DNA of 60,035 bases from Eubacterium sp. (GCA_022791495.1 JAAVZE010000037.1:1-60035); one strand, 5' to 3'; counted from the stretch's first letter, positions 1 through 60,035 are shown. A program made the numbers and translations. The notes: a model not told the origin generated them from the letters alone.

Positions 1-2
1 CC

Positions 3-101
3 AGTCAAAGCTGTAACAGAATAGGTACAGATCCACAGTGCTTTAATTATTATAATGGAGTATTCAAGATTACCCAAGTGGATTGGGAGAAAGGAGAATA
101 A
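3..101 (+). CDS. C-terminal fragment of an unidentified protein
   Basis: An open frame enters from the left edge and stops at a TAA at 99-101, giving 32 residues ending in QVDWEKGE. It is read in the same direction as the island that follows, and its stop lies 42 bases before the next start. The tail is rich in aromatic and polar residues and shows no recognisable motif. It is probably the end of another island gene, but it could be a chance open frame, because nothing upstream is visible. Confidence 0.35.
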   Translation, partial: SQSCNRIGTDPQCFNYYNGVFKITQVDWEKGE

Positions 102-143
102 TCCATATCCTCAAAAGAGGATAATTGGATTATACGTGCAGGA

Positions 144-872
144 ATGCAAGGGAAAAACATTCTGATAACAGGTGCTTCAAAGGGAATTGGCCATGGTGTG
201 GCAGAGTATCTCCTGCAAGGAGGAGCAAATGTTATTTTAGTCGCACGCAATAGGGAAAAGCTGGAGGAACTCAGACTTAAATATCCAAATTCAGCTTTTC
301 CTTATCCGTATGATCTCTGTAAAATGGATGGTATTGAAGATATTTTTTTGTTTTGCAAAGCGCATGGTTTAAAATTACATGGCATGCTCCATGCGGCAGG
401 TATTAGTATTGACCGCCCTATAAAAGCATTAGAGTTTGAAGAGATGGGGCAGGTATTTCAGGTGAATTATTTTTCTTATGTGGCTTTAACAAAATATTTT
501 TTGAATAGAAAGTATTCAGAAAATGGATCGAGCATTATATGTATGTCTTCCATGGCTTCTTTTGAATGCGCGAAAGCGATGTCGCAATATGCTGCTTCCA
601 AAAATGCGATAAATGCATATACAAAGGTACTGGCAAGAGAAGCCGAGAAAAGAAAGATCCGGGTTAATGCTATCGCACCGGCCCTTGTTGATACAGACAT
701 GACACATCAATTGTGTGACGTACTGGAAGATTTTGAAGAAACTTTGATAACACGGCAGCCATTTGGTATTATCCCGGTAGAGCAGATTGCTTATCTGGCA
801 GAATTTTTGTTGTCTGACCGGTCTGCTTATATAACTGGTGCAATTATTCCCGTCCACGGCGGAGCATTTTGA
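144..872 (+). CDS. FabG-like short-chain dehydrogenase/reductase (copy 1)
   Basis: A 242-residue classical SDR, the usual length for 3-oxoacyl-ACP reductases. The NAD(P)-binding motif TGASKGIG lies at residues 9-16, a serine pair is at 135-136, and the catalytic pair is Tyr149 and Lys153. The C-terminal ITGAIIPVHGG is FabG-like. It probably reduces a beta-keto group on an ACP-bound or sugar-bound substrate in the cytosol. The start is supported by near-perfect N-terminal alignment with the paralogue at 11276, which has the same motif spacing. It is followed 21 bases later by a KAS III, so ketosynthase and reductase are paired as in other short acyl pathways. It could instead act directly on a nucleotide sugar; SDR substrates cannot be read from sequence. 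Confidence 0.85.
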   Translation: MQGKNILITGASKGIGHGVAEYLLQGGANVILVARNREKLEELRLKYPNSAFPYPYDLCKMDGIEDIFLFCKAHGLKLHGMLHAAGISIDRPIKALEFEEMGQVFQVNYFSYVALTKYFLNRKYSENGSSIICMSSMASFECAKAMSQYAASKNAINAYTKVLAREAEKRKIRVNAIAPALVDTDMTHQLCDVLEDFEETLITRQPFGIIPVEQIAYLAEFLLSDRSAYITGAIIPVHGGAF

Positions 873-893
873 TGACAGAGAGAAGGGAAAGCG

Positions 894-1901
894 ATGTATA
901 GTGAATTCGACAATATACAGATAGCAGGAATGGCGACAACGCTTCCAGAGCATGAAACGGACAACATGTCTTTCGCGGAATTGTTTGAAGAGGAAGTAGT
1001 ACGGAAACAGATAAAAGTAACAGGAATCAAAAAACGCAGGACGATAACCGGTCAGCAGGATACGCTGGACCTAATGCTTCACTCTGCCGATACGGTTTTG
1101 GAGCATACCGGCTGGAACCCGGAAAGCATAGATGTACTGATTTTGGCGACGGGGTATACCAGATGTAAGATTCCGTCAACGGCATTTCTGGCTCAAAAGT
1201 ACCTTGCTTTAAAGGAAGACTGTATTGTACTGGATCTGAATCTGGCATGTACAGGAACAGTCGATGGACTGCTGACGATGGCTTCTTTGCTGCAGCAATG
1301 TGGGGAAAATGCACGGGGGTTGCTGCTAGTGGGGGAAACACCGACGATTGGCGGCGCTGGAAATGACAAAACCACCAGTATGCTCTCCAGTGACTGCGGG
1401 GCTGCGGTGGCAGTGCAGACTGCACCGGGAAGTGCGGAGATTCGCTTTGCCCAGCGCACGGATGGAAGTCGTTATGAGGTATTGGTGAGAGATAATATAG
1501 AAGATCATATTCACATGGATGGGATGGAGGTATTCCATTTCGCCATTACTGACGTGGTACATACAATAGCTGAGTTTTTGGATCATTTTTCGATAGAGAA
1601 GGAATCTCTGGATTATATAGTCATACATCAGGCGCAGAAGTTTATTGTAGATAAGGTTGCCATGTTTGCTGAATTTGATAGAGAACGGGTGATCAATTCT
1701 TATCAGAAATACGGAAACAGCGGCGGGGCTTCTGACCTGTGTACTCTGTGTGAAAATCTTGGCGGCGAGGAAACAGATAGAGAGGTTTCTGTTTTTATGA
1801 CTGGATTTGGAGCAGGACTTTCCTGGGCGATGGTCACACTTATGCTTCAGACAAAGGATATACTTCCGGTAAGATTTACAGATCAGCATTATGAGATTTA
1901 G
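894..1901 (+). CDS. KAS III-type beta-ketoacyl-ACP synthase (copy 1, complete catalytic triad)
   Basis: A 335-residue thiolase-fold protein, the normal length for FabH-like enzymes. The Cys-His-Asn triad is intact: Cys119 in LACTG, His245 in IHQAQK and Asn275 in YGNSG. The C-terminal GFGAGLSW is the usual glycine-rich KAS III ending. The family condenses an acyl-CoA or acyl starter with a malonyl- or other acyl-ACP. A purine-rich ribosome site precedes the ATG. The next gene encodes a smaller KAS-like protein without the active cysteine, so the two probably form a heterodimer. The position beside an ACP, a dehydratase and a reductase inside a sugar island argues against housekeeping fatty acid synthesis. 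The extender and starter units are unknown. Confidence 0.88.
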   Translation: MYSEFDNIQIAGMATTLPEHETDNMSFAELFEEEVVRKQIKVTGIKKRRTITGQQDTLDLMLHSADTVLEHTGWNPESIDVLILATGYTRCKIPSTAFLAQKYLALKEDCIVLDLNLACTGTVDGLLTMASLLQQCGENARGLLLVGETPTIGGAGNDKTTSMLSSDCGAAVAVQTAPGSAEIRFAQRTDGSRYEVLVRDNIEDHIHMDGMEVFHFAITDVVHTIAEFLDHFSIEKESLDYIVIHQAQKFIVDKVAMFAEFDRERVINSYQKYGNSGGASDLCTLCENLGGEETDREVSVFMTGFGAGLSWAMVTLMLQTKDILPVRFTDQHYEI

Positions 1902-1913
1902 AGGTGTATAGAT

Positions 1914-2669
1914 ATGTTAAAAGAATACAGTGGAATCCGAATCTCCGGGCTCCGCAGCCGGAGGGCAGATCGTGAGAAACGGTCAGCGGATGTGGCAGCC
2001 GAATTAGCAGAAGAGCTGCTTTTGAGCCGTCATGCAGTAAAAGAAGATATCAAGGTACTGATCTATGTGACCCAGTCGCCTCTGTTTATGACACCATCCA
2101 CGTCTTTTTATATTGCTAAGAAGCTGCAGATTGGACAGGATTGTTTTCAATATGATATCAATCAGGGAGCCGGCGGGATGTTAATAGGCATACAGCTTGC
2201 AGCCTCACTGATGCTCTCACTGGAGGGGGCAGAGAAAGGGCTTCTTTTGATGGCAGATGATGAATTGAAATATGATACAGGTGAGCAGACAGCAGCATCT
2301 GTCCTTCTTCTTGAAAAAAGTAAGGAAAAAGACAGCAGGATATATGTAAAGAATGCGTCTTTCGGAAATTCTTTTACTTACTACTATCAGGGATATGGAG
2401 ATAAGTCTGTACATATGGATGAGCGTTTTCTCTCAACAGGCGGAAAATTGCTGGAGAAGAAAATAGAAGAGATATCCGCGCAGTGTTTAAATCGGGGAAT
2501 TACCCCAGAACATAGGATCTGCAGTCCGCAAAACGACAGTGCGGTAAGACTTCCCATATATCTTGAAGAGAAGCAGATCACAGGATGTTCCCTTCTGGCT
2601 GCGTTAGGGGCTGGATTATCTGTTACCACGCTGATATGTGACTTAAAAAAGGACATATATATAATTTGA
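1914..2669 (+). CDS. KAS III-like protein lacking the catalytic cysteine (probable non-catalytic partner)
   Basis: Only 251 residues long, but clearly related to the KAS III at 13035: both share TQSP, PSTSF/PSTAF and the YDIN strand before the active site. Where the paralogue has LGCSG, this protein has QGAGG, so the nucleophile is Ala86. The later His and Asn motifs (HQAQK and GNS) are also absent, while the C-terminal LGAGLSV glycine loop remains. It starts 12 bases after the active KAS III. Known parallels are PqsB, the inactive partner of PqsC, and chain-length factors of type II polyketide synthases. I infer a structural or specificity subunit. A decaying pseudogene is less likely, because the frame is open, the glycine loop is kept and the gene sits tightly in the operon. 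Confidence 0.78.
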   Translation: MLKEYSGIRISGLRSRRADREKRSADVAAELAEELLLSRHAVKEDIKVLIYVTQSPLFMTPSTSFYIAKKLQIGQDCFQYDINQGAGGMLIGIQLAASLMLSLEGAEKGLLLMADDELKYDTGEQTAASVLLLEKSKEKDSRIYVKNASFGNSFTYYYQGYGDKSVHMDERFLSTGGKLLEKKIEEISAQCLNRGITPEHRICSPQNDSAVRLPIYLEEKQITGCSLLAALGAGLSVTTLICDLKKDIYII

Positions 2670-2684
2670 AAAAGGAGAATGAAA

Positions 2685-2927
2685 ATGACAAATTTGGAAA
2701 AATATAATCAGGCATTTGCCCAGGCCCTTGATCTTGCTGAGGCAGATGTGAATGAGAGTCTGGAATATCAGGGGATTCCTTCATGGGATTCCATCGGGCA
2801 TATGGAGCTGATCTCACAGCTGGAGGATATGTTTGGGATCATGATGGATACCGATGATATTGTTGATCTTAGCTCCTACAATGTAGGAAAACAGATTCTT
2901 GCAAAGTATGATATTGTGATCGAATAG
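2685..2927 (+). CDS. Acyl carrier protein 1
   Basis: An 80-residue acidic four-helix protein. The phosphopantetheine-attachment motif WDSIGHMEL places the modified Ser at residue 36. Two in-frame ATGs are available; the one at 2685 lies 7 bases after AGGAG, while the earlier one at 2679 is too close to it, so 2685 is preferred. The N-terminus MTNLEKY also resembles those of ACPs 2 and 3. It should carry acyl chains between the adjacent KAS III pair, the dehydratase and the reductase. No phosphopantetheinyl transferase is in the window, so a housekeeping one must activate it. Confidence 0.9.
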   Translation: MTNLEKYNQAFAQALDLAEADVNESLEYQGIPSWDSIGHMELISQLEDMFGIMMDTDDIVDLSSYNVGKQILAKYDIVIE

Positions 2928-2939
2928 GAGAGGGCGCAT

Positions 2940-3407
2940 ATGGAAGGTTTTTGTCTGGATTCGGAGGAGATCAGGAAGTATGAGCAGATCCGTGAACCAC
3001 TGCTTATGCTTGATTATGTTACCAATGTCATACCGGGGAAAAGTGCTTCCGGCTATAAGGTGTTTCAGGAGGATGAATGGTTTTTTAAAATACATTTTCC
3101 GGGAGAACCGAATGTTCCCGGCGCTTTTCAATTAGAGGCGCTGGCACAGCTTTTAACTGTGGCAGTCACAACACTGCCGGGGCTTGCAGGAAAGACGACG
3201 CGGTTTATTTCATTTGAAATGAAATGTAAAAGAGAAATTCTGCCGGGAGAGAAGATGGATATGGAAGTGAAGCTGCTGTCGTGGCGGCGGGGGATCGCCA
3301 AAGGAACAGGCCGTGGGATGGTAAATGGAGAGATTGCCTGTGAGGCAGAGATGGTGATCACGATCCCTGACATACTCAATCAATTTCTGCCGGGAAAGAG
3401 AGGATAA
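2940..3407 (+). CDS. FabZ/FabA-like hot-dog 3-hydroxyacyl dehydratase
   Basis: A 155-residue hot-dog protein. The signature IHFPGEPNVPG, followed by LEALAQ, supplies the catalytic His52 and Glu66 expected in FabZ. The family removes water from 3-hydroxyacyl-ACP to give trans-2-enoyl-ACP. It begins 12 bases after the ACP gene and is followed after 2 bases by the ThDP enzyme, so the genes are co-transcribed. With the KAS pair, reductase and ACP upstream it completes a minimal elongation cycle except for an enoyl reductase, which I do not see in the window. An unsaturated or hydroxylated acyl product is therefore possible. Confidence 0.82.
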   Translation: MEGFCLDSEEIRKYEQIREPLLMLDYVTNVIPGKSASGYKVFQEDEWFFKIHFPGEPNVPGAFQLEALAQLLTVAVTTLPGLAGKTTRFISFEMKCKREILPGEKMDMEVKLLSWRRGIAKGTGRGMVNGEIACEAEMVITIPDILNQFLPGKRG

Positions 3408-3409
3408 CA

Positions 3410-5191
3410 GTGATTCGTGTAGCCGACTATGTGATTCAGTTTTTGAAAGAAAAGGGAATTGATCATATTTTCACCGTTACAGGCAGAGGAATTCTTTATT
3501 TAACGGATGCACTTGCAAAGTCTTGTATGGAAAGTATATCTGTTCACCACGAGCAGGCGGCTGCCTATGCTGCCTATGGATACGCACAGGCTAGAAATGA
3601 CCTGGGAGCGTGTCTTGTATCTACCGGCTGTGCGGCGACAAATGCCATCACCGGAGTACTGTGTGCCTGGCAGGATGCGGTACCATGTATTTTTATTTCG
3701 GGACAGAACAGTCTGCAGGAGACGAGCCGCTATACCGGAATTCCCATCCGTACCTATGGTTCCCAGGAAGCAGATCTGATACCGGTTGTCGAGTCTATTA
3801 CAAAATATGCGGTAATGATCACAGATCCAAAGGAAATTGCCTGTGAACTGGAAAAGGCAGTATGGCTGGCAATGTCCGGGCGGAAGGGACCTGTATGGAT
3901 TGATGTGCCATTTGATGTCCAGAATATGCGGATTGAGCCGGAGTTGCTGAAACATTTTGAGCCGGAACAGGGTGAGATACCATGTGCTTCCGAAGAAGAT
4001 ATGACATATGTGGGAGAACTTCTGGAGAAGGCATCCAGACCGGTGCTGTTAGTGGGAAGCGGAGTTCGTTCTGCCGGTGCTGAGATGGTGTTGAGAGAGT
4101 TTTTAAATAAATATCCGGTACCCGTTGTATTTGCTCCGTCAGCTGTTGACGTATATGGTGCAGGGGAATGTTATGGAATTGGTTCTGTCGGCAGCATGGG
4201 GGGAAGCCGTGCCGGGAACTTCGCTGTTCAGAATTCGGATCTTCTTCTCGTGCTGGGGCATCGCCTTTCTTCAATGACAACAGGAAACCAGTTTGAAAAG
4301 TTTGCCAGGGAGGCGAAAGTGCTTGTAGTTGATGTGGATCCAGTGGAGCATTCTAAAAAAATGATACCGATGCACCGGTTGATCCTTTCGGATGTTAAAG
4401 TTGTTCTGCAGCAGCTGATCGACAGGGACCTGGAAGTGGAATGCAGAGATTGGATGGATAAGTGCCTGCATTGGAAAAAGGTATTTCCCAAGTGTGAGGA
4501 CAGGCATAGGGAAAAGGAGCAGGTGGATCTTCATAATCTGGCGGATACTGTCGGAAAATTCATGGAGAAGAGGGCTCAGATTGTGACAGATGCGGGATTT
4601 GAGGAGCTGATCGTTCCCTCGGTGCTGGAGCTTTCGTTGGGACAGCGCTGTATCCATCCCTTTTCCCAGGGGGCGATGGGTTTTTCTTTATCCGCTGCCA
4701 TGGGAGCCTGTATTGCGACAGGTGATCAGACGATCTCTGTCAATGGGGATGGTTCGATTATGATGAATCTTCAGGAATTGTGGACGATACATCATGCTCA
4801 TGTTCCGGTAAAGGTGATTGTGGCAAATAATAATTGTTATGCAGTGATCCGGAAACGCCAGAAGGATCTGTTCCGCACACGCACGATTGGGACAGATGAT
4901 TCCAACGGGGTATGTTGTCCTTCCTTTCAAAAGGTGGCAGATTCCTTTGAAATTCCCTATGTAAGAGTAAATTCCAGTGAAGAGCTGGAAGAGAAGATTG
5001 CCATGGTGCTGCAGATGGAGGGACCGGTTATCTGTGAAGTAATGTGTGTGGAAGAGCAGGAGTATCTGCATAGTTCTTTTACAAGGGGACAGGCGGGACG
5101 GATCGTGAGGCCGCCGCTGGAAGACCAGTCACCCTTTATGGACAGGGAACTGTTCCTGAAAGAAATGGTGATAGAACCAATTGATCTGTAA
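3410..5191 (+). CDS. ThDP-dependent enzyme of the acetolactate synthase family
   Basis: A 593-residue protein with the three-domain layout of pyruvate-type ThDP enzymes. The N-terminal domain has the proton-relay Glu48 in HHEQAAAYAA. The C-terminal domain has the ThDP/Mg motif from GDG (about residue 446) to NNN (about 476). The GTG start at 3410 follows an AGAGAGGA ribosome site. Family members decarboxylate a 2-oxo acid and transfer the resulting acyl anion to an aldehyde or ketone. In polysaccharide loci a relative, YerE, builds the two-carbon branch of yersiniose. Here it could join an aldehyde or ketone from the LuxC route or a keto sugar. It is not a biosynthetic ilvB: there is no small subunit and no branched-chain amino acid context. 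Confidence 0.8.
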   Translation: MIRVADYVIQFLKEKGIDHIFTVTGRGILYLTDALAKSCMESISVHHEQAAAYAAYGYAQARNDLGACLVSTGCAATNAITGVLCAWQDAVPCIFISGQNSLQETSRYTGIPIRTYGSQEADLIPVVESITKYAVMITDPKEIACELEKAVWLAMSGRKGPVWIDVPFDVQNMRIEPELLKHFEPEQGEIPCASEEDMTYVGELLEKASRPVLLVGSGVRSAGAEMVLREFLNKYPVPVVFAPSAVDVYGAGECYGIGSVGSMGGSRAGNFAVQNSDLLLVLGHRLSSMTTGNQFEKFAREAKVLVVDVDPVEHSKKMIPMHRLILSDVKVVLQQLIDRDLEVECRDWMDKCLHWKKVFPKCEDRHREKEQVDLHNLADTVGKFMEKRAQIVTDAGFEELIVPSVLELSLGQRCIHPFSQGAMGFSLSAAMGACIATGDQTISVNGDGSIMMNLQELWTIHHAHVPVKVIVANNNCYAVIRKRQKDLFRTRTIGTDDSNGVCCPSFQKVADSFEIPYVRVNSSEELEEKIAMVLQMEGPVICEVMCVEEQEYLHSSFTRGQAGRIVRPPLEDQSPFMDRELFLKEMVIEPIDL

Positions 5192-5224
5192 CGGATGCAA
5201 AAATGTGTGCGAAGGGAGAACAGG

Positions 5225-6256
5225 ATGTCACAAATTATTTTGGCTAATGGAAAAAAGGTTGGTGATTACAAACATCCCTACATTGTAGCGGAGGTCAATT
5301 CCAGCCATAATGGGGATGTTGGGACAGCAAAGAGGATGATCGACGAAGCAAAGCGTATTGCCTGTGACTGTGTTAAATTTCAGTCCTGGTCTGCGGAGTC
5401 TTTATATTCTGCCAGCTACTATCAGGAGAATCCTATCGCGAAGAGGATCGTTGGCAAATTTGCGATGCCAGAAGAGGCGCTTGCGGAACTGGCGGAATAT
5501 TGCCGTGAAATAGGAATTGCATTTTCTTCAACTCCTTATTGTAAAAGAGAAGTAGATTTTCTGGTTGACACCTGTAAAGTACCTTTTGTGAAGATAGCTT
5601 CCATGGATATTAATAATTATCCTTACATCCGTTATATTGCAGAAAAAGGAATTCCCATCGTGCTGGCAACCGGTATGGCAGATCTGACGGAGATACAAAA
5701 GGCGGTGGAGGCTGTTGAGAGTACCGGAAATAAAAATCTGTGCCTGCTGCATTGTATCTCTCTATATCCGGCCGAGACGCAGACAATGCAGCTAAATAAT
5801 ATACTGGGGCTTCGGGAGAAGTTTCCTTCCTATCCTATTGGCTTTTCTGATCATTCCCTGGGGATTGAGATGCCGGTGGCAGCGACTGCTCTTGGTGCCG
5901 CCTATATCGAAAAACATTTTACGCTGGATAAAAAGAAGATGGGGATGGACAATAATATGGCGATGGAGCCGGAAGAGTTTCAGAGTATGGTGGAGTGCTG
6001 CAACCGTGTGTATGAAGCCATGGGAGAATATGAGAGGTCTGTGAGCGAAGCAGAACTGGCGCAGCGGGATAAGATGCGAAGGAGCATAGTAGTTACTGCT
6101 GACTTGAAAGAGGGCAGTGTTCTTTCGGAAAAAGATCTGGATGTAAAACGTCCGGGAACAGGGATTCCACCGGAAAAAATGCCGGAGCTCGCCGGTAAAG
6201 TTCTGACAGAAGATGTCACGGCTGATCAGATACTGACAGAAGACATGATAAAATAA
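5225..6256 (+). CDS. NeuB-family nonulosonic acid synthase (copy 1, canonical SAF domain)
   Basis: A 343-residue enzyme of the sialic acid, legionaminic acid and pseudaminic acid synthase family, which condenses phosphoenolpyruvate with a six-carbon amino sugar. The TIM-barrel half shows AEVNSSHNGD, VKFQSW, FSDHS and IEKHFT. The C-terminal SAF (antifreeze-like) domain carries VKRPGTGI, the loop that holds the conserved substrate-binding arginine in NeuB. An in-frame start exists at 5195, but the ATG at 5225 follows GGGAG at good spacing and gives the usual N-terminus. A second NeuB homologue at 30123 belongs to a different subtype. A 66-bp hairpin-rich element is inserted exactly at its stop codon. 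Confidence 0.88.
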   Translation: MSQIILANGKKVGDYKHPYIVAEVNSSHNGDVGTAKRMIDEAKRIACDCVKFQSWSAESLYSASYYQENPIAKRIVGKFAMPEEALAELAEYCREIGIAFSSTPYCKREVDFLVDTCKVPFVKIASMDINNYPYIRYIAEKGIPIVLATGMADLTEIQKAVEAVESTGNKNLCLLHCISLYPAETQTMQLNNILGLREKFPSYPIGFSDHSLGIEMPVAATALGAAYIEKHFTLDKKKMGMDNNMAMEPEEFQSMVECCNRVYEAMGEYERSVSEAELAQRDKMRRSIVVTADLKEGSVLSEKDLDVKRPGTGIPPEKMPELAGKVLTEDVTADQILTEDMIK

Positions 6257-6334
6257 GTTCTAACGAACTTATTGGCAAGTTGCTTTGCAACTTGGGATGC
6301 ACAAAAACCGTGTGCAGAAATTATGATAAAATAA
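6245..6334 (+). mobile_element. Small hairpin-rich insertion flanked by 12-bp direct repeats
   Basis: The 12 bases ATGATAAAATAA that end the NeuB gene (6245-6256) are repeated exactly at 6323-6334. Between them lie 66 bases made of three consecutive hairpins: GTTC/GAAC, CAAGTTGC/GCAACTTG with a TTT loop, and TGCACA/TGTGCA. Removing one repeat plus the insert restores a short spacer with the ribosome site of the next gene. This is what a miniature non-coding element with target-site duplication would leave. It encodes nothing and may act as a transcript-processing or attenuation site between the NeuB and LuxE genes. Confidence 0.55.
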
Positions 6335-6349
6335 AGAGGTGAAGGAATT

Positions 6350-7441
6350 TTGGATGCAGGGATATGTGGAGAGCATGAGCTTTTTTCCTATAAACCTTAC
6401 GAACTGGCTTCCGATGTTAAGGGGAAGTTATTGCTCAGCCGCCTGAATGGTCTGACTAGAAACAGTTATGAAAATTGTGGGGAATACCGCCGCCTGATCT
6501 CTCTGTTGTTTCCTGAGGGCTGGGCAGCGGAGAATCTGGCAGAGGTTCCTTTTCTGCCAGTGTCTCTATTTAAGACGAAAAAATTGTGCAATGTTCCAGA
6601 GGATCAGATCATTAAGAGGATGACCTCTTCCGGCACCACCGGGCAGCAGGTGTCACAGATCTTTTTGGATAAGGCAACGGCAAATAACCAGCAGAAGATA
6701 CTGGTAAAGATCGTGTCAGATTTTACGGGGAATGCCAGAATGCCCATGATCATTCTGGACTGCCCTTCTGTCATCCGCAACCGGCGGATGTTTTCTGCCA
6801 GAGGCGCCGGGATACTGGGATTTTCCATATTTGCCCGAAAAAAAATATTTGCCTTCGATGACCAGATGAATCTCGATGTAGAGGGAATAAAAGAATTTCT
6901 TGCTGAATATGAGGGACAGACCGTTTTTCTTTTTGGATTTACTTTTATGATCTGGGAATATTTTTATAAGGTATTAAAGAATTCGGGAGAAAAACTGCCA
7001 CTGGAACATGCCGTTCTGATTCATGGAGGTGGGTGGAAAAAACTGGAAAGTGAGGCGGTTTCCAAAGAAGAATTTAAAAAATCTTTGCAGGCTGTTTGTG
7101 GTATTACCCGGATTCATGATTATTATGGAATGGTGGAACAAACTGGATGTGTCTACATGGAATGTGAATATGGCCATCTTCATGTAAGTGCCTATTCGGA
7201 TGTGCTGATCCGTAATATGCGGGATTTTTCTTTATGTGAGACCGGACAGGAAGGGGTGATCCAGGTTTTGTCAGCGATTCCTGAATCTTATCCTGGGCAT
7301 TCTTTGCTGACGGAAGATGTTGGCTGTATTCTGGGAGAGGATGACTGCCCCTGTGGACGGAAAGGGAAGTATATCGAAGTGCATGGAAGGATGAAGAATG
7401 CAGAGATCCGTGGCTGCAGCGATACATTTGAAAGGAAATGA
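6350..7441 (+). CDS. LuxE-like acyl-protein synthetase
   Basis: A 363-residue adenylate-forming protein of the LuxE family. SSGTTGQ at residues 93-99 is the AMP-binding loop, and HGGGWKK and YYGMVEQTG are typical family motifs. In luminous bacteria LuxE activates a fatty acid as acyl-AMP, carries it on a cysteine near its C-terminus and passes it to the reductase LuxC. Cys356 near the end of this protein, after a CPCG motif, is a candidate carrier residue. The TTG start at 6350 follows a strong AGGTGAAGG site. The LuxC homologue starts 12 bases downstream and there is no luciferase gene, so the product is likely an aldehyde used in glycan or lipid tailoring. Confidence 0.85.
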   Translation: MDAGICGEHELFSYKPYELASDVKGKLLLSRLNGLTRNSYENCGEYRRLISLLFPEGWAAENLAEVPFLPVSLFKTKKLCNVPEDQIIKRMTSSGTTGQQVSQIFLDKATANNQQKILVKIVSDFTGNARMPMIILDCPSVIRNRRMFSARGAGILGFSIFARKKIFAFDDQMNLDVEGIKEFLAEYEGQTVFLFGFTFMIWEYFYKVLKNSGEKLPLEHAVLIHGGGWKKLESEAVSKEEFKKSLQAVCGITRIHDYYGMVEQTGCVYMECEYGHLHVSAYSDVLIRNMRDFSLCETGQEGVIQVLSAIPESYPGHSLLTEDVGCILGEDDCPCGRKGKYIEVHGRMKNAEIRGCSDTFERK

Positions 7442-7453
7442 GAGATATTCTTT

Positions 7454-8653
7454 ATGGAAAAGGTTAAAATATTGTGTGGCAGGGATCCAGTCGCCAAAGC
7501 ACCCCTGCGGCCCTATGATGATACGGTTTGTGAATTTTTAGATGCCTGGTCGAAGGAAATCAGAAAGGACAATGAGGCGGTGAAATATGCGGATCTTCAG
7601 ACCTTTGCTTTCTGGATCAGGAAATCATCTGTTCAGAAAAAGAAACAGGATCATGAATCCAGGAACAGGGGACGTATCCTGCTTGGCAGAGGGACCGCAT
7701 TTCATATAGCACCATCTAATGTTCCGGTGAATTGCCTGTATACCTATGTATTTGGCTTACTGGCGGGAAATTCTAATATTGTCCGGGTACCTTCAAAACC
7801 GTTTCCACAGGTGGAATGTGCCTGCCGGATACTGCAGGGGCTTATGCAGTCAGAAAGGTTCCGCATGATGGCGGAGCGAACCTGTTTCCTCCGGTACGAA
7901 AGGGATGAGGAAGTCACAGCAGAGTTTACGTCGCGATGTAACAGCCGGGTGATCTGGGGCGGGGACCGCACCATAGGTGAAGTGCGGAAAGCTGTACTGC
8001 CGCCGCGAAGCAATGAGCTTACCTTTGCTGACCGCTATTCCATCGGTATTCTTTCCCTGAAGGCATTAAAAGAGATAACCACAGAGTCATTAAAGAGTCT
8101 GGCTGTGGCTTTTTATAATGATACTTATCTCATGGACCAGAATGCCTGCTCTTCCCCTCATATGATTTTATGGATGCGGGAGAAGGATATGACAGATGAG
8201 ACCGCAGCCAAAGTGCAGAAAAGATTCTGGGATGCGGTGGCAGAGACTGCGGCAAAGTATGACCTAAAAGATATAAAAGCAAGTGGCAAATACAGTTTGT
8301 TATGTGATTCAATCATGGATCTTGGATGTTTATCTGCCTGTCAGAGATATGATAATCTGCTCTATGTATGTACATTGGAAGAACTGCCGGAAGAGCTGAC
8401 GGGCTGCCGGGGAAAGTTTGGGCTTTTTTTTCAGACACAGGTCAGTGGCTGGAACTGGCTGGAAAAAATGTCGGATGAGAAGATCCAGACATGTGCCTGT
8501 TATGGGATGGATCAGGAGCAGATCCGGCGGCAGATTGTAGAGAAACAAGTCTGCGGTATAGACCGCATCGTCCCCTTTGGAAAGACGCTGGATATGGATG
8601 TTATCTGGGATGGTTACGATATCATAGAACAGTTGAGCCGGGTTATCGTATAG
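7454..8653 (+). CDS. LuxC-like acyl-CoA/acyl-protein reductase
   Basis: A 399-residue protein of the LuxC reductase family, which is related to aldehyde dehydrogenases. The family reduces an acyl thioester or acyl-protein to an aldehyde with NADPH. HIAPSNVP (residues 84-91) and AGNSNIVRVPSK (104-115) form the nucleotide-binding region. DQNACSSP supplies the catalytic Cys232. It is directly downstream of the LuxE homologue, which matches the partner arrangement of the lux fatty-acid reductase complex. The ligase gene that follows could feed the same complex. Chain length cannot be inferred. Confidence 0.85.
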   Translation: MEKVKILCGRDPVAKAPLRPYDDTVCEFLDAWSKEIRKDNEAVKYADLQTFAFWIRKSSVQKKKQDHESRNRGRILLGRGTAFHIAPSNVPVNCLYTYVFGLLAGNSNIVRVPSKPFPQVECACRILQGLMQSERFRMMAERTCFLRYERDEEVTAEFTSRCNSRVIWGGDRTIGEVRKAVLPPRSNELTFADRYSIGILSLKALKEITTESLKSLAVAFYNDTYLMDQNACSSPHMILWMREKDMTDETAAKVQKRFWDAVAETAAKYDLKDIKASGKYSLLCDSIMDLGCLSACQRYDNLLYVCTLEELPEELTGCRGKFGLFFQTQVSGWNWLEKMSDEKIQTCACYGMDQEQIRRQIVEKQVCGIDRIVPFGKTLDMDVIWDGYDIIEQLSRVIV

Positions 8654-8682
8654 AACCGATGGAAGAAAGGAATGGTGGCGCT

Positions 8683-10080
8683 GTGTTTTTGTCAATAGAT
8701 AAAGTAAAGAAGGAAAAGTTAGCTGCCCTGCAGGAGGATGGTTCTTCCCTTACGTATGGAGAACTGGCAGATTTTTGTGGGGAGCTGGCAGGGATTATGG
8801 AACCGTCTTCGCTGGTCTTTTCCCTGTGTCGTAACACAATAGGGGCGCTGGCTGGCTATGTGGCTTTTTTGTCCGCCAGAGTGGTGCCGCTTTTATTGAG
8901 TGACCGTCTGGACCAGGAACTTTTGACGTATCTTTTGGATACGTATCAGCCAGATTATTTGTGGGTTCCGGCTGGACAGAGACAGCAGTTTGAGGGAAAA
9001 AGTGTCTGTGAAAGATACGGTTACGTTTTGCTTTCCTTTGTTAGAGAGAAGAAAGAGATACACAAAGATCTGGCCCTTCTTCTTACTACATCCGGTTCTA
9101 CAGGAAGTCCGAAGCTTGTGCGTCAGTCTTATACAAATCTGGAAGAAAATGCTAAGTCCATTGCCGCCTATCTGGAACTGGATGCGACAGAGAGACCGAT
9201 TACCATGCTTCCTATGAATTATACTTATGGTCTGTCTGTGATCAACAGTCATCTGCTGATGGGGGCAACGATCTTGGTGACGGAAACCAGTTATGTCCAG
9301 AGGGGGTTCTGGGATTTTTTCAGAAAAGAAAAAGCGACATCGGTGGTGGGAGTACCTTACACTTACGAGATGTTAAAAAAACTACGTTTTTTCCGGATGG
9401 ATCTGCCCTCTCTTCGTTATATGACACAGGCTGGGGGAAAGCTGCTGCCCGAACTTCATAAAGAATTTGCTGAGTATGCCCAGGAGAGGGGAAAAAGGTT
9501 TTATGTCATGTATGGGCAGACGGAGGCGACTGCCCGGATGTCCTATCTTCCTTATCAGAAATCTCTTGAAAAATATGGGAGCATGGGGATCGCCATTCCC
9601 AAGGGGAAATTTTATCTGATCGATGTGGATGGGACAAAGGTAAAAAAGCCACATATAACCGGGGAACTTGTTTACGAGGGACCGAATGTAACGATGGGAT
9701 ATGCGGAATGCCCTGCCGATCTGGCAAAAGGGGATGAGCGCCACGGTGTACTGGTGACAGGAGATATGGCGGAGTTTGATGAAGATGGTTACTACTATAT
9801 TGTAGGACGGAAAAAGAGATTTTTGAAAATATATGGAAATCGAGTGAACCTGGATGAGTGTGAAAGAATGATACAGGGGGAGTTTCAAACACTGGAGTGT
9901 GCCTGTGTCGGTTCCGATGACCATATGCAGATCTATGTGACAGATCCCTCCCGTTTGGAGGATGTAAATCAATATATTTCGGAGAAGACAAAACTGAATC
10001 CCCATGCTTTTGAAGTAAAGTATTTGAATGAGATACCGAAAAACGAGGCGGGGAAGAAACAGTATCAGATTCTGGGCTGA
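8683..10080 (+). CDS. AMP-dependent acyl ligase
   Basis: An acyl-adenylate ligase of about 465 residues. TTSGSTGSPK (about residues 135-144) binds the ATP phosphates, YGQTEATARM is the A5-type motif, TGDMAEFDEDGYYYIVGRKKR covers the hinge region, and the C-terminal PKNEAGKK supplies the catalytic lysine. The frame opens further upstream inside the LuxC gene, but a GTG at 8683 after GAAAGG gives the standard N-terminus; ATG at 8659 is an alternative. It probably activates a carboxylic acid for loading on CoA, ACP or the LuxE/LuxC system. It closes the more GC-rich left part of the island and is followed by a palindrome. Confidence 0.85.
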   Translation: MFLSIDKVKKEKLAALQEDGSSLTYGELADFCGELAGIMEPSSLVFSLCRNTIGALAGYVAFLSARVVPLLLSDRLDQELLTYLLDTYQPDYLWVPAGQRQQFEGKSVCERYGYVLLSFVREKKEIHKDLALLLTTSGSTGSPKLVRQSYTNLEENAKSIAAYLELDATERPITMLPMNYTYGLSVINSHLLMGATILVTETSYVQRGFWDFFRKEKATSVVGVPYTYEMLKKLRFFRMDLPSLRYMTQAGGKLLPELHKEFAEYAQERGKRFYVMYGQTEATARMSYLPYQKSLEKYGSMGIAIPKGKFYLIDVDGTKVKKPHITGELVYEGPNVTMGYAECPADLAKGDERHGVLVTGDMAEFDEDGYYYIVGRKKRFLKIYGNRVNLDECERMIQGEFQTLECACVGSDDHMQIYVTDPSRLEDVNQYISEKTKLNPHAFEVKYLNEIPKNEAGKKQYQILG

Positions 10081-10127
10081 TTAAAACCAGGACTGGGTTA
10101 AGAAAAGACAAGTTCTGTCCGATATAC

Positions 10128-10164
10128 TAAATGTATCCTTAGGTTCGTCTTAAGGATACATTTA
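10128..10164 (+). terminator. Perfect 14-bp palindrome, possible weak terminator
   Basis: TAAATGTATCCTTA at 10128-10141 pairs without mismatch with TAAGGATACATTTA at 10151-10164 around a 9-base loop. The stem is A/T-rich and no clear run of T follows, so termination would be weak. It lies in the 184-base gap between the AMP ligase and a GNAT gene, the largest gap inside the island. Apart from this, the gap contains only the ribosome site of the next gene. Confidence 0.45.
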
Positions 10165-10264
10165 TGCATTATGGATTGTTGCATGGAGGCACACGGAATA
10201 TTATACGAAAATTGTGCTAATTGGAGCAGTTTTTAAAAAAAATGAAGACTGGTGGAGAACAATT

Positions 10265-11257
10265 ATGATAACGATTCGGCAGGCTGTTTATGAAGATATT
10301 CCCCAAATTATGAAGTTTATTGATGAACATTGGAAAAAAGGACATATTCTTGCCAGAGACAGAAAGTTTTTTGAATGGCAATTTGTAGATGATGATGAAG
10401 TAAATGTTTTTTTGGGAGTGGATGATGAAGCCGGAAAGATTTATGGAATGGTGGGTGTCATTAAATACAGTAAACGGATGAATCCGGATATTTCCGGAGG
10501 CACTTGGAAAACAATCAAAAGTTCCAATCCTGTTCTTGGGATGGAACTGGAAAATTATATGTTAGAAAAGACGCAGGCAAGGTATAGCTGTTCAGCAGGG
10601 CTTAGCAGTAAGGCAAGCCGTATTTATCAAATGATGGGAATGCCTCCTGCTGTGATGGATCATTATTATCGTCTGGCTGATATATCAGAGTATAGGATCG
10701 CTAAGATAAAAGACAAAATAATACCGCGGGTAGAGGATACCGGATATCATCTGGAATCTATCCATAGGGTTGAGGAAATGAAGGAAATCATTTCTGAAGA
10801 AATACTTGCAGATTGTATTATGAGTAAGGATTATGCTTATATACAAAAAAGATATTTTGATCATCCGGTTTATCAATATGATATATGGAAAATTGTAAAT
10901 CAGTATGGGAACACGAATTCTATTCTTATAACAAGGGAAGAACGGGTAGAAGATAGAAAAATTGGAAAAATTATTGATTTCTATGGAGATTTATGTGATT
11001 TAGGTAAAATTACATCTTCACTTGACTATTTAATAAAAGAAAAGAAGTATGAATATATGGATGTATATTCATTTGGCATTCCGGTACAATTATATCAGAA
11101 GGCAGGGTTTGTCTGTTGTGACATGGACAGTGAGAATATTATTCCGAATTATTTTCATCCATTTGAACAAAGAAATGTTACCTTACGTTTGATGGATCCA
11201 GGGATAGAGGGATTCAGGCTGTTTCTGGGAGATGGGGATCAGGATCGACCATGTTAA
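10265..11257 (+). CDS. GNAT-like acyltransferase
   Basis: About 330 residues. The N-terminal half has a GNAT-like beginning (MITIRQAVYEDIPQIMKFI) and a GMVGVIKYS strand; the C-terminal half repeats a GNAT-like ending with YQKAGFVCC. The ATG at 10265 is chosen because GGTGGAG lies 7 bases upstream; the open frame starts earlier without a ribosome site. Proteins like this are frequent in O-antigen and flagellin-glycan loci and transfer acyl groups to amino sugars, but neither donor nor acceptor can be predicted. Base composition becomes more A/T-rich here than in the preceding genes. Confidence 0.6.
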   Translation: MITIRQAVYEDIPQIMKFIDEHWKKGHILARDRKFFEWQFVDDDEVNVFLGVDDEAGKIYGMVGVIKYSKRMNPDISGGTWKTIKSSNPVLGMELENYMLEKTQARYSCSAGLSSKASRIYQMMGMPPAVMDHYYRLADISEYRIAKIKDKIIPRVEDTGYHLESIHRVEEMKEIISEEILADCIMSKDYAYIQKRYFDHPVYQYDIWKIVNQYGNTNSILITREERVEDRKIGKIIDFYGDLCDLGKITSSLDYLIKEKKYEYMDVYSFGIPVQLYQKAGFVCCDMDSENIIPNYFHPFEQRNVTLRLMDPGIEGFRLFLGDGDQDRPC

Positions 11258-11275
11258 ACCAGAAAGGGAGAGAAG

Positions 11276-11995
11276 ATGATAGGAAAAAATATTTTGATAA
11301 TCGGAGCATCTCAAGGGATTGGTGCTAAAACCGCCGAGTATTTATCGGATCAGGGGGCCACTGTGATTCTGGCAGCAAGAAATGCAGATAAGCTAAAAAA
11401 GATACAAACAAGTATTTCTGGAAGATGCTATATTATTCCTTATGATTTAAATGATTTGGAACATATACAGACTATATTTGATTTCTGTATGGAATCTGGT
11501 ATAAAACTTAATGGTATGGTATATTGCGCTGGTGTGAATCATGATATACCAATCCGAAACAACGATATCGGACTGATGCGGGAGACGTTGACGGTAAATT
11601 ATATGGCATTTGTTGAAGTCTGTAAATATTTTATTAAGAAAAAGTATTCTGAGGATGACGCAAGTATTGTGGCTGTTTCATCCCATGCGACAAATCGAAT
11701 ATCATCGGGTATGAGTACTTATACCTCTTCTAAGGCGGCATTAGAAGCTGCTGTAAAAGTACTTGCAAAGGAAGTTACAAAACGCAGAATCCGGGTGAAT
11801 GCAATTGCTCCCGCCTGCGTGGACACAGAAATGATTGATCATGCTCCATTTATAAATAAAGAAGAATTATGTAATGTACAGCCTTTGGGACTAATTGAAA
11901 CAGCATATATTTCATATTTAGCCGAATTTCTATTATCTGCCAGGGCAAAATATATTACTGGTGCAGTAATACCTGTTTCAGCAGGTAATTTATAA
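11276..11995 (+). CDS. FabG-like short-chain dehydrogenase/reductase (copy 2)
   Basis: A 239-residue SDR that is a clear paralogue of the one at 144. Both have the N-terminal GKNILI and the same motif spacing: IGASQGIG at residues 9-16, serines at 135-136, Tyr149 and Lys153. It ends in the FabG-like ITGAVIPVSAG. The ATG follows GGGAGAGAAG. An ACP gene starts 21 bases downstream, and another SDR and a KAS III follow, suggesting an ACP-bound beta-keto substrate. Whether copies 1 and 2 act on different intermediates or are redundant is unknown. Confidence 0.83.
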   Translation: MIGKNILIIGASQGIGAKTAEYLSDQGATVILAARNADKLKKIQTSISGRCYIIPYDLNDLEHIQTIFDFCMESGIKLNGMVYCAGVNHDIPIRNNDIGLMRETLTVNYMAFVEVCKYFIKKKYSEDDASIVAVSSHATNRISSGMSTYTSSKAALEAAVKVLAKEVTKRRIRVNAIAPACVDTEMIDHAPFINKEELCNVQPLGLIETAYISYLAEFLLSARAKYITGAVIPVSAGNL

Positions 11996-12016
11996 AAATG
12001 TAAAGGAGAAAAAATA

Positions 12017-12247
12017 ATGACATTACAGGAAAAACTAAATTTCTTAGAAGAGATTATGGATTTGGACGATGGTGATCTTTCAGAGGATTCAATTCTGGAA
12101 GAAATGGATGAATGGGATTCCTTGGCCACATTAGCCCTAACGATGGAAATTAAAAAAAGATATGGGCACAACCTTACGACAGATAAGATCAAAAGTTTTA
12201 AAACTGTAAGTGACATATGCCAGTTCATTTCTGATCTGGAGGAGTAA
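12017..12247 (+). CDS. Acyl carrier protein 2
   Basis: A 76-residue acidic ACP with EWDSLATLAL; Ser35 is the predicted phosphopantetheine site. The ribosome site AAGGAG precedes the ATG. Its length and N-terminus (MTLQEKL) match ACP 3 at 14075, so the two probably arose by duplication. The next gene, an SDR, begins one base after its stop codon, and the GGAGG for that gene lies in the last codons here, indicating translational coupling. Confidence 0.9.
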   Translation: MTLQEKLNFLEEIMDLDDGDLSEDSILEEMDEWDSLATLALTMEIKKRYGHNLTTDKIKSFKTVSDICQFISDLEE

Positions 12248-12248
12248 C

Positions 12249-13007
12249 ATGGGAAAAAATTATTTGATTATAGGCGCCACATCCGGAATTGGTGAGATGT
12301 GTGTACATAGGCTTGTAATTGATTCCGATTATCTGCTTCTAGTAGGAAGAAACAAGAGTAAATTGAATGAATTAGAACAACAATATGCCGGAAAAACGAG
12401 GATTATTCCGGTTTGTTATGATTTAATGGATTTAGATCATATGGAAACTATTTTCCAGGTATGTACTGAAAACCAAATAAAATTAGATGGTATGGTGTAT
12501 ACAGCCGGAATGGATGGTACCTGGCCTATAAAAGTTAACAATACAGAACAAATGGTACAGATGATGACGGTGAATTGTTTTGCCTTTGTCGAGGCTGCGA
12601 GAAAGTTTTATAGCACAAGAATTTCTAATGATGCATCCTCTATCATTGCGATATCATCCATTGCAAGCCGGATGCCGGAGGTGGGAATGTCAAGTTATTC
12701 TGCTTCGAAAGCAGCTCTCAATTCGTATGTAAAGACAATGGCAAAAGAATATATACGAAGAAAAATCCGGGTAAACGCTATTTTGCCTGGCGCTGTTTCT
12801 ACACCGATGGCCAGAGAAAAGGAAAGTTTATTAAAAAATGTTACAAGTGTTGCGGGAAAAGGGAGTTCTCCTGTGTCAGATCATGTACAGAAATTAGGGA
12901 TGATTCCAAGTGACATTATCGCAGCTTATGTGGAGTTCTTGTTGTCGGACCAATCCTATTATACCACAGGGGAACTAATAACGATTGGTGCTGGAAGAGT
13001 ATATTAA
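12249..13007 (+). CDS. FabG-like short-chain dehydrogenase/reductase (copy 3)
   Basis: A 252-residue SDR with the cofactor motif IGATSGIG at residues 8-15, serines at 136-137, Tyr150 and Lys154. The open frame extends upstream into the ACP gene, but the ATG at 12249 follows CTGGAGGAG and gives the canonical N-terminus. Compared with copies 1 and 2 it has a longer loop before the C-terminal strand (around residues 190-215), which is where SDRs choose their substrate, so it may reduce a different intermediate. It lies between ACP 2 and a complete KAS III. Confidence 0.83.
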   Translation: MGKNYLIIGATSGIGEMCVHRLVIDSDYLLLVGRNKSKLNELEQQYAGKTRIIPVCYDLMDLDHMETIFQVCTENQIKLDGMVYTAGMDGTWPIKVNNTEQMVQMMTVNCFAFVEAARKFYSTRISNDASSIIAISSIASRMPEVGMSSYSASKAALNSYVKTMAKEYIRRKIRVNAILPGAVSTPMAREKESLLKNVTSVAGKGSSPVSDHVQKLGMIPSDIIAAYVEFLLSDQSYYTTGELITIGAGRVY

Positions 13008-13034
13008 GTATCCCAGTCAAAAAGGAGAAAAGAT

Positions 13035-14045
13035 GTGAAGGGTGAATATAGCAATATAGAAATAAAGGGCATTGTTTCCACGGTACCTAAGAATAGAGTC
13101 TGTAATTTAGATTACATTGAAAAGATAGAGAGCCGTAGAATTAAAAAACAGGTCATGCTTACAGGTATTGAAAACAGGCGTGTATGTATAAATGGACAAA
13201 AGGCATCCGATCTGGCAGCCATCGCGGCAGACAAACTGCTAAATTTACTTGATTGGAATCGCAATGAAATAGATGCACTTATTTTTGTTACTCAATCACC
13301 GGAGCTATCAAGACCATCTACCGCATTTATCATTCAGCAAAGATTAGGTATTGGAAAAGATTGTTTGGTCTATGATATCAATCTTGGGTGTTCTGGTTAT
13401 ATAGGTGGAATTGAGACCATTGCGGCTATTCTTTCCGCTACGAAGGGCAGAGGCCTTCTGCTTGTGGGGGAAAGTAATGCATTGGGTAGTGGAGACTTAA
13501 GTACAACTTCCCTGCTGGAAGGAGATGCTGCCAGCGCTACGGCGTTGGAGTATGGGAGACAGACTTCTATGCTGTTTCGGCATTATAGTGACGGTACCCG
13601 TGCAGATTATATCTATAAACCTTTTAATAAACCTGGAGTTATGGATGGAAATGCTGTGCTCTTATTTGGATTGAATGAAGTAGTAGACAGTGTTAAGCAG
13701 TTTCATATAGATCATCATTTGAGTGTTTCTGATGTAGATTATTATATTTTTCATCAGGCTCAGAAGATGATTGTGGAGGGAGTGGCGCAGGGCGCAGAAC
13801 TTCCAAGTGAAAAAGTATTATTGTCAAGTAACGATTATGGTAATACTTCGTCGGCATCTATACCGCTTACCGCTTGTCTGCATTTGAATCATGAAAAAGA
13901 AACTGGTAAGAAAAAGATCTTTATGTGTGGTTTTGGCATCGGGCTGTCCTGGGGCATTGTATATTGTGAAATTGATACCAAAAATATATTGCCATTGGTT
14001 TCAAGTGATTATGTATTTGACGACAGGGACATGTTTCAGATGTAA
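13035..14045 (+). CDS. KAS III-type beta-ketoacyl-ACP synthase (copy 2, complete catalytic triad)
   Basis: A 336-residue FabH-like enzyme with Cys119 in LGCSG, His240 in FHQAQK and Asn270 in YGNTSSAS. The GTG start at 13035 follows AAAGGAG by 7 bases; the overlapping ATG two bases earlier meets a stop at once. It is the closest relative of both the KAS III at 894 and the inactive KAS-like protein at 1914, for example in the TQSP and YDIN stretches. It is flanked by SDR 3 and ACP 3, so the local set SDR-ACP-SDR-KAS-ACP resembles a second copy of the first acyl module, without the inactive partner or the dehydratase. Confidence 0.88.
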   Translation: MKGEYSNIEIKGIVSTVPKNRVCNLDYIEKIESRRIKKQVMLTGIENRRVCINGQKASDLAAIAADKLLNLLDWNRNEIDALIFVTQSPELSRPSTAFIIQQRLGIGKDCLVYDINLGCSGYIGGIETIAAILSATKGRGLLLVGESNALGSGDLSTTSLLEGDAASATALEYGRQTSMLFRHYSDGTRADYIYKPFNKPGVMDGNAVLLFGLNEVVDSVKQFHIDHHLSVSDVDYYIFHQAQKMIVEGVAQGAELPSEKVLLSSNDYGNTSSASIPLTACLHLNHEKETGKKKIFMCGFGIGLSWGIVYCEIDTKNILPLVSSDYVFDDRDMFQM

Positions 14046-14074
14046 TAAATAGAATTAAAAAAGGAGAGAGAGTA

Positions 14075-14293
14075 ATGACAAGGGAAGAGAAAATAGAAAC
14101 AATCGCAGATATTTTGGAAATGGATGATGAGAATATTAAGGAGGATATGGTTCTTGAAGAATTGGAAACCTGGGATTCGGTGGCCGTTTTGTCTGTTATA
14201 TCTGTAATAAACGAAAAATTTGACCGTTATCCATCGGCGGAAGAAATAAGTGCATACAAAACTGTTCAGGATCTGATGGATGCATTTGAATAA
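14075..14293 (+). CDS. Acyl carrier protein 3
   Basis: A 72-residue ACP with TWDSVAVLSV; Ser35 is the predicted phosphopantetheine site. AAGGAG precedes the ATG at good spacing. It is strongly acidic and similar to ACP 2 in length, N-terminus (MTREEKI) and the KTVQDLMDAF helix near the end. It follows the KAS III at 13035 by 29 bases and probably serves it. As with the other ACPs here, no dedicated activating transferase is present. Confidence 0.9.
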   Translation: MTREEKIETIADILEMDDENIKEDMVLEELETWDSVAVLSVISVINEKFDRYPSAEEISAYKTVQDLMDAFE

Positions 14294-14346
14294 TTGGATG
14301 AAAGCATAGAGATATCAATCTGGATTTTAGAAGTGAGGGGAAAAAA

Positions 14347-15159
14347 TTGATTATTTCAGAGGTAAAGAGTAAAATAAACGGTTTAAAAAAAAGGACTAAA
14401 TTAATTATTACTAACTTTTATCCTGGTCTTGTCGATAATAATCAAGAGGTAGAATATATGGAAAATGAACAGGCAATTGTGTTCATACTTCAAGAAACAT
14501 ATAGAAACAGATGTTTTTTTGCTTATGCAGAAGAAGAAGCATTCGTTTCCCTTTTATTAAAGGTTCCAGCTAATACCGTAATGGAATTCATATCAAGAGA
14601 AAAAAGGGATCCAATTGAGAAAGTATTTGTTAGGGGAAATATGAATAAGTATGCAGTTTATATAAGGAAAACAGTGTGTTATGGAGAAAATCCATATGAG
14701 ATACCAGAAACAGGAAAACGTGTTCTGTTGTCAGAAATGTACGATGCAGATTGTGGAGAATATCCGACCCTGGAGGCGGCAGAAGAATTAGATGCTTTGC
14801 ACCGCCAGGTATTTGATCCTCTTTGTGATGATATGTTTACAATTAATGAGTGGAAAGAAAAAATAAACAAGAAAGAGATTCTGGTATATAGAGATAATGG
14901 AAAAATAACATCATATTATTGTTTTTGTCTGGAAGGAAATAAGCTGTATACGAATGTTGTTGTTAATACTGGTACGGCAGACATTCTTTACAATATGGAA
15001 AGAAGAATATTTGAAGAGATGTGGGATAAAGGGATCCGGGTTTACTATGCATGGTATAATGAAAAAAATGATAAAGCATTGTGCCGGGGAAATAAAAATG
15101 CTATAAAATGTATTAGATCCTGTGGCCTGCTTTATAATTTCATTTATATAAAAAAATGA
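14347..15159 (+). CDS. GNAT-like protein of unknown function
   Basis: A 270-residue A/T-rich gene with a TTG start at 14347 after GAGGGG. The C-terminal half has the rhythm of a GNAT fold: a strand-helix region around LDALHRQVFDP, ILVYRDNGKITSYYCF as a central hairpin, and VYYAWYNEKNDKA before the last helix and CIRSCGLLYNF. I see no exact acetyl-CoA loop, so the assignment is structural and tentative. It lies between ACP 3 and ACP 4, which would suit an enzyme that moves an acyl group from a carrier protein to a sugar amine. It could also be an inactive relative. Confidence 0.5.
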   Translation: MIISEVKSKINGLKKRTKLIITNFYPGLVDNNQEVEYMENEQAIVFILQETYRNRCFFAYAEEEAFVSLLLKVPANTVMEFISREKRDPIEKVFVRGNMNKYAVYIRKTVCYGENPYEIPETGKRVLLSEMYDADCGEYPTLEAAEELDALHRQVFDPLCDDMFTINEWKEKINKKEILVYRDNGKITSYYCFCLEGNKLYTNVVVNTGTADILYNMERRIFEEMWDKGIRVYYAWYNEKNDKALCRGNKNAIKCIRSCGLLYNFIYIKK

Positions 15160-15183
15160 GAACATTAGAAAGGATTGGAATTA

Positions 15184-15417
15184 ATGAAGGAAAAGATTTA
15201 TAGTATATTAAAGGAAATACGACCGGAGTTTGACTTTGAAGAAAGTGATAATTTTGTAGAGGACGGGTACCTGGACTCTTTTGATATTGTAACTTTGGTT
15301 TCTGAACTGGAAACAGAATTTGATGTTATTATTGATGGTCTGGATGTCTTGCCAGAAAATTTTGGAACGGTTCAGGACATTTGTAATATGGTGAACAAAA
15401 GCAGGGAGGAAAAATGA
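15184..15417 (+). CDS. Acyl carrier protein 4 (DltC/amino-acid-carrier subtype)
   Basis: A 77-residue ACP with GYLDSFDIVTL; Ser32 is the predicted phosphopantetheine site. The ATG at 15184 lies 9 bases after AGGA and is preferred over a TTG at 15175. With ACP 5 (22813) it shares the starts KEKIYSILKEIRP and ESKILEILKSIRP and the phrase LPENF/VPENF, so ACPs 4 and 5 form a subtype distinct from ACPs 1-3. Its stop overlaps the start of the next KAS III (ATGA), and a DltA-like ligase follows, so it may carry an amino or hydroxy acid loaded by that ligase. Confidence 0.88.
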   Translation: MKEKIYSILKEIRPEFDFEESDNFVEDGYLDSFDIVTLVSELETEFDVIIDGLDVLPENFGTVQDICNMVNKSREEK

Positions 15418-16472
15418 TACTTGATTTTAAAGGTAAGAAAATATCCGGTGTATTAACTATATTGCCGGAAAATGAATACCTTTTTGAGGATGAGGCAGCG
15501 AATCCGGGAGACGTTAAAAATCGTAGACTAAAGAGAATTATTGGGTTTGGGGCCCGTCGTCGGGCTAAGGGGACGACCACGTTATCGGACATGTTGTTAT
15601 ACGGTGTAAACCATCTTTTGGAAGAGAAGAAAATAAAAAAAGAAGAAATTGGGGCGATCGTTGTGTCGACTCTTTCGCCAGATTATTTTCTGCCCCAGAT
15701 CAGCAGTATTCTCCAGGGAGAAATGGGATTGGGAAATGATGTATATTGTGTGGATATCATGCAGGCATGTGCAGGATATGTCGTTGGATTGATCCAGGCA
15801 TTTATGTTGTTGGAACATCTTGGAGATAAAAAGGTACTAGTATGTACTGGTGAGATATTCAATAGAAAATCCGACGAAAATGAACCAAAATTTGAACATC
15901 CCTCATTCGGCGGTGATATTGCTAATATTTCTATTGTAGAGAATTCGGAAGATGAGAAACAGATCTATGCCAGTATCTATAATGATGGGGCACAAAGAGA
16001 AGCTCTTATCATACGTGATGGTGGTTTTAAGAATCCGATGACACCGGAGAAAATTGCTGGTCAGACAAATAATATTCCCTGCCTGGGAGTATCCATGGAC
16101 GGTACGGGGGTATTTAATTTTGTGCAAAAAGAGATTCCTCCTGCGGTAATTGAATTATTGGAAATGGCCGGAATGACAAAGGATGATATCGATTATTTCT
16201 TATTTCATCAGCCGAATAAATTTATGTTGCAGAAATTGGCAGAAAAGATGGAGATTCCTTATGCCAAGCTGCCGATGGACATCACAGAAAAGCTGGGAAA
16301 TTCAGATTCTGGAACAATTCCAGCCGTTATGACGACAGATGTAGCAGAAGACCTGCTTACAAAGAATAATCATTGTTGTTTGTCGGGTTTTGGCGGTGGC
16401 CTCACTTGGGCCTCTATCATTATGGATGTTGGAAATTTGGATTTTTGTGAGAATATAATTTCCAATTTGTAA
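15414..16472 (+). CDS. KAS III-type beta-ketoacyl-ACP synthase (copy 3, complete catalytic triad)
   Basis: A 352-residue FabH-like protein with Cys119 in QACAG, His265 in FHQPNK and Asn296 in LGNSDSG. It is more divergent from the other two complete copies and longer, with an extra loop around residues 150-165. It overlaps the ACP 4 gene by four bases and precedes the DltA-like ligase by 25 bases, forming a compact carrier-condensation-activation unit. I infer that it extends, or transfers, an acyl group made from an acid activated by the ligase. Simple acyltransfer by a KAS III fold (as in CerJ-like enzymes) is a realistic alternative to condensation. Confidence 0.87.
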   Translation: MILDFKGKKISGVLTILPENEYLFEDEAANPGDVKNRRLKRIIGFGARRRAKGTTTLSDMLLYGVNHLLEEKKIKKEEIGAIVVSTLSPDYFLPQISSILQGEMGLGNDVYCVDIMQACAGYVVGLIQAFMLLEHLGDKKVLVCTGEIFNRKSDENEPKFEHPSFGGDIANISIVENSEDEKQIYASIYNDGAQREALIIRDGGFKNPMTPEKIAGQTNNIPCLGVSMDGTGVFNFVQKEIPPAVIELLEMAGMTKDDIDYFLFHQPNKFMLQKLAEKMEIPYAKLPMDITEKLGNSDSGTIPAVMTTDVAEDLLTKNNHCCLSGFGGGLTWASIIMDVGNLDFCENIISNL

Positions 16473-16497
16473 GAAGAAAAGGGAGGAGAGATGTGAC

Positions 16498-18024
16498 ATG
16501 ATGAACTCGGTTCTTTGTTATCTGGAGGAGACGGCAAAGCGGCTCCCGGATAAGGTTGCCTTTTTTGATCTGGAACATGAAATTACATTTATGGGATTGC
16601 GGAAACGGGCGATTGATCTGGCTTTTGCCATTCAATCTATGCTGTCTGGCAGGCGTAATCCGATTTTGACCTACCTGCCCAAATCAGTAGAAAATATTGT
16701 AGCCTTTATGGGAATTTTGTATAGTGGCAATTTTTATACACCTACCGATATTCGTTTTCCGGAGGAAAAGGTAAAAAGTATCATCTCTACATTGAACCCC
16801 TCTGCCATCATTGTGGACAGCAGGACAAAAGAAAAGCTGAGTAAATTTGAAGGACTTGGGGGTATTTCCCTGATTAATCTGGATGAGGTATCATGCAGCA
16901 ACCGGTATGAAGAAGGAAAGCGGCTGGTTGATGAGATTTTAGATGTGGATCCCGTTTATACGTTTTTTACATCTGGTTCCACGGGGACACCCAAAGGAGT
17001 TATTATCAACAATCACAATGTGATCGATTATACGGACTGGGCAGTAAGAACTTTTTGCATCAATGAAGAAATCGTAATGGGGAACCAGTCTCCTTTTTAT
17101 TTTGATATTTCAACCCAGGATATTTATGCGACGTTAAAATCAGGCGCCACTCTGGGAATTATACCACCGACTTATTTTGCATTTCCGGCTAAAGCGCTGC
17201 AGTTTATCAATGAGCGGAAGATTAATTTCCTCTACTGGGTGCCTTCTGCTTTCGTCAATATTGCAAATTTTGATCTATTGAAGTCAATTCCTCTGGAAAA
17301 TGTGGAACTGATCATGTTTGGTGGAGAAGTAATGCCGGTAAAACAGCTGAATTATTGGAAAAAATATCTTCCTAATTTAAAAACTATTGCCAATGTATAT
17401 GGTCCAACTGAAGCCACGGTGAATTGTACTTATTATATTGTGGATAGAGAATTTACGGACTCCGAGGTGCTGCCTCTTGGAAAGGCATGTGAAAATACCG
17501 GGCTGCTGGTTTTAGATGATGATAATCAGGTGATCGCGAAGGAGCAGGTTAATAAGCTGGGTGAACTGTGTGTATATGGAAGTTCCTTGTCGGCTGGTTA
17601 CTGGGATGATGAAGAAAAAACAAAGGAAAAGTATATTGACAATCCAGTGAATAAGTTTTATAGGGAAAAGATATATCAGACCGGTGATCTGGTGTATTAT
17701 AACGAGAGGGGAGAGCTGGTATTTGCAGGTCGAAAGGATTTCCAGATCAAACACTCTGGTTACCGGATCGAGCTGGGAGAGATCGAGTCAGCAGCCATGG
17801 GAAAAAAAGAGGTATCCGGTGTATGTGCCGCATATCACAAAATGAAAAAGCAGATTGTTCTTTTCTATCAGGGAGAGACTAGTGAGGAAGAGCTGAAAGA
17901 CTATTTACTGAAGATTATTCCGAAGTACATGGTTCCTACAATGTTTATTCCGCTGAAGCGTTTTCCTTATAATGATAATGGAAAGATCGACAGAAAACAG
18001 CTGGAAGAAAAGTATTTGAAATAG
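16498..18024 (+). CDS. DltA-like adenylation enzyme (amino acid/acyl-ACP ligase)
   Basis: A 508-residue stand-alone adenylation protein, the size of DltA. It shows FFTSGSTGTPKG (about residues 155-166), YGPTEATVNCTYY (about 300-312), YQTGDLV, GRKDFQIKHSGYRIELGEIE and the C-terminal NGKIDRK with the catalytic lysine. This set matches amino acid adenylation and D-alanine-carrier ligases better than fatty acyl ligases. A GGGAGGAG site precedes the ATG at 16498. There are no dltB or dltD genes, so teichoic acid alanylation is unlikely. The expected partner is ACP 4, encoded just upstream. The substrate could be an amino acid or a hydroxy acid. Confidence 0.85.
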   Translation: MMNSVLCYLEETAKRLPDKVAFFDLEHEITFMGLRKRAIDLAFAIQSMLSGRRNPILTYLPKSVENIVAFMGILYSGNFYTPTDIRFPEEKVKSIISTLNPSAIIVDSRTKEKLSKFEGLGGISLINLDEVSCSNRYEEGKRLVDEILDVDPVYTFFTSGSTGTPKGVIINNHNVIDYTDWAVRTFCINEEIVMGNQSPFYFDISTQDIYATLKSGATLGIIPPTYFAFPAKALQFINERKINFLYWVPSAFVNIANFDLLKSIPLENVELIMFGGEVMPVKQLNYWKKYLPNLKTIANVYGPTEATVNCTYYIVDREFTDSEVLPLGKACENTGLLVLDDDNQVIAKEQVNKLGELCVYGSSLSAGYWDDEEKTKEKYIDNPVNKFYREKIYQTGDLVYYNERGELVFAGRKDFQIKHSGYRIELGEIESAAMGKKEVSGVCAAYHKMKKQIVLFYQGETSEEELKDYLLKIIPKYMVPTMFIPLKRFPYNDNGKIDRKQLEEKYLK

Positions 18025-18067
18025 AGTTTTGGCGAAAATCATTTTAGCGGGGAGAGAGGGAAGACAA

Positions 18068-18874
18068 GTGAAAGATATTTTGACGGAAAAAGGAAAGGCT
18101 ATGATTCTGAATACGATTGGAAATCCTCTTTTAACCAACTGTTATCTCTCTTGTCATGAGGTGTTGGATAAAATTGCGGTGCATGACATTCATTGTTTTT
18201 GCTATGAAGGAATTGTTATTCTAATACATCCGATAGATGATGGTATTCATAAAATGTACTATTTTCTGGAAGACCACCATTGTTTAATCCCGGATCTTGT
18301 CAGGAAGATACGAAAGGATATGGAGAATTATCGGAACCTGGGAGGAAGCGTGGTAGCCAGAATGCCAAATAGAAATGTAGATGTTTTGGAAAAATTACAA
18401 TTTCATCCATATAAAGAATATGTAAGAAAACAAATGATACCAGGAACGGAAGAATGGTGTGAACCTGAGCATGTAATAGAGACTGCGGATGTTAATGATT
18501 TATATGATATTTATGAACTACTACATAAATCTTTTGATATTATGACAGATCATTTGGTTTCTCAGGGAGAACTGCGGAATTTTCTTGAAATGTCACAAGT
18601 GCTTAAGATAAGTATTCACGGAGAACTTGCGGGTGTGCTGCTATTTGAAGCTTTTGGTAAAAAATCTTATCTTCGTTCGATTTGTGTATCTGAGGATTAT
18701 GTTGGTAATAAGATTGGTCTTTCTCTGCTGAGAGGATATTTCTTGAAAAACCGGGAAAATACTAAGTTGTTTTACCTGTGGGTGGAGAGTACAAATGAGA
18801 AAGCTATACGGCTTTATGAAAGGCTTGGATATAAAGATGACGGTTTAAAGGAGTATACTTATTTGTGCCGCTGA
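18068..18874 (+). CDS. GNAT acetyltransferase with N-terminal extension
   Basis: About 268 residues. The C-terminal 130 residues are a clear GNAT: ISIHGELAGVLLFEAF, the acetyl-CoA strand SICVSEDYVGNKIGLSLL, and the ending STNEKAIRLYERLGYKDDG. The N-terminal half looks like a second, degenerate GNAT half. The GTG at 18068 is chosen because GGGAGAGAGGG lies just upstream; a TTG at 18029 has no ribosome site. It follows the DltA-like ligase by 43 bases and precedes the glycosyltransferase, so it probably acylates a sugar or aminoacyl intermediate. The N-terminal part could instead bind a carrier protein. Confidence 0.7.
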   Translation: MKDILTEKGKAMILNTIGNPLLTNCYLSCHEVLDKIAVHDIHCFCYEGIVILIHPIDDGIHKMYYFLEDHHCLIPDLVRKIRKDMENYRNLGGSVVARMPNRNVDVLEKLQFHPYKEYVRKQMIPGTEEWCEPEHVIETADVNDLYDIYELLHKSFDIMTDHLVSQGELRNFLEMSQVLKISIHGELAGVLLFEAFGKKSYLRSICVSEDYVGNKIGLSLLRGYFLKNRENTKLFYLWVESTNEKAIRLYERLGYKDDGLKEYTYLCR

Positions 18875-18904
18875 TAAAGGGAAAGAAGGAGAAATTAAAT
18901 AAAT

Positions 18905-20872
18905 ATGGGCATTCAAACAGATAGAGTTCGTCTCAATGAACTAATAAATAGTTTAGAGACTTTTTTATTAAGTAAATTTGGAGATAAGAAATTGATTTGC
19001 TATGGGGCATCTTCCCTATGGCGCGATATGATCCGGATCATTGCCATTGATGATCTGGTAGAATTTTTTGTTGATGGGGACAGCAGCAGATGGGGCGATG
19101 AATATTATGGACTGGAGATTAAGTCACCGGAAGAATTAAAAAATATTGATAAAAGTGTATACTCTGTTGTTGTGCTGGCCGGTGCAGTCGAAGAAATAAG
19201 CGGGATTCTAGATGACATGGGGTGGGAAAAGAATGTAAATTATTTTGATATCTATCAATATATACATGTATATAGAGAGGAACTGTCATTTGGATCAATG
19301 AATAAATTTTTACGATTTTTAAAGACAGTGCCGCCAGAAATCAGAAATGTTTCAGCCAGAGAAGATAGTGAGCGGATTGGAATTGTGTTAAGTGCAGAAG
19401 GTCTTAATTTTGGAACGACATATATGCCATATACAATTTCTTTGTTTATGGTCTTAAAGTGGTATGGATATAATGTAAAGCTTATTGTTGACCGGCTTCA
19501 TTGGGATGGAGATATCGAATTATACGAGGGACATTGTGCTTTTTGTGATCATATGAGAGACTTGTTAATTAGCAAACTGGAAGGAATTATCCCAGAAAAT
19601 GACATTTTGTATATTGATCCCGTGGGAGATGTAGAACTATCTTTGGAAGATGAGCAGGAGTGTGAACGGATTGCTGAGTACTGCGTGGGATGGAGTAAGT
19701 GGTATAATAGCTGGAATTCACGATTTAGATCCGAAAAATCAGTCCAGAATGATTTTGCAGAGATATTTAAAAGAAATTTATCCTATATAAATCCATTCTT
19801 TGAAAAGAATCACTTTGATACGATTAATGCAATAACTGCCCAGCATAAAATAGCTGGAGTATATTATCATGCAGGAAGAAAAAGAAATATCCGTGTTTCG
19901 TCACAGGATGGAATGAAGGGAGAAACGTTCATTTGTGCCAGTGGTCCGGCATTATATGGTGAGGATATACCACAATTCTTTGAAAAAATGTGGGAAGACA
20001 TTGGGAATAAAGAAGAGATTTTAGACAGGGCCGAACAGATGTGGAAAAAAAGAAGATGGGGTATTTGTGAATCAAACAAAATGTCTTTTCAAGAATATAT
20101 GAAAATAAGCAAAGAAAGGGGATATGAGAATATCAGCTTTCAAGCTCCAGAGACAGAACTTGAGCGGACATACGATGTTGTTATTCCTATGAATTTAATG
20201 AATGATGGTGCTGCATTGGGAATAATCACCATATTCGACAATATGGAACAATGGCTGGAACAAACACTGGATTTTGTTATCCATAAACTAAATGCTACAG
20301 TATTAATCCGCGAACATCCCTCGGGACAGCGTCAGCCACACCATATGAAGAAATTGGAATTGTATATGCGCAATCCTCAAATATTGGAACCTTATGAGGG
20401 AAATATATCATTGCGTTATGTAAAATCAGATGAGCAGATAAATCTTTATCAATACATTGAGCATTGTAAAGTTGTGATCCCATGGACTTCAACTGTTGGT
20501 ATAGAAGCGGGTATTATGGGAAAAAACGTACTGGTTCATACAAATACAAATTATAGAAATGCTGCTTTTGCGTGGAGAGCCAGAACAAGAGAAGAATATT
20601 TTGAAACGTTAGAAAGGTGTATTAAAGGCGAAGAGTTCCTGGCAGGAAATAGGCGGGAGGCATATCAGGATGCGCTGCGGTATTTGTATTACACGGTGAA
20701 CAGACGATTAAAAACGGATTTTACGATTGTAAATTCTATTGATGCGCCATGGAAATTCAACAGTTTTGAGGAATTGTTAGAAGCAGAGGGAGTAGATGAA
20801 GTTGTTCAGATCGTGGCAGAGAATGTTCCAAGTGTATATCTGATAGAAAAACAACGCAGGCGGTTTGAGTAA
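18905..20872 (+). CDS. Two-domain protein: Rossmann-like N-terminus and KpsS-like glycosyltransferase
   Basis: A 655-residue protein. Residues about 20-125 look like a small Rossmann domain (KLICYGASSLWRDMI, then FFVDGD and VVVLAGA), of the kind appended to sugar-modifying enzymes. From about residue 150 the protein resembles capsule polysaccharide glycosyltransferases of the KpsS/LipB group: LIREHPSG around residues 467-474 and PWTSTVGIEAGIMGK around 525-539 match their HP and S/T...EA acceptor-donor motifs. Family members use CMP-activated ulosonic acids. With a CMP-sugar pathway encoded downstream, this is the best candidate in the window for the transferase that attaches the finished nonulosonic acid. 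No Maf-type flagellin transferase is seen. Confidence 0.6.
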   Translation: MGIQTDRVRLNELINSLETFLLSKFGDKKLICYGASSLWRDMIRIIAIDDLVEFFVDGDSSRWGDEYYGLEIKSPEELKNIDKSVYSVVVLAGAVEEISGILDDMGWEKNVNYFDIYQYIHVYREELSFGSMNKFLRFLKTVPPEIRNVSAREDSERIGIVLSAEGLNFGTTYMPYTISLFMVLKWYGYNVKLIVDRLHWDGDIELYEGHCAFCDHMRDLLISKLEGIIPENDILYIDPVGDVELSLEDEQECERIAEYCVGWSKWYNSWNSRFRSEKSVQNDFAEIFKRNLSYINPFFEKNHFDTINAITAQHKIAGVYYHAGRKRNIRVSSQDGMKGETFICASGPALYGEDIPQFFEKMWEDIGNKEEILDRAEQMWKKRRWGICESNKMSFQEYMKISKERGYENISFQAPETELERTYDVVIPMNLMNDGAALGIITIFDNMEQWLEQTLDFVIHKLNATVLIREHPSGQRQPHHMKKLELYMRNPQILEPYEGNISLRYVKSDEQINLYQYIEHCKVVIPWTSTVGIEAGIMGKNVLVHTNTNYRNAAFAWRARTREEYFETLERCIKGEEFLAGNRREAYQDALRYLYYTVNRRLKTDFTIVNSIDAPWKFNSFEELLEAEGVDEVVQIVAENVPSVYLIEKQRRRFE

Positions 20873-20938
20873 GAATTGATTTGACAGGAAAGACTGGAGA
20901 TTCCTGTGGGGAAACAATTGCACAATGGAGGTAGAGCA

Positions 20939-21919
20939 GTGTTAAATGGGAAATCGATTTTAGTAACAGGTGGGACAGGTTCTTTTGGTAATCATTTTGT
21001 GGAATACGTTTTGAAGAATTACTCTCCAAAGAAAATAATCATTTATTCCAGAGATGAGTATAAACAATTTATTATGGCTAACAAATTCCAGGATAACAAG
21101 GATCAGCTGCGGTTCTTTATTGGAGATGTTAGAGATAAAGACCGCTTGAAAAGAGCATTAAATGGTGTGGACTATGTAATACATGCGGCGGCTATGAAAC
21201 AGGTACCTACCTGTGAATACAATCCGATCGAGGCCGTTAAAACTAATATTGACGGGGCAATGAATGTGGTTGATGCAGTTCTGGATACTGAAAGTGTGAA
21301 AAGAGTTGTGGCATTATCGACGGACAAGTCAGTAAACCCCATTAATCTTTATGGTGGCACAAAACTGGTCTCGGATAAGCTTTTTATCGCTGCAAATGCT
21401 TATGTAGGATTCCGGGATCTGAATTTTTCCGTGGTGAGATATGGAAACGTGGCAGGAAGCAGGGGATCCGTTATTCCATTTTTTAAAAATATTATTGAAA
21501 ATGGTGGAAACGAACTGCCAATAACGGATTATAGAATGACAAGATTCTGGATCGATCTGGAAGAAGGAGTGGAGCTTGTCATAAAAGCTCTTAGTGATGC
21601 CAGAGGTGGAGAAACATTTATATCGAAAATTCCTTCCTTTAAGATAACGGATCTGGCAGAGGCAATGCTGCCAGGATGTGAAAAACCGGAGGTGGGAATC
21701 CGAGAGGGAGAGAAACTGCATGAGATTATGGTTACAAGAGAAGATTCTATGACTACCTATGAATACGATAAACATTATATAATATATCCGCATTATGATT
21801 GGTGGAATAGAAAGGTTCTCCCTGGCGGAAAGCTGGTGGAAATGGGCTTTGAATATAATTCTGGAAATAATTCACATTGGATGGGAGTTGAACAATTGCG
21901 TGAAAAACTAGGTATCTGA
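20939..21919 (+). CDS. pseB: PseB-like UDP-GlcNAc 4,6-dehydratase
   Basis: A 326-residue extended SDR. TGGTGSFG lies at residues 10-17, AAAMKQVP near 83-90, and the catalytic set is Asp129-Lys130 in STDKS with Tyr138 and Lys142 in YGGTK. The spacing matches Helicobacter FlaA1 (Asp132, Lys133, Tyr141, Lys145) with a constant offset of three. The enzyme makes UDP-4-keto-6-deoxy-AltNAc by dehydration with C5 inversion, the first step of pseudaminic acid synthesis. GGAGGT lies 6 bases before the GTG at 20939; the open frame extends further upstream without support. A capsule enzyme of the CapE/FnlA type is a less likely alternative. Confidence 0.85.
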   Translation: MLNGKSILVTGGTGSFGNHFVEYVLKNYSPKKIIIYSRDEYKQFIMANKFQDNKDQLRFFIGDVRDKDRLKRALNGVDYVIHAAAMKQVPTCEYNPIEAVKTNIDGAMNVVDAVLDTESVKRVVALSTDKSVNPINLYGGTKLVSDKLFIAANAYVGFRDLNFSVVRYGNVAGSRGSVIPFFKNIIENGGNELPITDYRMTRFWIDLEEGVELVIKALSDARGGETFISKIPSFKITDLAEAMLPGCEKPEVGIREGEKLHEIMVTREDSMTTYEYDKHYIIYPHYDWWNRKVLPGGKLVEMGFEYNSGNNSHWMGVEQLREKLGI

Positions 21920-21964
21920 TCGGAGTATAAGGGATGTTCGGCTGGAAGGAGATATATCAAGATC

Positions 21965-22813
21965 ATGGATAGTACAGAATATATAGTGGTAGGATCTGGC
22001 AGACTGGCATTTCAATGTGCTGAAGCCATAAGAAAAAAAGGAAAAGATGTGATCGTTCTGGAATACAAAATCGCAGAAGTTTCCGTCTTGAAAAAGCTAT
22101 GTCATTCCAAAGGAATCTGCTATAATTGTTTTAATAAAGGGGATATGACAGACTATTTGAGTCATATAGATACCCCTAAAGTGGTTTTTAGTGTGATGAA
22201 TACGTATCTCTTTCCAGATATTGTGATTCATAATAGATTTTTGGAGATTATCAATGCCCATAATTCGATTCTACCCCAGCATCCGGGAAGAAATGCGGAA
22301 GCGTGGGAAATTTTTGATGAAGATGAAAAGACAGCCGTAACATGGCATAAAGTATGTGCTCAGGTAGATGGTGGCGGGATACTTTTACAGGAGTTATTTG
22401 ATATCCCTGAGGATATTACCGCAATCAAACTGTTAGCGTTGCAAAACCAGATCCAACTAGAAACCTTTAACAGGGTGTTTGAGTTGATGGAAACCCGAAA
22501 TTTTACCTTTCAGGAGCAGCAATATGGTACATATCCGATTCATTATGCCAGAGACATTCCGAATGGTGGTAAATTGGAGTTAGAATGGCCAATCTCTAAG
22601 ATATGGGCTTTTCTCAGGGCCATGGATTATGGGCCGTTACAAATATTGGGAACCCCTTTTATTGTTTTTGAGGATAAGAAATATGTGTGGGACACATATG
22701 AAAAGACAGAGCAGGCTGAAAGTGGCGAGGGCATTGTGTATGAGCAGGATTCATTCATGATTACCAAAGAAAACTCGGCCATAAAATTAATTGGGATTAA
22801 GGAGGCAGTATAG
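21965..22813 (+). CDS. Formyltransferase-family protein
   Basis: A 282-residue protein with the formyl-transfer fold. The catalytic set is visible: Asn97 and His99 in INAHNS, and Asp135 in QVDGGG, exactly 36 residues after the histidine as in methionyl-tRNA formyltransferase. Following HPGRNAEAW is typical of the carbohydrate- and carrier-associated subgroup. It would move a formyl group from 10-formyl-tetrahydrofolate to an amine. Its stop overlaps the GTG start of ACP 5 by one base, so the substrate may be an amino acid bound to that carrier, or a 4-amino sugar as in other glycan loci. It is too divergent to be the housekeeping fmt. Confidence 0.8.
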   Translation: MDSTEYIVVGSGRLAFQCAEAIRKKGKDVIVLEYKIAEVSVLKKLCHSKGICYNCFNKGDMTDYLSHIDTPKVVFSVMNTYLFPDIVIHNRFLEIINAHNSILPQHPGRNAEAWEIFDEDEKTAVTWHKVCAQVDGGGILLQELFDIPEDITAIKLLALQNQIQLETFNRVFELMETRNFTFQEQQYGTYPIHYARDIPNGGKLELEWPISKIWAFLRAMDYGPLQILGTPFIVFEDKKYVWDTYEKTEQAESGEGIVYEQDSFMITKENSAIKLIGIKEAV

Positions 22814-23043
22814 TGGAATCAAAAATTTTAGAGATATTAAAAAGTATTCGACCGGATTCTGATTTTGAGGCAAGTGAGGATTTTATTGAAGACTTTCTTT
22901 TGGATAGTTTTGATATTATCAATCTTGCAAACGATCTGCAGACAACTTTTGGAATCAAAATTAATAGTGAATTAATTGTACCGGAAAATTTTGAAACAAT
23001 ACCAGCGATCGCCAGAATGATCAGACAGATCGAGGAGGCATAG
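22813..23043 (+). CDS. Acyl carrier protein 5 (same subtype as ACP 4)
   Basis: A 76-residue ACP with LLDSFDIINL; Ser32 is the predicted phosphopantetheine site. It starts at a GTG that shares its first base with the stop of the formyltransferase gene, and AAGGAGG lies upstream, so the two are translationally coupled. The sequence closely follows ACP 4 (similar SIRPDSDFE and VPENF segments). An AAC(3)-fold acyltransferase begins 3 bases after its stop, which suggests that the acyl or formyl-aminoacyl group on this carrier is passed to a sugar amine by that enzyme. Confidence 0.88.
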   Translation: MESKILEILKSIRPDSDFEASEDFIEDFLLDSFDIINLANDLQTTFGIKINSELIVPENFETIPAIARMIRQIEEA

Positions 23044-23046
23044 CAA

Positions 23047-23850
23047 GTGGATTATGTGAATTATAGGGATATAATGGGCAAAGTACAGAGAATTTCAGCA
23101 GGTGATGTTATCTATGTCGTTTCAGATATGTTTCGTTTGGCAAAATGTGCACTGGAACATGGAGAAAGGTTTTCTCCTGATGAATTTATAGATACGATTC
23201 TTGAAAAGGTTGGAGATACAGGTACGGTTCTTATTCCAACATTTAATTGGGATTTTTGTCAGGGAACTACTTTTGAGTATTGGAATTCACCCTCTCAGTC
23301 GGGAGCACTTGGAAATACAGCTTTACGAAGAAAAGATTTCATTAGGACGCGCCATCCGATTTATTCTTTTGCTGTCTGGGGCCGGGATGCTAAAAAACTT
23401 TTTAACATGAATAATAAGAATTCATTTGGTAAAGGTTCTGTGTTTGATTATATGCATGAGGTAGATGCAAAGGGTCTGATCATTGATTTGAGTTGTTTAG
23501 CAGGTATGACATATATGCATCATATAGAACAGATAGTTGGTGTTCCATATCGTTACAGTAAAAATTTTTCTGCGAAGTATGTTGACCATGAGAGAAATGA
23601 AACCATAAAAAGTTTTTCAATGTATGTTCGGGATCTGGATCTGGACCCGAAGCATCTGGGGGACTTTGATGTTTTATCTGAAGTCATGGAAAAACTTAAC
23701 ATTTCCCAGACACAGTATTTTAATGACATTCCATTTCGTACTTTGATCCTGCGGGAGACAGAAGCAATTATAAGAGCTGATATTCTCTATAATGATTCAA
23801 GGAATATGTATAAGTACAATGGGCAGTGGGAGGGGAAACTGGACGAATGA
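23047..23850 (+). CDS. AAC(3)-family N-acyltransferase
   Basis: A 267-residue protein of the aminoglycoside 3-N-acetyltransferase fold. It shows GTVLIPTFNWDF, SGALGN, RTRHPIYSFAVWG and a C-terminal half in which MTYMHHIEQIVGVPYR supplies the expected histidine. The GTG start follows GAGGAGG. Resistance members use acetyl-CoA, but many relatives sit in polysaccharide loci and acylate amino sugars. Position directly after ACP 5 makes an ACP-thioester donor attractive. It overlaps the following VOC gene by four bases. I do not regard it as an antibiotic-resistance gene. Confidence 0.75.
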   Translation: MDYVNYRDIMGKVQRISAGDVIYVVSDMFRLAKCALEHGERFSPDEFIDTILEKVGDTGTVLIPTFNWDFCQGTTFEYWNSPSQSGALGNTALRRKDFIRTRHPIYSFAVWGRDAKKLFNMNNKNSFGKGSVFDYMHEVDAKGLIIDLSCLAGMTYMHHIEQIVGVPYRYSKNFSAKYVDHERNETIKSFSMYVRDLDLDPKHLGDFDVLSEVMEKLNISQTQYFNDIPFRTLILRETEAIIRADILYNDSRNMYKYNGQWEGKLDE

Positions 23851-24263
23851 AAGAAGGATTTATAATTGGAGTAGATCATGTTGGTGTTGCTGTTCCAGAA
23901 ATGCAGGAAGCCTTATCTTACTATCAGTCAGTCGGTTTTAAGATAAAGCAGTATCCAATGGTTGATGAAGACCGGGATATAAATGTATGTTTTATTCAAA
24001 ATGATACATTAGTGTTGGAATTGGTTTCGCCTGTATATGAAGGAAAAAAATCACCTATAGATACCTACCTGCATTCCAAGCAGGGTTATACAATTTATCA
24101 TATATGTTATTTGGTTTCAAATATACAGGCACAGATAGAATTTATGACAGACAATGGATATATAGAACTCCATAAAACAGCACCTTCGATTCCCATGGGA
24201 GGGCGGAAAGTGGCATATTTATATAACAAAGTTATGGGACTGGTTGAAATTGCAGAGCAATGA
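23847..24263 (+). CDS. VOC-superfamily (glyoxalase/epimerase-like) protein
   Basis: A 138-residue vicinal-oxygen-chelate protein with two beta-alpha-beta-beta-beta halves. Candidate metal ligands are the His in VDHVGVAV, the Glu in LVLELVSP, the His in IYHICYL and the Glu in GLVEIAE, the pattern of methylmalonyl-CoA epimerase. The ATG overlaps the previous stop as ATGA; an upstream in-frame start lies inside the AAC(3)-like gene and is unlikely. In this context it may epimerise or isomerise a branched acyl thioester, or open a strained intermediate. The substrate is unknown. Confidence 0.7.
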   Translation: MKEGFIIGVDHVGVAVPEMQEALSYYQSVGFKIKQYPMVDEDRDINVCFIQNDTLVLELVSPVYEGKKSPIDTYLHSKQGYTIYHICYLVSNIQAQIEFMTDNGYIELHKTAPSIPMGGRKVAYLYNKVMGLVEIAEQ

Positions 24264-24289
24264 AATGAATAGCAGCAGGAGGTCATTTT

Positions 24290-25555
24290 GTGTATCAATT
24301 AGCAGAAAAATTATTTCCCATCTGCCGCAGCATAACAGGGGACGGAGTCCGGCAGACACTTGATATATTAAAAGAAGAGTATGGGGATATACAGGTTTAT
24401 GAAGTGCCTTCCGGTACCCAGGTATTTGACTGGACAGTACCCAGGGAGTGGAATATCCGGGATGCTTATATCGAGGATTCCCAGGGAAAACGAATCATTG
24501 ATTTCAAAGAGAACAATCTTTATGTGATGGGGTATTCGCTGCCGATGGATCGTGTGATGTCCCTGGAAGAATTAAAAAAGATTATTTTCACCCAGCCGGA
24601 TCAGCCAGATGTAATACCTTATGTTACTTCATATTATCAGCAACGAAGCGGTTTCTGCATGAGTGAAAATCTTAAAAATTCCTTGCAGGAGGATACATAT
24701 CATTGTGTCATCGATAGTGAATTAAAAGAGGGAAGCCTGACATATGGAGAAATTATATTAAAGGGGGATACGGAAGAAGAAATATTATTATCCACCTATA
24801 TCTGTCATCCCTCTATGGCAAATAATGAGGTGTCAGGGCCGGTTGTGACGATAGAACTTGTGAAATGGCTTGCAGCGTTAAAACAACGAAGGTATACATA
24901 CCGAATCCTTTTTATACCAGAGACCATAGGATCGATCACATACCTTAGCCGAAACCTTGAAATCATGAAAAAGAATACGATAGCAGGGTTTGTCCTGTCC
25001 TGTTTAGGGGATGACCGCACATATTCTATCGTTGAGACAAAATATGGGGATACGTTGACAGACAGGTTGCTGAAGAATATTTTGCAATATCATTTTCCTG
25101 ACTATATTTGTTATGATTTTTTGCATCGTGGTTCGGATGAGCGGCAGTACAACGCTCCAGGAGTGGATTTGCCAGTATGTGGCGTCTGCCGTTCAAAATA
25201 CGAAGAATATCCAGAATACCATACTTCGGCAGATGATCTGTCACTGATTTCTGAAGAGGGGCTACAGGGAAGTGTCACTTTGATGAAAAAATGTATTATG
25301 GCACTGGAATACAATTACTTTTATAAGCTTAGCTGCTGTTGTGAACCCCAGCTGGGAAAGAGGGGATTATACCCTACATTGAGCCAGAAGGGAAAGTACA
25401 GTGATGCCGCTTTGATCATGCGGGATCTGGTGGCGTATGCCGATGGACGGATTGATCTGATCGAAATCAGTAATCGTATTCATACTCCAATCGACCGATT
25501 AATTCCTCTTATTGATAAATTGCTGGAGAATGGTTTATTTAATATTGTAAAATAG
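24290..25555 (+). CDS. DUF4910-type zinc aminopeptidase-like protein
   Basis: A 421-residue protein of the M28-like, DUF4910/DUF2172 group found in polysaccharide loci. Probable metal ligands are seen in CHPSMANNEVSG, PETIGS, GSDERQYNAPG and YHTSADDL, and a winged-helix domain closes the protein (VAYADGRIDLIEISNRI). The GTG start follows GGAGG. It probably cleaves an amide bond and so may trim an aminoacyl or peptide group on the glycan precursor, or remove a protecting group such as formyl-aminoacyl. A role as deacylase fits better than general proteolysis, because it has no signal peptide and would be cytosolic. Confidence 0.72.
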   Translation: MYQLAEKLFPICRSITGDGVRQTLDILKEEYGDIQVYEVPSGTQVFDWTVPREWNIRDAYIEDSQGKRIIDFKENNLYVMGYSLPMDRVMSLEELKKIIFTQPDQPDVIPYVTSYYQQRSGFCMSENLKNSLQEDTYHCVIDSELKEGSLTYGEIILKGDTEEEILLSTYICHPSMANNEVSGPVVTIELVKWLAALKQRRYTYRILFIPETIGSITYLSRNLEIMKKNTIAGFVLSCLGDDRTYSIVETKYGDTLTDRLLKNILQYHFPDYICYDFLHRGSDERQYNAPGVDLPVCGVCRSKYEEYPEYHTSADDLSLISEEGLQGSVTLMKKCIMALEYNYFYKLSCCCEPQLGKRGLYPTLSQKGKYSDAALIMRDLVAYADGRIDLIEISNRIHTPIDRLIPLIDKLLENGLFNIVK

Positions 25556-25584
25556 AAGATTTTTATCAGAAAGCGAGATATAGA

Positions 25585-26490
25585 ATGCCAGAATTATGCC
25601 TGGGTACTGTTCAGTTTGGAATGAAATACGGTATCAATAACCAGATCGGCAGACAGCCAACCAGAGATGAAAGTTTCCAGATGCTGGATTATGCCTTAGA
25701 TCATGGGATTGATACGATTGATACAGCATGTGCTTATGGTGAAGCGGAAGAAATAATTGGGGCTTATGTGAAAGCTTGTGAAAAAAAGCATAATATAAAA
25801 ATTATTTCAAAGCTGCGCCCCAATGTGATCAATAATAAAGGAAAGTCTGTAAAAAAGATCATAGTGGAGGAATGTAAGAATTCATTACGCCGTCTTTCGG
25901 TGGAACAACTTGATGGTTATCTTCTGCATACTCCGGAGTATGTATATCAGGATGAGATCCTGGTGGCGCTTGCAGGGTTGAAAAAGGAAGGGTATGTCAG
26001 GAATATTGGTGTTTCTATTTATGATTTAAAAGAAGGTTATGCAGCAATCGATACAGGGATGGTTGATTACATTCAGTTACCTTATAGTCTACTGGATCAG
26101 AGAGGAATAAAAGAAGGATTTATCAGTGAGGCAAAGAGCGCAGGTATAAAAATTTTTACGAGAAGTGCATTTTTACAGGGATTATTTATGATGGATCATA
26201 ATTTCATTCCCGAGCATTTACAGAAAGCAGTTCCTTATCTGGAAAAGATTGAAAAAATTTTGGAACATTATGGTGCCGATAAGGTTTCTGCTATTCTGCA
26301 GTTTGTAAAACAAGAGAAGCAGATTGATTATTTAGTGTTTGGAGTAGAAACAAGAGAACAATTAAAAGAGGATATCCGGAAAGCAGATCAGTCAGATGTC
26401 CCAGTGGAGTGCCTGCAGCAGTTGAAGAAGGAAATAAATAATGTCACCCAGGCTATTATATTTCCTAGTTTGTGGGCAAAAAAAGAATAA
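25585..26490 (+). CDS. Aldo/keto reductase
   Basis: A 301-residue AKR of the kind common in surface-sugar loci. It starts LCLGTVQFGMKYG. The catalytic tetrad can be placed as Asp and Tyr in IDTACAYGEAE, Lys in ISKLRP and His in LLHTPE. It would reduce a keto sugar or aldehyde with NADPH in the cytosol. It lies between the peptidase-like gene and a methyltransferase. In related loci such a gene is often next to an SpsF-like cytidylyltransferase, as it nearly is here (28442). It might also reduce an aldehyde made by the LuxC-type enzyme. Confidence 0.8.
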   Translation: MPELCLGTVQFGMKYGINNQIGRQPTRDESFQMLDYALDHGIDTIDTACAYGEAEEIIGAYVKACEKKHNIKIISKLRPNVINNKGKSVKKIIVEECKNSLRRLSVEQLDGYLLHTPEYVYQDEILVALAGLKKEGYVRNIGVSIYDLKEGYAAIDTGMVDYIQLPYSLLDQRGIKEGFISEAKSAGIKIFTRSAFLQGLFMMDHNFIPEHLQKAVPYLEKIEKILEHYGADKVSAILQFVKQEKQIDYLVFGVETREQLKEDIRKADQSDVPVECLQQLKKEINNVTQAIIFPSLWAKKE

Positions 26491-26519
26491 TAGATTAAAA
26501 CTGAAAGGAAGAGGTGATT

Positions 26520-27197
26520 ATGGATCAAAAAAGTGTTTTTCTTAATGGCGAGGCAGATGCATTTTTTCAGAGAAATAAAAATCAAATGGAGGAAAATAAG
26601 GGGATATATCCATGGGTAGAACTTTTGTCGGACTATATAGAGCGAACACAATTATTTGAGAAAGGAGGGGAGCTGCTTGAGATCGGAGCCTGCTATGGAA
26701 GAAACCTAAAACATTTTAAAGATAAGTTTGGCTTAACCTGTTATGGAATAGAACCCTCTAAAGAAGCGGTCAACTATGGAAATGAAATATATAATGGTGA
26801 AATCAGTTTGCAACATGGAACTTCTGATGTGTTACCCTATGGAGATGAAAAATTTGATATTGTTATACTGGGATTTTGTATGTTTTTTGTTGATCGGAAA
26901 GATTTGATGAAATCAGTGTCAGAAGCAGACAGGGTGTTAAAGGAAAATGGTTATTTAGTAATTACAGACTTTGATACCAAGATGGCATTTAAAAGAGAGA
27001 ATATTTATAATCCAGAAGTGTGGACCTACAAAATGCAGTATTCCCATTTGTTTTTGTCGAATCCGCAGTATTTTCTGGTTGAAAAAAGAAATTATTCCAT
27101 GGGAAATGGGCTGTTTTGTGAAGATATACAGGAAAGGATGACACTTGATATAATTTATAAGGACAGCATAGATAATGCATATATCAAAGGATATTGA
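26520..27197 (+). CDS. SAM-dependent methyltransferase (class I)
   Basis: A 225-residue class I methyltransferase. Motif I is LLEIGACYGRN at about residues 53-63, the acidic end of strand 2 is in GIEPS, and FDIVILGFCMFFVDRK covers motif III. The N-terminus resembles glycan-associated methyltransferases (FLNGEADAFFQRNK). The ATG at 26520 is preferred over a GTG six bases earlier, because the AAGGAAG site is better spaced. It may O- or N-methylate the sugar or its acyl group. It ends 33 bases before the aminotransferase start. Confidence 0.8.
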   Translation: MDQKSVFLNGEADAFFQRNKNQMEENKGIYPWVELLSDYIERTQLFEKGGELLEIGACYGRNLKHFKDKFGLTCYGIEPSKEAVNYGNEIYNGEISLQHGTSDVLPYGDEKFDIVILGFCMFFVDRKDLMKSVSEADRVLKENGYLVITDFDTKMAFKRENIYNPEVWTYKMQYSHLFLSNPQYFLVEKRNYSMGNGLFCEDIQERMTLDIIYKDSIDNAYIKGY

Positions 27198-27229
27198 TAG
27201 GTTGTCCAAGGTCAGCAGGTGATAGAAAA

Positions 27230-28435
27230 ATGAAAACAATGCAGAGGGTCGGGGAAAAAGAAAAGAATTATATTATGGAAGTGTTGGAAGGACAATTTTC
27301 ATCTTCCAATACGTATCAGATGGTAACGAAATTAGAAAAAGAGTTTGCCAGGAGGTTTCATTCCAGGCATGCGGTGGGAATGGTAAATGGGACGGCAACA
27401 TTACATATGGCGCTGGAAGCGGCAGGAGTGGGTCCGGGAGATGAAGTGATTTGTCCGCCGCTTACCATGAGCAGTACTTCCATTGCGGTGCTGCAGGCAA
27501 ATGCTGTTCCGGTATTTGCAGATGTGGATCGGGATACTTTTCTGATTACGGCCGAAACGATCAAAGAAGTAATGACAGAGAAGACAAAAGCGATCATTAC
27601 GGTTTCCCTTTATGGTCTGGCACCACAGATGAAGGAGATCATGCAGCTTGCCGAGCAGCATCACCTAATTGTCATAGAAGATAATGCTGAATGTTATGGT
27701 GCTTATCAGGATAGCAGGCTGGTAGGAACTTTTGGACATATGGCTTCTTATAGTTTTCAGAGTTCCAAACATCTTACCGCGGGTGAGGGCGGCATTGTTA
27801 TTACAGATGATGATGAGCTGGCGGATAAGTTAAGGCGGTATTCCGGCCTGGGATATGCGGGGATCAGCAGTTCACAGGGACGCATCACAAAAGATGATAT
27901 ACAGAGCCCAGAATACGAAAGGCATGTGATTCTGGGGTGGAATTACCGGATGTCAGATCTGTGTGCGGCGGTTGCGCTGGGGCAGGTGGAGCGCATGGAT
28001 GAACTGGTAGAAGCCAGAATCTGTGCAGCCGGATATTTTGAAGAGGCAGTAAAAGGGTGCGAATGGCTGCGGCCCCAGGTAGTAAGGGAAGGAAATACCC
28101 ACTCCTATTGGACCTATGTCGCTGTCCTGGATACGGACAGGCTGGACTGGCATGAGTTTAGAAGTAAATTCTCCGAACTGGGTGGTGATGGGATCTATGC
28201 GGCTTGGAAACTGGCTTACCAGGAACCGATGTTTCGCGATAAAGCGTTTCTGAACAGGGAGAAACTTGGCATTTATGATAACTATGATTATAAGAAAACC
28301 GTATGTAAAAATGCAGAATATCTTCAGCCAAGGCTGCTTCAGTTTAAAACAAACTATTATAGTGAAGCGTGTGCAAAGAAACAGGCGGATATTTTGAAAC
28401 AGACGATAACCTATTTTGATGAAAGGCAGGTGTAG
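27230..28435 (+). CDS. DegT/DnrJ/EryC1-family PLP sugar aminotransferase
   Basis: A 401-residue aminotransferase of the ArnB/PseC/SpsC family. Lys180 in SFQSSKHL is the PLP-binding residue and GEGG follows; Asp151 in IEDNAECYGA contacts the pyridine nitrogen. The family aminates a 4-keto (or 3-keto) nucleotide sugar using glutamate. With PseB upstream it would give the 4-amino sugar of a pseudaminic acid-like route. The ATG at 27230 follows CAGGTGAT; an upstream start at 27194 has no support. The cofactor helix has EDNAE in place of the more usual EDAAQ, so it may be a divergent subgroup. Confidence 0.83.
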   Translation: MKTMQRVGEKEKNYIMEVLEGQFSSSNTYQMVTKLEKEFARRFHSRHAVGMVNGTATLHMALEAAGVGPGDEVICPPLTMSSTSIAVLQANAVPVFADVDRDTFLITAETIKEVMTEKTKAIITVSLYGLAPQMKEIMQLAEQHHLIVIEDNAECYGAYQDSRLVGTFGHMASYSFQSSKHLTAGEGGIVITDDDELADKLRRYSGLGYAGISSSQGRITKDDIQSPEYERHVILGWNYRMSDLCAAVALGQVERMDELVEARICAAGYFEEAVKGCEWLRPQVVREGNTHSYWTYVAVLDTDRLDWHEFRSKFSELGGDGIYAAWKLAYQEPMFRDKAFLNREKLGIYDNYDYKKTVCKNAEYLQPRLLQFKTNYYSEACAKKQADILKQTITYFDERQV

Positions 28436-28441
28436 GGACCA

Positions 28442-29203
28442 GTGAAATTTTTAGCAATCATTCAGGCGAGATGTGGTTCTTCCAGGCTGCCTTCCAAAGT
28501 GTTAAAGGATTTGTGTGGCAAAACGGCATTAGAACGTGTGATCGAGAGGGCGGCGCAAAGCAGATATGTGGATGAAGTGATGGTGGCCACCACACTGAAT
28601 CCGGAGGATGTTCCCATTGTGAATCTGGTATCCGGGTTGGGAATGAGAGTATTTGCTGGAAGTTCCACAGATGTTTTGGACCGTTATTATCAGGCGGCAA
28701 AGATAATACAGCCGGAGTACGTGATCCGGATCACGGCGGACTGTCCGGTGTTTGATGCCTGGATATTGGATGATGCGATAGAAAAATTAAAGCCGGATAC
28801 TGATTATATGGCAGCGGTTTCTGAGACACTGGCAGATGGTCTCGATCTGGAGATCATGCGCTTTCCGGTTTTAGAGCGGGCCTGGGAGGAGGCACGTCTT
28901 GCCTCCGAACGCGAGCATGTAACCATGTATATAAAAAACAATCCTGAATCCTTTCAGATTCAAAATTATGAAAGCACATTGGGAAATCTACATGATGAAC
29001 GCTGGACGATCGATGAACCAGAAGATTATGAGTTTATAAAGAAGATCTATGAACATTTTTATTCGGTGCAGCAACAAGATTTTCACTCAAAGGATATTTT
29101 GCAATATCTGGAGGCACATCCAGAGATCAGGCAGATCAATCAGGGATTTATCCGAAACGAAGGATTACTCATTTCTTTGAAAAATGATAAGGTAGTAAGG
29201 TGA
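28442..29203 (+). CDS. SpsF/NeuA-like cytidylyltransferase
   Basis: A 253-residue nucleotidyltransferase of the SpsF type. IIQARCGSSRLPSKVL is the CTP-binding loop, with RITADCPVFDAW as the metal-binding strand and ERWTIDEPEDY near the end. It would activate the nonulosonic acid as its CMP form for transfer. The GTG start lies 6 bases after the aminotransferase stop. The GSSRLP form is the spore-coat SpsF subgroup rather than classical NeuA or PseF (GSKRIP), which agrees with the SpsE-like NeuB two genes further on. Confidence 0.82.
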   Translation: MKFLAIIQARCGSSRLPSKVLKDLCGKTALERVIERAAQSRYVDEVMVATTLNPEDVPIVNLVSGLGMRVFAGSSTDVLDRYYQAAKIIQPEYVIRITADCPVFDAWILDDAIEKLKPDTDYMAAVSETLADGLDLEIMRFPVLERAWEEARLASEREHVTMYIKNNPESFQIQNYESTLGNLHDERWTIDEPEDYEFIKKIYEHFYSVQQQDFHSKDILQYLEAHPEIRQINQGFIRNEGLLISLKNDKVVR

Positions 29204-29208
29204 TCAGG

Positions 29209-30126
29209 ATGAATCGAATTTATATAACCGGAATAGCCGGTATGTTAGGTGCCAATATAGCATATTTACTGAAAGACCAGTGTGAAATCTTTGGGGTGGA
29301 TAAGGTTCTGTTTCGAGCAGATAAAATAAAATGTGAGCACTTTGATCTTTTGGATTATAATAAATTAAAGGAAAGTATATTGCGGGCTGCCCCTGATGTT
29401 TTGATCCATACAGCAGCACTCGTAAATGTAGATCTCTGTGAGGAAGAGCAGGATCTTGCGTATCAACTGAATACGGAACTCACCGTTTTTTTGGCAAAAA
29501 TATGTGATGAAATCTCATGTAAAATGGTTTACATTTCAACGGATGCCGTGTTTGACGGAAAGGATCAAAGGCTGTACAGAGAAGAGGATATCACCCATCC
29601 GGTGAATCATTATGGCAAAACCAAATGGATGGGGGAAGAAGAGGTACTGAAAAGAAATCATCTGGTTGTGAGAACCAATATATACGGTTTTAATGTACAG
29701 AATAAATATAGCTTTGGAGAATGGATTTATCAGTCCCTGCAGCGAGGAGAAATTCTTCATATGTTTACCGATATTGATTTTTCTCCAATTTTAGTAAATA
29801 ATCTGACAGAAGTGATCGTAAAACTGTTAGAAGAGGATAGGCAGGGAATTTATCATGTCTGTGCCAGCGGCTGTATTTCCAAATATGATTTTGGAACATA
29901 CATGCAATCTATATTTTCTTTAAAAGAGGGACGGATTGAAAAGTCTCAAAGTGATCATTTTCCGTTTAAGGCGAGACGATCAAAGCATATGGGAATGAGT
30001 AACAAAAAGGCAAGGGAAACATTGGGGATTTCTATTCCTTCACCAGAAGAAAGTATAGAAAGATTTTATCAGCTATTTTGTGATGGATATCATGAAAAAT
30101 TAAAAAATTGGGGGAGGACGTCATGA
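29209..30126 (+). CDS. RmlD-like NAD(P)-dependent sugar reductase/epimerase
   Basis: A 305-residue extended SDR. TGIAGMLGANIAYLL binds the cofactor, YISTDAVFDG is the RmlD/StrL-type strand, and HYGKTKW supplies Tyr and Lys. The family reduces 4-keto nucleotide sugars. The ATG at 29209 is preferred over a GTG at 29200 on ribosome-site spacing. It overlaps the NeuB-like gene downstream by four bases. It might reduce the sugar before condensation, or reduce a keto-nonulosonic acid afterwards. Confidence 0.8.
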   Translation: MNRIYITGIAGMLGANIAYLLKDQCEIFGVDKVLFRADKIKCEHFDLLDYNKLKESILRAAPDVLIHTAALVNVDLCEEEQDLAYQLNTELTVFLAKICDEISCKMVYISTDAVFDGKDQRLYREEDITHPVNHYGKTKWMGEEEVLKRNHLVVRTNIYGFNVQNKYSFGEWIYQSLQRGEILHMFTDIDFSPILVNNLTEVIVKLLEEDRQGIYHVCASGCISKYDFGTYMQSIFSLKEGRIEKSQSDHFPFKARRSKHMGMSNKKARETLGISIPSPEESIERFYQLFCDGYHEKLKNWGRTS

Positions 30127-31193
30127 AAATAGGAGACAGGGAGATAACTAAAAATGGAAGGCCCTATTTTATCGCAGATATTGCGGCAAATCATGATGGA
30201 GATCTGAAACGGGCAGTTTATTTGATCGAACTGGCCAAAGAAGCAGGCGCGGATGTGGCAAAGTTTCAGAATTTCAAAGCCCAGACCATCGTAAGCAGGA
30301 ATGGTTTTGATTCCATGGCACAAATATCCCATCAGGCGAACTGGAAGAAATCGGTCTATGAAGTTTATGAGGATGCCAGTTTGGAAGATGAATGGACGCC
30401 CCTTCTAAAAGAAAAGTGCGATGAAGTGGGAATTGAATATATGACAAGTCCCTATGATTTTGCCTCTGTGGATCACGCTGCTCCCTATGTAAATGCGTAC
30501 AAGATTGGTTCGGGAGATATCACATGGACTGAGATGTTAGCTTATATAGCTGGGAAAAATAAGCCGGTGCTGCTGGCTACGGGTGCTTCTGATCTAAGAG
30601 ATGTCGACCGGGCCATGGGTGAATTGGTTCAATACACAAAAGATATTGTATTGATGCAGTGCAATACCAATTATACGGCATGCAGGGAGAATTTTTCATC
30701 TATCAACCTGAATGTTTTGAAAACGTATGCAGAGCGGTATCCGGACTGTGTGCTGGGACTTTCGGATCATACCTATGGTCATACAACGGTTCTGGGTGCT
30801 TTGGCATTAGGTGCCCGTGTGTTTGAGAAACATTTTACGGATGACAATGACCGGGAAGGACCAGACCATAAGTTTGCCATGAATCCGAAATCATGGAGAG
30901 AAATGGTGGATGCTTCGATGGAATTATATGAGGCATTGGGAGATGGCATAAAAAAGGTTGAGAAAAATGAACAGGATTCTGTTATTGTTCAGCAGCGTGC
31001 AGTTTATCTGGTCAGGGATTTAAAGGCGGGAGAATGCATCACGAAGGAGGATGTTTTTCCGCTTCGTCCCCTGAAGAAGGATTGTGTCTATCCATTTGAT
31101 CTGGATAAGGTGATCGGAAAGCGTTTGAAACGTGATGTGAAAGCGGACGAATGTCTGACATGGGAGGTTTTAGAAGATGATCAGCGGAAATAA
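30123..31193 (+). CDS. NeuB-family synthase (copy 2, SpsE-like subtype)
   Basis: A 356-residue member of the sialic-acid synthase family with ADIAANHDGD, AKFQNFKAQTIVS, LGLSDHTYG and FEKHFTDDN. The C-terminal SAF domain lacks the RPGxGI loop of copy 1 and instead reads LRPLKKDCVYP, then VIGKRL, a form I associate with SpsE-like proteins. GGGGAGG lies 6 bases before the ATG at 30123, which overlaps the previous stop (ATGA). It would condense phosphoenolpyruvate with a sugar or related aldehyde. The two synthases probably have different acceptors. Confidence 0.85.
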   Translation: MKIGDREITKNGRPYFIADIAANHDGDLKRAVYLIELAKEAGADVAKFQNFKAQTIVSRNGFDSMAQISHQANWKKSVYEVYEDASLEDEWTPLLKEKCDEVGIEYMTSPYDFASVDHAAPYVNAYKIGSGDITWTEMLAYIAGKNKPVLLATGASDLRDVDRAMGELVQYTKDIVLMQCNTNYTACRENFSSINLNVLKTYAERYPDCVLGLSDHTYGHTTVLGALALGARVFEKHFTDDNDREGPDHKFAMNPKSWREMVDASMELYEALGDGIKKVEKNEQDSVIVQQRAVYLVRDLKAGECITKEDVFPLRPLKKDCVYPFDLDKVIGKRLKRDVKADECLTWEVLEDDQRK

Positions 31194-31713
31194 GGTATAT
31201 TTGACGTCGATCGAGGCGGGGGACCTGGAACAACTTCGTTATTGGCGGAATCTTCCAGAGTTTAGAAAGCATTTTCGGGAGTACCGGGAAATAAGTTCCA
31301 GTATGCAGCAAAGATGGTTCGAGGGTGTTGTAAATGGAGATCCTTCAACGATTATGTTCGCGATACGCATGGTGGATACGGATGAATTGGTGGGATGCTG
31401 TGGCTTGTGTTATATCAACTGGGTTCACCGGCATTCGGATTTATCTCTTTATATCGGAAAAAATAAAGCTTACATTGATGACGAAGGGATTGCAGAAGAA
31501 AGCTGCAGATTACTTTTTAATTATGGATTTCATGAATTGGGATTAAATAAAATCTGGACAGAAATTTATGAATTTGACAGTAAGAAATATGATTTGTATA
31601 AAAAGTTTGGGTTTCATGAGGATGGTTTTTTGAGAAAACAGTATTTTTATGAAGGAAAGTGGTGGGGATCATACATCCTTTCGCTGCTTGGGGAAGAATA
31701 CGATCACAATTGA
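31177..31713 (+). CDS. PseH/RimJ-like GNAT acetyltransferase
   Basis: A 178-residue single-domain GNAT. YLTSIEAGDLEQLRYWRN at the start resembles PseH and SpsD-type sugar acetyltransferases. GIAEESCRLLFNYGFHELG covers the acetyl-CoA loop and helix, and YKKFGFHEDGFLRKQYFYEGKWW is the usual ending. In pseudaminic acid synthesis PseH acetylates the 4-amino group of the UDP-sugar. It overlaps the NeuB copy 2 gene by 17 bases, so the two are translated together. Confidence 0.8.
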   Translation: MISGNKVYLTSIEAGDLEQLRYWRNLPEFRKHFREYREISSSMQQRWFEGVVNGDPSTIMFAIRMVDTDELVGCCGLCYINWVHRHSDLSLYIGKNKAYIDDEGIAEESCRLLFNYGFHELGLNKIWTEIYEFDSKKYDLYKKFGFHEDGFLRKQYFYEGKWWGSYILSLLGEEYDHN

Positions 31714-31749
31714 TCCCATATTAGTATTGATGAAAAGAGGAGAGAAAAG

Positions 31750-32733
31750 TTGGAGAAAGCGGACAGAGGGCATGTAACAAGATATGATATCGTTGATGTG
31801 GTAGAAAGATTAAAAGTGATCCATGGTGAACGCTTTGTGCAGTACCGGAGAGACTGGGATGATACGTGTAAAGGGGAGCAGGCTTCTGAATATCCTTTGT
31901 TTATCGAGCTTGGGATCAATTCTGACTGTAATTTGTGCTGCAAAATGTGTGCAAGACGTTTTGACAAAAATATGAATAATAAACATAAGAATATGCCTCT
32001 GGAGCTGGTGGATCAGATTGTAGAACAGAGCAAAGATTTTCATCTTCCGGCTATTTTAATTGGGCAGGACTCAGAATGTCTTCTTCATCCACAGATCAAA
32101 GAAATCGTGAAAAGAGTGAAAACGATTGATCCTGTAGATTTTTTTCTAATTACCAATGGGACACTTTTGACGAAAGAAATGTCAAAGTTCTTAATTAATA
32201 TGGAAATAGACCGGCTGCAAATCTCCATCGATGCTTCGACGAAGGAAACTTACAAGGAAATACGGGGAGGAAATCTGGAGTTATTGGAGCGCAATATATA
32301 TGATTTTTTAAATACCCGGACGGCTATGGGAAAAGAAAGACCATTTCTGAGATTGAGTTTTTGCAAACAGCCAGACAATCTGAATGAGCAGGAAGCTTTT
32401 ATTGAAAAATGGAGAAATGTCGCTGACATGGTAGATTTTCAGGAATATCTTGATCTGTCTAATGTTTTGGAGCTGGCCGATAAAGAATATAAGGAGTATC
32501 ATTGTCCAGATCCATTTCAGCGGTTAGTAATTGATTACGAGGGGAATATGTATGGCTGCTGTTGTATCGGATATAACAGACATTTTTTGCTTGGGAATTT
32601 ACATGATATTTCAATTATGGATGCATGGAATTCTGAGACAATGAATGATCTGCGTCAGAGTTTTCGTACCCAGAATCTGAAAAAAGTATGTTTAAACTGC
32701 AGGGCTAACAGTGGTATTGCCATCGGGGACTAA
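31750..32733 (+). CDS. Radical SAM protein with SPASM-like C-terminus
   Basis: A 327-residue radical SAM enzyme. The cluster motif CNLCCKMC gives Cys60, Cys64 and Cys67 (CX3CX2C). The C-terminal part has YGCCCIGYN and VCLNCRAN, cysteines typical of SPASM domains with extra iron-sulfur clusters. The TTG start follows AGAGGAGAG. It is the last gene of the island before a strong terminator. Related proteins occur in many surface-glycan loci, where they may deoxygenate, epimerise or cross-link. The reaction cannot be inferred, and a peptide substrate is not excluded. Confidence 0.8.
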   Translation: MEKADRGHVTRYDIVDVVERLKVIHGERFVQYRRDWDDTCKGEQASEYPLFIELGINSDCNLCCKMCARRFDKNMNNKHKNMPLELVDQIVEQSKDFHLPAILIGQDSECLLHPQIKEIVKRVKTIDPVDFFLITNGTLLTKEMSKFLINMEIDRLQISIDASTKETYKEIRGGNLELLERNIYDFLNTRTAMGKERPFLRLSFCKQPDNLNEQEAFIEKWRNVADMVDFQEYLDLSNVLELADKEYKEYHCPDPFQRLVIDYEGNMYGCCCIGYNRHFLLGNLHDISIMDAWNSETMNDLRQSFRTQNLKKVCLNCRANSGIAIGD

Positions 32734-32770
32734 GAAAATAAAGTGAGTTTCCTTCCCATCAAATGACTAG

Positions 32771-32812
32771 ACTGCCGCCAGCAAAAGTTCTTTTGCGGCG
32801 GCAGTGCTTTTA
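32771..32812 (+). terminator. Strong intrinsic terminator closing the glycan island
   Basis: CTGCCGCC (32772-32779) plus GCAAAA (32781-32786) pair with TTTTGC (32791-32796) plus GGCGGCAG (32797-32804), with one bulged A and a GTTC loop. A T-rich stretch follows. It sits 38 bases after the radical SAM gene and before a separate promoter. Confidence 0.85.
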
Positions 32813-32850
32813 TTGTAAAAGCAGTAAATTTTTGGCAGTTGCAGAAAATC

Positions 32851-32879
32851 TTGACTTCTCCCGATCATGTGAGTACAAT
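32851..32879 (+). promoter_or_regulatory. Sigma-A promoter for the sensor kinase operon
   Basis: TTGACT at 32851-32856 and TACAAT at 32874-32879 are separated by exactly 17 bases, a near-consensus housekeeping promoter. It lies about 40 bases before the hybrid kinase start and after the island terminator, so kinase, binding protein and possibly the next lipoprotein form their own unit. Confidence 0.8.
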
Positions 32880-32921
32880 GTAATAAATAGAAAAGTATAT
32901 AATTAAAGGATGATTTATGAG

Positions 32922-35498
32922 ATGAAAAAGAGAAAGAAAAGAAATCGAGCAAGAAGAAGCATTAATTTAATTATCCCCATTATATTGTTTTTCTCTATTA
33001 TGGGTGTGGCGGTGTATTTGGCAGCAGATAAAATATCGACACGGATGTCGGAATCCGCGGTGGAAAACCTAAGTGAAAATCTGGACCTGATCCGGGGAAC
33101 CATAGAGGTGATGCTGAAAAGAGAAGCAGAATTTCAGAAGCTGTTAGCACAGGAGATTGCCACTATGGAGGATCCCGAAGCGTTTATCCGTTCTTATAAT
33201 AGAAATAATACCATGGTTAAGATTTCTTATGTTCCACGGGGAAAAACGGAAGGAATATCCAATACAGGGAGCACATTTTCTCCCAAGGAATTAGATTTTT
33301 CCTCGGGAAAGTCAGTGGAGGGGCTTATGATGTCCCAGTCCTACTTAAATGGTATGGGAACCTGGGCATATACGATGCGATGTCCGGTTAGAAAGGAAGA
33401 CAAGGAGATCGCAACCCTTTACATAGAGTATGTCTATGATTCTTTTGAGGATGCGCTGCCAAATAAATTTTATAACAGTAGTGCCATCCTTTATGTCATG
33501 GACGTAAAGAGCCAGAGACTGGTGTTAAAGCCAAAAGGGATAGGAGAAAGGGTAGCAGGACACATCAATCTGTCCGATTTTTACCGTGCAAATAAAATAT
33601 ATGAAGAAAAAATAAAGTCGAATGTTTCAGAACATATCAAGGTGGGAAAAAATATCATGTTTTACCACGATATCCAGGATAAGGAATCCCTGATCTATAT
33701 GTGGTCGGTTAACGGCGGGGTTACATATCTGATAGGATATGTACCGGTAGAGGCGATTCAGCGGGAAGGAACGGCGGTGAATCACAATATTTATTTTGTG
33801 GTGGTGGTTATGCTGTTGACCTTTTTTATCTGCTGTGGGTTATTCTTTTTTAGTCAGAGACAGCAGAACAAAAGCAGAAAAGAGCGGGAAAGAGAACGAG
33901 AGATCCATAATAAACAGCTGGCTGAGGCATTGCAGGTGGCACAGATCGCGAATAATTCAAAAACTACCTTTTTGTCCAATATGTCACATGATATCCGGAC
34001 GCCGATGAATGCGATATTGGGATTTACCTCATTGTTGTCGAAGGAGGCAGACAACGCTGTAAAGGTAAAAGAATATACGAAAAAGATTACCGCGTCGGGG
34101 CAGCATTTGCTCAGCCTGATCAACGATGTTCTGGACGTATCTAAGATCGAGAGTGGAAAAGTCGTACTCACCATTGGTGAATTTACCCTAAGCAGCATGA
34201 TCTCATCGGTGGATGCCATTATCCGCCCGGCTGCAGAAGACAAGGGACAGACCTTTGAGGTTACAGTAACCGGTGTGAAACATGAGTATCTGATCGGTGA
34301 TGAGACCAGGATCAATCAGATATTGATCAATCTTCTGTCTAACGCAGTAAAATATACCCAGGAAGGGGGAAATATCTGGCTGCGTATCATCGGGCTGGAG
34401 CAGCGTTCCAGCCCGTATGAACATATACGGATCGAGGTTGAGGATAATGGCTTTGGTATGACACCGGAGTATCTTGAGGTGATATTTGATGCATTTACCA
34501 GGGCAGAAAACAGCACCACCAACAAGGTGCAGGGTACCGGGCTGGGGATGGCGATCACGAAAAATATTGTGAAGCTTATGGGCGGAACCATCGAGGTAGC
34601 CAGTGAGGTGGATAAGGGCAGCTGTTTCACGGTGGACCTGGAACTTCGCATCCCAGATAAGGCGATGGATGAACAGTTCTGGAAAGAGCATGGTGTTTCC
34701 CGGATGCTTGTCATTAATGATGAAGAAGATATTCTTGATAATATACAAATGCTTATGGAGGATACACCCGTTTCTGTGGATGTATTCCGCAGCAGTGAGG
34801 AAGGGATCCGGCAGGCGTGTGCTGCCTGTGAGCAGAAGAATCCGTACCACATAATTCTGTTGGATTGTAATATGTCTGAAATGAATGGCATTGAGACCGC
34901 TAGACAGTTTCGGGAAAAAGTGCCTGAACACATTCCGATCCTGCTTCTTACATCTTATGACTGGAAAGAGATGGAAGAAGAAGCAGAGAAAGTCGGCGTT
35001 GACGGATTTCTTTCCAAACCTTTCTTTGTGTCTGCACTGAAAGAGAAGGTTCGTGAGCTTCACTTAGGAATTTCCAGTGAGGGAAAGAAAGAAGATGAGG
35101 CGCAGGGATTCAGTCTGGAGGGACGGAATTTTCTGGTGGCAGAGGACAATGAGATCAATTCAGAGATTTTGGCTGAGGTATTGCGGGGAGAAGGCGCCGA
35201 CTGTGAAATTATGGAGAATGGCGAACTGGCGCTGCAGCGGTTCTCCCGCGCAGAAAAGGATGAATTTGACGCCATCCTGATGGATGTACAGATGCCGGTG
35301 ATGAACGGATATGAGGCTACCAGGGCGATCCGGGCACTGGAGCGGGAGGATGCAGAAACAATACCGATCATTGCCATGACGGCAAATGCCTTTGCAGAAG
35401 ATGTAAAAGATGCTCTGGCTGCGGGGATGACCGCGCATATCGCCAAACCAATTGACATGGAATCGATTAAAAAGACACTGGGTAAATATTTAATATGA
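32922..35498 (+). CDS. Membrane hybrid histidine kinase with two receiver domains
   Basis: About 858 residues. A basic N-terminus leads to a transmembrane helix near residues 15-35, an extracellular sensor region of about 260 residues, a second helix near 295-315 and a short coiled coil. The HisKA domain has His356 in SHDIRTPMNA. The ATPase domain has LLSNAVKYT, EDNGFGM and GTGLGM. Two receivers follow, with Asp648 in LLDCNMSEMNG and Asp788 in LMDVQMPVMNGYEA. There is no HPt or DNA-binding domain, so another protein must complete the relay. The second in-frame ATG (32922) fits the ribosome site better than the first (32910). The next gene encodes a solute-binding lipoprotein that may be its co-receptor. 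Confidence 0.88.
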   Translation: MKKRKKRNRARRSINLIIPIILFFSIMGVAVYLAADKISTRMSESAVENLSENLDLIRGTIEVMLKREAEFQKLLAQEIATMEDPEAFIRSYNRNNTMVKISYVPRGKTEGISNTGSTFSPKELDFSSGKSVEGLMMSQSYLNGMGTWAYTMRCPVRKEDKEIATLYIEYVYDSFEDALPNKFYNSSAILYVMDVKSQRLVLKPKGIGERVAGHINLSDFYRANKIYEEKIKSNVSEHIKVGKNIMFYHDIQDKESLIYMWSVNGGVTYLIGYVPVEAIQREGTAVNHNIYFVVVVMLLTFFICCGLFFFSQRQQNKSRKEREREREIHNKQLAEALQVAQIANNSKTTFLSNMSHDIRTPMNAILGFTSLLSKEADNAVKVKEYTKKITASGQHLLSLINDVLDVSKIESGKVVLTIGEFTLSSMISSVDAIIRPAAEDKGQTFEVTVTGVKHEYLIGDETRINQILINLLSNAVKYTQEGGNIWLRIIGLEQRSSPYEHIRIEVEDNGFGMTPEYLEVIFDAFTRAENSTTNKVQGTGLGMAITKNIVKLMGGTIEVASEVDKGSCFTVDLELRIPDKAMDEQFWKEHGVSRMLVINDEEDILDNIQMLMEDTPVSVDVFRSSEEGIRQACAACEQKNPYHIILLDCNMSEMNGIETARQFREKVPEHIPILLLTSYDWKEMEEEAEKVGVDGFLSKPFFVSALKEKVRELHLGISSEGKKEDEAQGFSLEGRNFLVAEDNEINSEILAEVLRGEGADCEIMENGELALQRFSRAEKDEFDAILMDVQMPVMNGYEATRAIRALEREDAETIPIIAMTANAFAEDVKDALAAGMTAHIAKPIDMESIKKTLGKYLI

Positions 35499-35511
35499 AA
35501 GGAAGAGTGGG

Positions 35512-36828
35512 ATGATAAGCTGTTTTAATAAGAATCTTAAAAGGTTAACTGCTATATCTCTTATGGGAGTTATGGTGTTTACAATGGCTGCCTGTACAAA
35601 GCAGGGGGATTCTGATGAAAACCTGGTAGAAGACCGGGAGAACAGAGTTAAGACGGTAAATCTCTTTGGTCCCATGGAAAAATCCAATCCGGATGCGGAC
35701 AATATCGCCAGAACGGCATTTGATATCACTGTCAGCGAGGCAGAAAAAAAACTTGGGCTTACGGTGGAGTACAGAACTTATACTGCTGAGAATTATAGGG
35801 AGAAGACCTATGATGATGTAACTCTGGACCGGGCGCGAAACAATATGGATGATCTGTACTTATTAAATCCTGACACGATCCAGGTACTGGGAAATGAGGG
35901 AAGACTGGCAGATTTATCGGTGCTGGACAGTGCAAGAAATCTGAGAGATGTGGTGAAGACCGCGAATACCGTAAATGGAAAATTGGTGGCTATTCCCCAG
36001 GAGGTGGTGGTTCATGGCTTATTTGTCAACAAAGATATGTTTGACAGATATGGTTTGAATCTGCCTAACACGCCGGAGGAACTGATGGATTGCTGCCGGG
36101 TATTTAAGGAGAAGGGGATCGAAACTCCCATTGGGGCGAACCGCTGGTGGCTGGAAAGTTTTGTTCTCGCACAGGCATATGCGGATCTGTATAACGGAGA
36201 ACATACGGATGAGGAGATTGCGGCGATTAACAGTGGCGAAAAGAAGTTAAGAGATTATATGCGCCCTGGTTTTGAGTATTTGAAGCAACTAATCGATGCG
36301 GGGTATATCGATGCAGATAAAGCCTATACCTATGAGGCGATTGAAGGGGAGGGACCAGATTTTAGAGCTCAGAAGACGCCTATCGTCATGGCGTACTGGG
36401 GGGCTGCCAATGCGGAGACCGCTTATGGCAAAGTGGACTTTAATCTTCAGGTGATCGGGTTCCCGAGCCATCGCGGACAGATGCCGGTGATCTCTATGAC
36501 GGGATACGGTATCCTTGCCGAAGCCAGGAATTTGAAAAATGCGAAAGAGGTCCTGGATATCATACTTTCCGATGAACAGCTTAAGACGTACTCAGAGACC
36601 AATAAGGTAATCTCATCTTCCAAGAATGTGGAGGTAGATTGCAGCGATGCACTTAAGCCCCTAAAGGATAAGGTGAATGAAGGCACATACGTACTTGGCT
36701 CCAATGCCAGCATGAAGGTGGAACAGTGGGGAAATATATGCAACATCGTGAGGGATTTGTTAAAGGGGTCTTCTGTGGAGGAATGTATGAAGAAGTTTGA
36801 TAAGCTGCAGGAAGATTCGCTGGAATGA
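35512..36828 (+). CDS. Sugar-type extracellular solute-binding lipoprotein (orphan)
   Basis: A 438-residue lipoprotein. The signal peptide ends in the lipobox FTMAAC with Cys28. The rest has the layout of carbohydrate-binding proteins of ABC importers (family 1): NPDTIQVLGNEGRLADLS, then VVVHGLFVNKDMFDRYGL and PNTPEELMDCCRVFKEKGI, typical of the first lobe and hinge. No permease or ATPase gene is adjacent; the only permeases in the window (45333, 46175) have their own binding protein. It starts 13 bases after the hybrid kinase, so it probably delivers a bound sugar signal to that sensor rather than to a transporter. Confidence 0.83.
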   Translation: MISCFNKNLKRLTAISLMGVMVFTMAACTKQGDSDENLVEDRENRVKTVNLFGPMEKSNPDADNIARTAFDITVSEAEKKLGLTVEYRTYTAENYREKTYDDVTLDRARNNMDDLYLLNPDTIQVLGNEGRLADLSVLDSARNLRDVVKTANTVNGKLVAIPQEVVVHGLFVNKDMFDRYGLNLPNTPEELMDCCRVFKEKGIETPIGANRWWLESFVLAQAYADLYNGEHTDEEIAAINSGEKKLRDYMRPGFEYLKQLIDAGYIDADKAYTYEAIEGEGPDFRAQKTPIVMAYWGAANAETAYGKVDFNLQVIGFPSHRGQMPVISMTGYGILAEARNLKNAKEVLDIILSDEQLKTYSETNKVISSSKNVEVDCSDALKPLKDKVNEGTYVLGSNASMKVEQWGNICNIVRDLLKGSSVEECMKKFDKLQEDSLE

Positions 36829-36978
36829 CCAGAGCTATATTTCTTGTTTTGATCTGTTCGTAAGATATTTGTAAGGATATTATAAACTATACCTAAAGAT
36901 TTTTCTGATAAGCTATATTTAAAGCTGGTTCCATGACGCCGTGGAGCTAAGAAAAAAGTAAAAATGGAGGTATAGCTT

Positions 36979-38154
36979 ATGAAGAAAAAACTCTTTTTGA
37001 TGTGTATCATTTGTATAGGCGTATATTTATGTGGTTGTGAGGGAGAACTGAAAACTGCCTACAAAGGGGAAAGTCCTCCGGCAGACAGTCCAGGTCAAGG
37101 AACATTTGGTGTTAAATACTGTTCTGTTTCAGAACTGAAGAGGACAAAGATGTCTGATATAACGTATAAGGCAGATAATTTGAGACTTCCCGCCGAGGTT
37201 GATTTTTCCGGTATTGGCGAAGTGGCAGTTCTCGATATGGAGACAGAGCAGAACGATGTGATGAAGAAAAAGAAGAGTTGTAAAAAACTGTTTGGCATAG
37301 GCGGTAAAGAGATCTGGAAGAAAGAAAATGATCTATTGGTTTATGACGACGAGAAGGAAAGACAGCACTGTGTTATAGGAGAAGCGGGATTTTTATGTTA
37401 TTCCAAATATGAAAAAAAGGAATATGAATATTCGATGAAAGAAAGCTATGACTTGAGACGGGAGGACATTTCTGAGGTAAAAGTAGGGCTGAAAGACGGC
37501 GCCCAGCCGTTATTACTTATGTGTAACCGCGCCAGAAAATGGCTTGAGGATAATATGGAAATAAAGGGATTTTATCATAAAGTAGCGGATGCCTATATCT
37601 TGGAGCAGAGTGGGGAGGATTCTTCAGATTCTCCGGAAATGCTGGAATTAAGCGTTGAATATGAATATAAGGGGATACCTGTCTGCAACTTTAGTAGTCT
37701 TGATCTGGGGAAAGGACCAAATAAGGAAGATGGTGTTGTTGATGTGCAGCCGTCAGTATTCCCCTTCGGAGTCCGGCTTCATTATACTGCTTCCGATGAG
37801 ATGAAATTTTTTTCAAACCTGGGTGGGCGTCTGAAGCTGAAAGAAGCAGAGAAGATGGATCAGATTGTGGATCTTGAAAGCGCTATCAGGATCGTACATG
37901 AAAATCTGTCTGGATTGACATATCGTTTTGATGATATTGTGCCCTTATATATTCTGAATCCCAGCGAAATTCAAAGTGGACAAAGCGGTTTTAAGCCGGG
38001 AATCAGAGTCAAAGGAACCCCGGTTTATGCTTTTATAAGAAACGTAAAGAAGGGCAGCAGTGAGATAGAACCGAACTGCGGTGAGTATTATTGTCTTGTG
38101 GATATGATAAGCGGTGAATTTAGAACAAATTTTGATGGGCCTTTACCTTTCTAA
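36979..38154 (+). CDS. Lipoprotein of unknown function
   Basis: A 391-residue predicted lipoprotein with a hydrophobic signal and lipobox YLCGC (Cys20). The mature part is hydrophilic, rich in Lys and Glu, and shows no motif that I recognise; the second half (around LESAIRIVHENLSGLTYRFDDIVPLY, then a GEYYCLVDMISGEF strand) looks like a small alpha/beta domain such as PepSY-type or YycI-type proteins. The gap before it (36829-36978) holds an A/T-rich stretch with a possible TATTAT -10 box and a GGAGGT-type ribosome site. It may belong to the upstream sensor operon or be separate. Confidence 0.7.
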   Translation: MKKKLFLMCIICIGVYLCGCEGELKTAYKGESPPADSPGQGTFGVKYCSVSELKRTKMSDITYKADNLRLPAEVDFSGIGEVAVLDMETEQNDVMKKKKSCKKLFGIGGKEIWKKENDLLVYDDEKERQHCVIGEAGFLCYSKYEKKEYEYSMKESYDLRREDISEVKVGLKDGAQPLLLMCNRARKWLEDNMEIKGFYHKVADAYILEQSGEDSSDSPEMLELSVEYEYKGIPVCNFSSLDLGKGPNKEDGVVDVQPSVFPFGVRLHYTASDEMKFFSNLGGRLKLKEAEKMDQIVDLESAIRIVHENLSGLTYRFDDIVPLYILNPSEIQSGQSGFKPGIRVKGTPVYAFIRNVKKGSSEIEPNCGEYYCLVDMISGEFRTNFDGPLPF

Positions 38155-38208
38155 ATGATGCGACGAGCAAATTCGCAGGTATTCTTACCTTACCTTCGCG
38201 TAAATAAA

Positions 38209-38261
38209 AGGGATATCCCTTAAGCCAGGTTATGGCTTTTGGGATATCCCTATTTTTGTTT
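38209..38261. terminator. Bidirectional intrinsic terminator
   Basis: AGGGATATCCC at 38209-38219 pairs with GGGATATCCCT at 38241-38251, with an inner stem AAGCCA/TGGCTT and loop GGTTA. T-rich runs lie outside on the right (ATTTTTGTTTT) and A-rich on the left, so it can end both the lipoprotein transcript (+) and the converging GH43 transcript (-). Confidence 0.82.
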
Positions 38262-38275
38262 TGCGAGAGTGAAAA

Positions 38276-40438
38276 TTATTTTTTGATCTTAACGTTCTTC
38301 TTTCCACTCCAACTGCTGTAGTACTTTTTACCATTTACCGTCTTATAAGCTCTTGCCTGAACATAATAGGTTTTGGACTTCTTAAGCTTGCTGATAGTAA
38401 CTTTCAATGTGTTCGCTTTTTTGATGGTAACTTTCTTTGCGGACTTCATTGACTTCTTTAATGAATAACGAATCTCGTATCCATTTGCGCCGTTGATCTT
38501 TTTCTTTAATGTTACTTTGGCTTTTTTGCCTTTCACATTTTTTACGCTCTTGATCGCAGGTTTTGCTACAGAGACTTTATCCATGGAAGGAGTAACAGTA
38601 GGTGATGGAGCTGGTGTAACAGTAGGTACTGGTGTGCCTGGTGCCGGCGTCGCTGGTGCTGGTGTGCCTGGTGTTGGTGTAGCAGATGGAGCAGGTGCTT
38701 CTTTTTCTGTAAATGTCCAGGAAGCCACACGGTAATCTGTACCACGGAATACAAAGTATACATCATGTACACCTGTTACATTTTCCAGATCCGCTGACAA
38801 TGTTTCATAAGTATCTGCGCCAGTATCTTTTAACTGAAGTGTAGCGATTTTGGTTCCTGTCAATGCTTCATCCAGATATACCTCGATGGAACCTTGTGTT
38901 GTAGCGGAAGCAACGGAAGCTTCTAATTTAGTAGCACCGTTTGAACCAAAGTCAACACCGTCGATTCGGGTCCAGTCACCGGTATCAATCTTATCAACTA
39001 CAACTTTGCCGTCTTCCAGCTGTGCTGTAGAGATACCACCCTGATGGCTCTGAGTTGTTGCGTTGATTGTCTGGTATGGGTTGAATTTTCCAACCTGCTC
39101 CGGACCCGCATAAGATGGTTTTACGTCGATGGTAGGTTCGTCGCTCTCAACATCCACTTTGATCTCATCGATATGAAGATTTCGATAGGAGTATGATTTT
39201 ACTTTCTTTTGTGCATAAAAATCTTTGTATAAAAACTGATCCAAAGCGGTTGTATGATAGAGCATATAATATTTATCTTTGAATTCAAACATATGATGGT
39301 GGTTATTATAGTACTCATCAAATAATTCGCTTCCAGGATTCTTCAGAATCTTTCCAATAAATTTCGGATCACCCTCCTGCCAATTTTCAGGATCAGATGT
39401 TACATTGAGGGGATCATCAGAAACATATCCTACAATGGAAACGCTGCCATCTTTGATGTATTGATTGTTGGCAGGAACATTCCAGTTTGCACAATAGGTA
39501 TAGACATACTTATCTCCAAACTGGTTGATTTCATTGTCCTCGAAATGATAATAGGAATCCAGTTCTGTGATCGTATCCCAGTCCATCTCTACTTTATCTG
39601 CACTGATGTTTAATTTGCAGGAACGGGATGTCTTCGGATGTTTTTGAAGTTCTGGTGTGCTGCCGTTTCCGCCGCCCCAGTAAATGTAGGCATCTCCTTT
39701 ATTATCAAGCAGTACTGCCGGATCAAAGTTCCAGATAATGCCAGTTCCCATACCGTTCGGAATCTTGCCTTTGTCGATCAGCAATTCACCGAGTTCATCT
39801 TTCCATGGACCGGTGGGTGTCTCACCTTTTACATATCCAACATTTCCACCGTTGGTAAAGAAGATATAGTATTCGTCTTTACCATCACCGTCACAATCGT
39901 ATTTTAATGCGGATGGCGCCCAGGATTTCCCCGCCCATCCAGATCCTGCCGGTTTTCCGCTGTCAGAGAATACCTTATCCATATCAATAAATCCTTCGTC
40001 GGTCCAGTTTACCAGATCGGAACTGGAAAAGATGGATAATTTCTTGGTCTGGTACTTATTTGTTATAACCTCTCCATTTTCTTTGTCGTTTGTGTAGGAG
40101 TTCTCTGTTCCATAGGATCTCTGATCTGTCGTTCCGTAAACATAAATCTTACCGTCTACTTCCATACAGGTAGGATCCGCACAGAAACTCTGTGTGTCAA
40201 TGGCTCCGGTTACTTCGATTTCTTTACCGTCCTTTACGTATGTAAGACCTGGTGTCAACTTAAGATCGGCCGTATTATAGGGCTGTGCATCCTCCTCGGC
40301 AATCACATAAGGATCTTTTTCGACAACGAAGTCATCGGCACCTTCTGCTGTTTTCGCCGGACCCAGTGTAAAAATAGAGGTCAGAGCTACAGCAGACGCG
40401 GTAAGTACCGCTCCTACTTTTTTAAAATTCTTTCTCAT
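38276..40438 (-). CDS. Secreted GH43 glycosidase with CBM6-like and Fn3-like domains
   Basis: A 720-residue secreted protein with a signal peptide of about 33 residues. A five-bladed GH43 domain follows; candidate catalytic residues are Asp88 in CADPT, Asp239 in WNFDPAV and Glu300 in HFEDNEIN. A CBM6-like beta-sandwich runs from about 440 to 585 (TRIDGVDFGSNG). A Pro-Thr-Ala linker (about 586-622) leads to a very basic Fn3-like domain ending in KNVKIKK, a tail common in Lachnospiraceae extracellular proteins. GH43 enzymes release arabinose or xylose from plant arabinoxylan. There is no sortase motif, so the basic domain may hold it to the anionic wall. AGGAGG precedes the ATG. Confidence 0.85.
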   Translation of the reverse strand: MRKNFKKVGAVLTASAVALTSIFTLGPAKTAEGADDFVVEKDPYVIAEEDAQPYNTADLKLTPGLTYVKDGKEIEVTGAIDTQSFCADPTCMEVDGKIYVYGTTDQRSYGTENSYTNDKENGEVITNKYQTKKLSIFSSSDLVNWTDEGFIDMDKVFSDSGKPAGSGWAGKSWAPSALKYDCDGDGKDEYYIFFTNGGNVGYVKGETPTGPWKDELGELLIDKGKIPNGMGTGIIWNFDPAVLLDNKGDAYIYWGGGNGSTPELQKHPKTSRSCKLNISADKVEMDWDTITELDSYYHFEDNEINQFGDKYVYTYCANWNVPANNQYIKDGSVSIVGYVSDDPLNVTSDPENWQEGDPKFIGKILKNPGSELFDEYYNNHHHMFEFKDKYYMLYHTTALDQFLYKDFYAQKKVKSYSYRNLHIDEIKVDVESDEPTIDVKPSYAGPEQVGKFNPYQTINATTQSHQGGISTAQLEDGKVVVDKIDTGDWTRIDGVDFGSNGATKLEASVASATTQGSIEVYLDEALTGTKIATLQLKDTGADTYETLSADLENVTGVHDVYFVFRGTDYRVASWTFTEKEAPAPSATPTPGTPAPATPAPGTPVPTVTPAPSPTVTPSMDKVSVAKPAIKSVKNVKGKKAKVTLKKKINGANGYEIRYSLKKSMKSAKKVTIKKANTLKVTISKLKKSKTYYVQARAYKTVNGKKYYSSWSGKKNVKIKK

Positions 40439-40638
40439 TATTTGTCCTCCTGATCTAAAATTGTTTGGTAATAATAGTAACTTATCTTATTAGACAGGCA
40501 GCCAGCAGCCATGAACAAAGCAAGACTAACTGTGCTAGTCTTTTTGTCAGATTTATTATCCTCCCTCCTGTCTTTAATATAATATCTGGATTTATCGTTG
40601 TGCAAAAACAACAAATAAATACCTGCTAATATTTGATT

Positions 40639-40667
40639 ATTATAGCATATTAACAATGAATCGTCAA
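40639..40667 (-). promoter_or_regulatory. Promoter of the GH43 gene with a long leader
   Basis: On the minus strand, TTGACG (40667-40662) and TATAAT (40644-40639) are exactly 17 bases apart. Transcription would start near 40632, leaving a leader of about 190 bases. The leader contains a small stem (40522-40528 with 40536-40542) and a GGAGGGAGG stretch without a start codon. The rest of the 360-base gap up to the kinase gene at 40799 is A/T-rich and shows no gene. Confidence 0.75.
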
Positions 40668-40798
40668 CAAAACTAAGAGAAAAAATATCAATAAGACAAT
40701 TAACATTTGTCACAAAAAGACTTGAAAAATGGGGAAAACAGGGAGGGTTATGACTTTAACAGGTTGCTTTTTATATTGATAAATATGGAAAAAATATT

Positions 40799-42094
40799 TT
40801 ACTTCCGGCAAGGCAGCTTCACATAAAAGCAGCTGCCACCCGTGGGGGTGTCCTCCACACCGATTTTCCCCTGATGGGAAGTAACGATTTCCTTTGCGAT
40901 GCAGAGACCAAGGCCAAAATGCTCTCTGTCGCTGTGAGCCTGGTCGGAGCGGTAAAACCGGTCAAAGATCAGGTGCTTTTCGCGGTCAGGAATGCCGCAG
41001 CCGGTATCAGTAAAGCGGAATACAAGGAATGGCTTTTCAAGAGCCAGTGATAAATGTATTTTTCCCCTTTCCGGGGTATAGGACAGGGCATTGTTCATAA
41101 GTATGGAAAAGACCTGTATGATCCGCTCCCTGTCACAGCAGCAGTCTGGAAGCAGCTCTTCCGGGATCTGGATGGACAAGCGGATGGACTTTTTGGCAGC
41201 CAGAGGTTCATAGTTTTCAAATACATGTATGAGAATATTGTCTGGCGGCCAAAATTTACAGCGCAGTGGCAGCTTTCCCGAATCGGAACCAGCTAAAAGC
41301 AGCATATCGCGGATGAGGTTCTGCATCCGGAGGCCCTCATTCTGTAACAGTGCAATGGTATGCGCCTGTTTTGCGGTATCCTCTGTTTTCTCCAGCACTT
41401 CCAGACCGGAACGGAGCACGGAGAGAGGGGCGCGAAGTTCATGAGAGGCAGAGGCGATAAAGTGCGTCTGTCTTTTCTGGCTCTTTTCCAAAGGGACGAT
41501 CAGGCGCCTGGTGAAGGATCGTGAAAAGAGGAATAAGAGAAAAAGTGCGGCGATACCGGTCAGGAACACGGCGAATCGGAGATGCCGGATCTGACTCTGC
41601 TGTTCTTTCAATGAGGAAAGGATGAGAATGCCAAGACGGCCATTTTTTTTCGGGATGATTCCAGCGGAAGCGTTGTATTGCTGTCCTGTGGATGCGATGA
41701 ACGTGTATTCTCTGTGGAGGGTAAGCTGGTTTGTGTGCCTGGAGAAAATATCGATATTGCATTGCGTGCGGGCAGCTTCTTCTGCTTCCTGTGCCAGCTG
41801 TCTTTCCTGCCTGGAATTATGGTAGTTCTGATAGAGCAATGGAGTGTTGTTGTCATAAAGAAAGAGCTGGAGCTGTCCTTTCTCCAGAAGCTGATTCAGC
41901 CATTGGTGAGAGATGGATTCCTGTTCCTGGAGGTGGATCAGAACGGAGTTAAGCTGATTAAGAAAAGAAGCATAGTTGTTTTTCCTGATGCTGGTTTCTG
42001 CGAAAAAAAGGCTGATTACTGTCAGAGTAAGAAAAATCAGTCCGGTTACCAGAGTACAAAATAGTGTCAGATGTATATGAAGTTTACGAAACAT
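40799..42094 (-). CDS. Sensor histidine kinase (two-component system)
   Basis: A 431-residue membrane kinase. Helices at about 11-33 and 174-193 enclose an extracellular domain of about 140 residues. The HisKA motif SASHELRAPLS gives His218. The ATPase domain shows MNNALSYTPE (N box), FTDTGCGIP (G1), FDRFYRSD (F box) and HFGLGLCIAK (G2). It is encoded 65 bases downstream of the response regulator on the same strand, so the two form a pair. The signal is unknown. The divergent ABC/adaptor operon at 43025 is the likely target. Confidence 0.88.
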   Translation of the reverse strand: MFRKLHIHLTLFCTLVTGLIFLTLTVISLFFAETSIRKNNYASFLNQLNSVLIHLQEQESISHQWLNQLLEKGQLQLFLYDNNTPLLYQNYHNSRQERQLAQEAEEAARTQCNIDIFSRHTNQLTLHREYTFIASTGQQYNASAGIIPKKNGRLGILILSSLKEQQSQIRHLRFAVFLTGIAALFLLFLFSRSFTRRLIVPLEKSQKRQTHFIASASHELRAPLSVLRSGLEVLEKTEDTAKQAHTIALLQNEGLRMQNLIRDMLLLAGSDSGKLPLRCKFWPPDNILIHVFENYEPLAAKKSIRLSIQIPEELLPDCCCDRERIIQVFSILMNNALSYTPERGKIHLSLALEKPFLVFRFTDTGCGIPDREKHLIFDRFYRSDQAHSDREHFGLGLCIAKEIVTSHQGKIGVEDTPTGGSCFYVKLPCRK

Positions 42095-42159
42095 AAGCAG
42101 TCCCCCTTATCTGGTTCGATGGCGCAGGATGAAATAGAGTTCCAATTCGCGCCACCGGG

Positions 42160-42834
42160 CTATGGCTGTTCCAGAATGTATCCAACACCGCGTACCGTTT
42201 TCAGCTGCAGAGTGCTTCCAGCATAGAGCAGCTGTTTTCTTATAAAATGGATATAGGTGTCCAGATTTCCCTCTTCCACTGGGGCATCTACGCCCCATAC
42301 CCGCGAGAATATAACCATGCGGTGCATAACCTTGCCAGGATTACGCAGGAAAACTTCTAAAAGAAGCCCTTCTTTCACAGATAAGGGAAATTCCCCCTTG
42401 GGAGCGTGCAGGATGCGGAGGTCACTATCATAGGAAATATCTCCTAAAAACAAGAGATTATCATCCTCATAGGTACCGCTTCTTCTTCCCAGAGAGCGGA
42501 TCCGGGCAGATAGTTCTTCAAATTCAAAAGGTTTGACGATATAGTCGTCGGCACCGCAATCCAGTCCCTCGATCCGGTCATAGAGTTCACCTAGTGCCGT
42601 GATGACGATGACCGGTGTCTGGATTCCAGCCGCCCTTGCTTTTTTTAGTACGAGCATGCCATTCATAGTAGGCAGCATACGGTCCAGCAGCACCAGATCG
42701 TGTCCATCCTGTAAAAATAGATCCATGCCATCCCGTCCGTCGTGACAGCAGTCGATTTGATGACCTTCTTTCTGTAACTGAAACTGCAGAAGTCCGCATA
42801 ATTTTTTGTCATCTTCTATCAGTAAGATTTTCAT
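42160..42834 (-). CDS. OmpR/PhoB-family response regulator
   Basis: A 224-residue regulator. The receiver has the acidic pair in LIEDD, the phospho-acceptor Asp51 in LLDRMLP, Thr in VITA and Lys in VKPF. The C-terminal winged helix shows LSVKEGLLLEVFLRNPGKV and NLDTYIHFIRKQL, then VRGVGYIL. The ATG at 42834 follows GGAG and is preferred over one four codons upstream. It is transcribed ahead of the kinase and divergently from the ABC operon, and the spacer between contains an inverted repeat suited to this family. Confidence 0.9.
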   Translation of the reverse strand: MKILLIEDDKKLCGLLQFQLQKEGHQIDCCHDGRDGMDLFLQDGHDLVLLDRMLPTMNGMLVLKKARAAGIQTPVIVITALGELYDRIEGLDCGADDYIVKPFEFEELSARIRSLGRRSGTYEDDNLLFLGDISYDSDLRILHAPKGEFPLSVKEGLLLEVFLRNPGKVMHRMVIFSRVWGVDAPVEEGNLDTYIHFIRKQLLYAGSTLQLKTVRGVGYILEQP

Positions 42835-42878
42835 AGTTATCTCCATTCTTTTTCTTTTCAGTGTAGCACAATTACCTT

Positions 42879-42951
42879 AAAATATCCTTTAAAAAATAAG
42901 AAAAAAATAAAGGTGTTTTTTAAGAAAGTTTAAAGGTTATTTTGTTACAAT
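42879..42951. promoter_or_regulatory. Divergent regulatory region with a 15-bp inverted repeat
   Basis: AAAATATCCTTTAAA (42879-42893) and TTTAAAGGTTATTTT (42929-42943) are inverted copies matching at 14 of 15 positions. The right copy is followed directly by TACAAT (42946-42951), a likely -10 box for the + strand operon. The left copy faces the response regulator gene. I infer an operator for that regulator; no protein-binding evidence is available from sequence. Confidence 0.5.
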
Positions 42952-43024
42952 GAGTTTATAAAATTACGAAGCACCATAGTACCGTTCGTTTTTGTTGTAC
43001 TAAAGGTGAGGAATGGAGGGAATT

Positions 43025-45310
43025 ATGCAACGGGGAATAAAGATGATATGCTTTCTGCTGGTGGCAGCACTAATCACTACATTTTTTGCAGGATGTGGAA
43101 AGAGCAGCCCGGAGGGCAGTAAAGCAGATTCTACAGGAAAGGAACAGGCAAAAGAGGAAGAAGATAAAAAGGGGGGAAGCGGGCGCTTTCTTGAGAACGA
43201 AGTGAGACTGCCAGAGGGAATCAATAACATTATGGCTCTAAACAGGCTTTCGGATGGAAGTCTGGCAGCATTGGGGAGAAATAAAAACGAAAAAAAATAT
43301 TTTATGCTTTCAAGCAGGGACTTCGGGAAAAATTGGGAAACGACGGCGATCACAGGTGTGGCGGAGAATTATATGCCGCTATCCGCCATCACTCCAGACG
43401 GTAGTGCAGTATTGGCGGAATATGCCGTAAATGGGGCGGTAAAGGGAAAGCTGGTGAATAAAAAAGGAAAGGCAAAGGAGTTCTCTTTTCAGCTTCCCAG
43501 AGCAAAGAAAGAAAATCAGGTGCGGCAGATGAGCTTTGACAGCACTGGGAATCTCTTTATTCTGGATGGGAGTGGCACCCTGCTTAAAGTGGATCTGTCC
43601 AGTGGAACCTGCAGCCAGGCATTTGATACAAAGGGGGCCGGCATCTCTTATTTTCATACCGCGGGGGATGTGCTGACCGCGGTACACAGTGACGGTGTTA
43701 TGCTGTTTGATACGAAAAAAGGAAGCCGGTTGGAATCGGAAGGCATATTGGATGATCTGGTAAAAAAGAACCCAAAGTTAAGGTCTGCGGATACGGACAG
43801 GGGAAGTCCCATGGTTTTTTCTGGGGGACAAAAGGAAAATGGGCTGATGTATGCTAATGAAAATGGGATTTTTCATGTTACCAGAGGGGGAAGTGTGGCG
43901 GAACAGCTGGTGGATGGATCGCTGACCACTCTGAGTAATGGAAACATTATTTTTCTCAATCTTCAGGGGTTTGGTGACGATCATATCATTTTGGCCTTGA
44001 ATGACGGGGGAACGGATAAGATCCTCCATTTTATTTATGATAAAAATGCAGCTTCAGTGCCAGAAAATGAGTTGACCGTCTATGCACTGGAAGAATCCAA
44101 CGTTCTTCGTAAGGTGGCGGCCTCTTTTCGGAAGACTCATCCGGATGTTTTGGTGAACCTGGAATTTGGGCTTTCCGGAGATGACAGTGTGACGCTGCAG
44201 GATGCATTGTCTGTTCTGAATACGAATATTCTCGCCCAAAAAGGTCCGGATGTATTGATCCTGGATGGTATGCCCTATGAGAGCTATATCGAAAAGGGGA
44301 TTTTGGCAGACCTTAGCGATACCGTGGCAGAGATAGACCAGGCAGAGGGTATTTTTCCTAATATGATAGAGACAAGTAAAAAGAACGGAAAGATATATGC
44401 CATGCCTGCGAGGTTTCTTCTGCCCATCCTGGAAGGGGATGAAAAGGCATTAAGAGCAGGAGGCAGTCTGAACGCCCTGGCGGACTATGTCTCCCAGACC
44501 AAGAAAACGAGTTCGGGAGATATCACTCCGCCTAACAAGGGAAGACGGACGCTGCTTCGCGATCTATATTATGCCGATTCCGCCCTTTGGCTGACAGAGG
44601 ATGGAAGCCTGAACCGGGAGGCACTGAAAGAATATCTGGAGAGTGCCAAAAAGATATATGATGTGGATTCTGGAAGGAAAGATAATGATTATATGGATAA
44701 AATGGCCGGGGATGGCACCATGGAGGGGTCGAAGATCGGCACCCACAACAGTGCAGGATTGATAGCTGGAAAGTGTAAGATCGCATTTGGGTCTATGGCT
44801 GGCTTATATGATCTCCAGCAGATGTGCAGCACATGGAAACAGACAAAGGCAGATTACTGCCTGATGAACCAGGACAGGGTAAAATCCTACATCCCTTCTC
44901 TTATGGCAGGGGTGACGGAGGGAGAGAATACAGAGCTGGCAAAAGAATTTGTCAAAGAGCTGCTGGGGAAAAAAGCAGCCAGTGACAGTGATGGATTTCC
45001 GGTGAACAAAGCAGCATATGATGAGATCTGCCAGGAAAAGATGGATGATCCCCGTGTAAAAGACGGTTCATCTGTAAGCTTTAACGGTCCAGGGGGCGAA
45101 AAATATGGCTATGAATTTATCAATCTGAGACAGTCGGATATCGATAAAATGACAGGAATCATTGAAGGACTGGAGAAACCAGCTATGACAAACCGCGTCA
45201 TACAGGAGTTTGTTCTGGAGCAGGGGGAGAAATATCTAAAGGGAGACCAGAGTCTGGAAGAAGCGGTGGAGGCTGTCATGAAAAAGGTAAATCTGTATCT
45301 GGCAGAGTAG
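43025..45310 (+). CDS. Lipoprotein with N-terminal repeat domain fused to a solute-binding domain
   Basis: A 761-residue lipoprotein with the lipobox FFAGC. Residues about 50-330 resemble a beta-propeller: repeated strands such as SSRDFGKNWETT and LFILDGSGTLLKVDL. From about 340 the protein is an extracellular solute-binding domain (VLRKVAASFRKTHPDVLVNLEF; then GPDVLILDGMPYESYIEKGILADL). Both ATG 43013 and ATG 43025 are possible; the latter has the better spaced GGAGGG. Two sugar-type permeases follow, so it is probably their receptor. The fused propeller is unusual and may add polymer recognition or a contact to the downstream adaptor. Confidence 0.82.
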   Translation: MQRGIKMICFLLVAALITTFFAGCGKSSPEGSKADSTGKEQAKEEEDKKGGSGRFLENEVRLPEGINNIMALNRLSDGSLAALGRNKNEKKYFMLSSRDFGKNWETTAITGVAENYMPLSAITPDGSAVLAEYAVNGAVKGKLVNKKGKAKEFSFQLPRAKKENQVRQMSFDSTGNLFILDGSGTLLKVDLSSGTCSQAFDTKGAGISYFHTAGDVLTAVHSDGVMLFDTKKGSRLESEGILDDLVKKNPKLRSADTDRGSPMVFSGGQKENGLMYANENGIFHVTRGGSVAEQLVDGSLTTLSNGNIIFLNLQGFGDDHIILALNDGGTDKILHFIYDKNAASVPENELTVYALEESNVLRKVAASFRKTHPDVLVNLEFGLSGDDSVTLQDALSVLNTNILAQKGPDVLILDGMPYESYIEKGILADLSDTVAEIDQAEGIFPNMIETSKKNGKIYAMPARFLLPILEGDEKALRAGGSLNALADYVSQTKKTSSGDITPPNKGRRTLLRDLYYADSALWLTEDGSLNREALKEYLESAKKIYDVDSGRKDNDYMDKMAGDGTMEGSKIGTHNSAGLIAGKCKIAFGSMAGLYDLQQMCSTWKQTKADYCLMNQDRVKSYIPSLMAGVTEGENTELAKEFVKELLGKKAASDSDGFPVNKAAYDEICQEKMDDPRVKDGSSVSFNGPGGEKYGYEFINLRQSDIDKMTGIIEGLEKPAMTNRVIQEFVLEQGEKYLKGDQSLEEAVEAVMKKVNLYLAE

Positions 45311-45332
45311 TAGGAAAGGCAGGAATAAACAT

Positions 45333-46178
45333 ATGAAAAAACGATGCAGGGCGGGATGGTATTTTATTCTTCCCAGCCTGTGTGGGGTTGTGCTTTTTTA
45401 CCTTATACCTTTCGGGGATGTAGTGCGGCGCTCTTTTATGAAAGCGTCTGGGGCGGGATTTGCTGGTTTTGACAACTATAGACAGGTGCTGGGGAACCGG
45501 GCGTTCTTACTGGCCGCAGGAAATACGCTTCGTTTTGTTCTCGTCTGTCTGCCGCTGCTGCTGGTACTGTCTCTGGGGATCGCCGTTCTGCTTCAAAGAT
45601 TTGTAAGGGGAACAAAGTTGTTAAAAAGTGCGTATTTAGCTCCTCTTGCGATACCGGCAGCCAGTGTGGTGCTGCTCTGGCAGCTGCTGTTCGACAGCCA
45701 AGGGGCAGTAAATGGAGTTCTTGATTTCTTTCAACTTCCGGGAAAGGACTGGATGAATACCGGGGCTTCTTTTGGAATTCTCGTATTCAGCTATATTTGG
45801 AAAAATCTTGGCTATGATGTGATCTTATGGATGGCAGGCCTGCAGGGTATATCTTTGTCCATCTATGAGGCGGCGAGAGTGGATGGGGCGGGAGAGTGGA
45901 AATGCTTTCGTTATATCACTCTGCCAAACATCCGCCAGACCGCACTTACCATTGTCATCCTTTCTTTTCTGAATTCCTTTAAGGTATTCCGGGAGGCATA
46001 TCTTGTGGCAGGCAGCTATCCCCAGGAGAGGATCTATCTTTTGCAGCATGTGTTCAATAACTGGTTTGCGGAGCTGTCTGTGGATAAAATGGCAGCTGGT
46101 TCTGTGCTCCTGTGCCTTTTGATCACCGTATTTGTCCTGTTATTACACCAGAGCTGGGGAAGGGAGGAGTTATCATGA
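45333..46178 (+). CDS. Carbohydrate-type ABC transporter permease (MalF-like)
   Basis: A 281-residue inner-membrane permease with six predicted helices. The EAA loop YEAARVDGAGEWKCFRYITLP, which contacts the ATPase, is intact. It pairs with the next permease, whose ATG overlaps its stop (ATGA). No ATP-binding gene is in the operon; sugar importers of Firmicutes often share a distant MsmX-type ATPase. Given the binding protein upstream, import of an oligosaccharide is the simplest role, but the adaptor genes downstream make this less certain. Confidence 0.87.
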   Translation: MKKRCRAGWYFILPSLCGVVLFYLIPFGDVVRRSFMKASGAGFAGFDNYRQVLGNRAFLLAAGNTLRFVLVCLPLLLVLSLGIAVLLQRFVRGTKLLKSAYLAPLAIPAASVVLLWQLLFDSQGAVNGVLDFFQLPGKDWMNTGASFGILVFSYIWKNLGYDVILWMAGLQGISLSIYEAARVDGAGEWKCFRYITLPNIRQTALTIVILSFLNSFKVFREAYLVAGSYPQERIYLLQHVFNNWFAELSVDKMAAGSVLLCLLITVFVLLLHQSWGREELS

Positions 46179-47014
46179 AAAGGACTTTGGCGGCAGTGGT
46201 ACTTGGGTTTTTTGCCATTCTGACGGTGAGTCCAGTGGTGTTTTTGCTGACTGGTACGTTTATGGGGGATCAGGAGATGATGGAGCTGATTGCCCCAATG
46301 ATAAAAGGAGCGGATGGCTTTGTTTCCTGGCGGCTGTTTCCCCAGTTTCCCACGCTGCGGAATGTTGTGGGGCTGCTGCTGGATTCCCCGGAATTCTTTC
46401 AGATGTTTTGGAACTCGGTGAAGCTGACAGGATGTATCCTGGCGGGGCAGCTGATCGTTGGAATGCCGGCGGCCTGGGGGTTGGCGCGGTATTCTTTCCA
46501 GGGCAGGGGATTTCTTTATATGTTGTATATTGTCATGATGATGATGCCCTTTCAGGTTACCATGCTCTCAGAATATTTGGTGCTGGATGCTATGGGCCTT
46601 ATGGATACCAGCGCCAGTGTGATTCTGCCGGGAATCTTTTCCACCTTTTCTGTGTTTATTATGTACCGTTTTTTCAGCGGGATCCCGGAGAGCATCATAG
46701 AAGCTGCCAGAATAGATGGGGCAGGGGAGTTACAGATTTTTCTTGGCATTGGGATTGCCCTTGGCAGACCTGGAATTACATCGGCGCTGGTATTGGCCTT
46801 TCTGGAGTGCTGGAATATGATCGAGCAGCCGATGACCTTTCTGACTACAAAGAGCCGATGGCCCCTCTCACTGTTTTTACCGGAGATCGACGGCGGCAAT
46901 GCTGGATTTTCTCTCTGTGCCTCATTGGCAGCGCTGCTTCCCGCCGTATTTGTATTTCTTATGGGGCAGGATTATCTCGAGCAGGGCATCGCTTCCTCAG
47001 CAGTAAAAGAATAG
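46175..47014 (+). CDS. Carbohydrate-type ABC transporter permease (MalG-like)
   Basis: A 279-residue permease with six predicted helices. The EAA loop reads IEAARIDGAGELQIFLGIGI; the family's usual PLxxP after the loop is altered (ALGRPGIT). The start at 46175 follows GGGAGGAG and overlaps the previous stop; the longer open frame lies inside that gene. It forms the transmembrane heterodimer with the MalF-like protein. Codon use is GC-rich, and another long frame on the same strand (46132-47019) is a by-product. Confidence 0.85.
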   Translation: MKRTLAAVVLGFFAILTVSPVVFLLTGTFMGDQEMMELIAPMIKGADGFVSWRLFPQFPTLRNVVGLLLDSPEFFQMFWNSVKLTGCILAGQLIVGMPAAWGLARYSFQGRGFLYMLYIVMMMMPFQVTMLSEYLVLDAMGLMDTSASVILPGIFSTFSVFIMYRFFSGIPESIIEAARIDGAGELQIFLGIGIALGRPGITSALVLAFLECWNMIEQPMTFLTTKSRWPLSLFLPEIDGGNAGFSLCASLAALLPAVFVFLMGQDYLEQGIASSAVKE

Positions 47015-47028
47015 CATAGGAGGTTTCT

Positions 47029-48357
47029 ATGAATAAAAGGAAAAAAATGATTTCATTCTGGGGGAGAGGATTTCTCCTGCTGATGGGGATTATGGTGCTT
47101 TTTACTGTGGTTTCCAAAGCGGCGGCTTCTTTTACAGTGGCAAAGGTCAGTGTGACGGAACCAGCCTCCCGGAAAATTCAGCACACGCTGACCGTGGAGG
47201 GCAGGATTGAGAAGAACCAGGAACTCTCTGTTATGACACAGCCGGACCAGCTGATGAAACGTGTTCTGGTAAGTGTGGGGCAGAGGGTGAAGAAGGGAGA
47301 AGTGCTGGCCGTACTTGATGAGACTCATCTGCGGGAACAGTTAGAGGGTGTCAGGGGAGAAAAAAGGGCACTGGAGCTGCAGAATGAGGCCGTCCGGCAG
47401 AATCAGCGGCAGGCAGAAAATAAACGGTTAAGGGATAAGTCCCAGGCACAGGAGGATTATGAGCAGCTAAGGGAGAACAATAAGTTGACTCTTAACAGGT
47501 TGTCTGGAGAGCTGGAGAAGGCAAAGAGGGCATTGAGGAAGGCACAACGTCGGAAGGACAAGGAGAGCCCGCTGGCTGCCCGGCAAGAAGTGGAAGAAGC
47601 AAGGGAGGCTTACCAGGCAGCCAAAAGCACCGCAAAAGAAGAAGAGAAGGCGGCGAAGAGAGCGATTCGTGAAGCTCAGGGGATGCCGGAGGCGGATAAC
47701 AGCATTGAGATAAATAACATTGCCATCCAAAAACTGGAGGAGAAGATCGGCAGGCTGACGGCCCTGGAAGAGAAGAAGGGAGAGATATTGGCGCCCAAGG
47801 ATGGTGTGATCACGGAGATTCTTGTCAATGTTGGACAAAAAACACTGGACACAGCCATCTTTACCATGACTGATGACAGCGAGGGATTTCTGTTTGCCGG
47901 CAGAATGAATCCCGAGGAGGCTGCTTTGGTATCTCTGGGGGATACTGTGGTACTGACGGCTTCTGGCAGAGAGGAAAAAGATCTTTCCATAACATCGTTA
48001 GAGCTGGATGAGAGCAAAGAGTTCATGTTGGTGACGGTGTTGCTGCCAGCGGAATCTTTTCATCTTGGAGAGACAGCTTCCATGGAGGTAACACAGGAGT
48101 CGGACAATCAGTCCTGTACTATTCCCATCACGGCACTGCGCCAGGAAAATGGCAGATATTATGTGTTAGTTGTTGAGAAGCTGAATACCGTCCTGGGAGA
48201 GCAGGAAAAGGCAGTGAAAGTAGAAGTAAAAGTTTTGGATAAAAATGAAATGTACGCGGCGCTGGAGTCTGAATCAATAAAAGAGGACAGCCGGATCATC
48301 GCTGATTCAGACCGCTATGTGGAGGCAGGTGACAGGGTGCGCCTGAGAGAAGAATGA
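47029..48357 (+). CDS. MacA/HlyD-like membrane-fusion adaptor
   Basis: A 442-residue protein with one N-terminal helix (about 12-32). The first half of a lipoyl-like domain (VSVGQRVKKGEVLAVLDE) is followed by a long alpha-helical hairpin (about 95-240, rich in Lys, Glu, Arg, Gln), then the second lipoyl half (GVITEILVNVGQKT), beta-barrel and proximal domains. Adaptors of this kind link an inner-membrane pump to the outside; in Gram-positives they partner MacB-like ABC proteins. It follows the permeases by 14 bases and overlaps the next gene by four, so all are one operon. Confidence 0.85.
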   Translation: MNKRKKMISFWGRGFLLLMGIMVLFTVVSKAAASFTVAKVSVTEPASRKIQHTLTVEGRIEKNQELSVMTQPDQLMKRVLVSVGQRVKKGEVLAVLDETHLREQLEGVRGEKRALELQNEAVRQNQRQAENKRLRDKSQAQEDYEQLRENNKLTLNRLSGELEKAKRALRKAQRRKDKESPLAARQEVEEAREAYQAAKSTAKEEEKAAKRAIREAQGMPEADNSIEINNIAIQKLEEKIGRLTALEEKKGEILAPKDGVITEILVNVGQKTLDTAIFTMTDDSEGFLFAGRMNPEEAALVSLGDTVVLTASGREEKDLSITSLELDESKEFMLVTVLLPAESFHLGETASMEVTQESDNQSCTIPITALRQENGRYYVLVVEKLNTVLGEQEKAVKVEVKVLDKNEMYAALESESIKEDSRIIADSDRYVEAGDRVRLREE

Positions 48358-49253
48358 TGGGGATAAGAAAACGCAGGATCGTGGCAGTGGCTGTATGCTT
48401 TTGCCTGACTGTTCTATTCCTGTGGATGGGAAGCGTATCTGGGAACAGGGCAGGAAGTTATTTTAGAAATATTTCGCTTCAGGCAGAGGTACAGGAGTTT
48501 GATGCAGAATGGATCAATTCAGTCATGCTGCAGCAGGGGATCCCGGAAGACGGAGAAGGGGAATCACAACCAGAGGATAAGGAAACCTTTGCGGTCTGGA
48601 CAGAGCTTAAAAATGAATTGGTGTCTGTCATGGAAGGAGGAAAAAGTACGGTGACAGATGTCATTGCAGTATACGGACCCTCTCACTGCCTGCTTCCCCT
48701 GGGAAAGAATCTTCTTCCAGAGGACAAGGAGGGTTGCATTATCGGCGAGGGGCTTGCAGAAGAATTGTTCGGCACCCATCTGGCGGAAGGGCAGCAGGTG
48801 GAGTGGATGGGAAGGACCATGACGATACGCGGGGTTCTGAGGGAACCAGGACATTTTCTTATGGCAGAGGCCTCTGGTTTTTGGGATGCAGTTACTTTCG
48901 ACCGGATCAATATTACTTTATCTGACGATCAGGATCGAACGGTCGCCGGGGAGCGTTTTATCAACCGGCATGGCCTGGCGGCCAGAGAACTGCAGTGGAA
49001 TCACCGTTATGGTTGGAAGTGGCTGGCGGAAATGGTTCCAGCAAAGTGGTCCGATTTTGAGGGATGGAGGGAAAATTTTCAAAAGCATAAAAAGGCGGTG
49101 GAACTTGTAAAAAATACTGAGAAGAGTACTATAGAATCAGAGGGTATCAGGTACTATGACCGGAAGATACTTTTTGAACTATCAGGCATTCTGTTTTGCG
49201 GTTTATGTGTAAGAAATATATGGTATATAATAAGGAAAGTCTCGATTTTATAA
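48354..49253 (+). CDS. MacB core-like membrane protein without FtsX domain
   Basis: A 299-residue protein with one N-terminal helix (about 8-26) and one near the C-terminus (about 275-295). The region VIAVYGPSHCLLPLGKNLL to CIIGEGLAEELFG and MTIRGVLREPGH resembles the periplasmic core domain of MacB permeases. MacB proteins normally continue with three more helices (FtsX domain), which are missing here, and there is no ATPase gene. It may therefore be a structural partner of the adaptor rather than a transporter. Its stop codon lies inside the terminator loop at 49251-49253. Confidence 0.65.
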   Translation: MMGIRKRRIVAVAVCFCLTVLFLWMGSVSGNRAGSYFRNISLQAEVQEFDAEWINSVMLQQGIPEDGEGESQPEDKETFAVWTELKNELVSVMEGGKSTVTDVIAVYGPSHCLLPLGKNLLPEDKEGCIIGEGLAEELFGTHLAEGQQVEWMGRTMTIRGVLREPGHFLMAEASGFWDAVTFDRINITLSDDQDRTVAGERFINRHGLAARELQWNHRYGWKWLAEMVPAKWSDFEGWRENFQKHKKAVELVKNTEKSTIESEGIRYYDRKILFELSGILFCGLCVRNIWYIIRKVSIL

Positions 49254-49270
49254 AAAATCGGGGCTTTTAT
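49236..49270 (+). terminator. Intrinsic terminator of the ABC/adaptor operon
   Basis: AAAGTCTCGATTTT pairs with AAAATCGGGGCTTT (two G-T wobbles) around an ATAA loop, followed by a T-rich tract. The stop codon of the preceding gene falls in the loop, so the last codons are part of the stem. Confidence 0.75.
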
Positions 49271-49271
49271 C

Positions 49272-49300
49272 TTTTATTATTCTTTATTTTGTGGTAGAAT
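49272..49300 (+). promoter_or_regulatory. Probable extended -10 promoter of the cdaA block
   Basis: TGGTAGAAT at 49292-49300 fits an extended -10 box (TGN before TAGAAT). A weak -35 (TTTTAT, 49272-49277) lies 17 bases upstream. It is placed about 30 bases before the first gene of the block and after a terminator. Confidence 0.45.
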
Positions 49301-49331
49301 ACAATATAAATGTGAAAAGATTGGAGTTCAT

Positions 49332-49769
49332 ATGCTTAGCGAAGAGAAAATTAGGATTATGATACGCTTATCAGATTATGAACAAAATAAAGGTAAGATA
49401 GATCTTGAGCGAACCAGGTATTTTAAACTGGATTATATCCGGATGCAGATACTTAAGACATTGGTTTCCGTATCTGCTGCGGTTTTTCTTGTGGTGCTTC
49501 TTGTTGGGTTGTACCATATGGAATACATAATCACCAACGCCCTGGTGATCGATTATACAGGAATGGCAAGGTATTTTCTGATACTGTATATTTTGCTTCT
49601 TTTACTATTTACCTTTGTGACTGTCAGTGTTTCTTCGGTGCAGTATGAAGCCTCCAAAAGCAGGGTTAAGGAATACTACGCAGCTTTGCAGGAACTGATT
49701 GGTTATTATGACCGCGAAGATCAGGAGAGCAGCAGCGCAGATGGGCCGAAGGAGGAAACAGCTCTATGA
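49332..49769 (+). CDS. Small membrane protein of unknown function
   Basis: A 145-residue protein with two strong transmembrane helices (about 40-62 and 80-105), a basic N-terminal cytoplasmic part and an acidic, Ser-rich tail. GGAG precedes the ATG. I recognise no motif. It is translationally coupled to the next membrane protein (overlapping ATGA), and the two may form a complex. Its place at the head of a cdaA-cdaR block suggests an envelope-related role, but this is only context. Confidence 0.75.
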   Translation: MLSEEKIRIMIRLSDYEQNKGKIDLERTRYFKLDYIRMQILKTLVSVSAAVFLVVLLVGLYHMEYIITNALVIDYTGMARYFLILYILLLLLFTFVTVSVSSVQYEASKSRVKEYYAALQELIGYYDREDQESSSADGPKEETAL

Positions 49770-50776
49770 TGATGGGATTGCTGGTTTTTAAGGCAAAATG
49801 TAAGGATATATTTGAAAAACATTATAAAGTGCTGAGGGCGATGATGAAGATTCTGGTGTCTGCCGGAATTTTTAGTGTTATTCTGTATCAACTGCCATTT
49901 CAGGAGGGCCTGAATTATTATGCCGTACCTGTTGTGATTCTTCTCGCTTTGTTTTGTGGTTTTATTCCGGATATTGCCGTGATGTGTGTGGCGGCGCTTC
50001 TGGTGCTGGCAGAGACAGCGGCTGTTTCGATGGTCTGCGCCTTTGCTGTATTTGCTGTTCTGGCGGTATATTTTCTTTTGTTTGGCAGATATACCAGAGT
50101 ACAGAGTTACCTGGTTCTTTTGATCCCTGTATTATGGGGAATCAACATATCTTATGCGGTTCCAGTGATCGCAGCACTGTTTTTGACTCCGGCGATGATA
50201 CCTGCCTGTGGCATGGGAATTTTTCTCCGGTATTTGTTAGCAGGAATCCGGCAGTACCATATGATCTCTCAGAATGCGGTAGATACAGGTAACACCATGG
50301 AAGGGCTACAGTATATGATCGATCATGTGCTGAATAATAGGGAAATGATCGTCTATCTCTGCACCTTTACTGTGGCCTATCTATTGGTGTTTATCATACG
50401 AAAGGGAAGATATAATCATGCTTCTCAGATCGGGATTTTTGTGGGGATTATCACCTGTATGGCAGGGATTTTGGGGGGAGACATATTCTGGCAGGTGAAC
50501 GCAGATGTCAACCAGCTTTTGACGGGGCTGTCCCTCACCGCGGTGGCAGCATATGTGGTGCAGTTTTTCAGGATGAGCCTGGATTACACAGGAGTCAGAA
50601 AACTTCAATTTGAAGATGATGAATATTTTTATTATGTGAAAGCAGTTCCCAAATTAAAAGTGGCCGTAGTGGATAAAACCGTTACGAAGATCGACGACCG
50701 GGACGAAGCAGTTATCGATTTAAAAAATGAGATTGAAAAAGTTCTGGGAGAGGATATCAATCCGGATAAAAAGTAA
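49766..50776 (+). CDS. Polytopic membrane protein of unknown function
   Basis: A 336-residue protein with about eight hydrophobic helices in the first 270 residues and an acidic cytoplasmic tail (DKTVTKIDDRDEAVID). Three consecutive ATG codons make the exact start uncertain. It has no ATP-binding or known transporter motif. It lies 16 bases before cdaA. Conservation of such a gene next to diadenylate cyclase would suggest a partner in c-di-AMP or osmotic control, but that must be checked in other genomes. Confidence 0.72.
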   Translation: MMMGLLVFKAKCKDIFEKHYKVLRAMMKILVSAGIFSVILYQLPFQEGLNYYAVPVVILLALFCGFIPDIAVMCVAALLVLAETAAVSMVCAFAVFAVLAVYFLLFGRYTRVQSYLVLLIPVLWGINISYAVPVIAALFLTPAMIPACGMGIFLRYLLAGIRQYHMISQNAVDTGNTMEGLQYMIDHVLNNREMIVYLCTFTVAYLLVFIIRKGRYNHASQIGIFVGIITCMAGILGGDIFWQVNADVNQLLTGLSLTAVAAYVVQFFRMSLDYTGVRKLQFEDDEYFYYVKAVPKLKVAVVDKTVTKIDDRDEAVIDLKNEIEKVLGEDINPDKK

Positions 50777-50792
50777 TAGGAGTTGAACGGAT

Positions 50793-51659
50793 ATGGAGAC
50801 AATACGTACATTTTTCAGAGATTATGTCGCATGGCTTTCGATGCCAAGTATCAATGTGATCGATATCATTGAGATTATCATCATCGCCTTTGCCGTGTAT
50901 CATATCGTTATATGGATCAAAGATACCCGTGCCTGGGTGCTGATGAAGGGGATCATAGTGCTTTTTCTGGTATGGATCATTGCGATGATTCTGGGGATGA
51001 ATGTACTTCTATGGATATTCCAGAATGCGATGGTGATCGGAATTACGGCCATTGTGATTATATTTCAGCCAGAATTCCGGAATGCTCTGGAGCAGCTGGG
51101 GCGCAAGTCTTTTTCTTCTATATCGCCCTTTGAGGACAGTAAGAATAAGACTGAGAGATATTCCGACCGGAGCATTCAGGGGATCGTGAAAGCCGTATAT
51201 GAAATGGCGAAAGTAAAGACCGGGGCATTGATCGTAGTGGAGAGAGAGATCCAGTGCCGGGAATTTGAGAGGACGGGAATTCCCATCGATGCAGAGATCA
51301 GCAGTCAGCTTCTGATCAATATTTTTGAACACAATACGCCACTGCATGATGGGGCCGTTATATTGAGGGATAACCGTGTGGTTTCGGCGACTTGTTATCT
51401 TCCACTTTCCGATAATCTGGAGCTGAGTAAGGATCTGGGAACCAGACACCGCGCCAGTATTGGCGTCAGCGAGGTGTCGGATTCTTTGACGATTGTTGTC
51501 TCAGAGGAGACAGGAGTGGTGTCCGTCGCTGCTGAAGGAAAACTGACCAGGCATGTAGATGCCGAGGCGATGACGGAACTTTTACGGAGGGTGTCCAGAA
51601 AATCTTCCGACAGTTCACGCAGAAGATGGTGGAGGGGGGCGAAAAAGCATGAAAAATAG
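50793..51659 (+). CDS. cdaA: Diadenylate cyclase CdaA
   Basis: A 288-residue membrane enzyme that makes c-di-AMP from two ATP. Three helices fill residues about 22-92. The DisA_N catalytic domain follows, with DGA at 186-188 and GTRHR at 216-220, the two motifs that hold the ATP and metal. Length and layout match CdaA of Bacillus and Listeria. It overlaps cdaR by 11 bases, the conserved arrangement of this pair. c-di-AMP controls potassium and osmolyte transport and wall homeostasis. Confidence 0.96.
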   Translation: METIRTFFRDYVAWLSMPSINVIDIIEIIIIAFAVYHIVIWIKDTRAWVLMKGIIVLFLVWIIAMILGMNVLLWIFQNAMVIGITAIVIIFQPEFRNALEQLGRKSFSSISPFEDSKNKTERYSDRSIQGIVKAVYEMAKVKTGALIVVEREIQCREFERTGIPIDAEISSQLLINIFEHNTPLHDGAVILRDNRVVSATCYLPLSDNLELSKDLGTRHRASIGVSEVSDSLTIVVSEETGVVSVAAEGKLTRHVDAEAMTELLRRVSRKSSDSSRRRWWRGAKKHEK

Positions 51660-52929
51660 GATTATGAAAAACCTTTGGCTCAAGCTCCTGGCGTTAGTGG
51701 TGGCATTTATTGTATGGCTGGTCATTATAAATATAACAGATCCCACCATTTCAAGGCAGTTTACCGACATCCCTGTGGATATACTGAATGAAAATGTAAT
51801 TACCTCTGCCAATCAGGTATATGAGGTGGAGAGTGGGAAAACCGTGGATGTGACAGTCAAGGGAAAGCGCAGCTTTATTGAAGAACTGGCGGAAGAGGAT
51901 TTTTATGCCAGTGCGGATCTCAGTAAGCTTTCTACAGTGAACACGGCAGGAATCCAGGTGAAATTAAATAAAACCACCAAAGAAAACGTAGAACTTGACT
52001 GGAACAATGAGGTTCTCCGGGTTTCTCTGGAGAAAAGAGACAGCAGGCAGTTTAAAATACAGATCACTACAGAGGGAGAACTGGCAGAATCTTATGTGCT
52101 GGGAGAGATTATTACACAGCCAAATATGATCGACATCTCCGGAGGGGCGTCAAAGGTGAAGAGGGTTGCCAGCGTGGGCGCCATGCTTCATCTCAATGGA
52201 CAGAGCCAGGATTTTGAGGCGGATGTTACGCCGATCCTTTATGACGATGATAAGGATGTGATCGACAGCAGCAATGTGACCTTTAGCAAGGATAAGATCC
52301 GTGTGAAGATACAGGTAGTGCCCACAAAGAAGATCCCTGTCTTTGTGGACGTGACGGGAACTCCGGCGGAGGGATACCGTCATATACAGACAGATTTCAA
52401 ACCGGAGAGCGTTATGGTATCGGGGACGAAAGCGGATCTCGACAAACTTAAATCCATCACCATTCCTGTGGATATCAGCGATGCCAGGAAGGATGTGGAA
52501 CAGGAGGCGGATCTGACCAAATATATCCAGCCTTCCGGCTGCAAACTGGAGGATGAATTTAATGCGGTTTCCATCCGATGTGTGATTGAGAAAAATGGAA
52601 AGAGGACATTTTCCTTTGTCAATACAGATATCAATGTAAAGAATCTTCCAAAAGATTTGAATTTTAGTTATTTAGATGAAAACCAGCGCCATACGATTCA
52701 TATCAGCGGCAATGAAGAAGACCTGCAGGGAATTACCCTTACCAGTCTTGGCGCCGCGATCGATGTGGAGGGACTGGGAGCAGGCAGACACCGGGTAGAG
52801 ATTTTATTTGATCTGCCGCCGGCTCTGAAACTAAAATCCAAAGTGTGGGTAGAAGTCCTACTTACGCAGTCGGGGGAGAAACCACAGGAATCAACTGTGC
52901 CGCCGGCTGCCACATCCGAAGAAGAATGA
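51649..52929 (+). CDS. cdaR: CdaA regulator CdaR (YbbR domains)
   Basis: A 426-residue protein with a single N-terminal helix (about 8-28) and, outside the membrane, repeated YbbR domains recognisable by recurring patterns such as FTDIPVDI, KKIPVFVDVTGTPAEGY with VMVSGTKADLDKLKSI, and LSYLDEN-type ends; about four copies fit the length. CdaR binds CdaA and adjusts its activity. A Pro/Glu-rich tail closes the protein. The next gene is leuA and not glmM, which follows cdaR in Bacillus. Confidence 0.92.
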   Translation: MKNRIMKNLWLKLLALVVAFIVWLVIINITDPTISRQFTDIPVDILNENVITSANQVYEVESGKTVDVTVKGKRSFIEELAEEDFYASADLSKLSTVNTAGIQVKLNKTTKENVELDWNNEVLRVSLEKRDSRQFKIQITTEGELAESYVLGEIITQPNMIDISGGASKVKRVASVGAMLHLNGQSQDFEADVTPILYDDDKDVIDSSNVTFSKDKIRVKIQVVPTKKIPVFVDVTGTPAEGYRHIQTDFKPESVMVSGTKADLDKLKSITIPVDISDARKDVEQEADLTKYIQPSGCKLEDEFNAVSIRCVIEKNGKRTFSFVNTDINVKNLPKDLNFSYLDENQRHTIHISGNEEDLQGITLTSLGAAIDVEGLGAGRHRVEILFDLPPALKLKSKVWVEVLLTQSGEKPQESTVPPAATSEEE

Positions 52930-52960
52930 AAATATAGAAAATGAAAAGAGGTAAGAGTAA

Positions 52961-54658
52961 ATGTTAAATTATAAGAGATATCGACGAGTTCCCGTGGTGG
53001 ATTTTCCACAGCGGACATGGCCAAATAAAGAGATAAAAAAAGCACCAGTGTGGTGTAGTGTTGACTTGAGGGACGGAAACCAGGCTTTGATCGAGCCGAT
53101 GGTTGTGGAGGAAAAAATAGAATTTTTTAATCTTTTGGTAAAATTAGGTTTTAAGGAAATAGAGATTGGTTTTCCTAGTGCTTCCCAGATCGAATATGAT
53201 TTTCTGCGTCAGCTGGTGGACCGCCGGCTGATTCCGGATGATGTGACAGTTCAGGTGTTGTCTCAGTGCCGGGAGCACCTGATCGAGAAGACTTTTGAAT
53301 CCCTGAAAGGCATTAAGAGGGCGGTAGTGCATATATATAACTCCACCTCTACTCTTCAGAGAGATGTGGTATTCCATATGTCCAAGGATGAGATCAAGCA
53401 GATCGCCATCGACGGAACTAAAATGGTAAAAAAATATATGAAAGATTATGACGGCGAAGTCGTTCTTGAGTATTCGCCGGAGAGTTTTACCGGGACGGAA
53501 CTCCCCTATGCACTGGAAGTCTGCGAGGCTGTTCTGGATGAATGGGGAGCCAGTAAAGATAAGCCTGTGATCATCAATCTGCCCTCCACGGTGGAGATGA
53601 ATACACCAAATGTCTATGCCGATCAGATCGAATGGATGTCCACCCACTTTACTGACCGTGAGCGGGTGATCCTGAGTATACATCCCCACAATGACCGGGG
53701 CACCGCAGTAGCTTCTGCTGAGCTTGCTCTGCTGGCCGGTGCGGACCGCATTGAGGGAACTCTGTTTGGAAATGGTGAGAGAACTGGAAATGTAGATGTT
53801 CTCAATATCGCGTATAACATGTTTTCACAGGGCATCGATCCGGAGCTGGAGATCGAAAATGTCAATGAGATCATTGACGTATATGAGCGTTGCAATAAAA
53901 TGGATATGGATATGCGGCATCCCTATGCCGGGAAATTGGTATTTACTGCTTTTTCCGGGTCGCATCAGGATGCCATCAACAAGGGCGTCCAGGCGATGCA
54001 TGAGAGAAATCAGGAGCATTGGGAAGTTCCTTATCTGCCCATTGACCCTAGTGATCTTGGGAGAGAGTATGAGCCTATCGTCCGCATCAACAGCCAGTCC
54101 GGCAAAGGTGGCGTGGCATTTGTCATGGATACATACTTTGGATTTAAACTGCCCAAAAGTATGCACAAGGAATTTGCCGATGTCATTCAGGAGATCTCTG
54201 AGCGTCAGGGTGAAGTAGCGCCGGAGCAGATTATGAGTGAGTTTAAGAAGCATTATATCGACAGAAAAGAACCTTATCATTTCCGCAGACTTAAGGTGGA
54301 GGATTTAGGTGACGATATAGATAATATAGAGTTTGATACAAAAGTATATCTGACCTATACTTACGAAGGACAGGAAAAGACCATTGAAGCACTGGGCAAC
54401 GGTCCCATCGATGCAGTTCAGCGCGGACTGCAGGGAGAACTTAGCATGCCAATCAAGGTGCTGGATTATACGGAGCACGCGCTGCAGATGGGATCCAATG
54501 CCCAGGCGGCGGCATATATCCATCTGATGGATGAAGAAAAAGGGATCGTGACCCATGGCGTGGGGATCAGTTCCAATATCACGAGAGCTTCGATCCGCGC
54601 GGTATTTAGCGCGATCAATCGTTTTCTGGCAAATGAGGGGACGAAGGAAGAATCATGA
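52961..54658 (+). CDS. leuA: 2-isopropylmalate synthase
   Basis: A 565-residue enzyme of the long, yeast-like LeuA type. It condenses acetyl-CoA with 2-oxoisovalerate, the first step of leucine synthesis. The DRE-TIM barrel shows LRDGNQAL (Arg37, Asp38), IEIGFPSAS and the metal-binding His241 and His243 in IHPHNDRG. A C-terminal LeuA dimer/regulatory domain (from about 430) contains the leucine-feedback region. It lies 31 bases after cdaR with AAGAGG upstream, so co-transcription is likely. No other leu genes are in the window and no T-box or leader peptide is visible. Confidence 0.95.
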   Translation: MLNYKRYRRVPVVDFPQRTWPNKEIKKAPVWCSVDLRDGNQALIEPMVVEEKIEFFNLLVKLGFKEIEIGFPSASQIEYDFLRQLVDRRLIPDDVTVQVLSQCREHLIEKTFESLKGIKRAVVHIYNSTSTLQRDVVFHMSKDEIKQIAIDGTKMVKKYMKDYDGEVVLEYSPESFTGTELPYALEVCEAVLDEWGASKDKPVIINLPSTVEMNTPNVYADQIEWMSTHFTDRERVILSIHPHNDRGTAVASAELALLAGADRIEGTLFGNGERTGNVDVLNIAYNMFSQGIDPELEIENVNEIIDVYERCNKMDMDMRHPYAGKLVFTAFSGSHQDAINKGVQAMHERNQEHWEVPYLPIDPSDLGREYEPIVRINSQSGKGGVAFVMDTYFGFKLPKSMHKEFADVIQEISERQGEVAPEQIMSEFKKHYIDRKEPYHFRRLKVEDLGDDIDNIEFDTKVYLTYTYEGQEKTIEALGNGPIDAVQRGLQGELSMPIKVLDYTEHALQMGSNAQAAAYIHLMDEEKGIVTHGVGISSNITRASIRAVFSAINRFLANEGTKEES

Positions 54659-54699
54659 TAAAAAAGTAAAGCTTCAGTTTTAGAAAGAGGGTGTCATGG

Positions 54700-55302
54700 A
54701 TGACAGGAATTAAAACAGGTACAGGAAGTACTGTGGCGGGACGGGAAGTTTTTCGCTCCGCCCTGCCAGCGAAGTCTACAAAGTCAGAAAAGACGGTGAC
54801 AGTTAAGGGGAACCAGATTTCGGTAAAAGCGGAACGGCCGGAGACTGTTCTGGATCAATACCGGGTACAGGGAGTGGATCTGGAATTATCGGGAGAACAG
54901 CCGGAGAGCGTTTATACAGAGGAAGAGCTGGAGAAGATGAGAGCGGAAGCAGAGATGAAAAATCTTCAGGAGATGTACCAGGAGAATCTTGAGGCGGCGA
55001 AGGAAGCAGCGGAGGCTGCCGGAGAGGGATTTGAGGATCTGGGGCGTGCCCTGGAGATCGCCAGGAGAATGATGCATGGAGATATCGTTCCCGCTTCAGA
55101 TGAAAAGTTTCTCATGGATTTTAACAGGGATATCTATATGGGAGCCAAGAACATGCAGGCACTGGCAAAGAACGATGATCCGGAAAAATACGATAGTATT
55201 CTTGAGGATGAAGAGGGTGAGGGAGCCGGCGTGGCGACGGATGGTGCGGATATTACTGTGGATTCCACAGGATTGAATCTCTGCCAGCCGAATATGGGGT
55301 AG
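54700..55302 (+). CDS. Conserved-looking small acidic protein of unknown function
   Basis: A 200-residue soluble protein. Residues about 70-125 are a charged helix rich in Glu, Ala and Lys (EELEKMRAEAEMKNLQEMY), likely a coiled coil, followed by EIARRMMHGDIVPASDEKFLM and a Gly/Asp tail. I do not recognise the family. The ATG at 54700 lies 9 bases after AGAGGG and is preferred to a GTG at 54691. It follows leuA by 41 bases and ends before a strong terminator, closing the block. Confidence 0.75.
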   Translation: MTGIKTGTGSTVAGREVFRSALPAKSTKSEKTVTVKGNQISVKAERPETVLDQYRVQGVDLELSGEQPESVYTEEELEKMRAEAEMKNLQEMYQENLEAAKEAAEAAGEGFEDLGRALEIARRMMHGDIVPASDEKFLMDFNRDIYMGAKNMQALAKNDDPEKYDSILEDEEGEGAGVATDGADITVDSTGLNLCQPNMG

Positions 55303-55350
55303 TCAGACATCGTCAGGCTGACCAGATAGAGAGATCTGATATGTATATGC

Positions 55351-55397
55351 AAAACCCTGCTATAAGCAGCATGATGCTGCTTATAGCAGGGTTTTTT
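55351..55397 (+). terminator. Very strong intrinsic terminator
   Basis: A perfect 20-bp stem (55352-55371 with 55375-55394) with a TGA loop, followed by a T run. The stem's A/T ends also give an A run on the left, so it may serve the converging activase gene on the minus strand as well. Confidence 0.9.
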
Positions 55398-55461
55398 GCA
55401 GAAAGATCTCTGGTGCGGAGCGAGTCTGCCTGTGGTGGACTTTGAAGCCGGCGATTTTCAG

Positions 55462-58400
55462 TCAGGCTTTTTTGTTTAGATTTTCATTGGCAGTGGCAAG
55501 CATCAGTTTGATTCGGTTCAGCTGGTTTACCTCGCTGGCGCCGGGATCGTAGTCTACTGCCACGATATTAGCCTCCGGGAAAGCACGCCGCAGCTGTTTG
55601 ATCACACCTTTTCCTACCACGTGGTTCGGAAGACAGCCAAAAGGCTGGGTACAGACGATATTTGGCACGCCGCTGTGAATTAGTTCAATCATCTCACCGG
55701 TGAGGAACCATCCTTCACCGGTCTGGTTACCGGTGGATACAAAGGGCTTCGCATAGTCAACCAGGGTATAGATTCCCGGAGGTGCCTCAAAACGGCGGCT
55801 CTTTGTCAGTTCTTCCCGAAGAACTCTGCGGTAGCGCTCCAGGAACCAGATCGCAAGTTTCCCCATCAGTTTGCCGGTCTTTGGTTTACCGAGATGGTCT
55901 GCTTTAAATACGCTGTCGTAAGCGCTGTACATAAAGAAATCAAGCATATCCGGGCAGACGGCCTCGGCACCCTCTGCTTCCAGTAGATCCACGATATGGT
56001 TGTTGGCGGCGGGCAGGTATTTCACGAGGATCTCGCCGACGATGCCTACCTTTGGTTTCTGAATGCTTTCGTCCAGTTCGATCTGGTCAAAATCCCGGAT
56101 AATGCCCTGGATGTTTTTGTGGAACTCTGATTTCTTTGGATGTTTTACTGCCTCCACACAGATCTCTTTCCATTTGTCATGCAGGGCATTGACGGAGCCA
56201 GGCACCTTTTCGTAAGGTCTGGTTTTATATACCACCCTCATAAACAGATCTCCGTAAACCAGCGCCTGGATGGCACCATTGATAAGAGAATAGTTGATCT
56301 TAAAGCCGGGATTTGTCTCTACGCCGGCGCTTAGGGAAATGACAGGAATCTGTTCCATTCCCGCTTTTTTCAGGGCGCGGCGGATAAAGCCGATATAATT
56401 GGTGGCACGACAGCCGCCGCCGGTCTGGGATATGATGACGGCTGTGCGGTCCAGATCGTATTTACCGGACAGCAGGGCTTTCATGATCTGCCCTACCACG
56501 ATCAGCGAGGGGTAGCAGGCATCGTTGTTTACGAATTTCAGCCCGTAGTCCAGTTCATCACCACCGGTAGGAAGCTGGACCATCTGATAACCGTTGGCTG
56601 CCAGCGCCGGGATGAGTACATCGAAATGGATCGGTGACATCTGCGGGGTGAGAATGGTGTAGTTTTTGCGCATTTCTTCGGTAAATACCACCCGTTTATA
56701 AGAAGCGTCCTCCACATGTGGTTTAACGCCCTTTCTGGCACGGTCCTTGACCGCTGAGATCAGGGAACGGATACGGATTCTGGCTGCTCCTAAGTTGTTT
56801 ACTTCATCTATCTTCAAAACCGTGCAGATCTTTCCAGAACCTGTAAGGATATCGTTGACCTGATCTGTGGTGACGGCATCCAGACCGCAGCCAAAGGAGT
56901 TCAGCTGAATCATCTCCAGATCTTCCTGGGTGCGCACATAGGTGGCAGCGGCATAAAGCCTGGAATGGTACATCCACTGGTCCATGGCGATGGTTGGCCG
57001 CTCAATAGGGGCCAGATGGGAAATACTGTCTTCGGAGAGAACGGCTATATCATAGGAAGTGATCAGCTCTGGAATGCCGTGGTTGATCTCCGGATCAATA
57101 TGGTAAGGGCGTCCCGCAAGTACGATTCCACGCTTGTGATTATCCTTCATCCACTGAAGAACTTCTTCTCCTTTTCTCTTGATGTCCTCTCTGACAGCGG
57201 TGAGTTCGTTGTATGCCTTATGGGCGGCATTGCGGATCTCACTCTCGGGGAGGCCATTTTCCCTGCCAAGATATTTTACCAGTTCATTTGCCAGAATCTT
57301 TTCACTCTCAAAGGAAAGGAAGGGGTTCTGGAAAATAATATCTTCCTCCGAGAGTTCTTCTACATTGTTTTTGATATTTTCGCCATAGGAGGTGACAATG
57401 GGGCAGTTATAGTGGTTGCCGGCACCGTCAAATTCCTTTCGCTCATAGGGGACGCAGGGGTAAAAGATATATTTCACATCCTGTTTCAGAAGCCACATGA
57501 TATGACCGTGGGCCAGCTTGGCAGGATAGCATTCTGACTCACTGGGGATGGACTCGATACCCAGTGAGTAGATATTGCGGCTGGATTTAGGTGACACCAC
57601 TACCTCGTAACCCAGTTCTGTGAAAAAGGTAAACCAAAAGGGATAGTTCTCATACATATTCAGTACCCGGGGGATACCTACTTTGCCCCGGTAAGCCTGG
57701 TCCGCCGGCAGCGGTTTGTAGTACTCAAAGAGCCGGTAATTTTTATATTCATAGAGGTTCGGCACATCTTTGTTTTGTTTCTCCATGCCGAGACCCCGCT
57801 CACAGCGGTTGCCAGAGATAAACTGTCTGCCGCCGGTAAATTTGTTGATGGTCAGAAGACAGTGATTGGTACAACCCTTGCAGCGCGCCATGGAACTCTC
57901 AAATTTCAGGGAAATAATGTCTTCCAGAGGAAGCATGGAAGTTTCCATCCCTTCATCATAATGTTCCCTGGCGATCAGTGCCGCGCCAAAAGCGCCCATG
58001 ATTCCGGCGATATCCGGGCGGACTGCCTCACAGCCGGACACTCTCTCAAAACTCCGCAATACGGCGTCGTTGTAAAACGTTCCTCCCTGAACCACCACGT
58101 TTTTCCCCAGATCTTTCGGATCGGTGAGCTTAATTACCTTTAAAAGCGCGTTTTTTATGACTGAGATGGCGAGACCGGCTGAGATATCTGCCACAGTAGC
58201 GCCTTCCTTCTGTGCCTGCTTTACTTTGGAATTCATAAATACGGTACAGCGGGAGCCCAGATCGATCGGGTTTTCGGCAAAGAGCGCCAGTTTTGCAAAA
58301 TCTTTTACCTCATAATTCAGAGAACGGGCAAAGGTCTCGATAAAAGAACCGCATCCGGAAGAGCAGGCCTCGTTAAGCTGTACGCTGTCAACGGAGTGGT

Positions 58401-59685
58401 TTTTGATCTTGATGCATTTCATGTCCTGACCGCCGATATCCAGTATACAGTCCACTTCCGGCTCGAAGAAAGAAGCGGCGTAGTAATGGGATACGGTCTC
58501 AACTTCTCCCTCGTCTAGCAGCAGGGCGGACTGGATCAGTGCTTCGCCATAACCGGTGGAGCAGGAGCGGACAATGTTGGCACTGTCCGGCAATAGCTCG
58601 TAGATCTCTTTGATAGCTTTTATCGTAGTCTTTAATGGACTTCCGTTGTTATTGTCGTAAAAAGAATATAAAAGGGAACCGTCTTCCCCTACCAGAGCCA
58701 CTTTTGTCGTTGTAGATCCGGCATCGATCCCAAGATACACATTTCCCTCATATTCCGATAAGGATTCTTTTTTCACGGAGTGGCGGCTGTGTCTTGTGAG
58801 AAAACTGTCATATTCTTTTTCTGAGGCAAACAGTGGCTCCATACGGGTTACTTCAAATTCCATATTGATCTCACTGCTCAGCTTTTGCAGCAGGGTGCCG
58901 AGAGTGGTGGAGCCCTCTCCCTTTGAGTTCATGGCTGCGCCGCTGGCAGCAAAGAGATGGGAGTGTTCTGGTGCAATCACTGCCTCATCTGACAGATTCA
59001 GCGTCCGGATAAAAGCGGCTTTTAACTCTGTCAGAAAATGAAGGGGACCTCCTAAAAAGGCTACATTGCCCCGGATCGGCTTGCCGCAGGCAAGACCGCT
59101 GATGGTTTGGTTTACTACTGCTTGAAATATAGAGGCAGCCAGGTCTGGTTTGGAAGCCCCTTCATTAATTAAAGGCTGAATGTCGGATTTGGCAAATACG
59201 CCGCAGCGCGCCGCGATAGGGTAAATGGCTTTGTAGTCCCTGGCATACTCGTTCAATCCCGCAGCGTCCGTTTTCAGGAGTGTTGCCATCTGGTCGATAA
59301 AAGAACCAGTGCCGCCGGCGCAGATTCCGTTCATTCTCTGTTCGATGCCGCCGGTAAAATATATGATTTTGGCGTCCTCGCCGCCCAGCTCGATGGCTAC
59401 ATCGGTCTGGGGAGCAAAGTCTTTTAAGGATGTTGCCACACTGACAACCTCCTGGACAAATGGAATGTCAAGATGCCTCGAAATGGCCAGTCCGCCGGAA
59501 CCAGTAATCATCGGAGCAATCTCGATATCTCCCAGAGTTTCATATGCCTGGCTGATTATGTTTTTTAATGTTTCCTGTATATTAGCAAAATGTCTTTCAT
59601 AAGCAGAAAATACGATGGCGCCTGATTCATCCAGGATGGCTGTTTTAACCGTGGTAGAACCAATATCAATACCTACTCTGTTCAT
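55462..59685 (-). CDS. 2-hydroxyacyl-CoA dehydratase activase/dehydratase fusion
   Basis: A 1407-residue cytosolic protein. Two ASKHA ATPase domains follow each other: [14 protein letters not shown] at the N-terminus and [14 protein letters not shown] near residue 320, as in BadF/BcrA/HgdC activators. After about residue 640 comes a cysteine motif CKGCTNHC with GNRCERG, then a DUF2229/HgdB-like region to the end. Activators use ATP to inject a low-potential electron through an iron-sulfur cluster. The fused form is widespread in Clostridia but its substrate is not established. The ATG at 59685 follows GGGAGG; longer in-frame starts lack a ribosome site. Both ATPase domains keep their DIG/DAG loops, so both look active. 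Confidence 0.88.
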
Positions 59686-59775
59686 GATTTCCTCCCATTT
59701 TATCTGATCCGAAGCGTCTGACTCTGGATCAGAAACATTTTCTTTCTTATTTATAATAGATTTTAACCACACTAT

Positions 59776-59804
59776 AGTATACGACAAAATTCGGCATTTG
59801 TAAA
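59776..59804 (-). promoter_or_regulatory. Promoter of the activase gene
   Basis: On the minus strand TTTACA (59804-59799) and TATACT (59781-59776) are 17 bases apart. Transcription would start near 59769, giving a leader of about 85 bases. The leader contains an 8-bp inverted repeat, TCTGATCC/GGATCAGA (59703-59733), which may be an operator or RNA stem. The stretch between this promoter and the LysM gene holds a T run and no gene. Confidence 0.68.
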
Positions 59805-59924
59805 TAAAATAAAAATTAACAATAAATGTATGCCCGGTACCTTTTTTTTATGACGGAATATATTGGTAGAGATGAAAATAAATTTGCTGCGCCGCTGTGA
59901 ATGGTGCAAAGATGGAGGGAAAAT

Positions 59925-60035
59925 ATGAATAAGCGTTACTGTAATGGCATGGTGCATGTTATAAAACAGGGGGAAACTCTGTATCAGCTCAGCAGAAGAT
60001 ACCGGGTGCCCCTGGCACTGATCCTTCGGGCGAAC
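59925..60035 (+). CDS. LysM-domain protein, N-terminal fragment
   Basis: The first 37 codons of a gene cut by the window edge. VIKQGETLYQLSRRYRVPLALILRAN is the start of a LysM fold (binding to N-acetylglucosamine-containing polymers such as peptidoglycan), beginning at residue 13 without a signal peptide. GGAGGG lies 6 bases before the ATG. A cytosolic or spore-related LysM protein is suggested by the missing signal, but the rest of the gene is not visible. Confidence 0.8.
   Translation, partial: MNKRYCNGMVHVIKQGETLYQLSRRYRVPLALILRAN

Follow-up and report, generated by a model that had tools for sequence, protein, structure and literature searches.

In the accessible parts of the report on Aeromonas group II, polar-flagellin islands from 98 strains carry genes for an ACP, FabG, a ligase, LuxE and LuxC, and a liposugar product is proposed (PMC7874193). 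The Enterobacteriaceae flagellin islands, in the text available, encode ACP, LuxE, LuxC, CaiC ligases, FabG and one FabZ, each gene of the ACP/FabG/ligase/LuxE/LuxC set occurring in 71–80 strains, and a liposugar is again suggested (PMC4875605). A different arrangement is described, in the accessible sections, for sfmABCDE of Shewanella oneidensis, where a NeuB-type gene adjoins that of a ThDP enzyme, a FabG-like reductase is also encoded and the genes are required for flagellin modification (PMC3765264). For the wfpC-G O-antigen genes of F. psychrophilum, the available portion of the paper reports a chemically determined 3,5-dihydroxyhexanoyl group on Qui2NAc4N, which its authors attribute to two KAS, an ACP, a KR and an acyltransferase (PMC6519341). 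The YerE-like ThDP carboligases are given, again in the part available, as YerE, ErwE and JanthE; members of known role use keto sugars, and the donors favoured by ErwE are functionalised ones, 4-hydroxy-2-oxo acids among them (PMC12247030).

The island analysed here comprises two units, A and B/C. Unit A shares ACP, 3-oxoacyl-ACP reductase, AMP ligase, LuxE and LuxC with the Aeromonas island; in Aeromonas the ACP/LuxE/LuxC set lies among pse genes, whereas here the pse-type genes are in unit B/C, and the accessible text names no KASIII, adenylation/ACP4 line or ThDP-NeuB pair (PMC7874193). The Enterobacteriaceae islands have ACP, LuxE, LuxC, ligase, FabG and FabZ in common with ours, while the available text names no KASIII or amino-acid-type line (PMC4875605). 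The NeuB-ThDP pair and the FabG-like reductase are common to sfm and unit A; by contrast, the five sfm genes, as described in the accessible sections, include a methyltransferase and an ATP-grasp protein and lack ACP, KAS and LuxE/LuxC (PMC3765264). Discrete ACP, KAS, reductase and N-acyltransferase proteins for an amino-sugar acyl group are shared with wfp, although one ACP and no amino-acid adenylation are named in the portion available (PMC6519341). The YerE-like enzymes are described there without a NeuB partner, whereas the island ThDP enzyme adjoins NeuB1 (PMC12247030). Within the scope of the searches, islands of this general kind have been described, whereas no worked-out example of the present combination of chemistry emerged from the literature. 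Some Pseudomonas flagellin-glycan islands carry a single ACP/KAS III/ketoreductase set, the precedent chosen in the initial annotation. On the parts of the reports available this is not the nearest one, because the Aeromonas group II and Enterobacteriaceae islands carry the ACP/FabG/ligase/LuxE/LuxC set and a two-KAS line assigned to a chemically determined acyl group is described in F. psychrophilum (PMC7874193, PMC4875605, PMC6519341).

Layout and probable composite nature of the island

The window, an entire MAG contig of 60,035 nucleotides from the gut bacterium Eubacterium sp., contains a row of 36 + strand genes at 144–32733, of which the 5′ end is cut away. The 35 intergenic gaps range from −38 to 133 bases; a histidine kinase comes next, after 176 bases. 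Unit A (144–10080) holds LuxE, LuxC, a ligase, ACP1, a ThDP enzyme and NeuB1, and unit B/C (10214–32733) has four ACPs and two KASIII with PseB, DegT, a CMP-transferase and NeuB2. Their GC contents are 0.456 and 0.375/0.399, respectively. Unit B/C is collinear in the draft genomes G484 and G485, and in G486 from u270 on, where the G486 contig ends; its proteins are mostly 78–100% identical in the three, outside one replaced cassette. The acyl-assembly and nonulosonic-acid-type genes at 10214–32733 are thus one conserved unit, and this collinearity indicates that their grouping is more than chance. Searches for LuxE gave no match in any of these three genomes (0/3). On the basis of GC, synteny and the missing LuxE matches, unit A appears separable and the island looks composite. 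The proposal in the initial annotation of one enlarged acyl and nonulosonic pathway is supported as regards the joined genes of unit B/C, but has little support as a single pathway spanning both units.

The earlier inventory was largely borne out within 144–32733, all on the + strand. All five ACPs pass PF00550 and have the DS attachment serine, Cys-His-Asn is present in 3/3 full-length KAS III, and S-Y-K is kept in 3/3 FabG-like SDRs, judged by eye on the alignment. One FabZ-like protein, two AMP-binding enzymes, LuxE, LuxC, PseB, a DegT protein, two NeuB proteins with SAF domains, one cytidylyltransferase and the defective KAS-like protein were also confirmed. The inventory had not included the ThDP enzyme (3410), a formyltransferase-like protein (21965), an AAC(3)-like protein (23047), several GNATs and a radical SAM/SPASM protein (31750). 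Pfam searches across 144–32733 returned zero ATP-grasp matches.

Unit A and the NeuB1-ThDP pair

Unit A begins with SDR1, a FabG-like ketoreductase (144–872; PF13561 E 3.4e-46; S-Y-K kept), the genes 5′ of which are lost at the contig edge. KASIII-1 (894–1901; PF08541 E 6.4e-18) has the full Cys-His-Asn, residues retained across the KASIII-1/2 family (Cys 35/35, His 34/35, Asn 34/35). In the shortened KAS-like protein that follows (1914–2669, 251 aa), Cys is replaced by Ala, His is missing and Asn aligns at the third place within a gapped stretch. This protein is possibly an inactive partner of KASIII-1, and a comparable pair is found in L047. Next come ACP1 of the WDS type (2679–2927; PF00550) and a FabZ-like dehydratase (2940–3407; PF07977 E 3.2e-20; NCBIfam FabZ 90.6 bits, cut-off 113). 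The LuxE-like acyl-protein synthetase (6350–7441; PF04443 E 1.3e-56) and LuxC-like acyl reductase (7454–8653; PF05893 E 4.9e-20) retain their cysteines, which are invariant in the alignments including the window copies (LuxE C-terminal Cys 27/27, LuxC Cys 15/15). Both score below the lux bioluminescence equivalogs (LuxE 75 against a cut-off of 550, LuxC 25 against 750). An AMP-dependent acyl ligase (8659–10080; PF00501 E 2e-43), with Thr at the gate position and no amino-acid gate Asp, closes the unit. ACP, FabG-like reductase, AMP ligase, LuxE and LuxC, the set of the flagellin islands, thus occur together within 144–10080.

Between these genes lie the ThDP (TPP) enzyme, an acetolactate-synthase/YerE-like carboligase (3410–5191; PF02776/PF00205/PF02775; tree), and NeuB1, a PEP-condensing synthase with a SAF domain (5195–6256; PF03102 E 5.6e-78). 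The best PDB match of the ThDP enzyme, and its closest solved relative, is 8rph (368 bits; next entry 234), which we take to be JanthE and hence YerE-like. The NeuB1-ThDP adjacency (3410–6256), with the FabG-like reductase at 144–872, reproduces the sfm-type gene set; the adjacency itself recurs in G013, G011 and G359. In the G359 (20 kb) and G013 (17.7 kb) stretches it is found without PseB, DegT or CMP-transferase, while in G011 PseB is on the contig carrying the ThDP-NeuB1 genes, and in G488 NeuB and a short CMP-transferase match lie beside ligase/LuxE/LuxC. The G011 and G488 cases speak against separate units. Unit-A-like sets occur elsewhere both with and without nonulosonic-type sugar genes. 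LuxE and LuxC are fused in L051, L174, L176, L177 and L178, and in the more distant L097, L099, L100 and L108.

The observations concern which genes are present, which residues are conserved, synteny and the exchange of genes between loci; all substrates, the reaction order, the products and the target (flagellin or another surface polymer) in the scheme proposed for both units are inferred. In unit A the ligase, ACP1, LuxE and LuxC would convert a carrier-bound acyl group into an aldehyde, which NeuB1 would condense with PEP to a 4-hydroxy-2-oxo acid; in related loci an aldolase-like protein would take over the extension of the aldehyde. The YerE-like enzyme would then decarboxylate this acid and couple it to a carbonyl, giving a branched or lengthened sugar, a step favoured by the donor preference of ErwE (PMC12247030). 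Alternatively, LuxE/LuxC may make a fatty aldehyde for a liposugar, the ThDP enzyme and NeuB1 being neighbours with unrelated roles. Such a lipid-modification line, which we consider possible but less likely than not, matches the proposals made, in the accessible text, for the ACP/FabG/ligase/LuxE/LuxC set of 98 Aeromonas group II and 71–80 Enterobacteriaceae strains (PMC7874193, PMC4875605). It fits poorly with the ThDP tree, in which a 100/100 branch separates enzymes with a NeuB or HMGL match in the locus (8/8 rows, 7 loci) from others with none (0/13), and with the split or whole transketolases that also adjoin LuxE/LuxC. The two HMGL proteins scanned both have 4-hydroxy-2-oxovalerate aldolase as best match, below cut-off. 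A TK or ThDP enzyme is present on 6/13 LuxE contigs, a count that leaves out three more distant ones (28–29% identity), compared with 2/79 KASIII-3 loci from the best 80 of 171 relatives.

The following observations count against the aldehyde scheme. The SAF-domain Arg is kept in NeuB1 (8/8, window copy included), presumably as expected with a sugar substrate. The HMGL gene adjoins the ThDP gene only in L046, the two being 2.8 kb apart in L177 and L178. The ThDP enzyme is missing from 7/13 LuxE contigs, three of which are <6 kb.

Unit B/C and its proposed acyl lines

Unit B/C starts with GNATa (10214–11257), a tandem-GNAT-fold N-acyltransferase without a Pfam match, assigned from its AlphaFold model (pLDDT 90, 10259–11254) and top Foldseek matches to the GNAT/NMT fold. 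It precedes a first proposed acyl line comprising the FabG-like SDR2 (11276–11995; PF13561 E 2e-42) and SDR3 (12210–13007; PF00106 E 6.1e-42), the WDS-type ACP2 (12017–12247; PF00550) and ACP3 (14075–14293; PF00550), and KASIII-2 with a full triad (13035–14045; PF08541 E 8.5e-22). The GNAT-like u270 (14347–15159), which has no Pfam match, is kin of GNATb, whose profile found its related proteins.

The second line is anchored by KASIII-3 (15414–16472; PF08541 E 1.9e-22), with a full triad that is invariant in its family (83/83, window copy included). It is flanked by ACP4 of the LDSFD type (15175–15417; PF00550), a DltA-like amino-acid adenylating enzyme (16498–18024; PF00501 E 1.6e-58) and the N-acyltransferase GNATb (18029–18874; PF00583 E 1.3e-9). 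FD follows the carrier serine (DSFD) in 70/72 ACP4-type sequences, window copy included. The DltA-like enzyme scores 306 bits for the NCBIfam amino acid adenylation domain (cut-off 317) and 289 for the DltA equivalog (cut-off 560). It has both the gate Asp and the C-terminal Lys, positions we take to be signature residues of amino-acid adenylation enzymes (DltA/NRPS A). The gate Asp occurs in 67/72 DltA-like relatives compared with 0/16 AMPlig-class proteins, strengthening the earlier guess of an aminoacyl group.

The best 80 of 171 KASIII-3 relatives, from Firmicutes, Bacteroidetes and others, gave 79 loci, 58 of them complete, that is, with 4 kb on both sides of KASIII-3. Among these 58 (best 80 of 171), 49 have a DltA-like gene, 49 ACP4, 44 a GNAT or formyltransferase and 41 all three. 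In 18 cases of the order DltA-X-ACP4-KASIII-3, X is a GNAT (11), formyltransferase (4), SDR (2) or DltA-like (1) gene; Pfam was concordant in 5/5 sampled of the 15 GNAT/formyltransferase calls. Because most KASIII-3 genes have neighbours for an adenylating enzyme of the amino-acid type, a carrier of the DSFD kind and either a GNAT or a formyltransferase, an amino-acid-primed acyl line is proposed. LgrA, the F-A-T initiation module of linear gramicidin, likewise combines adenylation, carrier and formyltransferase functions, but on one chain, whereas the island line uses separate proteins, KASIII follows and the formyltransferase alternates with GNAT. A GNAT or formyltransferase was undetected in 14/58 complete loci (best 80 of 171), which counts against the mechanism set out below.

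The initial annotation had also raised the prospect that homologous loci keep ACP/KAS genes always apart from sugar genes. They are joined in the conserved unit of the window, G484, G485 and partly G486, and NeuB and/or CMP-transferase matches occur in 10/79 KASIII-3 loci as fetched (best 80 of 171 relatives). The sugar genes of the window include PseB, an inverting UDP-GlcNAc 4,6-dehydratase (20906–21919; TIGR03589 528 bits, passing the cut-off of 408), a PseC/LegC-like DegT aminotransferase below both cut-offs (27194–28435; PF01041 E 3.1e-79), a KdsB/PseF-like cytidylyltransferase (28442–29203; PF02348 E 2.7e-30), an RmlD-like reductase (29200–30126; PF04321 E 1.2e-55; TIGR01214 193 bits, cut-off 224), the NeuB/PseI-type NeuB2 (30108–31193; PF03102 E 7.7e-72) and the PseH-like GNATc (31177–31713; TIGR03585 60.5 bits, cut-off 93). 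A radical SAM/SPASM protein (31750–32733; PF04055, PF13186) ends the island. The glycosyltransferase of the initial annotation was not upheld. The candidate, u655 (18905–20872), unproven as a surface-carbohydrate glycosyltransferase, has no Pfam or single-sequence PDB match, one weak profile match against the PDB (E 0.23), a below-cut-off match to the surface-carbohydrate model TIGR04396 (E 0.0028) and a poor structure model (pLDDT 52).

The variable cassette encodes a formyltransferase-like protein (21965–22813; PF00551 E 2.1e-9), the LDSFD-type ACP5 (22813–23043; PF00550) and an AAC(3)-like N-acyltransferase (23047–23850; PF02522 E 6.1e-25). The formyltransferase keeps N/H/D (14/14 aligned, window copy included) and may act on a sugar, since it scores nearer sugar formyltransferases (55 bits) than LgrA (35 bits) among PDB matches, a further point against the mechanism. 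Beyond ACP5 and the AAC(3)-like gene are a glyoxalase-fold, methylmalonyl-CoA-epimerase-like protein (23826–24263; PF13669; TIGR03081 72 bits, cut-off 115), a DUF4910 aminopeptidase-like protein (24290–25555; PF16254 E 2e-103; PDB 3k9t), an aldo/keto reductase (25585–26490; PF00248) and a methyltransferase (26514–27197; PF08241) with no match at the corresponding place in G484–G486.

Proposed products and alternatives

We tentatively favour a composite surface-glycan island whose two separable units would make an acylated nonulosonic-type sugar and a ThDP-modified sugar, although its chance of being right is somewhat short of even. PseB, DegT, GNATc, NeuB2 and the cytidylyltransferase would supply a CMP-activated nonulosonic-acid-like sugar, with at least two short acyl groups destined for its amines. 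KASIII-2, ACP2, ACP3, SDR2 and SDR3 would make a short 3-hydroxyacyl group for transfer by GNATa. In the second line the DltA-like enzyme would charge ACP4 with a small amino acid, GNATb (a formyltransferase in some relatives) would cap the aminoacyl amine, and KASIII-3 would add a malonyl-ACP unit once, SDR reduction yielding a statine-like acyl group. The more general view, that a widespread discrete peptide/fatty-acid hybrid line places statine-like (3-hydroxy-4-amino) acyls on surface sugars and is joined here to a NeuB-extended, ACP-derived aldehyde grafted by a ThDP carboligase, is possible but less likely than not. If true, a nonulosonic-acid-type enzyme would act on a polyketide-like aldehyde. 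PseG gave 0 matches in the source MAG (83% complete), and curated Pse cut-offs were missed by the PseC-like (196/423.5), PseH-like (60.5/93) and PseF-like (38/206) proteins and, for PseI (340), by NeuB2 (230) and NeuB1 (275); these observations also count against the mechanism.

A plainer glycan island, in which the ACP/KAS lines make ordinary short hydroxyacyls (3-hydroxybutanoyl or 3,5-dihydroxyhexanoyl type), the DltA-like enzyme gives an N-aminoacyl such as alanyl, KASIII-3 works on a different chain and NeuB1 serves as one more ordinary synthase of nonulosonic acid, is possible, if rather less than probable. The 3,5-dihydroxyhexanoyl of F. psychrophilum, assigned in the available text to two KAS, ACP, KR and acyltransferase, is a model for it (PMC6519341). 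The NeuB1 Arg and the sugar-like formyltransferase point the same way, as do the nonulosonic-type genes near unit-A-type genes in G488 and G011, because of which confidence in the favoured scheme was lowered. Against it, the frequency of ACP4 and DltA-like genes (49/58 each, best 80 of 171) across phyla is easier to reconcile with one shared product than with two, and NeuB1 lacks nearby PseB, DegT and CMP-transferase in the G359 and G013 stretches.

With respect to the target of the favoured composite island, flagellin had no match in 3 of the 12 genomes examined. A cluster for a small molecule (polyketide/peptide-like), with a sugar tag provided by PseB/NeuB2, is very unlikely: despite the specialised-metabolism likeness of the ACP, KAS, adenylation, LuxE/LuxC and ThDP genes, 144–32733 has no transporter Pfam match, a contig bearing island-type genes also encodes flagellin in 4/12 genomes examined (G011, G022, G484, G485), and some further loci holding the KASIII-3 line give matches to DegT, NeuB and CMP-transferase.

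Gene content and organization of the island

The island (144-32733) comprises 36 genes, all on the forward strand and separated by intergenic gaps of -38 to 133 bases. It lies on contig C115, which the window covers in its entirety (60,035 bases), from a 2.9-Mb MAG that is 83% complete; in a comparison of KASIII-3, one of the island's condensing enzymes, the nearest named relatives of the host were Roseburia and other Lachnospiraceae MAGs. Pfam and NCBIfam searches recovered the acyl-line and nonulosonic acid genes listed in the initial annotation with the single exception of the glycosyltransferase, and the predicted structure of the candidate for that role, u655 (18905-20872), was too poor for a structure search. 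The same searches added a ThDP enzyme, two reductases (one aldo/keto, one RmlD-like), GNATs and an AAC(3)-like N-acyltransferase, a methyltransferase, a formyltransferase-like protein, DUF4910 and a radical SAM/SPASM protein. Active-site residues are intact in the three full-length KASIII copies, and the attachment serine is present in all five ACPs; the KAS-like protein is devoid of the Cys and the His. This protein (1914-2669) sits beside the intact KASIII-1 (894-1901), and a comparable pair is found at L047:15165-16894, the KAS-like members sharing 29% identity. The pairing, seen in two loci, resembles a heterodimeric condensing enzyme such as PqsBC. Just past the island, on the reverse strand, lies a GH43-type glycosidase with a CBM6 (38276-40438).

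The proposal that the island makes unusual acyl groups on a nonulosonic acid was borne out in part. Its reading as one enlarged pathway is now judged less likely, as unit A (144-10080) looks separable from unit B/C (10214-32733) in base composition, synteny and the distribution of LuxE. The GC content is 0.456 in unit A, 0.375 at 10214-20872, 0.399 at 20906-32733 and 0.460 beyond 32910. In G484 and G485, two of three draft genomes reached through named KASIII-3 relatives, the run from the N-acyltransferase GNATa through the radical SAM protein to a histidine kinase and a solute-binding protein is collinear with the window, mostly at 78-100% identity; in the third, G486, collinearity is visible only from the GNAT-like u270 (14347-15159) onward, the contig ending there. 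The region 5' of GNATa holds divergent genes in G484 and ORFs without a match in the window in G485, unit A being at this place in neither, and searches of all three drafts gave no LuxE. Opposing separation, nonulosonic-type genes occur near unit-A-type genes in genomes G488 and G011. The hybrid histidine kinase and solute-binding protein (32910-36828), immediately 3' of the island, are kept with unit B/C in G484-G486. Rfam and tRNA searches returned no matches. Promoter-like sites approximate those of shuffled sequence (58 vs 49.9 and 54 vs 51.0), terminator-like sites exceed it (30 vs 12.6 and 19 vs 11.0) with many intragenic, and the scan called no terminator-like site in the 10080-10214 gap, so that one transcript is indistinguishable from two.

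The conserved run is interrupted between PseB and DUF4910, where the window carries the formyltransferase, ACP5, the AAC(3)-like protein and a glyoxalase. The relatives hold ACP5, AAC(3)-like and glyoxalase types at 34-54% identity in an order that differs from the window, and in G484 the position of the formyltransferase is taken by a methyltransferase and a sulfotransferase. The island therefore varies through exchange of acyl- and sugar-tailoring cassettes.

The linkage of acyl and sugar genes recurs outside the window. In the window, G484 and G485, and partly in G486 (from u270 on), PseB, DegT, a cytidylyltransferase and NeuB2 share unit B/C with four ACPs, two KASIII and two FabG-like SDRs. 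A single contig of G011 (Lachnospiraceae P6B14, JHWZ01000016.1) encodes PseB, two ThDP enzymes, a NeuB1-like protein, ACPs, a DltA-like enzyme, KASIII-3 and KASIII-2, together with an additional NeuB, a UDP-GlcNAc 2-epimerase and a short CMP-transferase match. Among 79 KASIII-3 loci, each of at most about 21 kb and drawn from the best 80 of 171 relatives, NeuB was matched in seven, CMP-transferase in seven and either in ten. Three further loci (L074, L080, L085) have both once additional stretches are included; the remainder, as fetched, displayed neither. A 39-kb contig of G015 carries a large acyl line and a DegT-like match with no NeuB, PseB or CMP-transferase match. As most loci as fetched, and G015, are without these sugar genes, the acyl line does not appear to be bound to nonulosonic acids. 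A complete Pse pathway was rejected: PseB alone exceeds its cut-off and a search of the 83% complete MAG gave no PseG, leaving the identity of the sugar uncertain.

A putative amino-acid-primed acyl line

KASIII-3, the LDSFD-type carrier ACP4 (15175-15417) and the DltA-like enzyme recur jointly in Bacteroidetes, Selenomonadales, Paenibacillus and others. Of the 58 KASIII-3 loci flanked by 4 kb or more on either side, a DltA-like gene lies within five genes in 49, ACP4 in 49, a GNAT or formyltransferase in 44 and all three in 41. GNAT or formyltransferase matches account for 64 of 450 genes at distances 1-3 vs 13 of 533 at distances 6-12 (p = 3e-12, which is overstated since the loci are related). 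An Asp occupies the gate position, at which amino-acid-activating enzymes bind the amino group, in 67 of 72 DltA-like relatives and in 0 of 16 proteins of a second ligase class. Where the order is DltA-X-ACP4-KASIII-3, X is a GNAT (11), a formyltransferase (4), an SDR (2) or a DltA-like protein (1); Pfam agreed with all five assignments sampled, three GNATs and two formyltransferases. Acylation, usually of an amine, is the activity that GNATs and formyltransferases share, and in these loci the common amine most likely belongs to the loaded amino acid. Among solved proteins LgrA is the best relative of the DltA-like enzyme; the formyltransferase of LgrA modifies an amino acid bound to the carrier.

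Since the complete condensing triad is also retained in 83 of 83 KASIII-3 sequences, the simplest reading is that a capped aminoacyl starter would be extended by KASIII-3 with one malonyl unit and then reduced. Against this reading, the formyltransferase is closer to sugar enzymes and no capping gene was detected in 14 of the 58 loci. The partial adenylation-pocket code, DIQIFVVNK over nine positions, matches no code known to us, and hence no residue is named. In three flavobacterial loci (L096, L100, L108; Maribacter and Winogradskyella) LuxE adjoins KASIII-3 with no DltA-like or ACP4 matches, and in L100 and L108 LuxC shares one ORF with LuxE, an alternative arrangement of the same parts.

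LuxE/LuxC, NeuB1 and the ThDP enzyme

The Cys residues that we presume to carry the acyl group are kept in 27 of 27 aligned LuxE and 15 of 15 aligned LuxC sequences, and LuxE-LuxC fusions occur in nine loci, four of these distant; the two proteins therefore probably work as a pair, in what would be a line yielding an aldehyde. Lux-type bioluminescence was dismissed, both proteins scoring far under the equivalog cut-offs.

Enzymes of the NeuB and HMGL (aldolase-like) types join a three-carbon unit to an aldehyde to give 4-hydroxy-2-oxo acids. The best solved relative of the ThDP enzyme is 8rph, which we take to be JanthE, a YerE-like enzyme. Excerpts of PMC12247030 describe YerE-like enzymes such as JanthE as coupling 2-oxo acids to ketones, and name 4-hydroxy-2-oxo acids as the donor class for ErwE. 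NeuB1 may prepare a 4-hydroxy-2-oxo acid donor for the ThDP enzyme; the main argument is the alternation of NeuB with HMGL genes around a single ThDP group. In a midpoint-rooted tree of 21 proteins the window enzyme falls in a group of eight (seven loci) split off by a 100/100 branch, at which the tool warned of long branches meeting. A NeuB or HMGL-type gene is present in the locus for 8 of 8 members of this group vs 0 of 13 others, six of the latter being covered over 4.3-5.4 kb only. In L046 the HMGL gene adjoins the ThDP gene, and in L177 and L178 the two are 2.8 kb apart. Both HMGL proteins scanned best matched 4-hydroxy-2-oxovalerate aldolase, under the cut-off. A transketolase-like or ThDP enzyme accompanies 6 of 13 LuxE contigs, found irrespective of ThDP genes, vs 2 of 79 KASIII-3 loci (best 80 of 171 relatives). 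Evidence against this role is the retained SAF Arg of NeuB1, which fits an ordinary sugar substrate, and the proximity of nonulosonic-type to unit-A-type genes in G488 and G011.

Transketolases, split over two genes or whole (L047), lie near LuxE/LuxC in L043, L044, L047, L049, L174, L176, L177 and L178. The genus frequently encodes a second ThDP enzyme near DegT-type genes (host contig C194 (L057), L064, L065); it shares about 40% identity and lies outside the NeuB/HMGL-accompanied group. A KASIII/ACP/SDR trio is close to it in L057 and L064.

Related systems and candidate target

According to excerpts of the respective papers, Aeromonas group II and Enterobacteriaceae islands carry an ACP/FabG/ligase/LuxE/LuxC set, as in unit A (PMC7874193, PMC4875605); Shewanella sfmAB pairs NeuB with a ThDP enzyme, like NeuB1 and its partner in the window, and the flagellin of sfm mutants is changed in mass (PMC3765264); and wfpC-G of F. 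psychrophilum is a discrete line that its authors assign to a chemically determined acyl group (PMC6519341). The available part of a Clostridium flagellar NulO survey (PMC13317340) makes no mention of acyl carrier, fatty acid, 3-oxoacyl, acetolactate, ACP or Lachnospir. Among the titles and abstracts that searches of the open-licence PMC literature on the combined gene sets yielded, none describes an amino-acid-primed line or a LuxE/LuxC-NeuB-ThDP route. Three features appear to be new: the acyl line of amino-acid type, the alternation of NeuB and aldolase genes close to the ThDP enzyme, and the union of both units. The proposed mechanism, built solely on comparative genomics, would if true account for a set of genes that two surveys of flagellin islands could describe only as ‘liposugar’ genes. 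It would also indicate a possible non-sugar substrate for NeuB-type synthases and a type II acyl line primed by an amino acid and distributed across several phyla, and gut commensals carrying flagella or polymers of this kind would present acyl groups so far uncatalogued.

Flagellin is a plausible target in some hosts and an unlikely one in others, given its location across the 12 genomes searched. In four it shares a contig with island-type genes: G022, G484, G485 and G011, the distance in the last being from about 10 kb. In the complete genome G081 the closest flagellin gene and LuxE are about 280 kb apart, and G059, G232 and G156 gave no flagellin match. A giant flagellin of about 1640 aa, in which Pfam matches Flagellin_N and Flagellin_C only, the long middle being without a match, is encoded on host contig C4 (L059:8998-13923), at about 20-25 kb on G484:C10 and at G485:C8:84230, on one contig with the island in G484 and G485. 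Judged solely by the sizes of the genes around the giant flagellin, C4 may come after the window contig in the host.
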